Shown here: piece by piece, positions 1 to 64,000 of the stretch | Layout of the letters: each line of letters starts with the position of its first letter | Numbering within the stretch: the first letter of the stretch is position 1 | Assembly: GCA_963930775.1 (NCBI GenBank) | Contig: OZ005695.1 | Span: 8,060,001 to 8,124,000 of the forward strand | Reading direction: 5' to 3' | Length of the DNA stretch: 64,000 nucleotides | Origin: Cliona cf. orientalis | Lineage: Eukaryota > Porifera > Demospongiae > Clionaida > Clionaidae | Notes under the pieces: model-generated | The model's input: only the letters and a program-made list of their open reading frames with translations | Database searches by the model: none | What the model was told of the DNA's origin: nothing | Made by a program: the position numbers and the translations under genes

Positions 1-300
1 GTGGTCAGTGAAATTATTCATGAAGGTATTGTTATCATCAATGCATGCTCTGACAATACTGAGTCACATGATGGCTATTGTTACATCTGCAGAATCTGAT
101 GCTCCACAAACTGAAGCTTTTCAAGAAGTTAGCTACATGTAAAGTAGCAACTGGCAAAAATTAATTTTAAACTTTTAATTTTAAAGCTTATGCAGGTTTG
201 ATAGCATAGCTAATTTTAATAATCCGAGGCTGTATTATGGCTATGTTGCACGAGTATGTTGTATTAGTCCCGTTCCTAGACGCGTGCAAGAATGTGACTT
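1..300 (+). other. Upstream flank of A1 with the end of a recurrent PPPSY-type exon
   Basis: The first ~25 bases match the 3' end of a short exon-like module that recurs at about 3,800, 7,750 and 31,000 and encodes a PPPSY motif in its complete copies. The rest is AT-rich spacer that is similar upstream of all four A-type copies (A1-A4). I see no complete gene here. Confidence 0.5.
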
Positions 301-371
301 GGGAATGAGACCGAGAATACACTGCCTGCGCATGCTCAAAGGATAATTGAATATGCAAAACCGGACTTTCC
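301..371 (+). promoter_or_regulatory. A1 promoter module with degraded kappaB site
   Basis: Contains GGGAATGAGAC (301-311) and TGCGCATGCTCAAA (327-340), both also found upstream of A2-A4 and B1/B2. The position that reads GGGACTTTCC in A2-A4 reads CGGACTTTCC here (362-371), one base off. The start codon follows at 417. Promoter function is inferred from conservation between copies. Confidence 0.45.
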
Positions 372-416
372 AAAATTCTGTCACTCCCACTGACTAATCA
401 ACTGACAATATAAGAC

Positions 417-2993
417 ATGGGACGGCCTGGATACGAGGCTAGGTTGCTGCAAATTTTAGCTCTTCTCCCTCTGACAAGAATAGCTCCAGTCAGCTGTCAA
501 CACGCCGACGACTACGAGCTGACACTACTAGCAGCCATTCAGAGCAATGAAAGTGGATTAGAGGTTCGCACTCTTTTCTAATTCTCTGGACATTATGGAT
601 TTAGTACAGCAAGCTAACGGCCTGATCATGACTTGCAATTGGAGCCTCAGATGGACTTATATTTTATTCCCAATCACAATCTGTCTTCAGAGTGTGGTGA
701 TCAATACTTTCGATGCCAAGAACTTTTGGTTTTCTGTGCACAAAATGATAGTGGAGAATTGAGTATCATCTTTGTACCACTGGAGAATGGTATGCTCCTT
801 TTAAGCTACTGGCATAATGCAGTGATGATGGAGAGAAGCATTTTTATTGTAAACAGTTCCAACTGTAGCCCCACCGTATTTTATAACATTGACGGCAAAG
901 TTTATACAGTTTGCATTAACTCATATCAACTTTATGTTGCTGTATATGAGGTACAGCTAAATTTGAGTGGCTCGGTGACCGAGTTAGAAGGTGCAGAATT
1001 TGTTGAACCGTTTGTAACAACTATCAATTTATCATCCTCACAGCCACTGTCAAACTTCATTATTGATGTAGATCACATGATCTTCTTTGCTGTTGGAAAT
1101 ATATATCATCACTGTTATGGATATTTTTGACAAGACAGAGACAAAGCATTATCCAGAATTACCCGAATGTTATCAAATTCACAAACTCATTTCTACTACT
1201 GGTTCTGGGAACCAAAATTTACTGGTAGCCTATTGCACGGACGGATACATTGCCTTTGATCCAGTGTTTGGAGACTGGACTGGCATACAACATTTCTCAA
1301 GTAATGGGGTACCATACCTATGTCCTAACAACAGCTACAGAGTTACCCATTTCATTAATGATAATGTTTTACAGTTTTCAGTAAAAGGTGCGTTAATAAA
1401 CATAATCAACAATGTAAACATCAACAGTGGTATCTGCTTTGAATCTCAAAACAGAACATATTTTGCCTACTCAGATCAACAACACTACAATGTCAATGTG
1501 TACGATTTCACCACACAAAAACACTACCCTGTATCTCCTTATGACTGCTCAGCTACACCACACAAAAACTGCCCCCAATTACTCTTCTTAGAAAATCAGT
1601 ATCTCGTTATCCGTGATGCAATCTGCAATCTTTATCTTGATATCATCATGAATTTCAGTTTGCTATTCAACACCTCTAGTGGTATTGCTGACATTCTTGC
1701 CATTCTCCATAGCAACGCTCATAGTACTTCAGAAAAAACATCTTCTCCAGGTACTACATCCACATTAATCAGTTTCATATCTCCAGATCACACTAATAGT
1801 GTTATTTTCATGCCACTTATTACTAGCACTGCAGATATTGGTCCTGGTATTAGCCAATCTGAGAGCCCTACTGCCATAATATTAGTCAGTTCTCTAGAGT
1901 ATACATATCCACCCATACCAAGAGTATATAAAAGGAGGGAGAGAGAGTATCCTACTTCCTATTGCTGTGTGCAAACACCCTTTGCCAAGTACAGAGGTCA
2001 AGTTACACTATCTTACACACAAACTCACCACAAACGTCTGGCATATAACCGCGCGCTTGTACTTGCACACATGATAGTGGTCTAGTGAGCAATGATAAGG
2101 ACTAAAATACTGTGGGTGGTCATGCACCTGTACTGGTTTGTGGTAACCTTTATGTAGTGCTGACCATATTGACCTCTGTACTTGGCAAAGGGTGTTTGCA
2201 CACAGCAATAGGAAGTAGGACACTCTCTCTCCCTCCTCTTATATACTCTTGCCCATACTTCATCACCTTTAAGCACTGCTTTTTCTACACCCATTTCCAC
2301 AGTAAACGTTGCTACTGTGACCACATACACAGATGCTCCTACATCGATTACTGTACACTACAAATCTGTGGGGATAATTTTGACAGCTGTTATTGGACTG
2401 ATTGTCATCATCATCATTTTAGTGACAGTTGCTGTTGGTTTTTCTATCCAGCACTGCCGGAGAAAAAAATGGTAGGTCTCATGTCATTGATTGAAAATGA
2501 GTTCCTGCAGGCATGCATGCTTTGAATTTTTATTAATTTGCAGGTGCAGGACTGCATCATTTTATAGAACTCCAAGTACGTTTCTTAGTGATTGTCTCAT
2601 ATTTAGAGTAACTTATTACGGGACCACCTGTTAGCTATATAATATAGATAGCAGCAGTAGCTAGGCTTTAGACCCTAGCTTTATAGCTATTGTCATATCG
2701 TGAATAATTAATATCACTGAATTTCAGGCTGCTTATCAGGCTATAATATTATATTAATGAATACACTAATTAAGGAAGACCAGACTTTTCATGCTTTTGA
2801 CTATACAGGATTGAGATTCTACACCAACCGGAGTCCTACTGTGTCACTACTCACTGCCAGCAGTGCTTAAGCAGAGGAGGACTCGGAGGACTCGGAGGAA
2901 GAGGGTGAAAGTCACAAGATGATGGGAACCCACTCATGGCACTCAAGGGAATCACGTTTTGACAAGGAATGGAGATGGACAACTACAGTGTGA
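417..2993 (+). pseudogene. A1: broken A-type surface receptor
   Basis: Copy of the A-type gene (compare intact A3). It starts with the same signal peptide (MGRPGYEARLLQ...). Readable exons are 417-2471, 2544-2575 and 2809-2993 with the usual GT..AG borders. It is disabled repeatedly: TAA in place of GAA at 579-581, a second TAA at 615-617, a 4-base insertion near 1,100 that shifts the frame, a 333-bp inverted-repeat element inside the stalk at 1919-2251, and TAA in place of CAA at 2868-2870 in the tail exon. The ectodomain is otherwise clearly homologous, with the GVPYLCPNNSYRVTHFIN and GICFESQNRTYFAYSD motifs. I infer loss of function, since these cannot all be assembly errors. Confidence 0.88.
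1919..2251. mobile_element. MITE-like element with ~80-bp terminal inverted repeats, inside A1
   Basis: The left arm starts CAAGAGTATATAAAAGG and the right end is its near-perfect complement (..TATATACTCTTG). The arms pair over about 80 bp (1919-~2000 and ~2169-2251). The 7-bp direct repeat CCCATAC flanks it at 1912-1918 and 2252-2258, while intact paralogs have a single uninterrupted CATAC there. No transposase is visible, so it is non-autonomous. Confidence 0.85.
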
Positions 2994-4612
2994 CTAATAT
3001 AATCAACATGCAGTGCCATCCATGGCAGTCATTGCATACAATCATTCCTATTGTGCATCATTATAATAATTATTGTTAACTTAGCCCACCTTGGCCAATG
3101 GGATCCACAGTATTTAGCATCAGCTTGGGGCCATCGATTGGGTTGCTATTAATACTGTAGATCCCTTGTCCTCGGTGTCTATTATTTTAAATTAGTGCTA
3201 TAAATCAAAATGTGCATATTATGATACGGTCGGGTATGATATTACATGGTTTCCATCAATTATTCACATGGAAACTACGTACACTATGAGAGTATACAAG
3301 GTTATCCTAACATTAACTAGTTTAATAAGTGATTGAAAACGTCACCCTCATGGGACTTTTTATTGAATGAGTTTGCATGCAGTGGCATTTCTGTGATTCA
3401 ATGTTCCACGGGAAGTTCCATACAGTAACTTGAATATATTATTATAGGCAAATGCTAACATTCATTTATTGTGTTTTAAATATTAGCTATTCTTATTTTG
3501 AATATATTTTTATAGCTAGATTTGCATTTAAACTTCCACCATGCAGTCATAATGTTCTCCTCCAACTAGACAGCTAGCCTCGGTGTAGCTAACACTGTGG
3601 ATGGACAAACTTGTGGGTAAGTAGCTATCAGCATACATGCATGATATTATACAAAAAGTGGTCGTACAACATAGCTACTATGATTCATCACTGCTTGTCA
3701 ACTTTGAGCTTTCTCAGGGAGCCAGTGCAAAGTCTAAATGCATGGTAAAAAAATTGTTTTCTACTGCCATTAATGTTCATATATATAGCTTTTCTACAGC
3801 ATTGTAGACTCAGATGATATCGTGGCACCACCACCATCGTGTTCATCAGTGCTCAGTGAAATTGAAGGTGTCAGTGGAAAAAAGGGATAAGTCATATTTT
3901 AGTAATAAGTATGGACATACATTGTTGCCTACAGGTATCTCTGTTTTGGAGCAATAAAACTTTTTAAAAACTGTTTTAGACACAGAGCATTGCACACACA
4001 GTATTCTAGTGTTGTAAGTAATAGGATTTTCAATCAGTTTTCGAATGTTTGGAAATGGTCGTCACTTTCATAAACGCACTGCGGGTAAAATTTACGCTAT
4101 TTGAAAAGTTTGCGTTCAAATAATTATTGCGGATCACCAAAAAAGATTGCGTGTGCGTGCTTAAAACATTGCGTGCGAATAGTAGATGAGTTGACCTTAG
4201 TAGCAGCATGCAAAACTCCATTTTATCAAAAACATGACTTATCCCCTTTTTCCACTGACCCCTTCAATTATTCATGAACGTATTATTATAATATTATGCA
4301 TGCTCTGATAATACTGAGTCACATGCATGATGGTTATTGTTGTTATACATCTACAGAATCTAATCAGTGCTCCACAGACTGAAGCTTTTGAAGTGACATA
4401 TAAAGTAGCAACTGGAAAAAGTTAATTATCAATTTTTTAATGCAGATTTGACGACCTAGCTGATTTTAATAATCCGAGATATTATTATTATGGCTATGTT
4501 GATATAATGTAGCATTAGTCCCGTTCCTAGACGCACGCAAGAATGTGACTTGGGAATGAGACCGAGAATACGCGGCCTGCGAATGCTCAAAGGATAATTG
4601 AATATGTAGAAC
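2994..4612. other. A1-A2 spacer with receptor relic and PPPSY exon
   Basis: No intact gene. At about 3,226-3,350 there is a relic of ectodomain coding sequence that matches A5 near 18,170-18,250 (TATTCACATGGAAACTAC ... GAGAGTATAC.AGGTTATCC). At about 3,800-3,870 an exon-like block reads IVDSDDIVAPPPS in one frame, preceded by TTTCTACAG. About 350 bp around 3,880-4,260, with inverted ends (AAAAAGGGATAAGTCAT / ATGACTTATCCCCTTTTT), has no counterpart in the A2-A3 spacer and looks like an insertion. Confidence 0.55.
3882..4254. mobile_element. Possible small inverted-repeat insertion
   Basis: The ends GGGATAAGTCAT (near 3,886) and ATGACTTATCCCC (near 4,235) are inverted copies, continued by TCAGTGGAAAAA / TTTTTCCACTGA just outside. 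The equivalent place in the A2-A3 spacer (near 7,800) lacks this DNA and continues straight into ATTATTCATGAACG. The exact borders are uncertain. Confidence 0.5.
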
Positions 4613-4622
4613 GGGACTTTCC
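4552..4622 (+). promoter_or_regulatory. A2 promoter module with exact kappaB site
   Basis: GGGAATGAGAC at 4552-4562, TGCGAATGCTCAAA at 4578-4591 (one change from the A1/A4/B form) and GGGACTTTCC at 4613-4622, 66 bp before the ATG at 4688. The 10-mer equals the classical immunoglobulin-kappa NF-kappaB site. Function is inferred. Confidence 0.5.
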
Positions 4623-4687
4623 AAAATTCTGTTTACTCAGTCTCCCACTGACTAATCAACTGACAATTATTGGAGGGTGGTTACGAC

Positions 4688-6940
4688 ATGGGACGGCCTG
4701 GATACGAGGCTAGACTACTGCAACTTTTAACTCTTCTCCCTCTGATAAGAATAGCTCCAGTCTTCTGTCAACACGCGGAAGACTACGAGCTCACACTACT
4801 AGCAGCCATTCGGAGCAATGAAAGTGGATTAGAGGTTCGCACTCTTTTCTAATTCTCTGGACATTATCCGGGATTTAGTAGAGCAAGCGATCATGACTTG
4901 CAATTGGATCCTCAGATTGCTTTATATTTTGTCCCCAATCACAGTCTGTCTTCAGAGTGTGGTGATCAATACTTTCGATGCCAAAAACTTTTGGTTGTCT
5001 GTGCACAAAATGATAGTGGAGAATTGAGTATCATCTTTGTACCACTGGAGAATGGTGTACTCCTTTTAAGTTATTGGTATAATTCAATGATGATAGAGAG
5101 AAGCATTTTTATTGTAAATAGCTCCAACTGTAGCCCCACTGTGTTCTACAACATTGATGGCAAAGTTTACACAGTTTGCATTAACTCGTATCATCTTTGT
5201 GTTGCTGTATATGAGGTACAGCTAAATTTGAGTGGCTCAGTGACCAAGTTAGAAGGTGCAGAATTTGTTGAACCGTTGGTAACAAGTATCAATTTGTCAT
5301 CCTCACAGCCACTGTCAAACTTCGTTAATGTAGATCACATGATCTTCTTTGCTGTTGGAAATATCATCATTGTTATGGATATTTTTGACAAGACAGAGAC
5401 AAAGCATTATCCAGAATTACCCGAATGTTATCAAATTCATAAACTCTTTTCTACTACTGGTTCTGGGAACCAAAAGTTACTGGTAGCCAATTGCACGGAC
5501 GGATACATTGCCTTTGATCCAGTGTTTGGAGACTGGACTGGCATACAACATTTCTCAAGTAATGGGGTACCATACCTATGTCCTAACAACAGCTATAGAG
5601 TTACCCATTTCATTAATGATACTGTACGCTTTTCAGTAAGAGGTGTGTTAATAAGCACAATCAACAATGTAAATATCAGCAGTGGTATCTGCTTTGAATC
5701 TCAAAACAGAACATATTTTGCCTACTCAGATCAACAACACTACAATATCAATGTGTATGATTTCACCACACAAAATCACTACCCTGTATCTCCTTATGAC
5801 TGCTCAGCTACACCACACAAGGACTGCCCCCAATTACTCTTCTTAGAAAATCAGTATCTTGTTATCCGTGATGCCATCTGCAATCGTATTCTTGATACTA
5901 CCATGAATTTCAGTTTGCTAATCAACACCTCTAGTGGTGTTGCTGACATTCTTGCCATTCTCCATAGCAACGCTCGTACTTCAGAAAAAACAACATCTCC
6001 AGGTATTACATCCACATTAATCAGTTTCAGATCTCCAGATCACACAATTATAGTGTTATTTTCATGCCACTTATTACTAGTAGTACTGCAGACGTTGGTC
6101 CTGGTATTAGCCACTCTGAGAGCCCTACTGTCATAACATTAGTCAGTTCTCTAGAGTACATATCCACCCATACTTTAGCACCTTTAAGCACTGCTTTTGC
6201 TACACCCATTTCCACAGTAAACAATGCTACTGTGACCACATACACAGATGCTCCTACATCGATTACTGTCCGTAATAACTCTGTGGGGATAATTTTGCCA
6301 GCTGTCATTGGACTGATTGTCATCATCATCATTTTAGTGACAGTTGCTGTTGGTTTTTCTATCCGGCGCTGCCGGAGAAAAAAATGGTAGGTCTCATGAT
6401 TAAAAATGAGCTCCTGCAGGCATGTTTTGAATTCTTATTAATTTGCAGGTGCAACACTGCATCATTTCATAGAACTCCAAGTACGTTTAATAGTGATTAT
6501 CTCAGTGTTTAGAGTATTATAATAGTATCACGGGACCACCTGTTAGCTATAGATAGAGCAGCAATAGCTAGGCTTTAGACCTTATAGCTATAGGTTTATA
6601 GCTATAGCCATATATTGTGGTAGGAGTAAATCATTAATATCACGTACTGAATATCAGGCTGCTCATCAGGCTATAATTATTATATTAGTATATTATACTG
6701 CATACACTAATTAATGCAAATCAGACCTTCATAACTTTTCATGCTTTTGACTGTTATACAGGATCGATATTCTATACTAACCGGAGTCCTACAATGTCAC
6801 TACTCACTGCCAGCATTGCTCAAGCAGAGGAGGACTCGGAGGAGGAAGAGGGTGAAAGTCACAAGATGATGGGAACCCACTCATGGCACTCAAGGGAATC
6901 ACATTTTGACAAGGAATGGAGATGGACAACTACAGTGTGA
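4688..6940 (+). pseudogene. A2: A-type surface receptor with one stop and one frameshift
   Basis: Exons 4688-6386, 6449-6480 and 6762-6940 match A3 exon for exon, and the joined tail reads cleanly to TGA at 6938-6940. Two lesions break it: TAA at 4850-4852 where A3 has GAA (about residue 55), the same codon that is broken in A1, and two extra bases near 6,041-6,053 in the stalk (CACACAATTATAG against CACACTAATAG). The ectodomain between them is open. The TM (VGIILPAVIGLIVIIIILV) and the tail with YTN and the terminal TTTV are preserved. It is recently inactivated or an allele; two sequencing errors are possible but the shared stop argues against that. Confidence 0.82.
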
Positions 6941-8091
6941 CTAATATAATCAACATGCAGTGCCATCCATGGCAGTCATCGCATACAATCATTCCTATTG
7001 TGCATCATTATAATAATTATTGTTAACTTAGCCCACCTTGGCCAATGGGATCCACAGTATTTAGCATCAGCTTGGGACCATCGATTGGGATGCTATTAAT
7101 ACTGTAGATCCCTTGTCCTCGGTGTCTAACTATTATTTAATTAGTGTTATTAATCAAAAATTAATGTGCATAATTATGATACGGTCGGGTATGATATTAG
7201 TACATGGTTTCCATCAATTATTCACATGGAAACTACGTACACTATGAGAGTATACAAGGTTATCCTAACATTAACTAGTTCAGGGATTGAAAACGTCACC
7301 CTTATGGGACTTTTTATTGAATGAGTTTGCATGCAGTGGCATTTCTGTGATTCAGTATTCCACGGGAAATTCCATTCTTGAATATTATAGGCAAATGCTG
7401 ATATTCATTTGTTGTGTTTTTGAAGTCTTAAATATTAGCTATTCTTATTTTGAACATATTTTTATAGCTAGATATGCATTTAAATTACCACCATGTAGTT
7501 ATAATCTTCTCCTCCAACTAGACAGTGTGGCTAACACTGTGGATGGACAAATGGGTAAGTAGCTAGCTACCAGCATACATGCATGCATGATATTATACAA
7601 AAAGTGGTCATATAACATACTATGATTCATCACTGCTTGTCAACTTTGAGCTTTCTCAGGGAGCCAGTGCAAGGTCTAAATGCATGCCAGGGTAAAAAAA
7701 ATTGTTTTCTACTGCCATTAATGTTCATATAGCTTTTCTACAGCATTGTAGACTCAGATGATATCGTGGCACCACCACCATCGTATTCATCAGTGGTCAG
7801 TGAAATTATTCATGAACGTATTATTATAATATTATGCATGCTCTGATAATACTGAGTCACATGCATGATGGTTATTGTTGTTATACATCCACAGAATCTA
7901 ATCAGTGCTCCACAGACTGAAGCGTTTGAAGTGACATATAAAGTAGCAACTGGAAAAAGTTAATTATCAACTTTTTAATGCAGATTTGACGACCTAGTTG
8001 ATTTTAATAATCCGAGATATTATTATTATGGCTATGTTGCACTTATATGTAGCATTAGTCCCGTTCCTAGACGCACGCAAGAATGTGACTT
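6941..8091. other. A2-A3 spacer with receptor relic and PPPSY exon
   Basis: Near copy of the A1-A2 spacer. A relic of receptor ectodomain lies at about 7,178-7,310. A short open stretch at 7,287-7,562 ends in GGGTAAGT, a plausible splice donor, and the PPPSY exon-like module follows at about 7,745-7,815 after TTTCTACAG. No intact gene is evident. Confidence 0.5.
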
Positions 8092-8158
8092 GGGAATGAG
8101 ACCGAGAATACGCGGCCTGCGAATGCTCAAAGGATAATTGAATAGAACGGGACTTTCC
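8092..8158 (+). promoter_or_regulatory. A3 promoter module with exact kappaB site
   Basis: GGGAATGAGAC at 8092-8102, TGCGAATGCTCAAA at 8118-8131 and GGGACTTTCC at 8149-8158, 73 bp before the A3 start codon. No clear TATA box. Spacing of the three motifs is almost the same in A1, A2 and A4. Confidence 0.5.
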
Positions 8159-8230
8159 AAAATTCTGTTTACTCAGTCTCCCACCGTCTGACTATTAATC
8201 AACTGACAATTATTGGAGGGTGGTTACGAC

Positions 8231-10565
8231 ATGGGACGGCCTGGATACGAGGCTAGACTACTGCAACTTTTAACTCTTCTCCCTCTGATCATGATAAGAA
8301 TAGCTCCAGTCTTCTGTCAACACGCGGAAGACTGTGAGCTCACACTACTAGCAGCCATTCGGAGCAATGAAAGTGGATTAGAGGTTCGCACTCTTTTTGA
8401 ATTCTCTGGACATTATCCTGGATTTAGTAGAGCAAGCGATCATGACTTGCAATTGGATCCTCAGATTGCTTTATATTTTGTCCCCAATCACAGTCTGTCT
8501 TCAGAGTGTGGTGATCAATACTTTCGATGCCAAAAACTTTTGGTTGTCTGTGCACAAAACGATAGTGGAGAATTGAGTATCATCTTTGTACCACTGGAGA
8601 ATGGTGTACTCCTTTTAAGTTATTGGTACAATTCAACGATGATAGAGAGAAGCATTTTTATTGTAAATAGCTCCAACTGTAGCCCCACTGTGTTCTACAA
8701 CATTGATGGCAAAGTTTATACAGTTTGCATTAACTCGTATCATCTTTGTGTTGCTGTATATGAGGTACAGCTAAATTTGAGTGGCTCAGTGACCAAGTTA
8801 GAAGGTGCAGAATTTGTTGAACCGTTGATAACAAGTATCAATTTGTCATCCTCACAGCCACTGTCAAACTTCATTAATGTAGATCACATGATCTTCTTTG
8901 CTGTTGGAAATATCATCATTGTTATGGATATTTTTGACAAGACAGAGACAAAGCATTATCCAGAATTACCCGAATGTTATCAAATTCACAAACTCTTTTC
9001 TACTACTGGTTCTGGGAACCAAAAGCTACTGGTAGCCAATTGCACGGACGGATACATTACCTTTGATCCAGTGTTGGGAGACTGGACTGGCATACAACAT
9101 TTCTCAAGTGATGGGGTACCATACATATGTCCTAACAACAGCTATAGAGTTACCCATTTCATTAATGATACTGTACGCTTTTCAGTAAGAGGTGTGTTAA
9201 TAAGCACAATCAACAATGTAAACATCAGCAGTGGTATCTGCTTTGAATCTCAAAACAGAACATATTTTGCCTACTCAGATCAACAACACTACAATATCAA
9301 TGTGTATGATTTCACCACACAAAATCACTACCCTGTATCTCCTTATGACTGCTCAGCTACACCACACAAAAACTGCCCCCAATTACTCTTCTTAGAAAAT
9401 CAGTATCTTGTTATCCGTGATGCCATCTGCAATCGTATTCTTGATGCCACCATGAATTTCAGTTTGCTAATCAACATCTCTAGTGGTATTGCTGACATTC
9501 TTGCCATTCTCCATAGCAACACTCATAGTACTTCAGCAAAAACATCTTCTCCAGGTACTACATCCACATTAATCAGTTTCAGATCTCCAGATCACACTAA
9601 TAGTGTTATTTTCACGCCACTTATTACTAGCAGTGCAGACGTTGATCCTGGTATTAGCCAATCTGAGAGCCCTACTGCCATAACATTAGTCAGTTCTCTA
9701 GAGTACATATCCACGCATACTTCATCACCTTTAAGTACCGCTTTTGCTACACCCATTTCCACATTAAACAATGCTACTGTGACCACATACACAGATGCTC
9801 CTACATCAATTATTGTACATAATAACTCATCACCTTTAAGCACTGCTTTTGCTACACCCATTTCCACAGTAAACAATGCTACTGTGACCACATACACAGA
9901 TGTCCCTACATCGATTACTGTCCGTAATAACTCTGTGGGGATAATTTTGACAGCTGTCATTGGACTGATTGTCATCATCATCATTTTAGTGACAGTTGCT
10001 ATTGGTTTTTCTATCCGGCGCTGCCGGAGAAAGAAGCGGTAGGTCTCGTGATTAAAAATGAGCTCCTGCATGCTTTGAATTTTTATTCTTTTGCAGGTGC
10101 AGTGCTGCATCATTTTATAGAACTCCAAGTACGTTCCTTAGTGATTATCTCAGTGTATATATCATATTACTTTTAATATTACGGGACCACTTATTAGCTA
10201 TAGACGGAGCCGCAATACGTAGCTAGGCTTAAGACCCTAGCTTTATATAAGAGTAAAATTAATTGAATACCAGGCTGCTCATCAAGCTATAGTAATTATA
10301 ACACTACATACACTAATTAAGGCAGACCAGACCTTTCATAACTTTTCATGTTTTTGACTATACAGGATTAAGATACTATACTAACCGGAGTCCTCCTGTG
10401 TCACTACTCACTGGCGCTGGCAGTGCTCGAGCAGAGGAGGAGGAGGAGGAGGAGGAGGAGGAGGAAGAGGGTGAAAGTTACGAGATGATGGCCTCGGAAA
10501 CCCACTTATGGCACTCAAGGGAATCACATTTTGATAAGGGATGGAGATGGACAACTACAGTATGA
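8231..10565 (+). CDS. A3: intact A-type single-pass surface receptor (679 aa)
   Basis: Exons 8231-10038, 10097-10128 and 10366-10565 join in frame to 679 residues. I start at the ATG at 8231 because the frame upstream offers only TTG. Residues 1-30 are a signal peptide (hydrophobic core LLQLLTLLPLIMI). The ectodomain has the Cys pair C93/C100 (CGDQYFRC), FVPLENG at 119-125, many N-x-S/T sites, then a Ser/Thr-rich stalk in which a 105-bp unit is present twice (9722-9826, 9827-9931). The TM is about residues 569-595, followed by RRCRRKKR. The tail has YYTNRSP (YxN, Grb2-type), a run of Glu, ESYEMM (YxxM, PI3K-type) and ends in TTTV (PDZ class I type). This is the only unbroken copy among A1-A4. 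Ligand and function are unknown; signalling is inferred from the tail. Confidence 0.88.
9722..9931 (+). repeat. Tandem 105-bp stalk repeat in A3
   Basis: Two in-frame copies of a 35-codon unit (SSPLSTAFATPIST..NNA) lie between the propeller-like region and the TM. A2 and A4 have one copy, so stalk length varies between paralogs. The composition is Ser/Thr/Pro-rich and suits an O-glycosylated spacer. Confidence 0.85.
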
Positions 10566-11093
10566 CTAATAAATATAATCAACATGCAGTGCCATCCAGT
10601 CATCTCTTGTGCATCATTAAAGTTTTAGTTCACCATAATATCGGTCATAAAATTTAAAAATATCATGCACAGATATTGTGCTTTCACATTTCCACTACCA
10701 TAATAGATCTCCAGTTGTTTATGACAAGTTTTTTTCATACTCTACTGAATACAATAATATGAAGCATGACATACCTAACCGATGAGGTATGCCATAATAA
10801 TTAATGATGCCTGTGTACCACAAAGCTATAGTATAGAGCAGTTATGTATACTAGTCAGCCAGCACCAGTATTACATATACCTGGATTTAATAAGAGCTCA
10901 GTGTGCATGCCCTAACAACTTGAGCATGCATGTATACGATCATGAGATACCACCATGTAGCTAATAATATATATGGAGCCTACTGTATGCTCAGCATCGG
11001 ATCGGAGCCTGGGAACGAGACTGGTAGCGCATCGATATCCATGTTGCGTGCCAAATTGCGCATGCTCAAACTTCAACTGAGACGGTATTTCCC
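10566..11093 (+). promoter_or_regulatory. B1 upstream region with shared promoter motifs
   Basis: About 640 bp lie between A3 and B1, nearly identical to the A4-B2 spacer. GGGAACGAGAC at 11011-11021 and TGCGCATGCTCAAA at 11057-11070 are the same two motifs seen before the A genes. GGTATTTCCC at 11084-11093 is a weak kappaB-like site. Start codon at 11205. No other gene seen. Confidence 0.45.
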
Positions 11094-11204
11094 AGGTACC
11101 TTCCCTTACCATCTGTCGATATTCCACGTATGCATGCCATGTGGTGATGTGGACCGTACCACTCGGTCACCCTCCGCATGTATGCAGTTTGCTCGTGCAC
11201 AGAG

Positions 11205-13152
11205 ATGAGGTTTTTGCTGTTTTGTTGTTGTTACCTTTCCCTGACCCTGTGCTATGCTTCCCAAGATATAAATACTGATCATGAGAATCATAGGCAAAAT
11301 CATGGTAAGTTCATAAGATTATGAAAATCTAGACCTATATCATGCATGTATACTTTTAGGGCATGTTTATAGGTTGTACAAACTTACATGTAAGTACAGA
11401 GTCAACATACACGTAAAATTAGACAAAATGTGGCATGTGATACAGTCGGGTATGATATTATTCTGAAATTTTTGATATTACAGTATCAGGTACTTGCCAG
11501 AATTTGGATATCGTCATGGTACAAAATTTGACACAGACCGGCATGATTCTGCGAATGTATCAGGCATCAACCATGAACTTTTCTACATCAATTCCAGTAC
11601 CAAACCAATATCTACCCCCAGAATGTGGTGACAATAATCATCGTTGTGGCATCCTTCATTTTGAACATAGCGAAATATATTATTATATTATACCCTCAAT
11701 TCGTGGCTTTGTAAAATTCTCCCATCACATTGGTGATGCACACCAAGACCCACAGTATTCGTTTATCAATGTCACAGAAGAGTGCAATCCTGTACGAGCA
11801 TTCCTCACTGGTCCAGAAGGAAGCTATCGGATAGTCATAGCATGTATGGATCTACAAACCCGTCCACATGGAATTATTTATTACCTGCAGTACTACTTTT
11901 CACCTGCACCAGACACTAAAGGGCGAACACGAGGTGTGATCAAAAAGAATACTTCATTTCAGGTACGATCTGAGCCTATCTACAACCCCAATACTGTGTC
12001 TAAAGTTATCTACGTGAGTGGACAAAAGAGATGTGAGGAAAAACGCAACCTTTACTTCATCGATGATGCATACGTTCTGCAGTACTCTCCAGACGCATTT
12101 GATCCAGAATACATTTTATCAAGTACCCCATTACAAAACTGTGTAGGCTATCAAGATATTGAGCATTATGGAAATGACAGTTTACTCATTCGATGTTTCA
12201 ATAACCAGACAGTCATGTACGACAGCTGTGCCAGTCGCTTCAATTACTTACACTCTGACTGCATACCATACCCGTGCTCAAATTGGGATACCATCGTTTA
12301 CCGTGATGGAAGGAAACTAACACTTCAAAAACGTCAACACAGTAACAATACCCAGCTACGAACCCTATCCCTTCCAAAATTTGACGAGTTGACATATGGA
12401 ACATGCATACATGCTTACGATGGCACCCCAATTTTCATTGGAATCGCAAATGATGGGGAAATGTTCATAGCACGTTTTGGTATCAATAATATCACAGCTA
12501 TGGAGGCATTAAGCTACAAGAAGGCATTCATAGGCAATGGATCAATCTCGTGGCACCCACCCATAGTGTTTTCGGATAACAGACAAGTATTTGGAGTGTA
12601 CAATGTAGATAATAAAGACTTCCAGGTAGTTAATGTCACAGCTGAGTGTAGTTTTGTTCGCCATATAGGAATATCTGATGATTTTGCACCAGATCTCGTT
12701 GCCTTCACTGCTCGAAATGGTAGCTACGAGTGTGGCTGTCAAGTACCAGTATCGAATACTCATAGATCATCATCCATTAAATGGCCATTATTTGGAATTC
12801 CAGCAATTGGTGCACTAATTATATTATTGTCACTTGGAATATTAGCCGCTATTTTAATGGTCTATTTAAGGTAAGTTGGTAAAACATAATACTAATAGTG
12901 CTGAATATTCATCCATGTAGACTTCCTTTTATTGCAGGAAGAAGCCTCAAACGGAGAGCTGAATCATTGTGCTCAAGCTTTTATCCGGAGAGTAATTGCA
13001 CTGATAAGAATGATATGATTTGCATCTCGGGCTCTGACCATCATCTTCGTCATCAACGAGTGCAAGGATTTCCTGTGACCATGCAAGAGCCAGTCGAAGT
13101 TACAGAGACTCACAACGTCAACATGCCCAATAATGATCATAGTAGAGCATAG
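11205..13152 (+). CDS. B1: B-type surface receptor; tail depends on a shifted splice acceptor
   Basis: Exon 1 (11205-11304) encodes the signal peptide MRFLLFCCCYLSLTLCYASQ and ends in phase 1. Exon 2 (11484-12870) gives GTCQNL, the Cys pair CGDNNHRC, YIIPSIRG, IPYPCSNWD, about 10 N-glycosylation sites and a TM (GALIILLSLGILAAILMVY). Exon 3 encodes the tail to TAG at 13150-13152. Compared with B2, exon 3 has one extra C (GAAGAAGCCTC against GAAGAAGCTC). Splicing at the AG that matches B2 (exon from 12938) gives a stop after about eight residues. An AG four bases on (exon from 12942) restores the full tail and gives 565 aa. So B1 is either tail-truncated or uses the shifted acceptor. The ectodomain is intact. 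Confidence 0.8.
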
Positions 13153-14333
13153 GCTCAGCAATGACATCTTCTTTAGGCGATTAAAATTATGGACCCAGGA
13201 TACATTCATGAATCAAATTCATAAATCACTAGGAGCTAAATCTATATTATGACATTGTGATATTAAGTTGAATGAAGTTACAGTTGAAGTCATGATTGCA
13301 TGTGTAGGTATAATGCATCCTGTAGAGCTATATAGCTAGCTATAGATCAATGTTCATCTACAATGTACTTGGTAACATTAGAGGGAATTTCCCAGGTAAT
13401 TTCCAAGATTGCACAATATTTATGTATGTGCCAGTGTTCATGTACATACTAATTACGTTATAGTGTTTGCATTGTTGTGGGTCAGCGTTCACAACATCCA
13501 GCCAGCAGTAATGACCCCTCCTTGGTGATCACTGAACCACTGAAACAGATGGTATTCAATCTTCTCACTCTGCCATGATCATGCATGTGATCATGACCAT
13601 CACTGAATCAATATACAATCACAGTACAGTGTACATGCAGGTACTTCAATAGCTATGCAAACAATATTAAAATTAGAATTATTATACACAGGGCATGCAC
13701 AAAATATGCATGAATGGCCCGGCCTATATAATATAATAAAGTCATGTATGGATGTGGATTAATGATTGTGATCACGCAAGATTATGAGTCACAACAGGCA
13801 ATCTAAATTTTTTCAATTCAGCAATTGAGGTGTATGTAGCTATGCTATAATGCAAAATGAAAGCTGTTGTGCACAGTACAATAACATCTCTGAGTCAATG
13901 CACTGTCAAGGCTACTGATAGCTACTAGCTACTAGCTACTAAGAAAACACTGAAAGTAAACCATAATTAGATCAGTAGTTCCCCAGGTAATTCCCAGCTG
14001 GAGTTGCCCAAAACAAACTCCATTCATGTACATTAATTCTCGTGCCCAGCCTCTTTCCATATGCGACTGATAAGAGGCTAGTAGTGGGATCCGTCAGTAG
14101 CTATAATCTGTGCGGCTTCTTGTCATGTTGAGAGTTCGCTGTGAATCCAATATCATTTTAACGGTCAAGGTGTCCATCATTTACATGATTGTATGGTGGG
14201 TGCACTGCCATGTATAGGCATAATAAAGATCCATAATGAGTAGAAGTTTGCATCATCTGCACACTACATAGCACTATGGAATGTATTGCTGACAGTTGCA
14301 TACACTATTATTATTATGCATACATAATTATAG
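13153..14333. other. B1-C1 spacer, including kappaB-type palindrome
   Basis: No coding region recognised. GGGAATTTCCC, a perfect palindromic kappaB-type 11-mer, lies at 13383-13393 and is conserved at 37134-37144 in the duplicate block. GTTCCCCAGGTAATTCCCAG occurs at about 13,978. Compared with the other block, roughly 0.9-1 kb is missing after about 14,035; in C2 that stretch carries the signal-peptide exon. Confidence 0.5.
13383..13393. promoter_or_regulatory. Palindromic kappaB-type site
   Basis: GGGAATTTCCC, identical in the duplicated block at 37134-37144. It sits about 230 bp past the B1 stop and about 0.95 kb before C1, so it could act on either gene or be inert. Confidence 0.3.
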
Positions 14334-16027
14334 GGACATGTCAGAATCTAAGCGTTTTGATGGTAAGCAACTCTAGCACAGGCATACAAATTCTTCTCAC
14401 ATCGGCTGCAAATAATTCCACATCAAGTGCCTCAGTGAACATTTCAAACCATTACCTTCCTCCTGAATGTCATGACAGAAACTGCTGCAGAATCCTTAAT
14501 TTTGAAAGCAATGGATTTTGGTATTACATTATACCTTCAATTCATGGTTTTGTGATACTCTCCCATAGAACCAACCACACAGCTAGACAGACAAAATTTG
14601 TAAGTATTGCAGAAGAGTGCAATCCAATGAAAGTATTTTCATGATGGCACGGCTGAAGGGCACACGGCCTATGTATACAACATAGTTGTAGCATGCACAG
14701 ACCTACAAACCCGACCACATAGAATCATTTACTATTTACCGTATCATTTTTTTCCAAATAGCACAGGAAGGGGATCGATCGTGAGAAACTATGAGCAAGT
14801 GACCCAATCAGAACCAATCTATACTCCAGGCACTATGTCAGAGGTTATTTTTGAGCGTGGACAAGACTTAGAGGGGTGTGCAGAGTATGACAATTTGTAT
14901 TTCATTGATGATGCATGCATAGTACATTACCCTTTCAATGCCTTTGATCCGGAGTTCATTATCTCAAACAATGCGCTACGTATATGAGACTGTCCAGGCC
15001 CATACAAAGGTATTATGGAAATGATACGATAGTTATTCGATGCTCAAACAATCTAGCAGTGTTCTACGACTCCTGTGCATGCAAGTATAGGTTAACTTAT
15101 CCATCCACTAATAATGTACCATACCCATGTACAAATTGGGACAATATCGTTTATCGCAATGGAAGTAATAAACTGACGTTACTCTCTACTAATCATAGGC
15201 AAGCTATGGTTACTCGAAAACTTCCATTTCGCAACTTGAACTATGGTAAATGTGTTCAAGTTGGTAATGTGTCAACTTTCATTGGAACATCAGCTAAAGC
15301 GGAGATATTCATTGCTCCTTTTAATATCGGCACTGAAAGCAGGGTTATAAATATTTCAAGTGGCAATGGTTTTGAAATAGACCTGCGTTCTCTGAGAATG
15401 AACAAGCATTTGGAGTGTTTGATTCAACCACTTACACTCTGATGGTTATTAATCTCACGCAGACATGCAATAACATAAATGTCAGTGCATCCTTTATGCC
15501 TGCACTTATTTCAGTCTCTCAAGGACAGGGAGTCTATAACTGCAGCTGCCAAGAAATGCAACCACAACTGCCATCATACTCAGTCACAACAGCTGCTCTA
15601 GGAATTTCTACAGAAGAGGATATAGCGACCAAACAATCAATTCCCTTGATTCTTGTGGTGGTAGCGGCCACCATGGTATTGGTGGTCATGGCAATAATCT
15701 TTGTAATGCTAGTGATTATGTAAGCTCAAGCCCAAACCCATATCCTCATCCCCCATGTGCTGGTTAAGCCCATTCCAATATTTAATGTCACATACTGAAG
15801 CGGAATGGGTCAGGAAGCATGGGAATGAGAGTGATAATGATTTATTTATTCTCATCTTGATAAAATTTGTACGCTGTAGGGTAAAATGCCTTCACAAATC
15901 AAAAAAGCACAGCAACAATATGCTACTCTGCTCCGATCGAGGAAAGACTGCCGCAGTGCTGGCTGGTATGGGGCTCCCACACAAAGTAGCACTATCATAC
16001 CAACAAATTTTCATGATGCATCGATGA
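14334..16027 (+). pseudogene. C1: broken C-type surface receptor lacking its signal exon
   Basis: Matches C2 from the GTCQNL start of its exon 2 (after the TATAG acceptor at 14331-14333) through the TM and tail (tail exon from 15880). The main exon is split by several frameshifts, for example an extra T near 14,637 (AAGTATTTTCATGATGG against AAGCATTTCATGATGG), a change with stop near 14,985, and a deletion near 15,370-15,380. The region that carries the signal-peptide exon in C2 is absent upstream. The tail exon is still open (VKCLHKSK..). I conclude it is a pseudogene of C2's sister copy. Confidence 0.87.
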
Positions 16028-16472
16028 TGGCTGCTGTTCATTATTTTGTTTTCCTATAACATTGTGGAGAGGGCATAATAATTATTATTGCTGCATGCTC
16101 CTCAACTATTGGCAAATAGCCCTACTCTATAGCATCTGGACGTACAGTGGGATGGAAAATTGGCTATTGCGGCTGTAGCCCAACAGTATTCTGGAACAAA
16201 ATCGTGGCAAAGTTTTATAATTATGACATAGTGGTTTGCATCAGAAATCTTTATTACATGTACAGAGGTTAAGTAATCACGTCACATTGTACAGTGGCTT
16301 GCTTGCATCATGCTTGCTCTTTGAACATGAATTGCGCTTGCATACATGCATGAATTGGATAATAATGAATAGCGCCGCGCCGCGGGGTAGGGACTGGGGT
16401 CAAGAGTGCAATCATAATCATTGACCCAATAATTTCTATAATAGGTTTTATGCACATAAATGCAACGGAATA
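16028..16472. other. C1-A5 spacer
   Basis: Homology to the C2 downstream region stops at about 16,010. The remainder is AT-rich with a short GC-rich knot (GCGCCGCGCCGCGGGG at about 16,370) roughly 100 bp before A5. No promoter motif shared with A1-A4 was seen. Confidence 0.4.
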
Positions 16473-16805
16473 ATGATGGGGTCTTGTAGCTTGCGGTTGC
16501 TGCTCGTGGCTCTTCTCTCTTCGGTCAGAACCTACAGCCAACAACGCACAGAGGACCACGGTTTGACGTTTCTAGTGGCCATTAAGAGCAATGAAAGTGG
16601 ATTGGAGATAAATACTCACTTGAGGCTGGAAAACCAAGGCAATGAGGACATTGAGAGATATAGATTGCACCCCAAATCCCAGGTGCATTTTATTCCAGGT
16701 CATAACTTGTCTTCAGCGTGTGGTGATCAATTTCCGATGCCAAGAACTACTTAGTCTAGTTAAAACTCCATTATTCCAAGGCACAAATTCGAACCTGAAG
16801 ATTAA

Positions 16806-17820
16806 GGTACCATTTAATTGCGTGGGCGTGAGCGTCAGGAATGGCTAATTCAATTAGCGAATCGTGAAGGGGCGTGGCCGAAGAGGCCATACGAGTGCTT
16901 TTGGTCGAAGGTGGGCGTGTCCAGAATCGGCCAGGGATGATTATGCGCATGTAATTAGCGACCGGAAGTGGCCCCTGAAGAAAGGCCGGTAATTGCCCAC
17001 ATCAAAGCAAGATCAAAGCATTCTTTCTTAACTATTAACCGCAACGACTTAAAAAAAAAAAAAAAAAAAAAAAAAAAGCTTATTAGGCCTAATTAAGCGT
17101 GTGGGCGTGTTCCTGGCACTGTGTGGAGTGTGTGCGTGTGCGTTAATGCAGGTTTTATTGCTTCCGATTGGGCGTGGCTCCACGGGCCAGTGCTTGGACA
17201 TCGGCGCCTGGGACTTGGCCTCGGCGATAGGTGGGCGTGTCCCGGAAGCGGTGGTGACCTTTGAACCCCGCGAGGAGGCTTTGGGGGCGTGGCAGGAGGT
17301 CAAAGGTGAGGCCATGTCTGTTAATGAGGCACTGTACGGCGGTGCGATCGAGGGGCCTGTACGGCTGGACGGAAGCCGACGATGGTTTGAAGCGGATGTG
17401 GTTGCGATGACGTGTTGTTACTCCGCCCACACAGGAAATGAGGTGAGCTCTTGCGTGGGCGGTGTGGCAGAACGGCCTCCAAGTGTTTGTGTGTGTTTTG
17501 GCCTTGAGGAAGCTGTGTGTTTTAATTGGGATTGATTGTGGGCTTCCGGTGGACATCCGGTGGTTAGTAGGCACTTGATTGAGAATGGTGGTCCTTGGGG
17601 AACAGGGTGGGGCTGTTTTGGGCGTGGCCTGGCCCCTCCCTTCCGGCTCGGCTTCCGGTCCATGGAGGATATTAAATGAACACTTCCGGCTCTAGCAGCC
17701 ACACCCCTGAGACCTGTGCAATTAAAAGGGCGTGGTTACACAACATGCACCTCACTAATGACTTTGATGTGGTTTAGGTGTCATATCCCCCACCTCACGC
17801 CCACGCAATTTAATGGTACC
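16806..17820. mobile_element. TTAA-flanked inverted-repeat element (1.0 kb) inside A5
   Basis: Ends GGTACCATTTAATTGCGTGG and its complement form ~27-bp terminal inverted repeats. TTAA flanks both sides (16802-16805, 17821-17824), the target used by piggyBac-like elements, though the tip differs from the classical piggyBac CCCTA. The interior is rich in GGGCGTGG and holds a poly(A) tract near 17,051. The open frames inside are artefacts of GC-rich DNA with no transposase. It is a shortened relative of the element at 20425-23814, in opposite orientation. Confidence 0.8.
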
Positions 17821-17826
17821 TTAATA

Positions 17827-18210
17827 TATACTCTCATAGTGTAGTTTCCATGTGAATAATTATTGATGCAAAATATATAAACTTTGCTGTAGATTTCATA
17901 GAACACCACAGGGTGGCAGTTAAAATTAAATATACTAAGCTTCATCTCCACATTATATGAATCATAGCTACCAGTTAAAAAGTAATAATATACCTGTCTC
18001 CAGCGGAACAAATAGAATAATTCTATTTGTTCCGCTGGAGACAGGTATATTATTACTTTTTAACTGGTATGATTCATATAATGTGGAGATGAAGCTTAGT
18101 ATATTTAATTTTAACTGCCACCCTGTGGTGTTCTATGAAATCTACAGCAAAGTTTATATATTTTGCATCAATAATTATTCACATGGAAACTACACTATGA
18201 GAGTATACGA
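17827..18210. repeat. Near-perfect inverted duplication within A5
   Basis: The left arm (~17827-18017) is the reverse complement of the right arm (18021-~18210) with a 3-base centre (AATAGAA TAA TTCTATT). The right arm is the sense receptor sequence. A 4-base indel (AGCT near 17,968) separates the arms, which argues for a real, slightly aged genomic duplication rather than an assembly mirror. The left arm abuts the TTAA element, suggesting the two events are linked. Confidence 0.82.
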
Positions 18211-19894
18211 GGTTATCCTAACATTGACTAGTTCAGGGATTGAAAACGTATCCCTTTTGGGACCCAGAGTCACAATGCCATGTGAAATCACGTCATCTTT
18301 TCATATTTTGAATGTGGAAGACAAGATATATGTTGCTGTAGGTAATACCATTATTGTCATGGATGCCCTTGATCCAACACAAATACAATGTATATCTAGA
18401 GAATTACCTAACTGCAGCCAGATTTATAACCTTGTACCTACTATTAACGTTGATGGCCAATCATTACTGGTAGCTAACTGCAGCGACAGGTATATCTACT
18501 TTGATCCAATACATGAAGACTGGAACCGGATCATCAGTATACAAACGTTATTCAGTAAAAGTTACTTATGTCCTGATAGCAACTACAACGTTACTCTCGT
18601 CACCAACAGTGAAGGAGATTCTCAGGTGTGGTTTTCAGAAAGAGATTCCTCACCAATCCCACTAACAAAAACTATTAGCAGTGGTTTGTGTTTTGAATCT
18701 CGAAACAAAACTTATTTCGCTTTCTCAGATCTGCAAAGCAACAGGATTCTCGTGTATGACTTCAGTACACAGAACCACTACCCTGTGTCACCTTATGACT
18801 GCTTAACACAGCCAGACTGTCCCCAGCTACTCTTACTACAAAACCAATATCTAGTAATCTGAGATGCCAATCGTGATCTTGTTCTTGATACCACCACCAA
18901 TTTCAGTTTGATATTCAACATCTCTAGTGGTACTGCTGACATTCTTGCTGTTCTCCATAGTGCTATCACTCCATCTCCCCCACTTATTCATAGCACCACC
19001 ACAGCAAAAGTCCCGCCGGCGCCAGGTAACTATGAGACATCACTCTAACTACACCTAGTATTTCATCCCAGTGCACATCAGAGGTATTATAGTTGCACTA
19101 TATAGCTAGCTAGCTAGCTGTGCTATCATTGCAACAATCTCACCTGGTACATAGTGTAATAGTTATAATATTATTACTGTTATGGTACATTGCTTCCCAT
19201 AATCATCAGATTATTATGGAGATGTAGTACGTATTATTATTGCAATATTATAATATTATGTGATTCATTGCTTCTCACAATAACCACGGTATAGCTATCA
19301 CACCCACAGATGCATTCCATAAAGACTTAGTGGGAATAATTTCAACAACCACTATTGGATTGTTTGCCATTATTCTTATTTTGGTGAGTGTTACTGTTGT
19401 ATTTTCTATCCAACACTGGAGAAGAAAGAGGTGAGTAGCTAGCTTTTCTAGCTGTTTAAATTCGGATCTGTTACAGTAATGATTGTTTTCTATACAGGGG
19501 AATGAATGCATACAGAATACCAAGTGAGTTATAGTTTTAAGTTTATTAACGATGTGATAGCACAACAGGCCTTAATTTAGAAAAAAGAAAGACCTGCAGC
19601 AGCTAGGTTCAGCCTGCATGCTTCTAGCTGCACAGGGGCATGATTGAATCATACTATGCACACACCTTGATGACAATTTTTTTAGCTACTATGCATCAAT
19701 CTATACCTTGATAATTAGGATTGAGATTTAACCATCGACCTAAACTACTACTTGTTGCTGAAAGTGCTCAAGAGGAAGAGGAGGAGGAGGAGGAGGAGGA
19801 GGAAGAGAGTGAAAATTGTGAAATGGTGTCAATGGTGAACTTAAGGGAGCCGCAGCGATTTGGCAAGGGGTGGAGATTGACAACTACAGTATAG

Positions 19895-20420
19895 CTATAT
19901 TTATCATGACAGATCGTACCATATTCAATATCAATGAATAATGATTATATTGTGTCATTAGCATCCAGCAGATACTGATTGTATTTACTATACAAGTGTA
20001 AGGCAGTGGTCTTTCAGAGCCGTGGGCGTGGCTAGGAAGCGTTAATTGAGACAAGCGGTAGACAGTAGAGCATAGCCTCCAACCTTACGGATCTGTCCGT
20101 AATTTTACGAAACTGATTACATATAGCTACAGCCTACGGTACGGATATACGATTTTTGAACTGTTTGTACGGATTGTCGAGACCGTGGTATTTCTCTACT
20201 GAGTGCCATTAGATGACGTTGTACTACGGTTTGTTCTTTTAGCTCAAATTCTCGCCCAATGTCGCTCTCCAACTCTGATCATGTCTTTCTTTACACACGG
20301 AGGCGTGCTTCAATAAGAATACTAGGAAATGTGTTAGGTAATGGTCGTCAATGTATCTGGCCCCGGGCCCCTGAGCTGCAAATGCAGTCATTACTCATTT
20401 GTTCATAAAAATACGGATGT
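19895..20420. other. A5 downstream spacer
   Basis: No gene seen. AGCCTCCAACC at about 20,090 is inverted relative to GGTTGGAGGCT at about 23,850 on the other side of the transposon nest, so an older outer element may enclose the region. Confidence 0.3.
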
Positions 20421-21162
20421 TTAAGGTAGCATTAAAGTGCGTGGGCGTGAGGTGGGGGATATGACACCTAAACCACATCAAAGTCATTAGTGAGGTGCAT
20501 GTTGTGTAACCACGCCCTTTTAATTGCACACGTCTCAGGGGTGTGGCTGCTAGAGCCGGAAGTGTTCATTTAATATCCTCCATGGACCGGAAGCCGAGCC
20601 GGAAGGGAGGGGCCAGGCCACGCCCAAAACAGCCCCACCCTGTTCCCCAAGGACCACCATTCTCAATCAAGTGCCTACTAACCACCGGATGTCCACCGGA
20701 AGCCCACAATCAATCCCAATTAAAACACACACGAACACTTGGAGGCCGTTCTGCCACACCGCCCACGCAAGAGCTCACCTCATTTCCTGTGTGGGCGGAG
20801 TAACAACACGTCATCGCAACCACATCCGCTTCAAACCATCGTCAGCTTCCGTCCAGCCGTACGGGCCCCTCGATCGCACCGCCGTACAGTGCCTCATTAA
20901 CGGACATGGCCTCACCTTTGACCTCCTGCCACGCCCCCAAAGCCTCCTCGCGGGGTTCAAAGGTCACCACCGCTTCCGGGACACGCCCACCTATCGCCGA
21001 GGCCAAGTCCCAGGCGCCGATGTCCAAGCACTGGCCCGTGAAGCCACGCCCAATCGGAAGCAATAAAACCTGCATTAACGCACACGCACGCACTCCACAC
21101 AGTGCCAGGAACACGCCCACATGCTTAATTAGGCCTAATAAGCTTTTTTTTTTTTTTTTTTT

Positions 21163-21990
21163 CAAGGCGACCTGAACACTAAGCAGAAAAAAAAATTGTC
21201 TAAAAACCACCATATAACCGAGCTGGGTGCATAGTGGAACCATACAATGCAAGCAGGCAGCCTATACATTAATTTTGACCAAAGTGGGTAATGGTCGTCA
21301 TGTTGATGTGCGCGCGTGGCCCCACCCCTCACGTACAGCGTGGGCGGAAAACATTGCAACTGCATGGCTTCCTATACAAACATATGGGAAAACTTCAAAG
21401 GGCCATAACTTTAATTCTAAGGCGTGAATCAAAAATCTGTCCGGTCAAATCTCTAGTTTCGACCCATTCTGCGTGCCCATGTAAAAATTATCCCCCCAAG
21501 TGCTCCCAAATCCCCCACGAATTAGATTATTTATTTAAATTTGCTTTTTTTTTCTACTTAGTGTTTAATTTTTTTTTTCAAGGCGACCTGAACACTAAGC
21601 AGAAAAAAAAAATTGTCCAAAAACCACCATATAATCGAGCTGGGTGCATAGTGGAACCATACAATGCAAGCAGGCAGCCTGAATTTCAATTTTGTCAAAA
21701 AGTTGGTAAAGGTCGTCACGTTTATGTGCGCGCGTGGCCCCGCCCCTCACGTAGCGCGTGGGCGGAAACATTGCAAACGCATGGCTTCCCTGTACAAACA
21801 TATGGGGAAACTTCAAAGGGCCGTAACTTTGATTCTAAGGCGTGAATCAAAATCCCCCAAGGTCAAATCTCTAGTTTCGACCCATTCTGCGTGCCCATGT
21901 AAAAATTATCTCCCCAAGTACTCCCCAACCCCCCAAACATTAATTAATTATATAAATTCTTTTTTTTTTTCTACTTAGTGTTTAATTTGT
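21163..21990. repeat. Two tandem copies of a ~410-bp unit
   Basis: Each unit begins after a T-run with CAAGGCGACCTGAACACTAA and ends TTTCTACTTAGTGTTTAATT, so its ends are inverted copies (AACACTAAGCAG / CTACTTAGTGTT). Copies start at about 21,163 and 21,577. It is likely a MITE that duplicated in tandem. Confidence 0.75.
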
Positions 21991-22007
21991 CGTTGCGGTT
22001 AATAGTT

Positions 22008-23580
22008 AGGGTCCGCAAGGTGAAAATTTGACCTCCGAATTTCGGATAAATTATAATTGGCGCATCAAGAGCTCATCGGCAATTAATCAACTGCACCCCA
22101 AATCCCCTCCTTAGGCCAAGCAAAATTGATTATTAGTTTCTCATCCTATGTTCAGGAATTTCCCCAGGCGGGAGGGTGGCTTTTTATTTTATTTTTTGTC
22201 ATGAATATCATTAAATGTCATCATGAATCTCATTAAAAAATGGGCGCGTCTATGACGTAATGCCTCGTGCATTTTTTAATGACAGTTTTAATGATATTCA
22301 TGAATTAAAATGTGATCAGGCTGAGGAAAAACTAGAGGCGGGCGGGGATGAGAAACTAATATTCAATTTTATTTGGCCTTACATCTTCCTTTGAGGGAGA
22401 ATTGCGTGATTTGCCGCCGATCTGAGAATAAAGTGGGCGTGGTCACGAGACAACACACCACAAATTTGTTCTAATTAAGCGAGCACCTAGCCTAGGTACT
22501 AGTGCTACAAATGCGCCCCTGTGAACCAGCAAAACCCTTCGTTTTCGGTGCTGGCAGGGCTGTTTTATCTGTAGGTAAGTGAGAAATGGAGAGATCTGGG
22601 GGCATTGCGGTTAAATGGGTGTGGCGTTTCGATCCCTACCACTTGCGTTTTATGGGATATGGTCTATATATTGCATGCAGCAGATGAGATGAGATTCGGT
22701 GAACCCTTGCCACCTGGCTGGGAGCACTCTAGTTCTATCTATTGAGAGCGATGTCTAACCAACATTGAAACCTTAGAAATGCACTTCACTCACATCTCAC
22801 AGAACCGGAAATTTCTGCAGATCATTTTGGTGAAAGTTTCATCTCCATATCTTCTTCCTGAGTGAAGTTATGACGCAAAGTTTACAATGAAATTTGGAAT
22901 TTTATCATGGAATACCAACAGCAGGGACTCCTATAAAGAATTGACAAGGCCAGTTATGAGACTTCAACACATACTTCACATCATAACTTCACTCAGGAAC
23001 AAGATATAAAGATGAAACTTTCACCAAAATGATCTGCAGAAATTTTTGGTTCTGTGAGATGCAAGAGTGAAATGCATTTCTAAGGTTTCAATGTTGGTTT
23101 GACATCGCTATCAATAGACAGAACTAGAGTGCTCCCAGCCAGATGGCAAGGGTTCACTGAATCTCATTTCATCCACTACATGCAATGTGTGGACCATATC
23201 CCATAAAACGCAAGTGGTAGGGATCGCAAGGCCACACCCATTTAACCGCAATGCCCCCAGATCTCTTCATTTCTCACTTACCTACAGATAAAACAGCCCT
23301 ACCAGCACCAGAAACGAAGGGCTTTGCTGGTACACAGGGGCGCATTTGCAGCGCTAGTACCTAGGCTAGCTGCTGGCTTAATTAGAATAAATTTGTGTTG
23401 CGCCGTCCCATGACCACGCCCACTTCAATCTCGGATCGGTGGCAAATCGTGCAATTCTCCCCCAAAGGAAGCACTAAGGACGGGGATTGGGGTGCGGTTG
23501 ATTAAGTACCGGTGAGCCCTTGATGCACCGGTTGTAATTTGTCCGAAATTCAGAGGTCGAATTTTCACTTTGCGGACCCT
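22008..23580. mobile_element. Long foldback, Mutator-like element
   Basis: The two halves are reverse complements over about 600-700 bp, starting AGGGTCCGCAA and ending TTGCGGACCCT, with a loop of about 100 bp near 22,877-22,977. The flanking 9-mers TTAATAGTT (21999-22007) and ATAATAGTT (23581-23589) match at 8 of 9 bases, the target size typical of Mutator-like and foldback elements. No coding capacity seen. Confidence 0.75.
22114..22378. mobile_element. Harbinger-type MITE nested in the foldback arm
   Basis: TIRs GGCCAAGCAAAATTGATTAT and complement, flanked by TTA at 22111-22113 and 22379-22381. The opposite foldback arm lacks it (continuous sequence near 23,460-23,485), proving insertion after the foldback formed. 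A 3-bp TTA target and GGCC tips fit PIF/Harbinger elements. Confidence 0.8.
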
Positions 23581-23887
23581 ATAATAGTTAAGAAAGAATG
23601 CTTTGATCTTGCTTTGATGTGGGCAATTACCGGCCTTTTCTTCAGGGGCCACTTCCGGTCGCTAATTACACGCGCATAATCATCCCTGGCCGATTCTAGA
23701 CACGCCCACCTTCGACCAAAAGCACTCGTATGGCCTCTTCGGCCACGCCCCTTCACGATTCGCTAATTGAATTAGCCAATCCTGACGCTCACGCCCACGC
23801 ACTTTAATGCTACCTTAATGAGTCTAATACTGAAATGTATAGTTTAGGGTTGGAGGCTCTGGTAGAGTAGCCAACAGCCAACTAGTC

Positions 23888-26800
23888 ATGGGGTCTTGTA
23901 ATTTGTGGTTAGTGCTTCTCCCCGTGATCAAAATACCCCCTGTCTATTGCCAGCGCACGGACGACTACAGACTGACGCCGTTTCTAGTGGCCATCGAGAG
24001 CAATGACAGTGGATTGGAGATTCGTACTCTCTTCGAAGAAGGTTTCGCGTCTGTCGGCAACAGCGGAACGAACCAATCATGGCCTACCCACGTCGCGGAG
24101 CCGCTAGAACCTCAGACGAAATTTATTCCTGATTACAGCTTGTCTTCAAAGTGTGGTAATGAATACTACCGATGCCAAGAACTTTTAGTTGTCAATGACT
24201 CTAGTCACAATAATGGTTTGGGATCACTCAGTATTGTGTTTGTTCCACTGGAGACTGGTGTGCTCCTTCTACGCTTTTGGTATGACTCAGATGCCACAAT
24301 AGTACAGTGGAATACTTCTATTGCAAATAGTTCCAACTGTACACCCACAGTATTCTATAAGATCAAAGGCAAATTCTATATGGTTTGTATCAGCTCATAT
24401 TATTATGAAGAGCATTTAATATACAATGCTTCTGTATATGAGGTATGGCCAAATTTCAGTGGTTCAGGTACAGCACATATAGAGCAAACGACTATAAATG
24501 TCAATAATATTATTTCATATTCATCATCAAACTTTTCAAATTTCATCATTGTGGAGCAAAGGATCTACTTCGCTATTGGAAGCATCATTGTTGCATTGGA
24601 CATCCTGGACTCAAAACAGACAAAACAATATCATGAGCTATCTGATTGCCCTCAAGTTTATAAACTTATAGAATCTGTCGGCGCTGGAAATCAAAAAGTA
24701 CTGATGGCCTATTGCACAGACAGATACATTTTTTATGATCCAGTGTATGGAGATTGGTCCAGAAGATTCCTCTTCTCAAGTAGCGGGGTATCGTATATAT
24801 GTCCTAACAACAGCTATAAAGCTACATTCTTCAGCACAAATGGTACTCTACAATTTTCAGCCTCGGAAAGGGAAATATTGTTAAATACAATCAACGTTGC
24901 AAACATAAGCAATGGCATCTGCTTTGAATATCAAAGCATAATGTATTTTGCCTACTCAGATCAGCAACACTACATTATCTATGTATACAACTTCATTAGA
25001 TACACCCATTACCCTATATCTCCTTACTTCTGCTTGAACTTACAACAGAAATGCCCCCAATTATTCATATTAGACAATCAATATCTGGTAATCCGAGATT
25101 CTGATCGTGATCGTATTCTGGATACCAAAACCAATTTCAGTTTGATATTCAACATCTCTAGTGGTATAGCTGATATTCTTGCGGTTCTCCATATTAACAA
25201 TACTAGTGCTATCACTCCATCTCCACCAAGTACTACGACAGAAAGTGCTCCTTCAAGTACAAGTATGAATATTGTTGTAACAGCAACTCCAAAATACACC
25301 CATACTCCCGCTCTACCATCTTCAGTCACTGTACACACTAGTAGTACTGCCACAACAGCCTCTCCAGGTATAATAATATTACGTATAATAATTATTATTA
25401 TGCCCTCACTAGCTAGCTAGCTAAAGTCTATCAAGACGCGAAAAATAATTGAATATTATCTTACCCCTGTACAGGTACCGGTGGTCTTTCACGTACTAAC
25501 TTGGTGGGGATAATTGTGATAGTCGTCATTGTACTGTTTGTCATCATCATAATAATTATGGTAGCCATTAGCCAGCGATGCTGGAGAAAAAAGTGGTAGG
25601 TTTCGATTTAGCAGCCTCGCCTCCTGTTCTGAATAATTTATTATTGTTCATACATGTACATGTATACAATGCAGGTGCACCTATAATGTGCGTGGAATAT
25701 CAAGACTAAGATTTAGTGAGTTTCATAGTACTAGGTGCATACTGCTCTATAATAATGGGTTTGCTAGCTGTCACTTTGAGTGCCATAGTAGTAGCTATTA
25801 TCATATTATTCTATGAGCTGCCAGCTGCAGCCAGACCTCTCAAAGAGTATGGATCTAGGCTTTGACCAATTGTGCTGGCATAATTAAATTTTTAGAATAA
25901 TAGGGACAAGTTTTGGTGGCATTAGCATTGAGCATAATGCTAGCATAATAGGCTCAGATTTACCAAATTGTAGGTGTGGTTAGCGAAATTGGGGTGTGGT
26001 TTGATCTTGACCACATGGCACATGGTCTAAAAATGCAAGAAAGCACTTCTGTTTCAACCATCATCAGCTGCATCAGAGAGAGTATATTCTCTATTTCATC
26101 AAATTCATTCAAAAATCACCAATAGTCCCTAAGAGACTAAAATTACGGTGGCCGAGAAGGACATTGCCGCGGCGGCCAAGGCCGCTGTGGGCCGCCCGAA
26201 AGCCGCCGCCGTTGGCCGCCAAAGGGCCGTGCGGCTGGCCGCCGCGGCTCAGCCGCGCCCGCCAATCAGTTTGAAAATCGATTCTCTAGCTTACGAATGG
26301 TTAACTAGACAAGTATCCTGCACGCATGCGCAAGCGGCCAGTTTGTCGGTCTGTCTTTGTCATCGTCCGCACGATATGCATAAGCTTAGGCATCTGGACA
26401 CGGTGGGTTATAACGGCGATAAAATACAACAAAGAAACGGACTCGACTTCGTTTGGATTCGATTGATACTGGCTACAGAGGCTAAAATGCTTGTTGGTCA
26501 CGCCTACCAACCGCGTGCTTTCTGCCCATGCGCACGCAGTACTAACTTACCAGACCACGCCTACCGCAACGTTTAAGCGTACGCTTTCGATCTCTGCTAA
26601 GCACGAGAATGATCACCACTGATAAACAAAGGGTGGTATACGTCACATAAACCCTTTCCCTCTCGATACTCCCACCGCAACGTTTAGTTATTTTCTGACA
26701 AACACGCGGAGGGGTGAATTCCGAGTAAACTCAACGATCTAGACCATGCACACCTAACGTTGTCCAGTTAACCATTCGTGAACTAAATAACGATTCTAAA

Positions 26801-27333
26801 GTTTTGGCGGGCGCGGCGAGCCGCGGTGGCCAGCCGCAGCCGATGGGCGGCTCTTTGGCGGCCAACGGGCGGCCCCAACGCGGCTTGGGCCGCCGCGGCA
26901 GTGTCCTTCTCGGCCACCGTATTACATAAACCTCTGTTATGATTCAATACAATTCACGATGTGACACTGTAGCTATAATTTTTACTGGTTAATTAAGGAT
27001 TTTGATCATTTTTACAAGCATAATACGAGCATAATGCGAGCATAATAGGTGCTGTTTTACAGGCATGGTGGAATAATAGGCAGAACTCTGAGCATAAAAG
27101 AATAGAATAATAGGCAATTTTTTGAGCATAATTGGTCAAAGCCTAGTAGCTATATGGATCTATGATCACACACACATGCATGCATGTATGCATACTATTA
27201 TTATACCACAGGAAGGAATACTGATCGGAGAGCACTGCTTGCTTTTGACAGTGCTCGAGAAGAGGAAGACAAAGAAAGCTTAGAAATGGAGTCAAGGGCA
27301 AAACAGCTAGGATGGAGGATAACTAAACTTTAA
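23888..27333 (+). CDS. A6: intact A-type surface receptor (587 aa)
   Basis: Exons 23888-25367, 25475-25595, 25675-25715 and 27212-27333 join in frame to 587 residues. Signal peptide MGSCNLWLVLLPVIKIPPVYC. The ectodomain shows CGNEYYRC, FVPLETG, GVSYICPNNSY and GICFEYQS, then a Ser/Thr/Pro stalk. The TM sits on its own exon (GIIVIVVIVLFVIIIIIIMV) followed by QRCWRKKW. The tail of about 60 residues is Glu-rich (REEEDKESLEMESR) and ends ITKL; it lacks the YTN, YEMM and TTTV motifs of A3. The last intron (25716-27211) is unusually long because it holds a GC-rich inverted-repeat element. It sits directly downstream of a transposon nest, so its promoter is unlike that of A1-A4. Confidence 0.88.
26145..26920. 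mobile_element. GC-rich element with ~170-bp terminal inverted repeats in A6 intron 3
   Basis: Starts ACGGTGGCCGAGAAGGACA and ends with the complement. Arms pair over about 26145-26315 and 26758-26920 with many CCGCGGC blocks, in sharp contrast to the AT-rich intron. Flanks are ATT on both sides (26142-26144, 26921-26923), or TA if the tip is taken as CGG. Open frames in the arms (Ala/Gly/Arg-rich) are composition artefacts. Confidence 0.78.
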
Positions 27334-28304
27334 ATATTAGGTACATATTAAAAATAAATTAGCTTGGAGTAGAACAATTCATTCTTTTGCATGAATATGC
27401 AATGGATGTGGTTAGGGCGTGTTCAGTATGCACGAAGCTGACCTAAAGGCCATGCATAATACGGTATTTGTCGTACGCTATGTATATATATGATAGGTTA
27501 CCATTTTTCTGCATAGAATAGCAAATTAATGTTCAATAATTACTATATGCTAAAAAAATTAATGCAGCATGATAATAAATCTGGTGCATGCATGATCCTA
27601 CAGCAAAACATTTCATGTTCTAAAGCTTATTTTATTCATTGTTCTGATTGTTCTTTCACTCAGCAATGGGAGGCTCCCAGCCACACTGCGAAAATAGAGG
27701 TGTAAATTTCCTATTCAATAGACTAAGACTAAGTGTGAAAATCACACTCTACACCATATAGCTACCACCAATAGTATTAGGTGCTACTTAGCATGCTTAT
27801 GACATGCATGTGACTCAAATTCCCACTGAAAAAGCCAGTGCAAGCAGCTGCACATAGTGGAATGTTTCTGTTTGAAGAAACAAAGTGCAAAAAAAGAGCT
27901 TTCTGGCCAAGATACAGAGTAGAAGTAGTAAATTTCATACTACGGATGACATTCGCTCTTGGTATTAATACTATAAACCCAACTAGAGCTCTCTAGAGCA
28001 CATACCCCGCACACTTGTGCTGCATCATATCCGAGACTTGGACACCAGACAGCTCTAGGCGTGGTCAACAAAACGCACGATTTATAGTGCTTGTGAGCTG
28101 TGCTGTGGGATTCAAAGCAAACAGAAGGAAGTTTTTTGCCATTTCCAAAGGTTTTATGATGCTTACAGACAGTCCAGATGCCGAGATGTCGAGATCTGGT
28201 GTTTTTTGTGCTGACAACAGACAATAGATGACAGACAAAACCGATCACTTTACCCCTTGTGCATGCACACAGGGTATAACAACAGGGAAAAATGTTATTC
28301 TTGC
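27334..28304. other. Spacer between A6 and the minus-strand Cys-rich gene
   Basis: No recognisable gene, tRNA or array. AT-rich single-copy sequence; short open frames here look like chance. Confidence 0.4.
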
Positions 28305-29106
28305 CTACAGTTTATACTGCTGCGTTGCACTCCATTTCAGGGCAGGTGTTGCATTCTAATCAACACTGAACTAAGATCTAAGAACTTAATTATGGTCTGG
28401 TATTAACTTACATAAGCTTCGGAGAAGCACCTTGAATGCATGTCATCAGGCTTCAAGGGACCATAAAAGGAAAGTCCGTCAGCATCACAGCAATCATCAA
28501 ATGTTTCAGTGTAAAAGTAAGGTCCATCACAGAATATACTATCCCAGTAGCACTTATATGATTGTGCTATAAAACAATATTATGGTGAGGAAAAATAACA
28601 TCAATATCATGCATTCATTTAAAGTGATAGCTACTGTGATAGTATAATAGTAAGGGACCCATCCAATGCAAATCATGCGATATACAATATCATGCACGTG
28701 CCCTGGAAGTGACATTATCATTGGATCAATCAATACGTAGCTGCTTTACCATTTTAAGTGTAGTTATGATTACTCATGGCTTCTATAATGCAATTATAAT
28801 AGAATTTATTGTTTAGGCCCATTCATCCTCTTAGAGCAATCTTCAAGCCATTATATTATTGTAAGTACGAACAAAATAAGTATGTCACTTGAACTTACCT
28901 TTATTGTTATTAAGCAAGCAATTCACATATTGTTTTTGACATGAACCAATATTATAGCGACCAATATTATTGTGGGGACTTCCATGTTGGGCATCTTCCT
29001 GGAGGGGGCGGGGATCCTCTTCAAGGGACCTCAAGTGTGGCAGTACATCTCCAAGTGTTAATACCACAATGATGAGGAGAAGAAATCCAGTAATAAAAGC
29101 CTTCAT
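28305..29106 (-). CDS. Small secreted Cys-rich protein, not of the receptor family
   Basis: The minus-strand start at 29106 gives a strong signal peptide (MKAFITGFLLLIIVVLTLGD). Exon 1 is 29106-28899 (donor AAG|GTAAGT) and exon 2 is 28566-28412 (acceptor TATAG, donor TAT|GTAAGT), joining in frame. Exon 2 has CYWDSIFC and DDCCDADGLSFYGP, and a further Cys before the donor. A third exon from 28355 in the spliced frame ends at a TAG at 28305 (about 138 aa), but the neighbouring frame of the same stretch reads CNTCPEMEC and then stops, which fits the Cys pattern better. The 3' end is therefore uncertain. I do not recognise the family. There is no TM, so it is probably extracellular. Confidence 0.55.
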
Positions 29107-30420
29107 TGTTTAAACGAGGATAAAATTGTGATCTGACTTCGAATTCAAAATTTCTATTTGTTGAATGAGATGTGCTTCACCCTCAATAACCAATGGACAT
29201 GCCACCTCTAGAGTTGAATGTCCCTTTCTATAGTTGTGCATGCAAAAAAAAACTCCAACCCTTTTAAATTATAGCTGTGGATGTATGGAACAATCCACAA
29301 TACAGTGACAGCTTAATGCTCATCTGAATATTATGCAGACAGCAGCTGTCATAAAGATGTGAAAAGATTATTATGACTAAATCCATAGATACTTTAATTG
29401 GACACGCACATGTCATGGACCTAGATAATTGTTTATGGTCTATTCTATTGTGATCATTATTTTCCTGTCACCAGCCCTAGCTTTATGCTGTTCCTATAAA
29501 TACTGTGTGTAACTTGTACTCTGTCAGATTTCCCTCTATAATCTCACAAGAATGATCTTTAACTAAGATCTTTTGCTCTACGTGCGCTGACCGCCACGTT
29601 ACAAAGATTATAATTAGCTTGTCAGCTAGGCAAGGTAATGTTGGTAAGGGGATCTACTGGGAAAGAATGGAGTTATAGTAGAATTGAATTATGTATAATA
29701 TGTACAGCTACGTAGCTAATATATTATGGGGTAATAATGTGGCTAGCTAGTCACTGCCTGATATACACCTAGCTGTCATGCAGTTATACATACATAGGTA
29801 GTGTCAGTTACAGTGACAGTCAGTAGCTACAATATGTATGACAGTTCATAGGAGACCGTTCACACAATCTCAATAATGTAACTTTAGCACTTACCATAGG
29901 CGACAAGAACCTAAGCCTGATATCAAAATTGCACTGCAAGACAGCTTACTTGTTCCTCTACCAAGCCTCCAAATGTTGACCACAAACGACCTCGTCTGCA
30001 CTCAGCAACATTTTGCTTATATTCTTTCGTTTTCCATATCAAATATCGGACGAATTCTGAATCATAGACTTATCTGTAAATTCAAAATATCGAATAGACA
30101 CGAAGATGAATATTGATCCAGAGGACGCCTTAGAGCTGCACACATCATATGCGGTAATAATATGGCTAGCTAGTCACTGCCTGATATACACCTACTACCT
30201 ATATATCAGTTATACATACATAGGTAGTGTCAGTTACAGTGACAGTCAGTAGCTACAATATGCATGACAGTTCATAGGAGACCATTCACACAATCTCATT
30301 AATGTAATTTTAACTTCTTGCAGGTATGTACACAGCTTAATGCTCATATGCAGACAGCAGCTATCATAAAGATTATAATTAGCTTGTCAGCTAGGCAAGG
30401 TAATGTTGGTAAGGGGATCT
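29107..30420. other. Spacer with a partial direct duplication
   Basis: Segments at about 29,311-29,356, 29,604-29,652 and 29,722-29,886 recur at about 30,328-30,370, 30,369-30,420 and 30,150-30,313, for example GTAGTGTCAGTTACAGTGAC and GGTAATGTTGGTAAGGGGAT. The order is shuffled, so more than one event is needed. No gene identified. Confidence 0.6.
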
Positions 30421-30786
30421 AGTTTAATTATGCTCCTATTATGGAACACCCCTGGATGACGATGCTGTCACCTCTGGCACTCGGCTAGCTAGATGCTCTA
30501 GCCGGCCATCAGGCCCAACTCGTTGAGGATCATTAACAGTATAGCACTTGTATACAAGCCCCAACATTTTTTTCCAAGGAAAAAAATCTCAGGACTTGAG
30601 TGGGAATTGAACCCACACTCTCACATCTCCGGTGTGATGCTCTACCAATTGAGCCATTAAGCCCCTTGGGGGCAAGGTGGTGGGAAGGAAAGGAAGGTAT
30701 ACAAGTCTTGGTGCCCATCTCATTAATTATGCTTCTCTTATGGAACACCCCTGGGTGATGATGCTGTCACCTCTGGCACTCGGCTT
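30421..30786. repeat. Direct repeats (~65 bp) flanking a tRNA-like cassette
   Basis: TATGGAACACCCCTGG..GA with GATGCTGTCACCTCTGGCAC occurs at about 30,421-30,485 and again at about 30,722-30,786, bracketing the tRNA-like sequence. This could be a SINE-type insertion, a short LTR-like unit or a plain duplication. Confidence 0.6.
30593..30665 (-). repeat. tRNA-like sequence, probably SINE-derived rather than a working tRNA
   Basis: Read on the minus strand it folds as a cloverleaf: D-arm GCTC..GAGC, anticodon stem TCACA/TGTGA with loop CCGGAGA, T-arm GTGGG TTCAATT CCCAC. Position 33 is C instead of the near-invariant U, and the acceptor stem has a mismatch and a G-U pair. A GGA anticodon would mean Ser, yet there is no long variable arm. 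I therefore call it a tRNA-derived repeat with pol III box remnants. Confidence 0.55.
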
Positions 30787-30995
30787 GATGCTCTAGCCAG
30801 TATGCATGCATAACGTCGAAAATAGCTACATGCAGATATAAAATTATCGTAGAGCATACTATGGTTGGGTTAAGCTTAGCTATTTACTCATCTTTCTCAG
30901 TGAATCGGTGGGAACTTCGAAAATTAGTGGTAAAAAAATGTTTTCTACTGCCATAATAAATTAAATGTTGTATGTGTGGTTTTTCTATGACATTG

Positions 30996-31070
30996 TAGAC
31001 TCAGATGATATCGTGACACCACCACCATCGTATTCATCAGTGGTCAGTGAAATTATTCATGAAGGTATTG
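30996..31070 (+). other. Orphan exon-like module encoding a PPPSY motif
   Basis: After a pyrimidine-rich stretch, one frame reads DIVDSDDIVTPPPSYSSVVS. The same block occurs at about 3,800 and 7,745, always several hundred bases upstream of an A-type start. PPxY is a WW-domain ligand and SYSSVV resembles a YxxV tyrosine motif, so it may be a cytoplasmic-tail exon. I cannot tie it to a transcript. Confidence 0.4.
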
Positions 31071-31309
31071 TTATCATCAATGCATGCTCTGCCAATACTG
31101 AGTCACATGATGGCTATTGTAAATACATCTGCAGAAACCGATGCTCCACAAACTGAAGCTTTTGAAGTGACATGTAAAGTAGCAATTGGCAAAGATTAAC
31201 TATCAACTTTTCTAAGCTTATGCAGATTTGACGGCCTAGTTGATTTTTTGTATTATGGCTATGTTGCACTTGTATGTTACGTTCCTAGACGCGTGCAAGA
31301 ATGTGACTT

Positions 31310-31380
31310 GGGAATGAGACCGAGAATACACTGCCTGCGCATGCTCAAAGGATAATTGAATATGTAGAACGGGACTTTCC
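31310..31380 (+). promoter_or_regulatory. A4 promoter module with exact kappaB site
   Basis: GGGAATGAGAC at 31310-31320, TGCGCATGCTCAAA at 31336-31349 and GGGACTTTCC at 31371-31380, 60 bp before the ATG at 31440. It stays perfect although the gene itself is broken. Confidence 0.5.
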
Positions 31381-31439
31381 AAAATTCTGTCACTCCCACT
31401 GACTGATCAACCGACAATTGAGGGTGGTACCGTTAAAAC

Positions 31440-34041
31440 ATGGGACGGCCTGGATACAAGGCTAGGTTGCTGCAAATTTTAGCTCTTCTCCTTCTGATAA
31501 GAATAGCTCCAGTCAGCTGTCAACACGCGGAGGACTACGAGCTGATACTACTAGCAGCCATTCGGAGCAATGAAAGTGGATTAGAGGTTCGCACTCTTTT
31601 CGAATTCTCTGGACATTATGGATTTACTAGAGCAAGCGAACGGCCTGATCATGACTTGCAATTGGAGCCTCAGATGGACTTATATTTTATTCCCAATCAC
31701 AGTCTGTCTTCAGAGTGTGGTGATCAATATTAATACTTTCGATGCCAAAAGCTTTTGGTTGTCTGTGCACAAAATGATAGTGGAGAATTGAGTATCATCT
31801 TTGTACCACTGGAGAATGGTATGCTCCTTTTAAGCTACTGGCATAATGCAGTGATGATAGAGAGAAGCATTTTTATTGTAAATAGCTCCAACTGTAACCC
31901 CACCGTATTCTACAACATTGACGGCAAAGTTTATACAGTTTGCATTAACTCATATCATCTTTGTGTTGCTGTATATGAGGTACAGCTAAATTTGAGTGGC
32001 TCGGTGACCAAGTTAGAACGTGAAGAATTTGTTGAACCGTTGGTAACAAGTATCAATTTGTCATCCTCACAACCACTGACAGATTGCCAGTCAGCTCCTG
32101 TCCAAGTCAAATCACCTGCCTACAACACTAGGCAGGTCACCGACTTCACATTAGAGAATATCAGAGCAAATACTTCTCAGTTTCTGTACTCTTTCTTTCC
32201 TCACTCCATCTCTTTATGGAATTCTCAATCTACAAATACTCAAACTGCCCTGTCATTTTACACATTTAAACAGTTATTATAACCCAAACTTATTAATTTA
32301 TGTTATTAATATAATATTATTTACCTTACTAGTTATTTGTATGGTGTCATGCCAGTATTAGCTTTAGCTATTCATGTACACCACTGATGTATATTTTTCA
32401 AGCATCAGAAAATATTATAGACAAAAAAAAAAAAAAAAAAAAAAACCACTGTCAAACTTCATTAATGTAGATCACATGATCTTCTTTGCTGTTGGAAGTA
32501 CCATTATTCTTATGGATATTCTTGACAAGACACAGACACATAAATATCCAGAATTATCCGAATGTGCTCAAATTCACAAACTCATTTCTATTACTGGTAC
32601 TGGGAACCAACAGTTACTGGTAGCCTATTGCACAGACGGATACATTTGCTTTGATCCAGTGTATGGAGACTGGACACGATATCATTTCTCAAGTAATGGA
32701 GTACCATACATATGTCCTAACAATAGCTACAGAGTTACCCATTTCATCAATGGTACTTTACAGTTTTCAGTAAGAGGTGTGTTAATAAAAACAATCAACA
32801 ATGTAAATATCAGCGGTGGTATCTGCTTTGAATCTCAAAACAGAACATATTTTGCCTACTCAGATCAACAACACTACAATGTCAATGTGTACCATTTCAC
32901 CACACAAAATCACTACCCATTATCCCCTTATGACTGCTCAGCTACACCACACGAGGACTGCCCCCAATTACTCTTCTTAGAAAATCAGTATCTTGTTATC
33001 CATGATGCCATCTGCAATCGTATTCTTGATGCCACCATGAATTTCAGTTTGCTAATCAACATCTCTAGTGGTATTGCTGACATTCTTGCCATTCTCCATA
33101 GCAACGCTCATAGTACTTCAGAAAAAAACATCTTCTCCAGGTACTACATCCACATTAATCAGTTTCAGATCTCCAGATCACACTAATAGTGTTATTTTCA
33201 CGCCATTTATTACTAGCACTGCAGACGTTGGTCCTGGTATTAGCCAATCTGAGAGCCCTACTGTCGTAACATTAGTCAGTTCTCCAGAGTACATATCCAT
33301 CCATACTTCATCACCTTTAAGCACTGCTTTTGCTACACCCATTTCCACAGTAAACAATGCTACTGTGACCACATACACAGATGTCCCTACATCGATTACT
33401 GTCCGTAATAACTCTGTGGGGATAATTTTGACAGCTGTCATTGTCATCATCATCATTTTAGTGATAGTTGCTGTTGGTTTTTCTATCCGGCGCTGCCGGA
33501 GAAAGAAGTGGTAGCTAGGTCTTGTGATTAAAAATGAGCTCCTGCATGCTTTGAATTTTTATTATTTTGCAGGTGCAGCACTGCATCATTTTATAGAACT
33601 CCAAGTACGTTTCTTAGTGATTATCTCAGTGTATATATCATATTACTTTTAATATTACGGGACCGCTTATTAGCTATAGACGGAGCGGCAATACGTAGCT
33701 AGGCTTAAGACCCTAGCTTTATATAGCAGTGGTAAGAGTAAAATTAATTGAATACCAGGCTGCTCATTAAGCTATAGTAATTATAATAACACTACATACA
33801 CTAATTAAGGCAGACCAGACCTTTCATAACTTTTCATGCTTTTGACTATACAGGATTAAGATACTATACTAACCGGAGTCCTCCTGTGTCACTACTCACT
33901 GCCGCTGACAGTGCTCGAGCAGAGGAGGAGGAGGAGGAGGAGGAGGAAGAGGGTGAAAGTTATGAGATGATGGAAACCCACTTATGGCACTCAAGGGAAT
34001 CACATTTTGATAAGGGATGGAGATGGACAACTACAGTATGA
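31440..34041 (+). pseudogene. A4: A-type receptor broken by a stop, a retroelement and a frameshift
   Basis: Starts MGRPGYKARLLQILALLLLI. It keeps GAA where A1 and A2 carry TAA. Three lesions: a 6-base insertion brings an in-frame TAA at 31731-31733 inside the Cys-pair motif; a poly(A)-tailed retroelement fragment sits at 32079-32443; and one extra A in an A-run near 33,124 (seven A against six in A1) shifts the frame before the stalk. Exons 33573-33604 and 33854-34041 are sound. The tail keeps YTN, ESYEMM and terminal TTTV. Coding either side of the retroelement is collinear with A3. Confidence 0.87.
32079..32443 (+). mobile_element. 5'-truncated non-LTR retrotransposon (LINE) fragment
   Basis: Inserted in A4 with target duplication AACCACTG (32071-32078 and 32444-32451) and a poly(A) tail of about 23 bases. 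The 5' part reads ..FFPHSISLWNSQST then FKQLL and a stop, resembling the conserved C-terminal end of CR1/Jockey-type ORF2 proteins (SFFPRTIRLWNSLP-like). About 160 bp of 3' untranslated sequence follows. Sense orientation relative to A4. Confidence 0.8.
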
Positions 34042-34546
34042 CTAATAAATATAATCAACATGCAGTGCCATCCAGTCTTCTCTTGTGCATCATTAAAGTT
34101 TTAGTTCACCATAATATCGGTCATAAAATTTAAAAATATCATGCACAGATATTGTGCTTTCACATTTCCACTACCATAATAGATCTCCAGTTGTTTATGA
34201 CAAGTTTTTTTCATACTCTACTGAATACAATAATATGAAGCATGACATACCTAACCGATGAGGTATGCCATAATAATTAATGATGCCTGTGTACCACAAA
34301 GCTATAGTATAGAGCAGTTATGTATACTAGTCAGCCAGCACCAGTATTACATATACCTGGATTTAATAAGAGCTCAGTGTGCATGCCCTAACAACTTGAG
34401 CATGCATGTATACGATCATGAGATACCACCATCTAGCTAATAATATATATGGAGCCTACTGTATGCTCAGCATCGGATCGGAGCCTGGGAACGAGACTGG
34501 TAGCGCATCGATATCCATGTTGCGTGCCAAATTGCGCATGCTCAAA
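34042..34546 (+). promoter_or_regulatory. B2 upstream region with shared promoter motifs
   Basis: Near-identical to the B1 upstream region. GGGAACGAGAC at 34487-34497 and TGCGCATGCTCAAA at 34533-34546, both 194 and 148 bp before the B2 ATG, exactly as in B1. No other gene seen. Confidence 0.45.
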
Positions 34547-34680
34547 CTTCAACTGAGACGGTATTTCCCAGGTACCTTCCCTTACCATCTGCCGATATTC
34601 CACGTATGCATGCCATGTGGTGATGTGGACCGTACCACTCAGTCACCCTCCGCATGTATGCAGTTTGCTTGTGCACAGAG

Positions 34681-36889
34681 ATGAAATTTTTGCTGTTTTG
34701 TTGTTGTTACCTTTCCATGACCCTGTGCTATGCTTCCCAAGATATAAATCCTGATCATGAGAATCATAGGCAAAATCATGGTAAGTTCATAAGATTATGA
34801 AAACTAGACCTATATCATGCATGTATACTATAGGGCATGTTTATAGGTTGTACAAATACATGTACGTACAGATCAACATACACGTGAAATTAGACAAAAT
34901 GTGGCATGTGATACAGTCGGGTATGAGGCCACTTCAACTTAATACTCTGTTTCTCGGGCCCGACCGACCCTACTTTCAGAGAAAACTTTTGTTAGTTTTG
35001 AGGTCAGAGGTCGGTTTTAATTATGTTCTGAGCATGCGCAATAGGTTTTTCGAGATAAATCTCGATTATTGACCTAGGACACGCCCAGTTAATTGAATTT
35101 ATTTTCATTTACAAGCCGGCCTACCGACCCTATCCTGAGGAAAGGCCAGCCCGAGAAACAGAATATTAAATTGAAGTGGCCTGATATTATTCTGAAATTT
35201 TTGATATTACAGTATCAGGTACTTGCCAGAATTTGGATATTGTCATGGTACAAAATTTGACACTGACTGGTATGCATCTGCGAATCTATCAAGCATCGAC
35301 CATGAACTTTTCTACATCAATTCCAATACCAAACCAATATCTACCCCCAGAATGCGGTGAAAATAATCATCGTTGTGGCATCCTTCATTTTGAACATAGC
35401 GAAATATCATATTACATTATACCCTCAATTCGTGGCTTTGTAAAATTCTCCCATCACATTGGTGATGCACACCAAGACCCACAGATATCGGTTATCAATG
35501 TCACAGAAGAGTGCAATCCTGTACGAGCATTCCTCACTGGCCCAGAAGGAAGTTATCGTATAGTCATAGCATGCATGGATCTACAAATCCGTCCATATGG
35601 AGTTATTTATTACCTGCAGTACTACTTTTCACCTGCACCAGACACTAAAGGGCGAACACGAGGTGTGATAAAAAAGAATACTTCATTTCAGGTACAATCT
35701 GAGCCTATCTACAACCCCGATACTGTATCTAAAGTTATCTACGTGAGTGGACAAAAGAGATGTCAGGAAAGACGCAACCTTTACTTCATCGATGATGCAT
35801 ACGTTCTGCAGTACTCTCCAGACGCATTTGATCCAGAGTACATTTTATCAAGTACCGCATTACAAAACTGTGTAGGCTATCAAGACATTGAACATTATGG
35901 AAATGACAGTTTACTCATTCGATGTTTCAATAACCAGACAGTCATGTACGACAGCTGTGCTGGTCGCTTCAATTACCTACACTCTGACCACATACCATAC
36001 CCGTGCTCAAATTGGGATACCATCATTTACCGTGATGGAAGGAAACTAACACTTCATAAACGTCAACACAGTAACAATACCCAGCTACAAACCCTATCCC
36101 TTCCAAAGTTTGACAAGTTGACATATGGAACATGCATACATGCTTACGATGGCACCCCAATTTTCATTGGAATCGCAAATGATGGGGGGATATTCATTGC
36201 ACGTTTTGGTATCAATAATATCACAGCTATGGAGGCGTTAAGCTACAAGAAGGCATTCATAGGCAATGGATCAATCTCGTGGCACCCACCCATAGTGTTT
36301 TCGGATAACAGACAAGTATTTGGAGTGTATAATGTAGATAATAAAGACTTCCAGGTAGTTAATGTCACAGCTGAGTGTAGTTTTGTTTGCCAGATTGGAA
36401 TATCTGATGATTTTGCACCAGATCTCGTTGCCTTCACTGCTCGAAATGGTAGCTACGAGTGTGGCTGTCAAGTACCAGTATCGAATACTCATAGATCATC
36501 ACCCATTAAATGGCCATTGTTTAGAATCCCAGCGATTGGTGCACCACTTTTAATATTATTGTCACTTGGAATTTTAGCAGCTATTTTTATAATAGTCTAT
36601 TTAAGGTAGGTAAAACGTAATACTATAGTCCTGAATATTCCATCCATGTTACTGTAGACATCCTTTTTGTTGCAGGAAGAAGCTCAAACAGAGAGCTGAA
36701 TCATTGTACTCAAGCTTTCATCCGGAGAGCAATTGCACTGATAAGAATGATATGATTTGTGTCTCGGGCTCTGACCATCGTCTTCGTCATCAACGAGTGC
36801 AAGGATTTCCTGTGACCATGCAAGAGCCAGTCGAAGTTACAGAGACCCACAACGTCAACATGCCCAAAAATGATCATAGTAGAGCATAG
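34681..36889 (+). CDS. B2: intact B-type surface receptor (568 aa)
   Basis: Exons 34681-34780, 35213-36605 and 36676-36889 join in frame to 568 residues. Signal peptide MKFLLFCCCYLSMTLCYASQ on its own phase-1 exon. The ectodomain begins GTCQNL and has CGENNHRC, YIIPSIRG, ECNPVRAFL, FIDDAYVLQYSP, IPYPCSNWD and YECGCQ near the membrane. TM about residues 473-496 (LLILLSLGILAAIFIIVYL). The tail of about 72 residues starts RKKLKQRAESLYSS and ends NDHSRA; it has no acidic run or PDZ-type end. About 95% alike to B1, but the tail frame is intact. Intron 1 holds a 255-bp MITE absent from B1. Function unknown; surface location inferred from signal peptide plus TM. Confidence 0.88.
34927..35181. mobile_element. 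MITE in B2 intron 1
   Basis: TIRs GGCCACTTCAACTTAATACT and complement (~33 bp), flanked by TGA (34924-34926 and 35182-35184). The same place in B1 intron 1 reads straight through (GGGTATGATATTATTCTG), so it entered after the block duplication. The 3-bp target and GGCC tip suggest a Harbinger-like origin. Confidence 0.88.
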
Positions 36890-38083
36890 GCTTAGCAATG
36901 ACATCTTCTTTAGGTGATTAAAATTAATTATGGACCCAGGATACATTCGAATCAAATTCCATTATGGACATAAATCACTAGGAGCTAAATCTATAATTAT
37001 GTAATATTAAATTGAATGAAGTTGCAGTTGAAGTCATGATTGTGTAGGTATAATGCATCCCATATAATAATATTTATTATATAGCTATAGCTATAGATCA
37101 ATGTTCATCTATATCATACTTAGTAATATTAGAGGGAATTTCCCAGGTAATTCCCAAGATTGCATAATATTACTATGCATGTGCCAGTGTTCCTCTGTAT
37201 AGATACTAATTACGTTGTATACAGTGTTTGCATTGTTGTGGGTCAGCGTTCACAACATCCAGCCAGCAGTAGTGACCCCTCCTTGGTGATCACTGAATCA
37301 CTGATGGTATAGAGACATGACCATCACTGAATCAATATTATACAATCACAGTACTGTCACAGTGTACATACAGATACTGCAATAGCTATGCAAACAATAA
37401 ATTAGAATTATTATACACATGCAGGACGTGCACAATATGCATGAATGGCCCTGCCTATATAATATTTAAAGTCATGTATGGCTGTGGATTGATCATACAT
37501 GATTAATATGAGTCACAACAGGCAGTCTAAATTTTAATCGAGGTGCATGCATGCTATGATGAAAAATGAAAGTTGTTGTGAACAGTACAACATCTCAATA
37601 CACTGTCAAGGCTACTGATAGCCACTAGCTGCTAAGAAAACACTGAAAGTAAACCATAATTAGATCAGTAGTTCCCCAGGTATTTCCCAGCAGCTGCTGG
37701 AGTTAGCATTACCCAAAACAAACTCCATTCATGTACATTAATTTAACTTTGAGGTTGCTTGACTTTTATAGGAGATGGTGGTGCCCCAGTTTTATCACCT
37801 GCTCAGTCCAACATTCAAGTTATGATCTCAAGAGTTACAATAAAGTAACTATGTATACAATAAGATTATTACATGTGGGCCTTGCTTATGACAGTATCAT
37901 AAGGATGCACAATTACACTAATAGTAGTGGTCAATAACGGGTATAAGGTATTCCCCCGGGACTTCCCCTTGATGCAGCACTCTCTCACGTATATGTATGT
38001 GTGCACACTGTGGGCACGCCCCAATAGTCTGTGTCGAGGCTGTAGGTGACCCAGTGGATCAAGAGGCTGGTGTAATTATAATC
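36890..38083. other. B2-C2 spacer with conserved kappaB-type palindrome
   Basis: Parallel to 13153-14035 up to about 37,745, then sequence that the C1 copy has lost. GGGAATTTCCC at 37134-37144 is conserved between the two blocks. No gene recognised before the C2 signal exon. Confidence 0.45.
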
Positions 38084-40699
38084 ATGATGTCACTATCTAT
38101 AGCTACAATTTTCTGCAGCATAATAATAAAAATTTTATTACTTCTGAATCATTCAGTTGGCAGCTGCACTGCTCAGTATAATGGTAAGTGTGTGTTAGTT
38201 TCCTGTTCCATGCATGCAGCAGTGGCTACCGTACTAGTAAGCCAGGGTTTCTCTAGCATAAAAATTTTGAGGTGGAAGCGCGATAAATGAGTGGGTGTAT
38301 TTTGCATGCCAGGTTCCTTAAGAGAATTAAATTTTCTTTAATTCCTCCAGATTCTTTTGGGTAGCTACTTTTTGATCAAAAAACAAAATTAACATTAGTG
38401 GTTGATTTGGTGACATTTCGATCAGCGGCAGATTAAAAGCAAATTCTGGGGGGGGGGGGGGGGGGGGGGAGGGAGCTTCCTCTCCAAATTCCTAGCTCCC
38501 CCCCCCCCCCCCACTGGATGAAACCCTGTAAGCTATCACTGCTAAGGATGTGGATGCATCAGTGTTCATGTAGACTATTATAGCTACAGCTACCAACTCC
38601 TAGCTGCAGCAAAATCATCAAAATTGTATGAATTGTGCGTGTAGTCAGTAGCCATCCGTGTACCTCAGTCTGTCTCAAATTATCGAGACTCTGAGAGTTT
38701 GATTCACTTTGAATAATGGTCAAGTCAAGACATTAGTAATAATATTTTAATGGTTGAGGTGTCATGCGCATGCAGTGATTTACACATAGTATGGTGGCGC
38801 TGACACAGCAGGTGCATTGCCAGCTATTTATAGGTACTTGGAGAGTAGGATTTTGCATGCAGTACACTACAGCATCACTAATATGGAATGCACTGCTGAC
38901 ACTATGATAATATTAATATTACATTTATCATGTAGGGACATGTCAAAATCTAAACATTTTGATGGTAAGCAACTCTAGCACAGGTATGAAAATTCTTCTC
39001 ACATCGGCTGCAAATAATTCCACATCAGAAAGTGCCTCGGTGAACATAATATCAAACCATTACCTTCCTCCTGAATGTCGCGATAGAAACCTCTGTAGTA
39101 CCCTTAATTTTGAAAGTAACAGATTCTCATATTATATCATACCTTCAATTCGTGGTTTTGTGATGCTCTCCCATAGAACGAACCACACAGCTATACAGAC
39201 AACATTCGTAAATATCACAGAAGAGTGCAATCCAATGAAAGCATTTCATGATGGCACGGCAGAAGGGCACACGGCCTATGTATACAACATAGTTGTAGCA
39301 TGCACAAACCTACAAACCCGACCACATGGAATCATTTACTATTTACCATATCATTTTTTCCCAAATAGCACAGGAAGGGGATCAATTGTGAGAAACTATG
39401 AGCAAGTGACACAATCAGAACCAATCTATACTCCAGGCACTATGTCAGAGGTTATTTTTGTGCGTGGGCAAGAGCGGTGTGCAGAGTATGACAACTTGTA
39501 CTTCATTGATGATGCATACATAGTACATTACCCTTTCAATGCCTTTGATCCGGAGTTCATTATCTCAAACAATGCGCTACAAAACTGTCCAGGCCCATAC
39601 AAAGGTATTGAGTATTATGGAAACGATACGATAGTTATTCGATGCTCAAACAATCAAGCAGTATTCTACGACTCCTGCGCAAGTAGGTTAACTTATCCAT
39701 CCACTAATAATGTACCATACCCATGTACAAATTGGGACAATATCATTTACCGCAATGGAAGTAAACTGACGTTACTCTCTAACAATCATAGGCAAGCTAC
39801 GGTTACTCGAAAACTTCCATTTCGCAACTTGAACTATGGTAAATGTATTCAAGTTGGTAATGTGTCAACATTCATTGGAACATCAGCTGAAGGGGAGATA
39901 TTCATTGCTCCTTTTAATAGCGGCACTGAGAGCAGGGTTATAAAAATTTCAAGTAGCGATGGCCATTTTGAAGCCAGCAATAGACCTGCGTTCTCTGAGA
40001 ATGAACAAGTATTTGGAGTGTTTGATTCAACCACCCGCACTCTGATGGTTATTAATCTCACGCAAACATGCAATATCATAAATGTTAGTGCAACTTTTAT
40101 GCCTGCACTTATTTCAATCTCTCAAGGACAGGGAGTCTATAACTGCAGCTGCCAAGAAATGCAACCACAACTGCCATCATACTCAGTCACAACAGCTGCT
40201 CTAGGCCCGATTTCTACAGAAGAGGATAAAGTGACCCAACAATCAATTCCCTTGATTCCTGTGGTGGTAGCGACCACCATCGTATTGGTGGTTGCAATAA
40301 TCCTTGTAATGCTTATGATTACGTAAGCTCAAGCCCAAACCCATATCCTCATCCCCCATGTGCTGGTTAGGCCCATTCCAATATTTTAATGTCACATACT
40401 GAAGCGGAATGGGTCAGGAAGCATGGGAATGAGGGTGATATTTATTTATTCTCATCTTGATAAAATTTGTACGCTGTAGGGTAAAATGCCTTCACAAATC
40501 AAAAACGCGCAGCAACAATGTGCTACTCTGCTCCGGTCGAGGAAAGACTGCAGTGCTGGCTGGTATGGGGCTCCCACACAAAGAACAGCACTCATATAGT
40601 CCACAAGATGGTGTTGACAAGAATTGGGAAAAGCAAACATCCATTTCACAGCTCAGATATGATCTGAATCAAAAGACATGTGAACAGATTGAATGTTAG
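38084..40699 (+). CDS. C2: intact C-type surface receptor (568 aa)
   Basis: Exons 38084-38183, 38936-40322 and 40480-40699 join to 568 residues. Exon 1 gives a signal peptide (MMSLSIATIFCSIIIKILLL) and ends in phase 1. Exon 2 opens with GTCQNL as in B genes and continues with PPECRDRNLC (C-x5-C), YIIPSIRG, ECNPMKAF, VPYPCTNWD, YNCSCQ, then TM about 474-495 (IPVVVATTIVLVVAIILVML). The tail of about 73 residues is basic at first (VKCLHKSKTRSNN) and includes HSYSPQ and LRYDLN. Two ATGs are adjacent (38084, 38087); I take the first. Paralog of broken C1 and of C3. Confidence 0.83.
38243..38528. mobile_element. Small hAT-like element with G-run/C-run hairpin in C2 intron 1
   Basis: Ends CAGGGTTTC / GAAACCCTG with TAAGC on both sides (38238-38242, 38529-38533). 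CAGGG tips are common in hAT elements, though the direct repeat visible is 5 rather than 8 bp. Inside, a run of about 22 G (near 38,449-38,470) faces a run of about 15 C (near 38,499), a potential hairpin and G-quadruplex. Confidence 0.6.
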
Positions 40700-41116
40700 A
40701 AGCTTGAATAAAGATAATAACAATCAGTATGGAGTGTATATTATCCCTAAAGGTTAATATGTGGTGACTGTCTTATTATACCAGCTCAGCAGATCTGTAG
40801 CCATACTATCTCAGGTATTAAAATAAACATCTGAGGTGCACATAATATATATTTTAATAATATGCTGACTTCCGGAGTCAGCACCATACATGTATAAAGT
40901 GTACCCTAGAAGGACTTCGTACTTATTGCACCTTTGCCCTCTATAACTGCAGGAAGAGGGGGTGATTCCCCACGGGATTCCCCTCGTGGCATGACTATTG
41001 CGCTATTTAAGACGTGGAGAAACCATGGCTGTCATCGCTGAGCTTGAGAGTGTCCGCAGTCTATCTGAGTGTCGCCACGTTCTATTTTCAGACGCCGAAA
41101 AAAAAAATCCATCATC
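40700..41116. other. C2-C3 spacer
   Basis: No gene seen. An imperfect palindrome TGCTGACTTCCGGAGTCAGC at about 40,863-40,882 contains Maf/bZIP-like half-sites and lies 240 bp upstream of C3; its role is unknown. Confidence 0.35.
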
Positions 41117-44100
41117 ATGAAGCATGGCGTGCCTGTGATTCTCGTCAGCTGCTGTGTAATACATGTCGTGTTGTTTCGACAGTTTGTCGCTTGTGACCAA
41201 CAAGATGTCGGCGAGGCCATCCCAACTGGTAAGTCCCTGATATCTGATATTGAAAGTGCTGTCCAAGCGTGAAGGCTTTCCCCCGCCGCGGCTATACATG
41301 TACTTTGTATCATATCCAGTCACCGTGCCCGATGTTATGTTTAATATTTAATATAGTACCTCCTACCTTCTGATCGCCCTGTAGTCATCTTTAATACCCA
41401 GTTGCCATGTTGCATAATATATAATTTAAATGTGATCATAATATGCAAATAATTTGCATATGATATGTGATCACAAGGGTTGGTGTCGTGCCCATTCATG
41501 CACGCGCAAGAAAGGGTCTGATCATAGATAATAGAGGGGGGAGGAGGGATTGGAAACGTTGTACAGTACTATGGGCGCATGCTTGACACCGTCATGTGAC
41601 TCTATCAAAAGTTCGCGAGTCGCACAATTTCGTTACACCGCAAAGGCTGTATTTTTTTGCCTGAGAGAGAGTCTTTGTGCACTGTAGCCGAGTCGCCCGA
41701 GGTCCTGAAGTCAAAAGAAGCAAGAATCAGGCGACTTTCCTAAATAGACTTATAGGTTGGCTGCCGTTCGGCCTTGTGGAATTTTCCTGGGACCTGCGAG
41801 AGGTGTAGGCCTTCGTTAAACGCCTCGATGGATCCAGCGTCAGCCAACGAGTGCTAACGATGACCTGAAGTGTAGTGCTTCTTTATAAAGCAAGCGCAAC
41901 AAGGGCCAAACAAGCTCAGGTAAGTTCAATCTGAGCATGACTCGTGCTATTAATAAAGCTAGCATACCCGAGTGCTACCCCCAGAAAGCTCGCGGATGCT
42001 TCTAAAGCACATGGTAGACATCCATAGACACTGCCCAATCGCTCTCACTTCGAGTTCTCTCGCCGATAGCGAAAGAAAATTCCTCCAAGTTTTATACGAG
42101 GTAAAACATAAAAAAAGACAGTTCAAAATCGCGTTTCAATTTCTCCCCACGCTTGGTTTAGCCATAAATCTAGGTTTAGTCTAGCTATAAGGCCACATGA
42201 TGCCATACAAGGCCCTAGTTGTACTGTAGTGTACTGTCTGTATTATCATCGCGAAGGGGGCGTGCCGTGGCGAGCATGCGCCGTCGCATCCCCATACTTT
42301 GTACACGCGTTTCCAATCCCTCCTCCCCCCTCTATTATCTATGGTCTGATCAAAAGGGTCACACTTCCTTGTCCTCAAGGTACGTATATTGCGTCCCAAT
42401 CAGGTTGCAGAACCATGGTCACATGACATTAGTGAAATATAATGCTAGGTGCTTGGTCCACACTTATGTGCGTAAGCTCAAGTGCTCAGCCTTTGCATAC
42501 GATATTGAAGTGGCGATTAATTTCTATTTTACACACACCAGAACTGCCAATTATTGCATTCCAGCCAGACCAAGAATGGAAGGAGAATCTCTCTTATCCA
42601 CTCTTGGCTGGACGCATTAGTGTGACCCTTTTGATCAGACCCTTTCTCCTTATTACCATTATGCATAAATTATACTATAGATACTTGCAAGAGTGTCAAC
42701 ACCCTGATGGCTACCAATGTCAGTACTGGCATACAAGCAGTTCTCACGTCAACTGAAGGTGGTGTTGACTCATCTCCCATGAATCTTACAATAGCTGATC
42801 GCTATCTACCTCCAGAATGTCGAGTTCATCATCTGTGTAATATTCTCCAATTTGATCATCCCGATGGAACATCTCATTACGTCATCCCTTCGATTCGCGG
42901 TTTCGTGGTTCTGTATCATATGGCCATCTACAATGACAATCGTACTGAAGAATTCCCATGGAACTCGTTCATTGGCGTCATAGAAAATTGCAACCCCACT
43001 AGAGCTTTCCTTGCTAGAAACAACCGGACCCTAGTCGTAGCGTGTATGGATCTTCAGTCCCAATCTGAAGCACTGCTATACTACATGCACTATAATATTT
43101 TGCCAAATCGTACTGGAAGTGGCTGGATCATAGGAAGAAATACACACTTGCCAACAACATCTGAAACAATCTACAACCCGGCAACTGTTTCAGAAATCAT
43201 CCATGTACGCGGACAAAGGAAATGTCATGAAAGTGACAATCTTTACTTCATCGATGATGGATATGCACTACAGTTCCCAACAGCAGGTACGAGTGATCCA
43301 GAGTTTAGCCCATCAGATCTTGATCATCCACTGGAAGATTGTGTAGGCTATCAGAGTTTGGAACACTATCACAGCAGTGACAACCTTATCGTTCGTTGCT
43401 CAAACAATCGGACAGCACTCTACGATTCCTGTGGTACCATCCGTTTCACGTATGCCCCTGACGATGATATTCCATACCCATGTTCCAATTGGAGTACCGT
43501 CGCCTATCGTAATGGAACACAACTGACGCTTGATGGAGAAACCCAGCTGCTTCCACCTGGTGACATAAACTATGCTAAATGTCTACAAGGAGTCAACCAT
43601 CCTCCTATATTTATTGCATCGTCAGCTGATGGAACATTTATCTCTCGTTTTGATGGCAATAATTTCACTAAGATAGCGAATGGTAGCTGCTCCGCTGATA
43701 ACGACAATGGGGCATGCCCTCGACCGGTATTCTCCGAGAATAACGATGTGTTTGGAACGTACGACTCAACGGTTGGTGCTTTTGTTATCGTTAACGTGAC
43801 AGAGGGGTGTAGAGATGACCCAATCATTGCTCGAATCCCCACTCAGTTCCAACCTGATCTTGTGTCAGTGTCTCTCGGCCAAGGCACTTACAACTGCAGC
43901 TGTTCAGCAGTACAGAGTATTGGACCTGGTCCACTTACAACTGAATCTGCGCATATTTCACAAACAGAACATGCTAATTCTATGATGGTCACACACCAAA
44001 CTCATAGTGAATCCTTGATGGAATCTTCACCAAGCCCCTTCCCTACAGCAGTGATAGTGCCAGTGGCAGTGATAGTGGCAGTGATAGCAGTTGTGGTCGT

Positions 44101-44642
44101 TGTCAGCATGTAAGGATGACTAAATTAATAATGAGTGTACATGAATAAGAGGGCAATTTTGTTTTTCTTCTTTTTATTCCAGAGTGTGCCTAGTAGTATA
44201 TATGGACAGACGTAGGCAATCTGGTCACGTGAAGGAAACAATGGACTTTCCTCTAAATGTGGAGCGTCCGCAACAAGAGACATCAGAAAAGGATTTCGGC
44301 AATAATCCTGAAGATCTGGGTGATGGAGGGTATGTAACTAGTGATACCCCCACCACTATTTCACACTCTGAATCTGCTGGCTGTATCAGTGATGGATCAG
44401 AGTGCACGGTATCAATTCACTCTGAATTAGGAATACCTGGCGGTGCAACTGGTATACCTTCAAAGGGAATTCTTCCTTTAACCTCTACCCAGCTTGAACC
44501 AGAAATTGTTCTTCAGCAATATCAGTTAAGGACTTCAGATAATGAAAAAAGCAAGGATATGGATAATAAGGTAAATACTTTTGTATCAGAAGACAATAAT
44601 CACGAGAGAGACAATACCGTTTTTCATAACAATAATTATTAA
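41117..44642 (+). CDS. C3: intact C-type surface receptor with longer tail (666 aa)
   Basis: Exon 1 (41117-41228) encodes the signal peptide MKHGVPVILVSCCVIHVVLF and ends in phase 1. Exon 2 (42681-44109) begins DTCKSVNTLM, the counterpart of GTCQNL, and carries PPECRVHHLC, YVIPSIRG, IPYPCSNWS, YNCSCS and a Ser/Thr stalk. The TM spans the exon 2/3 junction (IVPVAVIVAVIAVVVVV). Exon 3 (44183-44642) gives a tail of about 147 residues with DGGYVTSDTP and LQQYQLRTS and ends HNNNY. The join is 2,001 bp with a clean stop. Intron 1 (1.45 kb) contains inverted-repeat DNA. It is more diverged than the C1/C2 pair and so an older duplicate. Confidence 0.85.
41506..42645. repeat. Inverted repeats in C3 intron 1
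   Basis: The block GGTCTGATCATAGATAATAG..GGGGAGGAGGGATTGGAAACG at about 41,515-41,570 is inverted at about 42,305-42,355. A perfect 22-bp inverted pair around GATCAAAAGGGTCACAC occurs at about 42,343-42,364 and 42,620-42,642. Probably one or two MITEs; borders not resolved. The open frames inside look non-coding. Confidence 0.6.
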
Positions 44643-47600
44643 TCATTCACACATCACTGTCACAGCGCTTAGTATTTTTTTCCATAGTACATGTCATAAT
44701 AATATGGCATAATAATATTATTTGTGGCAATATTATTTATAGCCACTAATAACATTAATTATGACAATTGTATGTACCTCATCTCATTGTTATTAAAATT
44801 TTAGTACCCCAGAATTATATTGTACCTTAGGCCTGTGTAACATGCAAAGGATGAGCTCCAGTTGAACTGGTACCTAGGGGGACACTATCCACCTCACCCA
44901 TGCTGAGTGTGCAAGTTATAGTGCATGGTCAGAGGTTATCAATAGCTCTGTGGATCCCACATCCTGTGATAGTGCCATTCACACTAATTGCATTAACATC
45001 TGTAACTGTGCCCTCAAATGCATGTAACTGCTGTGGCATGTGCTGACTAGACTGTAGAGGTGAATGATGTAACACATCACAATAATATATTTTTTATGAC
45101 AGGTGAAAGGATCATTCATAATAATAAAAAAAATTCAGTGGTAATTAGTGCCTGTGACCAGCATAGAACCAGTTTGACCACCACTCTCTGGTTTGCTCTC
45201 TGGGGTCAAGGAGGTCACAGAACTGATATAATATCAGACACTAGCTGTCCAGCTATAATAATTCATAGGTGCAAGTTGTCACATGCATGGTCAACTACCA
45301 TGAGTGGTCAGAGGTTATCAATAGCTCTCTCCCACATCCTGCCATAGGGCCCATTGCAACTAATTTCTGTCATAATATTATAATAATTATAGTACCTCAA
45401 GAGAAATTGCTGACTGTAAAAAGTGAATCATGTAACATCCTATAAATGACCAGAAAAGAGAGGAGAGGATTATCTAATAAAATTTATATACATTGCACAT
45501 TTCAGTGGTAATTATTAGTGCCTGTGACCAGCATAGAACCTGTTTGATGACCACTCTCTGGTCGGCTCTCTGGGGTCAAGGAGGTCATAGAACTGGCAGA
45601 TTCCCTACTGGCCAGTCTCTGAAAGCTCTGTGGACCATGTTGATGATGATGATGGCTGGTAGCAACATTCATAGGTGGTACAGTACCATGAAGGTGACTT
45701 GCATGATTACAGGCATATTCATGATCAAGAGGAAGTTGGGGAGGTAGACTATGAGATAAATGAACAGGTACAGGTGGTATGTGGTGAGCGCTCATCGCAC
45801 CCATTTGAGAATGAGCTGAACTGTTAGAGTCGGAGCTGTTCATTCGTGACGTGGTTGGCTGGCTTTGGTGAGGAGGCCACTGCTGCTGTACCTGCTGCCT
45901 CTGGTACTCTAAGTCATTATCAGGAGTCAAGGAATGGATGGTGGTGTTGCTTGTCGTGGTGTTTGTATTGCAGGTTGGGTGGTGTAGTTGGGGTGACTGA
46001 TCTGATCTCTATTGTGGTGCCTGTCGTGGTATGAGTGTGTGCGGTCGTGGAGGGTTGGGAAGTGATGACTGCCTATCAAAACCTGCTGGTGTGGTTGCTC
46101 GCATTGTACTGTATACGAACCTGTAGTGTCTGTACAGAATGCCGAGCCACTTACAACTGTATCTGTGGTGAATTAGAGTGTATGGTACCTTTCAGACTGA
46201 ATCTGATACTGTGCTTTGCAGGTCAGTTGTCTAGGAAAGTTAGGGAATGGCACCTGTCTCTATCACTATATAAACTGAAAGCCTTTAATTTGTAACTTGT
46301 AGTATAACTGAATTAAGTCACTTGAGAGCCACTGCCTGTTTACCCTTTCCACTGGACAACTGACTTGCAAAGCACAGTAGCTAGTGGAGCTCAACGTGTA
46401 CTTTCAAAGGCCTCTCTTCCTAGCTTTTGCACCTACCCAGCTTGATTCAGAAGTTGTTCTTGAGCAATATCAGTCAAGCACTTCAGATAATTAAGACAGC
46501 GCCAGGGACGTAGAACATAAGGTTCATATATTTATACAGAAGATAATAATCACAAGAGAGACAATACCGTTTCTCTTAACAATAATAATCATTCATACAT
46601 CACTGTCATAGCACTATAGTAGGCATTACCTTCTTCCGTAGTATATACATGTCATGGAATATGTGGCACTGTTACTAATAATATTTATAGCCTAGCCACT
46701 TATGACTTTTTTGTCTTTCCATATAATATTATTATTAAGACCCCTGAATTATACTGTATAATATACTTTAGGCTTGTGTGTATATACCTGTACCCCAGAG
46801 GAGGCTGGACAGTATCACGTAACTATAATCACATGTGCAACTCTCCCGACTAGCTATGTGGTACATTATCAAGCATTAATTTTATAGATTTGGGGTCTAT
46901 AAGCCCTTGACGTTATTCATAGGCCAAAATTAATTATTATACAAAGGAAAAAGAGACCTGTTGGAGGACCAAGGAGATTGCAAAGGCACATACCTTTCAT
47001 AAGCAGGTACCCTATGTGACACACAAAATAATAATAATATAATATGTAGTGGGGTCAAACTGAGTCAGATTATCAATCCTAATTAGCTCTTCTCCACATC
47101 CTGTGATAAACTAAAGGGATGTGGCAAGTATGCTATTGAAATTGCTGATAGGTTTCTATATCATGTACCTCTAGAGCTGCTACGTACCTTTCCTTATGGA
47201 CATACAATTGCAGTGTTGAAATTAAAAGAAATGATCTCTAGCGCTAGCTCAAACCTTCTGGTTTTGATTGCTGATCAGTCATCCATTTGGTTAATGCAAA
47301 ATTGAATTGGTTTGGGATCACCCTCAAAAATTGTCATCCATGAGTATATGAAGTATTATTAAATTTAACTGACAGACACAGCATCTCATTATCCTATCAA
47401 AAGGAGTGCATGGGAACAAGGACATAATATACCTGGGAATGAGGGCAGATGTTGGGTATTACACACAAACTCTAGTGGGATGCCACTACATTCCATGGGC
47501 TCCACATCACACCCATGTGATCCTTGTACTCTTCCTATCTTGATAGTGTGTCAAGGTAAAATCTGATCACACATACATCCTGTGTGGCCATGATATCATC

Positions 47601-47723
47601 TACCAGTAATTTTGCTGACTAGCTATTATTATGCCAGTTCACCCATGCTAATTGGCTATGCACAGCTCTGTAGGTTCATGCATTGCCAAATTTGGTGATT
47701 GCATGAAGGTGGGTTGGACATGA
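44643..47723. other. Relic-rich spacer between C3 and the D cluster
   Basis: Contains a duplicate of the C3 3' end (44,487-44,660 recurs at about 46,424-46,620, with CTTCAGATAAT and CACAAGAGAGACAATACCGT) but with stops. Near 46,140-46,170 CACTTACAACTGTATCTGTG resembles the last ectodomain Cys motif of C3. A block CATGGTCAGAGG..TATCAATAGCTCT repeats at about 44,925 and 45,300. This looks like a decayed C-type copy plus a decayed minus-strand tail. Confidence 0.55.
45144..45930 (-). pseudogene. Relic of a receptor tail exon, last part duplicated
   Basis: The minus strand from about 45,930 to 45,502 is open and reads as a tail rich in Gln, His, Pro and Ser (TPDNDLEYQRQQVQQQWPPH ..) ending TGSMLVTGTNNYH and a stop. 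The final part, LTPESKPESGG..TGSMLVTGTNYH plus stop, is repeated at about 45,230-45,137. The neighbouring upstream frame (NYTTQPAIQTPRQATPPSIP) stops just before, suggesting a frameshift. The composition resembles the D1 tail. No ectodomain was found upstream. Confidence 0.45.
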
Positions 47724-47992
47724 TCAGTGCAATGTTAATTGAATGACATCATCATAAGTATTACCAGCCGCTTGTATGTACGTGCCAATTTCGCCACCTG
47801 CTCTCATTGGCAAAGATTTTATCATGCTAATTTTTTGTCCTGCATGTGTAGCTAAAGATTGCATAGAGGATATATTATGGCAATCTTTACCACATTGACG
47901 AATATCTATTATTCCACCAGATTTTTCTGCAATGCAAAGGTAGCTGCTGGGCTTGGGGAAGATTTTATCAAAATTTTCATGTATTACAGAAT
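47724..47992 (-). other. Candidate orphan tail exon downstream of D1
   Basis: After a minus-strand acceptor (ACATCAG, exon from 47992) an open frame reads SVIHENFDKIFPKPSSY .. to TYDDVIQLTLH and a stop at 47724. It is not low-complexity and has two Cys and a YDDV motif. It lies 140 bp past the D1 stop and could be an alternative last exon or a relic. No homology recognised. Confidence 0.3.
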
Positions 47993-48128
47993 CTGATGTG
48001 AATATACATGTAATAATATTATACACAATACACATTGATCAATACATTACACCATAATAATAATTATATTATTATATATCTCCATAAAAATAATCCACTT
48101 CGGAGTTCTGAGTTCTCTGAAAATTTTG

Positions 48129-51100
48129 TTACGTGTTTGTAGCATTCTGTGGTGCTGACAGTGGCACATGAGATGGTGGACATATACATGTACTACCTTG
48201 ATTAGTACTGGGAAAGAAACTTGGGGTAGAGCTGTCAGTTGGAGTGCGTATGCCAGCTCCTGAATGCTGTGATGTGTTCAAGTCCATACGATTCAAACCT
48301 GGCAGTTGACCAGCAGTGTTATAGTAATTTGGGTCTATAGTTTGGTTATGTACAAACGGAGCTGAAATATTATAATATGTAAGTGATTGACGCCGGGTAG
48401 GTTGAGAGTGGAACGTGTGAGCAGAGATTGAGTTATCCGGAATGGAACTAGGGCTAGTGCCACTACCTGTACTCTCGTTGCTGTGCTGGGAATTATAACG
48501 GGTTACCCTGGGCGATGCACCAAGTGATAGCAGGTTGCCTGGATACTGCTGTTGTGTAGTGTTGTTGGTACCACCTGTATACCCCATAGCGCCGCCATAC
48601 TGTTGATGAGGTGTCGAAGCAGTAGAGCTGCTTGTACTTGTGTACCCCACTGCGCTAGCGTTAGAGTTAGTGTTGCCAGACATCTGTCCAACTGCAGGTT
48701 GTTGAGTACACTGACGAGGCCGTTGTATATCCTCCTGACTGCAACCAACAGCTGTGTATGCATTTCTATCTAGTGGTAGTTCACTGTCGTGTTGCAGACT
48801 TGTCTGGCTGGCAGTGTACATTAAATCTACCATCGAAGATGAGGGTGTACCACTAAATGGTGTGGTTTCATTTGATACTCGTCCATCCAAGTTACAAGAG
48901 GTGTGTGAAGTGTTCGATTCTGTACTGTTCGTTCGTAAAGGACAATGTACAGCACTGTAGTTAGGAGGAGGGGGTGGGATACTGCCTGGAGAAGCCTGCA
49001 ATTGGGAGTGCTGACTGGGGGTAAAATTCAGAAGTGATTGAGGCCGGGTAGTTTGAGAGGATGCAGGGACGTAAATTGATCCTGAATTTGTAGAATTTGC
49101 AGTGCTATCATCACTACGTTGGGAATGGAGTGGTATGGTATTAGTGTTATTACCTGCCGGGGGTGCTGAGCTGGAAGACACTCCTTGGGATAACATTTTT
49201 GCACTGTCAGGAGATTGTTGTTGCACGGTGGCATTCCCCTGTGTGGCTGTGAACGTCTGTCCTGATGGAGCCGGAGGTGGGCGTGGCTGTCCTGACGAAG
49301 CGGGAGGTGGGGGTGGCTGCAGAGTGGTCACCACAGAGTTCCCCGAGTTTTGTACGTCTTCCATAGACCTACTTGAACCAAGCACTCCATAGTTGTCTCT
49401 GTCTAAGGCACCAGTGGGTGGTTCAGTAGTTACGTTGCTATCTTGTGTTCCTGGATTAGTGTCCTCATGTTCCAATTCCAACGTGGAGCTAGCACTAGAC
49501 GTAGACAGCTGTTCGTGATCGTGATTGTGTTCATTAGAAAGATCTTCCATTTCCATATCCCCTTCTGTGGGTGACTGTTGTCTTGAGTTATTTTCATTTC
49601 TAAATTATAAGTGTCAAATGATTGGTAAAGCTAGGCAACTGTACGAAGAACAGTATACAATTATTTGTACCTAATAGGTTGTACTGCTGCGTATACTCCT
49701 CGTTTATGTTTATGCTGCCTGCAAAGTACAAAACATATCCAACAATAATTTCACATGGTACATCATAATAATATGCTTTACCAACATACTGACAGTAAGG
49801 TAATATGTAGCATTATTTTCAGCTTAGGATGCACCCACATAAGGCACATGAAACTTCCGTAGGTCAATCTTCTACACTCTACACCTAGCCTTACATTGAG
49901 GAAAGCTTGTTTGTTATATCAGAAGCATATGAGCACCCCTAGGAATGCTCCCTAGCTAAGTACTCTAGAGGTTTGTAGGGGTCAACACATGAGGGCATCC
50001 ATAAAGAGCACAATCACAAGACATATGAATATGCCCAACAGTGAACTGTGTACTAATTACGCCCACATGGGGAATTTCAGCACAGCTAACTTGTTGATCT
50101 AGCACATTCATGCTCACAGAATCCCCATCATGGCACACCCACCATGTAGTGCTCTGTGGGCGTGCAGCATACCCAAATGCCTAGGAGTTTGAGGTAATAG
50201 AATAGGGGTAGCAAAACAACTGTACCTTTGCTTTAGGTACACGTAGTAAACCAATAATGGTGTTGCCACCATGGTGATCACCAGTAGTGTTGGCACAGTA
50301 GCTGATGTACTAATGACTGCTGCCGAGTTAGATTTGGGTTCTTCAACACCAGGTGTAGTTGCTATAGATGGATCTATTGGTACACGCATTAAGTCAGAGA
50401 TCAGGGCTAGCTGAGATGTGGAGGAACTTTTAAAGCTTAGGATACTCTGGTTCCAGCCTCGCTCCATGTCCACAAGTCGCAAAGTCCAGTCGCGCAAGCT
50501 GGAAGTTTTAAGCTGCACCAGAATATTGTACCTGTTTTTGAAGATCATTGGCTGCTCACAAGCTGGATTAACACATCCTTGTAGTGATAGCTGCTTCACT
50601 GTTATCAGCAGATTTGTTGAGATGTTGGGTTTAATGAAAGTACCTAATTGCTCATCTTTGTAAAGAAAATGGAGTGAACCACCAAGCTCAAAGCACCTTC
50701 CAAATGAAACTGAATTTCCTATAATGTGGAATGAACCTCTATAACTCTCGCCCTGCCAAAAACTGGCAAATGCCCCAACTGTTGCCACTCCAACAAATGT
50801 TTGCTGTGACGGACAGTGATAGCGTACTACTTGAGAAGCATTTCTTTGCTCTAAAAAAGAATCCGTGTTCAAATCAAAATAGACCACTTGGATCTGGTTT
50901 GTATTTGTGTTGTAGCAGTAACAAGCTATCAGCTCCTGTGGTGTGGAACTGCTCACAAAGTCTAGATGTCGGCAATAGGAGTATCCTGATGGTAAATTTG
51001 CTATAAAATTCACACCACCACCTGAGGGAACTTTTGCATACATGGCATTTTTGTACGTGAAGTAGATGTATGCATCGATCGCTCGATTTCCATAGACAAA

Positions 51101-52105
51101 AAAATTTGAGAGATGTGAAAGTTCGAAGGGGCTTATATGGTGAGGTGATAAACATGATAGCCGTATGTCCGTCACGCTCATTGCATTTCTCACTTCACAC
51201 AGCATTATAAAATCTCCTCGTCCGCTATTAACTAAGCACAATAAACGCAGTGCTCCGAAAAAGTTAATCACCGAAATTGGATTGCATTGCCGTGGGAAAT
51301 CAACTGTCCTAGTCTGCTTGTGAGAAAGTGCTGTACCATTGTAAAAGAATTCCACGACTCCAAGAGCTGATTTGGTAAGAGGAACATAGAAGATCAAGCG
51401 AGTGTGATTATCATCGGTGGTGGACATCAGATACGTCAGATTTCGACATCTTGACGGATGGAAGGCACACGAATCTGGATAGGAGAAATTTTCGAACCTT
51501 ATTGAGATGGGGTGTGGGTTGGCACGGGATGCGTACGTGATCGAAGCTGTCCCAGTGCTGTCGTTGCCAGCAATGAAAAGATGCTCATCATATTCAACTG
51601 GAATAAGAAGTGACATTAAATACTGATAATAGCAAATTAAGCTCCACTCCACCCCCTCCCACAATAATAAGATACAGTGCTGAACAAGTGCTTGCTGGCT
51701 AATAAAAGGGCACCGACCAATAATAATTTAATTTATTTAGCTAGGGCCTACGCACTGGTGTACAATTCGGAGCCAGGTTAAGTTTCGAAAATCTTAGGAT
51801 TTCTTGTCACAAAGGATGTCAACTTGGCAGCACTAACTTATAAAGCAGCACGCAAAACTAGCATCTATCAGACTCTGTGGCTCTGATCTCACGCATTCAC
51901 TATGGATAGGGGGCGTAGGCTACAACAATTGTCGAGCCTCGGACTTGTCTTTCATGTTCATCACCACCGTGCACCACATATATACATTGATACAAAACGT
52001 CATACCTTGTGCTGTATCGTCCAGTCCTGCGGTGTCCAGGCAGACTACCAGAGTGGCGAAGGTGGTAAGGCAACACGTACACAGAAATTTGGTACTTTTC
52101 GTCAT
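48129..52105 (-). CDS. D1: D-type surface receptor with long Ser/Gln/Pro-rich tail (996 aa)
   Basis: Minus-strand exons 52105-52006, 51597-50226, 49718-49671 and 49599-48129 join to 996 residues. Exon 1 holds the signal peptide MTKSTKFLCTCCLTTFATLV. The ectodomain has CAFHPSRC, FYVPLTKS in place of FVPLENG, and SFGRCFELGG as the GxCFE motif. TM about 468-489 (LLVITMVATPLLVYYVYL). A 16-codon exon (QHKHKRGVYAAVQPI) links to a 490-residue tail with DRDNYGVLG, PPPPPNYSAVH (PPxY), DRNAYTAVG and many Ser, Gln, Asn and Pro. Likely disordered and suited to adaptor binding (inference). All internal borders keep phase 2. This is the most diverged D member in its ectodomain. Confidence 0.86.
49719..50113. 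other. D1 intron 2
   Basis: Intron between the TM exon and the 48-bp linker exon (50225-49719). The coding frame appears to continue past the donor for a while (to 50,114), but the splice-consistent donor at 50225 keeps the tail in frame. Nothing else recognised. Confidence 0.5.
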
Positions 52106-52311
52106 TTTTTGGCCTCGATATTTAATTTGCGGTTGAGAGAACATACACTACAAAGCTTGCTATTCGCGGCTAATACTATTATTAGAGTATTGAAAATTCC
52201 CTTTGTACATAATTTTAATCTGTGTGGTTACATCATAATAATTATAATTATATATAGTGACCTCGAATTACGTAATTGACATACGCATTGCGCATGCGTA
52301 AGAGGCTAAAA
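52106..52311. promoter_or_regulatory. D1 upstream region with NRF-1-like palindrome
   Basis: TGCGCATGCGTA at 52289-52300 differs from the NRF-1 consensus YGCGCAYGCGCR at one core position. The 206-bp gap holds both the D2 stop side and the D1 promoter. Function inferred. Confidence 0.35.
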
Positions 52312-55300
52312 TTAGACTACAGTTTCGAACTTGTATGGAAACTTCTGCTTTGACGTTTGTAGCTCACTTGCTTCTGCCCTTTCTTTTTCCTTGCTTATGA
52401 ATTCCATAGCATTAAATTTCGCTCCGTCTAGAGGAGGCAAAGTCTTGTTTGTCATCTTCTGCCCCAGTGGACTTTCTGTCAGTTTTTCACCAGTCAATAC
52501 GCTTCCAATTTTGGATTCCTGCACATGCATAGGTATTCCTAGAAGTGCTTCATTATTTAATGGGCTGTCATCTCCATTTTCAACAACCGTGTCAGTGTTG
52601 GTTATAATACCTTCAATGCTGCTTTTCTTAATGGACTCAGAATACTTTGCATCAGATGACTCAAGATTTATGCTGGTATCGGCTGACGTTCGAGCAACAG
52701 TTTTTATCGTGCGGCCAACAAAAGTACACTTAATTATTGGTGCAACTTCCTCTTGTGAGAATAGAGTGTCATCTAGATCTATAGGTTTGCCAGTTTCTGT
52801 ACTCATTTCATTTTCTTCTGTATAAACTTCCTGTGAAGATGAAGACGTGTTGAGATCAGATGCTGGACCCTTTGAGGATAACTCGGATTGTCCACTTGTG
52901 CTTTTAGTGCTGTAGCTAGTCAGACTCCCTTCTAATTCTGCCATGGAGCCTAGGTGAACTGCAGTGTGTTTTTCATCTCCAAAATCATGATCAATAAAAC
53001 TCGTAGGGTCTGGTAACTGATTGTGATCATTGCTTAAATCCTCTCCTTTGTCTCTGCTAGTCTCAAGATGGTATCCACTTTCTCTTGTTTCAAATTGTTC
53101 TTTTATATCTTCTTGATCCCCTAATTTCTTGCCTACTTCTTCAAAATCACTGTGTTCTTTGTCTACATTAATTTCTCTAATCTCATGATGGTCTCCTATA
53201 TCTTTTTGATCCATCGTACACTCTAGTTCCTTGGCTGGTACTGGTGCTTCAAATTTGTGCTTGCTATCATCTCCACTTAATTCTTCAGTCTCAAGATGGT
53301 CTCGTACATCTTCTTCATCCACTACATACTTCAATTCCTTGGCCGATACTTTACAGTCACCATCACCTTTGTCTCCCTTTGTTTCTCTACTTTCAAGATG
53401 GTCTTCTATACCTTCTTGATCCATTGCATGCTCAAATTTCTTAGATATTCTTTCAAAATCGTCCTTATTAGTCTGGGAAAAGTTCTCTTCAACTTCATTG
53501 ATTTCCTCAGGAGGCTCTGATGACTCTTCAGCTGCATCACAGGGTACAGAAGAAAGGTCTTCAGTATGATCTTCAGTGGCTTCCGTTTCTGGTACTACAA
53601 CAGCCGGTAAGATTGGAGACACAGGCATATCCATCGGATGGATCACATCAGGATCTGAATTCAAAGGAAGCGTGTCTTCTTTACCAACCTCCTGCTTCTC
53701 ATGGTCGAAAGGATTAGCTGAATCTGAGGGTTTATGCTGTTGATGCTGATCAATATCATGACTATGTATTACCTCAGTAGGATTACCAGATTCTAATGCA
53801 CTGCTATCGATCTCACTTGGCAATCCCGAAGAATGATTTATCACTTGCAATGATATTTCGCCACTATTGCCTTTTCCCTCCATGTCACCGGTACCATTCA
53901 CTTTTTCTTCGCCTTCAGTGTCACTATTATTGTCCGCATTGTCCTGATCCGGTAATCCTGAAGAATGATTTATCACTTGCAATGATATTTTGCCACTATT
54001 GCCTTCTCCCCCCATGTCACCGGTACCATTAACTTTTTCTTCACCTTCAATGTCACTATTATTGTCCGCATTGTCCTGATCCGGTAATGAGAGCAGTTCA
54101 CCTGATGCTTGCTCTTCTCTTCCTTTCAGTATCACTGGTAGCTCACTCGTTGCCTCGTCAGGTAGTGCTGATTTGTCACTTTTATCACCCTCTCTCCCTG
54201 TTTTGTTGGCATCATCACTTACACTGTCTCCTTCCTCAAATTCTCCTTCTCCGTTACTATTGAGCTGTGTGCATATAGCATTTGATGGAAGTGGTGGCTC
54301 CTCAGTTTCTCTGTATTCTGTAGAATTGGCACTTCTCTCCAGCTCACTTTCTCTATCTTTCATGTCATCACTAATGCAGCCTCTGTCCTCAGATTTCTGA
54401 TCAGCTGATAGGGATAGTTCACTAGCTATAGATGTACCTTGTTTTTCTCCGTTATCATTGAGCGGAGGGTTTAGTGACCCACTGGTTTCTATATGTTCTG
54501 TGGACTCAGCTCTCCTATCTTCTCCCTCACCTTCTCTATCTATGGTGCCATCACTGATATGGCCTCCATTCTCGAACTCCTTATCAACCGTCGGAGATAT
54601 TAATTCACTAGGATCTGATGTACCATTAATGACAGTTTGCTCCTCTACTCTTACAGCACTGAACTGTGAATTTAATTGAGATGGTGGCTCCTCGCTTTCT
54701 GTGATGTGTTGATCAGTTGATGGTGCTGGTGAGCTTTCAGGTTGAGAGTTTCCTTTCAGGCACTCTGGACCACTGCTTGAAGCATGGGCATTAATGATCA
54801 CCTCTCCTTGATCATCGGAAGGTGGGTTGATTTCATCTTCTAGACTAGCAGCTGTATTGAGATTGTTATCTTTGCTGCCGGCTTTATCGGGTTCTATTAA
54901 CTTTTGTGTCTCTGAAATACTCAAGTCAGTTACCGTCTCTTCTTCTAGATCTTGTGGATATGGTGTGTCAACATTGTGATCAACTGACAGGGAATCGGAT
55001 GTTGTTTGATTTTCAAACACTATCACAGTGGCTGGCGTTTCCTCACAACCAGTACCATGCTCATGATCATCGAAGACAAAACTCCTACGATAAAGTTATA
55101 ATATACAACTAGCAACACGTAATATTAAATTTATTATATCGAGCTTACCCTGAGTATACAGGATTTGAATATGAAGAATCATTATCTGCTTCTGCTCCCA
55201 ACTCAGCTGCTACAGTATTGATTGGCTGAGATTCTGGAACTGAGTAGTTTTCTATCACAACATCTTGAGGTTGTTTTGCGAACGTTACATCCGGTAATTT

Positions 55301-56976
55301 ATACTTGCCACTGGTCCTACTCCCTGAGCAGCTGTTGAAATTAAATAATGTCATGAATCATGATGATATCAAATTCATGTACTGATACGTTCAAGGTCAA
55401 ACTTTGGAACTTACCATCTCTTGATAACAATCACGAATAATATTATGATTGCGATAACAATAATCATGACTAGTATCGAGAGAATGGCCACAGGCACAAT
55501 CACCTCTAAGGAAACACCCCTTTTGGTGCCGACGTGGGTTTGATTAGGCTCATCAGATGAATCTGTTGGGTCTACGTACATTGTGGTTGGTGATACACTA
55601 TGGATAGGGATAGTTGGGAGGTCAGACATTAAGGTAACGAGTTGGAGAGGGGCACTCCCTAGGTCTATGATCGAGCGATTAAGAAGTACGTCAAAAACCA
55701 TCACATTTCTCCTCAGCTCATTACGAACCACTATGTATCTGTTGCCATAAACGAGAGGAAGCTCACAGTTCGACTCTGAGCACCCCTGTGTAGCTGGTAT
55801 GAGCCACAAGCTTTCTGATGTCATATTGAATAGATAAGCGCCAACAGTTCTGTCTGTGTATACAAGAAGGTGGTCACCTCTCGCTGACTCAAAGCACGTA
55901 CCAGAATGGAAATCCATGCTGATCGTTGGTGACTCAAATATCCTGATCACAGGGTTGCCATCTTTGCTTATCTTGTAGCTGAATTCCATTTGCATTTGTG
56001 ATAAGTGGATAGTGTATTGGGCAGTCGGTGAGCAGGGATAAGGAATATTTGATGCTTCTTCAATTCTAGTAATGCTGTGTAGGTTGAGGTTGTATGTAAT
56101 GACATTTCGATTGCGACAGTAAACAAGAAGGTTTTGCTTATCTTGTGGGCTTATGAGCAATTGATCAACTGATGAGCAATAAGTGGGGAGTGCAAATGTG
56201 AAAGGACGGTTTGAACTTGAGCTTGGAAAGAGTTCATAAAGGGTGTTCTGTACTAGAAAAACTAAGCTCTCGTTTATAGCAACAATGTTAGAAATACTCG
56301 AGAAGCCAGCTCCGTTTTCAACAATTGATACGTTTACATTCACTTGACGACAAGGTTGAAGTGTAGACTGAGTTACTGCTGTTGAATTGAGTATTAGCTC
56401 ACACACATAATATCGATGGTCTGTTCCAATGCAGGGGATGAAATAATCAGGGCCGATCTTATGAACACCAAGGGAAGGCCCACAGCTATGATTGCCATTG
56501 ACACTATCGAATAACAATCTATGCTGTGCAACCAGGCTTAGTTGGTTGATGGATGTGCCATTGTATGCCAGTTCAAGAATTTGAACTCCGTCCTCGAGTG
56601 GAACCAATAGGATGTGCACGCTTGTAAGGCTGCTAGTATCAGTAGACTCGATTAGCAGTTCCCTGCATCTTGATGGGTGTGAACCACAGGCAGACGATAC
56701 AGAATAGCCATCCAGGGAAAGAGAGAGCATATTAGTTGGTTGTGAAGCTGCCAACAGTCTTTCATATCCGTTTTCATCATTTCCAATGGCAATGAGATAG
56801 TTATTGCTAGAGAGTAGTTGCCCTATGTTACACAAATTCTTAGCTTAGACAGTGAAACAGATAGAGAGCCCCACCCATCTAAGCTAAGTACACAGAAGTT
56901 ATTAAGACCAACCTTGTTCACATGTAGAGTGTCTCCAGCTATGCAGAACACACAACAGAAGTATCAGTCTTGCCAT
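52312..56976 (-). CDS. D2: D-type surface receptor with ~985-residue acidic tail (1475 aa)
   Basis: Exons 56976-56913, 56822-55415, 55331-55149 and 55084-52312 join to 1,475 residues. Signal peptide MARLILLLCVLHSW. Ectodomain: CGSHPSRC, LLVPLEDG, IPYPCSPTA, SGTCFE. TM about 460-488 (VAILSILVMIIVIAIIILFV). Exon 3 (61 codons) has IENYSVPE and SSYSNPVYSG, an NPxY motif of the PTB/endocytosis type. Exon 4 encodes about 920 mainly Glu, Asp, Ser residues with no predicted fold, two tandem ~44-residue units (SSGLPDQDNADNNSD..) and several looser repeats of the DHLETE/EDIxDHxE kind, then a basic C-terminus (KQKFPYKFETVV). Ectodomain plus signal have the same coding length as in D1 (1,472 nt). The tail is the outlier of the window. 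Confidence 0.88.
53820..54083 (-). repeat. Tandem 132-bp repeat in the D2 tail
   Basis: Two in-frame copies of a 44-codon unit at about 53,820-53,951 and 53,952-54,083, differing at a few bases (for example NNSDIEGEEK against NNSDTEGEEK). Both keep the VNGTGDM and LQVINHSSGLP segments. Low divergence indicates a recent duplication. Confidence 0.85.
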
Positions 56977-57885
56977 TATATCAAAATTATTATACAAGTA
57001 AGCTAAGAATCTTATGCACATAGCTTTCTATTACAGTACACACATCTCAGTTGCACTTTGTCAAAATTAATCTATATTAAATTCATGGAGAATCTGAGCT
57101 GATGATAATCACAGATCTATGCATCTATATATACTCTTTTCAAGAGAAGGTAATGATCCGATTGCTGAGCTTTTATCAAACTATATAATATTATTGCATA
57201 CCCCCGGTAGTTCATGTTAATTAATCGGTGTTAAAGTGGATTACACAAGCAGTTTGTTCATGAAGCTATTGTTATGCTCGTCATAAACATACATAGAAAA
57301 GTGGTTGCAAATCACTGAACAGCTACATATTATGTGCATACCTAGCTCAATAAAAGTGCAGTTAAGGGTTGCACTCTTGTTGAGAAAAACTAAGTTTTGA
57401 GGGGATGGGGTGGTAGCTACAGCATTGCTACAAGAATGTGATCATGCAGACTAGCAACATAATTCATTAATGCCAGGGATTAGCCAAGCAGATGATGAAT
57501 AAACTGTGAATATTACACAATAGCATACATGTACACACACACACACTTGTAGAGCATGCAATGATTAATCAGCATTATGATACAGACACAAAAAATTAAT
57601 ACTGACCCATTCATAATATTCAAATTTATTATTATGGAGTCCAAGAAGGTATGTGGCTTACCATTGATGCTATACATGTATATACTAGTGAGTCAATGTT
57701 TGTGTATAATAGTTGATTACTGTCTGGATGTACCATAAATAATATTATTGTATAAACAATTATCTATTATGCTTCATAGTTTTACGCACAAATTATAATA
57801 GTGAATGCCATCAAATTACAGCGGATAAGTATATTATGAAAAATTAATGCAATAAATAATATTATGATCTGTCATCTATAGCTAG
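56977..57885. other. D2-D3 spacer
   Basis: AT-rich, about 0.9 kb, with short AC and AT runs (CACACACACACAC near 57,535). It must hold the D2 promoter, but no convincing site and no gene were seen. Confidence 0.4.
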
Positions 57886-60052
57886 CTACCTGTGTGGCAC
57901 CACTGGTTGAGTAGCATTACTCCTTGCTTCATTAAAATTAGTTTCTGCAATAGGTTGTACAATTATGTTGGACTCTTGTCCTTGAGAATCACAGAGAGGG
58001 CTTGCAGACGAATGTCTACTACTCCCACTCAGTGGTGATCCTGATGAAGGTGTGGCTGCATCTGGAGACAGTATTTCTGAGCCCGACGTGTTTCTACTTG
58101 AGTGAAGTTGGCTCATGCTATTAGATGTACATGAGGCAGAATCTCTCTCCCTTCATAATAATATTAATAATGAACAGTATCATAGTAGCTATAGTGATGA
58201 ATCAATACAACTCACCTGCATAGATTGGTTATTGCAATGCCTGCACCAGTTGGCAAAACACTATGTTCATATCTACCAGTTGATGACTGACTGTCAATTG
58301 GGGGAGGTGGTGTGCTTTTTCGTCTCCTGTGTACAAAATGGAGGATTCAATTGGATATTCATTACCAATAAGTTTAAGGGATTTACCTGTAGCACTGAAT
58401 ACATCCAATGGTACCACCTACACTTAAACCAATAATAATTATTACTACTATTACAGCAATGGCAATAAGGGGTCCAATATCTTCTTCTGGATCATTTACA
58501 TGTGTAGGTGAGGTATTCATATCATATGTTACAGCAGTTGACATTACTGATGTTGGGACTGAAGTTGCAATTGAGCTCGAGTGTGGTGTTGGGGATGACA
58601 CCATCACTGCTGAACTAGCTATAGGAGTGCGAGTAGGTTCAATTTCTATTACAGTTGAAAGATTGGAGACCACAGTAGCAAGTTGAAGTAACGCAATATT
58701 ATGATCTTGCTGTGTAATTATGGGTGGATGGATGTTTCGTATGTCAAGATCAAAGACAGAAGAAGTTTGATGGTCGAGACTGTGAGTGACAATGTATCGT
58801 TCATTAATTATCAGTGGTCTAGCATACTGGTTGCTTATCGAGATATTATACACTGGTGGTGCATGCATTGACGAATTGATGAGATGCAAATTATTACTCC
58901 AGTCAGTATATAAGAATAGGTGATGATCTCTATACTCAATGCATTCTCCAAACTTAAACTGCCTGTTTGTAGCTCGTAGTTTGGAAAATGATCTTCCGTC
59001 CACTCTGTAATTGTAGCGTATGTCAGCATGTTTGTTGTTAGTCAGGTTAACAGATACCGAAAAGTTTGTAGTAACTGAGCAAGGAAAGTAGAGATGGTTG
59101 TTAAACTGAGAAGCATGGGCAGAATCAAAGTTATATTCTACCATAGTATTATTTGCACAATAAATCAAGAGTTTCGATTCGCTAATCTTTTGTAAACGCA
59201 ATAAAATCTGGCAGTTTGCACTGTTAGAAAACTGAATAGGTTCCACATTTGCACCATCTATCACATCGTCTTGGTATATATGATTGTTGGAAGCAAACAA
59301 TAAATGCAACCCAATGCGGCTTGGCAAGTAACGAACAACATCTGAAATGTGTTCCACAACTATGTCGGTGCTGGGGTTTAAGAGTAGGTGACACTCTTTA
59401 GATGATAAGAAAACTGTGGAGTTTTGCTGATTTATTTGTGTTAATTTACATCGACAGACTCCACTTGAACTGGCGCACAGTGTATACAAAGATTCAGTTT
59501 TGTACACTCCAAGTGATGCGCACATGTGTGGGCATGGATTGCCAAAACGGTACAGTATATGTGGCTGAATCACAGTAATCCGGGTTTCGTTTTCCGTGCC
59601 AATAATATCTTGAGCAGCAGATCCATTGTACATAAACGTCACGTTAAGTACACCATTTTCTAGTGGTACGAAGACGTGATGTAGGCTTGTTGCATCACTA
59701 CTGTACGAAGATTCCACTGTCAACTCGCGACTTCTTGACGATTGCTCGGAGAATGCCGATGATACGGCATGATCTGGACCAATGGGGACTGTCACGGCGA
59801 CCTGAGACGGAGCCGAGATCTTGGGCGTAATCCACATTTTACTGATTCCATTTGAATCGCTACCAATTACCACAAGATGTTCATTTCTGAGATGTTCAGT
59901 CAGAGAATTCCCTGTGACAATAATATTATGGAACGTATAGATTATTCGTCTAGCCCCTCCCCCCGGCCCCTCGCCGAACTTGAATACTAACCTGCTTGAC
60001 AGACAAAAGCAGTTATTGATAAGAAGACTTCAATCCACTTCATCAATGTCAT
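57886..60052 (-). CDS. D3: D-type surface receptor lacking the conserved Cys pair (653 aa)
   Basis: Exons 60052-59992, 59911-58387, 58326-58216 and 58150-57886 join to 653 residues. Signal peptide MTLMKWIEVFLSITAFVC. The motif that reads CGSHPSRCREL in D2 reads AFSEQSSRSREL here: both Cys are replaced, while FVPLENG right after it is conserved. LYFPCS and FGECIE mark later blade motifs. A Ser/Thr stalk follows, then the TM about 499-522 (IAIAVIVVIIIIGLSVGG). The tail of about 130 residues has RRRKSTPPPPID, GRYEHSVLP and a Ser-rich segment, ending VVPHR. The stop (TAG) overlaps a possible donor CAG|GTAGCT, so a longer isoform cannot be excluded. Confidence 0.85.
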
Positions 60053-60517
60053 CTTTTCAGCAAGACCATTTCGATTTCTGTCATTTTTTACAGTTCAGGA
60101 GGCTTTTTAGCCAAGTCGACCACTGCGCTCTAGCTCTCCGATCCCCGAGTGGATCATTATTAATGACGTAATAGTGTCTCTGTGATAATTGACAATGATT
60201 GTCATTAATGGGAGTTACCACCAAGTTCATTAGCTAATAATATCTATTTTTAGCATGACCCAAAGGGCTAGCTGTTCCAAAGTTCACCCACCATTACAGC
60301 TAGATCTATTCATGCACTTTCAGTACCAATAGGCAGTACCCCTTTTTTGGGCAATCATTTGTATAGCTAGTGTAGCTAGGATTATAGAGCACTATAATAT
60401 GAGTATGTACATGTAATTATACCAGTAATGATGCATGCATGTTATAAGCGGCCAATTACATGTGACAAGTGACTTAGATTCCTAATGATAGTGCAACAAA
60501 ATCAATCGTGTTTGCAG
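60053..60517. other. D3-D4 spacer, D3 promoter
   Basis: 465 bp without coding sequence. TGACAATGATTGTCA at about 60,190-60,204 is an inverted repeat (TGACAAT/ATTGTCA) and a candidate dimer-binding site about 140 bp upstream of the D3 start. Confidence 0.35.
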
Positions 60518-62878
60518 TTAGTGATCTGTATCACCTCTGCTACTGTTCTCTTGCATGAGGTGGGTTCTTAATGGATACAAACAGTCTGTCTTCTCCTCTG
60601 GAACTGCCACTTGTGAGTCAACACTGGAACTTTCTTTAATGCGCTGCCGTACTATCTTTGGAGCACCACTGCTGGACTGTGAGCGCTGAGAGTCTGTATC
60701 CAAGGATTCATCTCTGTCTTTATCAGCAGTAACTAGATCTATAGTATTGAATTTCACAGATTCAGTACTTGAAGATACATCAGATTTCGAGAACTGGGTG
60801 TTGCTTGTACCCGAGGCGTCTTTTTCAATCTTGGTGTGAACGTCAGCTTCTACTGTTTGCTTGCTAGCTATTTCAGTATCTTCAATATGAAAATGTTCTG
60901 CTTTTATGTCTGATTCTGGAACTACATCAGGCTCCACGTTTTCTGTATCATCTAGATTTCCATGATTAGTAGCAGCAGAGGCTGGTATCACAGACGGTTG
61001 AATAGTTTCACTGCATACAATGATCAAAGTTATGATTATTGCATGGATGATCAATAATTATAGCTAGCTACCTGGTCACACTTACTCTTCAGAATTCACA
61101 GCAGACGCCGCTTCATTTGGTGACGTCTCATTTAATTCTGCTGGCTCACTGCCTCCCATGTGAACTGCTGACCCTTGCACTAGTGCGGGAGAGTAGTTCC
61201 TATATGCAGCGTGGAATTTAATCAATTTGAAAATTCATAGTGATGATTCAAATTGAGAGAAGTTGGGGACTTACCTCTGTCTTTTGAGCCTGATACTAAT
61301 AATAACTACTAACAACAACACAATTATAGCTGTAATGATGATAATGCTTATCACCACAATCGCAGCAACAATCCCCAGGCTCAAAGATTGGTTACTATCT
61401 TCCATGAATTCAGATGGTGAAGTATTCATAGTGTCCATACTTGTGGTGATAGGTTCTGTGGGAACATGTACTATTTGTATGTCATGAATCAGAGAGAGCA
61501 ACAAAAATTGTGTTTCCCGGAGTACAATATTGGCTCGGCCTTGCCTGATATCATGCACAGTAACCCTATTCTCTTCTCTATTGCGCACGACTAAGTATTG
61601 ATCATTGTACACCAAAATGAATTCACATTCATCCTCTGTTCCACAGCAACATGTGTTTGGCAAAAGAGTGAAATTCCTTGATGTTGCATTGAATAAATAT
61701 ACACCCATACTTCGATCCGTGTATGCAAATAGGTTATGGCTGCCATTATTAAAGCATATTCCTGAATGAAAGTCACTGCTCATAGTTGGAGATGGGGAGA
61801 TCTGAACTGTATCACTGCCATTGTTTCGGAGTTTATAACTGAGCTCCATCTGATTTTGGTTCAAATGAATAATAAATTCCGCTGATGGTGAACAAGGATA
61901 CTGCACATTTTCTAATCCCCCAAAGTTTACAATTTGATCGACATCAGTACTATACACGATAGAAGTACGATCACGGCAGTACAGAAGTAATTCACCATCA
62001 CCTTTCGGACTTAAGAGCAGTTGATCAATCTGAGAACAAAGACGAGAGAAATCATCCACATAATATACATTATTAGTAATAGGGAAGAGGTTATAGAGGC
62101 CATTCTGAAGTAGAAATAAGAGGTGCTGTTGTGGTACATACGTGTCATCTGACAGAACTATGTTAGAGAGACTTGTAAATCCAGCTGTACCGATATCCAG
62201 CATTTGCTGGCAGCCATGTATAGAAGATCGTGCAATTGCTGTCATATTGATGGTGAGTGTACAGATGTATAAACGCTCTCTAGTGATGCATGGCACGTAG
62301 TTTGTGGTACCAATTTGGTATGCATTCAGTGAAGAGCAATTATTACCATTGCCACTGATACCACTAAACATGAGTGAGTGTTGAGAAGTGATATTTAGTT
62401 CATTCTCTGTCCCATCGTGATAAAATTCTAGTAGTTGCAATCCGTTTTCCAGGGGGATCATGATCAAGTGCTTGGTAATCAGGTCACTTAGCCTGGTAGA
62501 CTGCACCGTCAACTCTCGACACCTTGATGGATGTGTTCCACAAGCGGAAGAAATGGAGTGGCCATTCAGGGTGACAGTTGTGACTGAGCTAGCAAGCTTT
62601 GAGGCCACGGTGAGAATGCCATCTCCATCCTCACTATTTCCAACGGCAAGAAGATGTTCGTCACTAACTGTGGTTGTCCCCTTAGCTGCATGTAGTGAGT
62701 ATATAGTGTGTGTGCAAGCATGGATTATATTATTCCATGGTGCAGGCTTGAGCAGCCCCACCCACTTTGTAGGCACAGCAAGTATTGTATGATCATGCAC
62801 AAAATTGATTGTACCTTTCCAGCTACAAGCGAAGCAGCCAAAAAGCATAAAAATCAACACTTCTAGATCTCCTCTCAT
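60518..62878 (-). CDS. D4: intact D-type surface receptor (693 aa)
   Basis: Exons 62878-62815, 62685-61275, 61199-61086 and 61010-60518 join to 693 residues. Signal peptide MRGDLEVLIFMLFGCFACS; an in-frame ATG 63 bp upstream (62941) is less likely because it would bury the signal. The ectodomain has CGTHPSRC, IPLENG, VQYPCSPSA and SGICFNNGS, closely like D2. TM about 463-485 (IVAAIVVISIIIITAIIVLL). The tail of about 205 residues is acidic and Ser/Thr-rich, with RNYSPALVQG and a C-terminus rich in Ser and Asp (SSRGDTDH). Intron 1 (62814-62686) is 129 bp, in frame and without stops, so retention would still give an open protein. Confidence 0.87.
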
Positions 62879-63381
62879 TATCGTCAGTTTCTGACGATTT
62901 GTAGATCGTATCGCTAGAGCTAGAGCGAGCGCTGACCCCACAAACAGTGATGTAATGGTTACATCATAGATAATGCGTAGTCTAAATTATCTATGGTTAC
63001 ATAATCATAGTGCTCAGAGTCATGCATGGCCTATGGGCGTCCATGCGTACATATCCGGTATCAAAATAATGGGGTTCCCCACGTTTTTAGAAGAGTTCGT
63101 GGTAAATACAGTTTCATGTGGTTGCGGGCACACTAAAATGGGAGGTTCAGCTTCGGATCCTCGTTCTTAGCCATGAGATGTTACTTATCTTATCAAACTG
63201 GCAGGATATGAGTGCGCCATTGAGGCTGGTCGTGTATTTTGCGATGCATTCCAGCCCCACCCACTCGGACCCATGCATGCTGCACTGTACTGCTGAACAG
63301 GCATCCACGTACGTGATGCCGACTGTAATACGAGTTTCGGCACGCTGCAGCCAGCAGCAGTTTAATAGTTCTAGCCACACC
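62879..63381. promoter_or_regulatory. Divergent promoter between D4 and E
   Basis: About 500 bp between oppositely oriented start codons. TGATGTAA TGG TTACATCA (62948-62966) is a perfect 8-bp inverted repeat of a bZIP-like half-site, 70 bp upstream of D4. Shared control of the two genes is possible but unproven. Confidence 0.4.
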
Positions 63382-64000
63382 ATGAAGCTGATAGGTGCTC
63401 TGCTACTATTGTTTATAGCTGTCACTTGTTTTGGCTCAGCTACTTCAGCTCGTAGCTATACCAGATCTAGTGCTACAAATTCTCAGCAGTTTATCTACTC
63501 AGAATGTAGTGAAGAGTTTCTGCTGGTCATTGATGAAGATAGTGAAGGAGTGGCTCTCTCTGTACTAGCTGCAGTTGGCAATAATGAAGAGAGAGTACTG
63601 CATCTTACTGGTCAAACACTTTCATCGGACACTCAATGTGGTGAAGATGGCTTCAGGTGCAAGAATTTCCTGGTCATAAAGAATACCATTCTCAATTCTA
63701 CACTTGTGTTCGTTCCACTACACAATGCACTGCTCCTTACACGTTTTGTACTGAATGATACTGGAATCATACTTGAGGAGTACCACTTGATAAATCTGAC
63801 TAGATTTAATTGTACTCCTGTTGCTTCCTTTGAAGTCCTCCACAGTGTGTATACAGTTTGCTTAAATGTAGAAGAATCTTACCTAGCATTATTTGAAGTC
63901 CGGCTTAACTCGGAATCTCTGACAAGAGCTTCTATTATTGGACCACTTGCTCGAAACTATTTCAGCATTCAAAGCTCTAACCAAATCTCCGAGTTCAAAT
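63382..64000 (+). CDS. E: start of another family member, cut by the window end
   Basis: ATG at 63382 opens a frame that stays open to 64000 (206 codons). Signal peptide MKLIGALLLLFIAVTCFGSA. Family signature CGEDGFRC (C-x6-C) followed by FVPLHNALLL, then LNLTRFNCTPVASF, matching the ANSSNCTPTVF-type strand in A genes and VYTVCLN. The N-terminal region before the Cys pair is longer than in A or D, with two extra Cys-containing stretches. It is intact as far as it goes; no intron after the signal peptide is visible, unlike B, C and D. Stalk, TM and tail lie beyond the window. Confidence 0.85.
   Translation, partial: MKLIGALLLLFIAVTCFGSATSARSYTRSSATNSQQFIYSECSEEFLLVIDEDSEGVALSVLAAVGNNEERVLHLTGQTLSSDTQCGEDGFRCKNFLVIKNTILNSTLVFVPLHNALLLTRFVLNDTGIILEEYHLINLTRFNCTPVASFEVLHSVYTVCLNVEESYLALFEVRLNSESLTRASIIGPLARNYFSIQSSNQISEFK

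What the first reader, a model, noticed from the sequence alone, without database searches (positions are those of the whole stretch)
417..64000. A clustered, apparently unnamed family of single-pass receptors fills the window
Sixteen members or recognisable copies (A1-A6, B1-B2, C1-C3, D1-D4, E) share a signal peptide, a C-x5/6-C pair followed by a (F/Y)(V/I)P(L/S) strand, PYPC and GxCFE motifs, N-glycosylation sites, one TM and swappable tails. Cytoplasmic tails differ far more than ectodomains. I recognise no named domain family. Repeated strand-like segments hint at a propeller fold. Density, pseudogenes and tail diversity resemble immune or allorecognition clusters.
Basis: partly seen in the sequence, partly recalled or inferred. 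Interest (0 to 1): 0.85.

Follow-up and report, generated by a model that had tools for sequence, protein, structure and literature searches.

The report
Clustered sponge beta-propeller surface receptors
A sponge-like animal genome carries one long cluster of dozens of related, apparently undescribed cell-surface proteins whose outer part is predicted to be a beta-propeller and whose inner tails have been swapped between copies, which makes the cluster a good candidate for a recognition system in an animal group whose recognition receptors are poorly known.

The parts
618..2525 (+). A1, broken copy (ectodomain in two overlapping-frame pieces; TM region in ORF 2106-2525)
4853..6387 (+). A2, broken copy (in-frame stop before 4853, frame break before the TM)
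8231..10038 (+). A3 exon 1: signal peptide, propeller ectodomain, Ser/Thr stalk, TM
10097..10128 (+). A3 exon 2, start of cytoplasmic tail (predicted)
10366..10565 (+). A3 exon 3: acidic tail ending ...GESYEMM...WRWTTTV (PDZ-ligand-like end); predicted protein 679 aa
   Evidence: codon-multiple indels across copies
11205..11304 (+). B1 signal-peptide exon (predicted, phase 1)
11490..12870 (+). B1 ectodomain and TM exon
12938..13152 (+). B1 tail exon (about 71 aa)
14333..15723 (+). C1, broken copy in four pieces
17996..19036 (+). A4, broken or partial copy
23888..25367 (+). A5 signal peptide, ectodomain and stalk exon (3' end is a predicted donor)
25475..25595 (+). A5 separate TM exon (predicted)
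31551..33511 (+). A6, copy interrupted by a retroelement-like fragment at about 32082-32445
34681..34780 (+). B2 signal-peptide exon (predicted)
35219..36605 (+). B2 ectodomain and TM exon
36676..36889 (+). B2 tail exon (about 71 aa)
38087..38183 (+). C2 signal-peptide exon (predicted)
38936..40322 (+). C2 ectodomain and TM exon; 38935-40170 was modelled as a beta-propeller
40480..40699 (+). C2 tail exon (predicted)
41117..41228 (+). C3 signal-peptide exon (predicted)
42681..44109 (+). C3 ectodomain and TM exon
44183..44642 (+). C3 tail exon (153 aa)
50226..51592 (-). D1 ectodomain and TM exon (5' end approximate), phase-2 donor after the TM at 50226
48129..49604 (-). D1 presumed tail exon, 491 aa, with two LDR(D/N)xY repeats
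   Evidence: assignment to D1 inferred from position
45502..46008 (-). D1 possible further tail exon (168 aa)
   Evidence: inferred from position
56913..56976 (-). D2 signal-peptide exon (read by eye; not returned by the scan)
55415..56822 (-). D2 ectodomain and TM exon; 55597-56823 was modelled as a beta-propeller
52312..55331 (-). D2 presumed tail exons: a 62-aa reading from 55331, then an acidic exon of about 924 aa ending FETVV
58387..59909 (-). D3 ectodomain and TM exon (5' end approximate)
61275..62680 (-). D4 ectodomain and TM exon (5' end approximate); a likely signal-peptide exon begins at 62878
60518..61057 (-). D4 presumed tail exon
63382..64000 (+). E: signal peptide and start of an ectodomain that continues to contig position 8125001 (ORF opens at 63106)

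Best explanation
The window is part of one tandem cluster of about 287 kb in a demosponge genome (probably Cliona cf. orientalis, chromosome 7). It encodes a lineage-expanded family of type I single-pass receptors. Predicted with good support: signal peptide, a disulphide-rich and glycosylated beta-propeller ectodomain (about 400 aa, 7-8 blades), Ser/Thr-rich stalk, TM, then a tail in separate exons. Shown in the DNA: the family evolves by birth and death (block duplications, many broken copies) and by recombination in the stalk that joins an ectodomain of one clade to the TM and downstream DNA of another. Inferred: the propeller face binds extracellular ligands (microbial or symbiont glycans, or surface molecules of other sponge cells), and the interchangeable tails couple binding to different outputs, for example PDZ scaffolding through TTV- or TVV-type C-termini. 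On this reading the family works like a clustered recognition-receptor system.
For: One superfamily with shared exon structure. Near-exclusive clustering: own-genome matches on C7 are 60 of 60 for A5, 11 of 11 for D2 and 22 of 25 for C3, the other three on C1 (the tool scores only its best candidates). Propeller fold in models of two subfamilies. Ten conserved cysteines and many sequons. Birth and death: 33 of 67 segments in one piece with at least 80% of the profile, 34 partial or split; a block repeated at 23.5-24.6 kb spacing. Tail exchange: 8057341 is 73-97% identical in DNA to A5 or 7978156 over its first 1500 nt, then 81-86% to 8032515/7895979 across stalk and TM, where identity to A5/7978156 is 43-48%. 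The B/C-type member 8007975 is followed by an ORF 77% identical over 131 aa to the ORF 1.75 kb downstream of an F-type member.
Against: No expression, ligand or population data. All listed dN/dS values are below 1, so there is no sign of diversifying selection at whole-exon level. Variability is not loop-enriched. Tail tyrosine motifs are not enriched over shuffles. Models are of middling confidence (pLDDT 74 and 76), their alignments share most sequences, so they are not independent, and Foldseek TM-scores are modest (TMq 0.21-0.48 in the rows shown). Splice junctions are predicted without transcripts. Species identity rests on assembly size and chromosome length. Large clusters also arise for feeding, adhesion or olfaction.
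Confidence: 0.55

Rival explanations
1. Feeding or scavenging receptors: the family is expressed on filtering cells and binds food particles or dissolved polymers; copy number reflects diet and the tails are endocytic adaptors.
For: Large single-pass families with variable tails also suit scavenger receptors. Some tails contain YxxPhi strings, though no more often than by chance. dN/dS below 1.
Against: Tail exchange, long low-complexity tails and PDZ-like ends suggest signalling or scaffolding rather than simple endocytosis. No enrichment of endocytic motifs.
Confidence: 0.25
2. A diverged branch of a known propeller receptor family (Sema/plexin/MET, integrin alpha, olfactomedin or LDL-receptor YWTD type).
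For: The fold class is the same; those families are also single-pass or surface receptors (recalled).
Against: No Pfam model of these families is listed at E<=1 for any of the 20 ORFs or 13 members scanned. No PDB sequence match at E<=5 with two profiles. They are not among the 50 fold rows shown in either VIA list, which does not exclude them.
Confidence: 0.08
3. Membrane-anchored propeller enzymes (lactonase or dehydrogenase type).
For: Some weak sub-threshold Pfam hits are propeller enzymes or relatives: SGL, SdiA-regulated, Cytochrom_D1. The top VIA match is NirF.
Against: All far below curated cut-offs (E 0.013-0.12). The invariant list holds cysteines and a proline, and the nearly invariant one L, G, S, F, Y, with no conserved acid or histidine. 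Long tails.
Confidence: 0.05
4. Neutral copy-number expansion of an ordinary adhesion protein; tail exchanges are incidental results of unequal crossing-over.
For: Many broken copies and block duplications. No positive selection seen.
Against: Open frames are kept under purifying selection in many copies (dN/dS 0.22-0.78 in listed pairs). In 8057341 and 7951038 the exchange keeps the frame open and replaces stalk, TM and downstream DNA.
Confidence: 0.15

Closest known systems
Hydractinia / Podocoryna allorecognition complex (Alr genes)
   Same: Clustered, duplicated surface proteins in a non-bilaterian. The Podocoryna complex holds 22 putative ALRs on one chromosome, with others elsewhere (passages of PMC13119343).
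   Different: Alr ectodomains are Ig-like (recalled); these are predicted propellers. Polymorphism and graft function are not tested here.
Botryllus fester / FcoR families in the fuhc locus
   Same: Clustered receptor families with gene-content variation, and tails carrying different signalling motifs (passages of PMC12065747).
   Different: Ig and sushi ectodomains and documented ITIM/hemITAM motifs. Here the ectodomain is a predicted propeller and no ITIM enrichment was found.
Fungal HET-d / HET-e NLRs with WD40 propellers
   Same: Propellers used in self/non-self recognition in a multigene family (search listing of PMC12222747 and PMC1805685; WD40 detail recalled).
   Different: Intracellular NLRs with highly repetitive WD40 blades (recalled); here extracellular, cysteine-rich, non-repetitive blades on a TM anchor.
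Sema / plexin and other metazoan propeller receptors
   Same: Extracellular propeller on a single-pass receptor (recalled).
   Different: No profile match.
Sponge aggregation factors
   Same: Known sponge candidates for self-recognition (reference titles in PMC5450542).
   Different: Secreted proteoglycan-like proteins with Calx-beta/Wreath domains (recalled), not TM propellers.

Membership tests
Single homologous receptor superfamily (A, B/C, D, F; E by profile) | Profile-level homology between subfamilies above a reversed control | tested here: met
   six of six group pairs (A, B/C, D, F) E 1.5e-5 to 4.2e-28; reversed 0.04-0.41. E matches the A/D profile at 2.6e-56
Single homologous receptor superfamily (A, B/C, D, F; E by profile) | Shared intron positions and phases (phase 1 before the ectodomain, phase 2 after the TM) | tested here: met
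   phase 2 after TM: 9 of 9 members tested, plus D1. Phase-1 signal exon: B1, B2, C2, C3, D2 and D4 by eye; none found by the scan for D1-D4, C1 not scanned. Exceptions: A3 and A5 carry the signal peptide on the ectodomain exon, A5 has its TM on its own exon. All without transcripts
Beta-propeller fold class | All-beta ring of 4-stranded blades over the whole ectodomain | tested here: met
   predicted models only: 33 and 30 strands; full-length matches to propellers
Sema/plexin family | Match to the Pfam Sema model | tested here: not met
   no Sema hit listed at E<=1
Sema/plexin family | Sema-like structure (seven blades with long extrusion) | tested here: inconclusive
   not among the 50 rows shown, which does not exclude it
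Alr / Ig-superfamily allorecognition receptors | Ig-like ectodomains | tested here: not met
   no Ig hit; propeller models
Allorecognition or immune receptor cluster (as a kind) | Tandem cluster with birth and death and modular tails | tested here: met
Allorecognition or immune receptor cluster (as a kind) | Allelic polymorphism co-segregating with graft outcome, or induction by microbes | not testable with these tools
   one haplotype only, no expression data
Allorecognition or immune receptor cluster (as a kind) | Diversifying selection in the ligand-binding region | tested here: not met
   all listed paralogue dN/dS below 1 over the whole exon; no loop enrichment in 25 A-like members; site-wise tests not run
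ITIM/ITAM signalling receptors | Enrichment of ITIM/YxxPhi motifs in tails | tested here: not met
   3 against 2.7 expected, 11 against 11.9 expected, in 11 long tail ORFs (short A and B tails not included)

The most novel reading that the evidence does not exclude
This is a sponge self/non-self (or symbiont) recognition locus: a categorically different receptor class in which disulphide-stabilised beta-propellers, not Ig domains, provide the variable ectodomain, and stalk recombination swaps signalling tails between specificities.
Probability: 0.3. Interest if true: 0.92.

Novelty: new variant of a known kind. Interest (0 to 1): 0.68.

Why it matters
Sponges discriminate self from non-self, but their recognition receptors are poorly known (recalled); a graft transcriptome in Amphimedon reported no significant enrichment of aggregation-factor-mediated adhesion genes (passage of PMC5450542). 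This cluster gives a concrete, mappable set of candidate receptors with an unusual ectodomain fold and visible tail exchange. It can be tested for polymorphism, graft linkage and symbiont response. Symbiodiniaceae sequences were found in the sample of the probable host species (abstract).

Tried and rejected
Pfam scans of 20 ORFs and of 13 alignment members, and a PHROGs scan of three ectodomains, gave nothing above curated cut-offs or at E<0.1 respectively. Sub-threshold viral, parasite and toxin names there (ASFV_P17, RIFIN, Stevor, Bac_thur_toxin, ODV-E18) I judge chance matches, several of them to hydrophobic stretches. A PDB search with D2 alone gave two hits at E 0.1 to a hydroxynitrile lyase, and two profiles gave none. 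No Ig, Sema, integrin or LDL-receptor entries appear among the rows shown.

Hypervariable loops: no enrichment outside strands in 25 A-like members. Tyrosine, PPxY, NPxY, YxN and PxxP motifs: no clear enrichment in 11 long tail ORFs. An A-tail reading of 43 aa was dropped after a seven-copy DNA alignment suggested a two-exon tail. The 'tail differs' flag for C2 versus 7998355 was dropped because 7998355 is broken upstream of its TM. In one search, downstream DNA includes sequence beyond the tails, so only the 8057341/7951038 case, checked along the DNA and by TM nearest neighbour, and the tail-ORF match are used as exchanges. One search also shows a stretch (nt 1001-1250) where 8057341 is almost as close to the other clade (70-73% against 76-80%), so the propeller itself may be mosaic.

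Segment counts are not gene counts: one broken locus can give several rows (rows 34-36, 55-57), and row 1 (7868540) is an F-type member.

Literature: nine searches, not all aimed at the family, returned no listing that describes such a family; the library is open-access only, so this is weak evidence of absence.
Full report
WHAT IS THERE. The window is contig C7, 8060001-8124000, of a 216.8 Mb genome in 149 contigs. Long stop-to-stop ORFs with a C-terminal hydrophobic stretch lie on both strands. Eleven members have an open ectodomain exon. A1, A2, A4, A6 and C1 are broken by stops, frame breaks, truncation or, in A6, an inserted fragment.

ONE FAMILY. Pairwise BLASTP links A with D (best E 8e-17) and B with C (6e-126), but A/D with B/C only weakly (best about 2e-4). 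Profile comparison of ectodomains cut to their first 400 residues links all four groups tested, including an F group found to the left: A-D 4e-28, A-B/C 7e-7, D-B/C 1.5e-5, A-F 3e-12, D-F 6e-15, B/C-F 2e-10. Reversed controls give 0.04-0.41. Six cysteines and one proline are invariant in the 12 window sequences of alignment A4. Ten cysteine columns are kept in A/D/E members: five in 31 of 31, the others in 28 of 29, 28 of 29, 29 of 30, 28 of 29 and 28 of 30.

THE CLUSTER. In C7 7860001-8124000 the A/D and B/C profiles mark 67 segments, of which 33 are single pieces covering at least 80% of a profile. One of the 67 (7868540) is F-type. Nine F-type loci, some of them fragments, lie at 7837963-7886067, so about 75 distinct segments in all; these are not gene counts, since one broken locus can give several rows. 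The cluster runs from about 7.838 to 8.125 Mb. The left flank holds an ORF that looks like the start of a myosin II heavy chain and a beta-helix-like ORF; the right flank holds small secreted ORFs and a gamma-glutamyltransferase-like ORF (names recalled from sequence, not tested). Own-genome searches put 60 of 60 A5 matches, 11 of 11 D2 matches and 22 of 25 C3 matches on C7; the other three are on C1 near 14.89 Mb (only best candidates are scored). The F-type search did not complete.

GENE STRUCTURE. In A3 and A5 the signal peptide sits on the ectodomain exon. For B1, B2, C2 and C3 a scan finds a separate signal-peptide exon with a strong phase-1 donor; the same scan returned nothing for D1-D4, but D2 and D4 show such exons by eye. 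The ectodomain exon ends in a phase-2 donor just after the TM helix in 9 of 9 members tested, in D1 and in many copies outside the window; A5 has its TM on the next exon. All splice sites are predictions.

TAILS. A3's tail is predicted as two short exons with a poly-Glu stretch, a YEMM string and the C-terminus TTTV; codon-multiple indels across copies support coding, but the YEMM tyrosine is not kept in every copy. B tails are about 71 aa, C3's is 153 aa, and D2's presumed tail includes an acidic exon of about 924 residues ending FETVV. TTTV and ETVV resemble class I PDZ ligands (recalled). Counts of ITIM, YxxPhi, PPxY, NPxY, YxN and PxxP strings in 11 long tail ORFs do not clearly exceed shuffles.

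TAIL EXCHANGE. Members 8057341 and 7951038 share 79-82% of their propeller residues with the A5 clade, but their last 60 residues group with the 7900384/8036306 clade (80-88%). Along the DNA, 8057341 is 73-97% identical to A5 or 7978156 over its first 1500 nt, then falls to 43-48%, while identity to 8032515/7895979 rises from about 45-73% to 81-86% across stalk and TM; it dips to 64-67% in the next window and then is mostly 75-94% downstream. The join lies in the stalk just before the TM. A second case: 8007975 has a C3-like ectodomain (78%), but the ORF after it is 77% identical over 131 aa to the ORF 1.75 kb downstream of the F-type member 7837963.

EVOLUTION. Clade members are interspersed along the cluster (tree of 46 members), and the A3-B1-C1 block recurs 23.5-24.6 kb away as A6-B2-C2. 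Among listed paralogue pairs with more than 70% identity and more than 300 aligned residues, dN/dS is 0.22-0.78. That argues for constraint on the fold, not for whole-domain diversifying selection.

WHICH ANIMAL. Published assembly odCliOrie1.1 of Cliona cf. orientalis is 217.17 Mb in 307 scaffolds; its chromosome 7 is 9.99 Mb at 42% GC and chromosome 1 is 37.5 Mb (passages of PMC12639293). Here C7 is 9,989,510 bases, the total is 216.79 Mb, the window is 41% GC, and C1 reaches at least 14.9 Mb. Contig counts differ (149 against 307), perhaps because short scaffolds are not held. Another sponge of similar size, Eunapius fragilis (218.91 Mb in 23 scaffolds; passages of PMC12616128), fits less well. 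I treat the species as probable. A mitochondrial check could not be run.

READING. The best-supported mechanism is a recognition-type receptor family: a glycosylated propeller outside, a Ser/Thr stalk, a TM, and interchangeable tails inside, diversified by duplication, loss and stalk recombination. It resembles cnidarian Alr and tunicate fester/FcoR clusters in organisation (passages), but not in domain type, so it is not a member of either. Function is inferred. Feeding or scavenging receptors are the main rival.

Noticed in passing
window 16801-23819: Apparent mobile element: 183-nt terminal inverted repeats (97% complementary) enclosing long inverted arms (441 and 311 nt, 98-99%). Near-identical ORFs recur at contig 7849393 and 7957222.
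   Followed up: partly
window 32082-32445: A6 is interrupted by a poly-A-tailed fragment with an approximately 9-nt duplicated target; its ORF resembles the end of a non-LTR reverse transcriptase (recalled).
   Followed up: partly
window 22377-22791 and 23065-23479: A 415-nt inverted repeat, 90% complementary, 273 nt apart.
   Followed up: no
window 30591-30664: tRNA-Ser (GGA) gene on the minus strand inside the cluster.
   Followed up: no
window 48129-49604: The presumed D1 tail has two copies of a motif LDR(D/N)xYxx(L/V)GxS...ED(V/I)Q and a PPPNYSAV segment.
   Followed up: partly
G000:C1:14891591-14896750: A small outlying locus with three B/C-type matches on another contig; the fetch did not complete.
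   Followed up: partly
L029 and L030 (contig 8127780-8136571): Three small, apparently secreted and related Cys-containing ORFs (150-171 aa) just right of the cluster (relatedness judged by eye).
   Followed up: no
L033:3804-5132 (contig 7833804-7835132, minus): An ORF at the left edge of the cluster that looks like a repetitive, N-glycosylated beta-helix surface protein (by eye).
   Followed up: no
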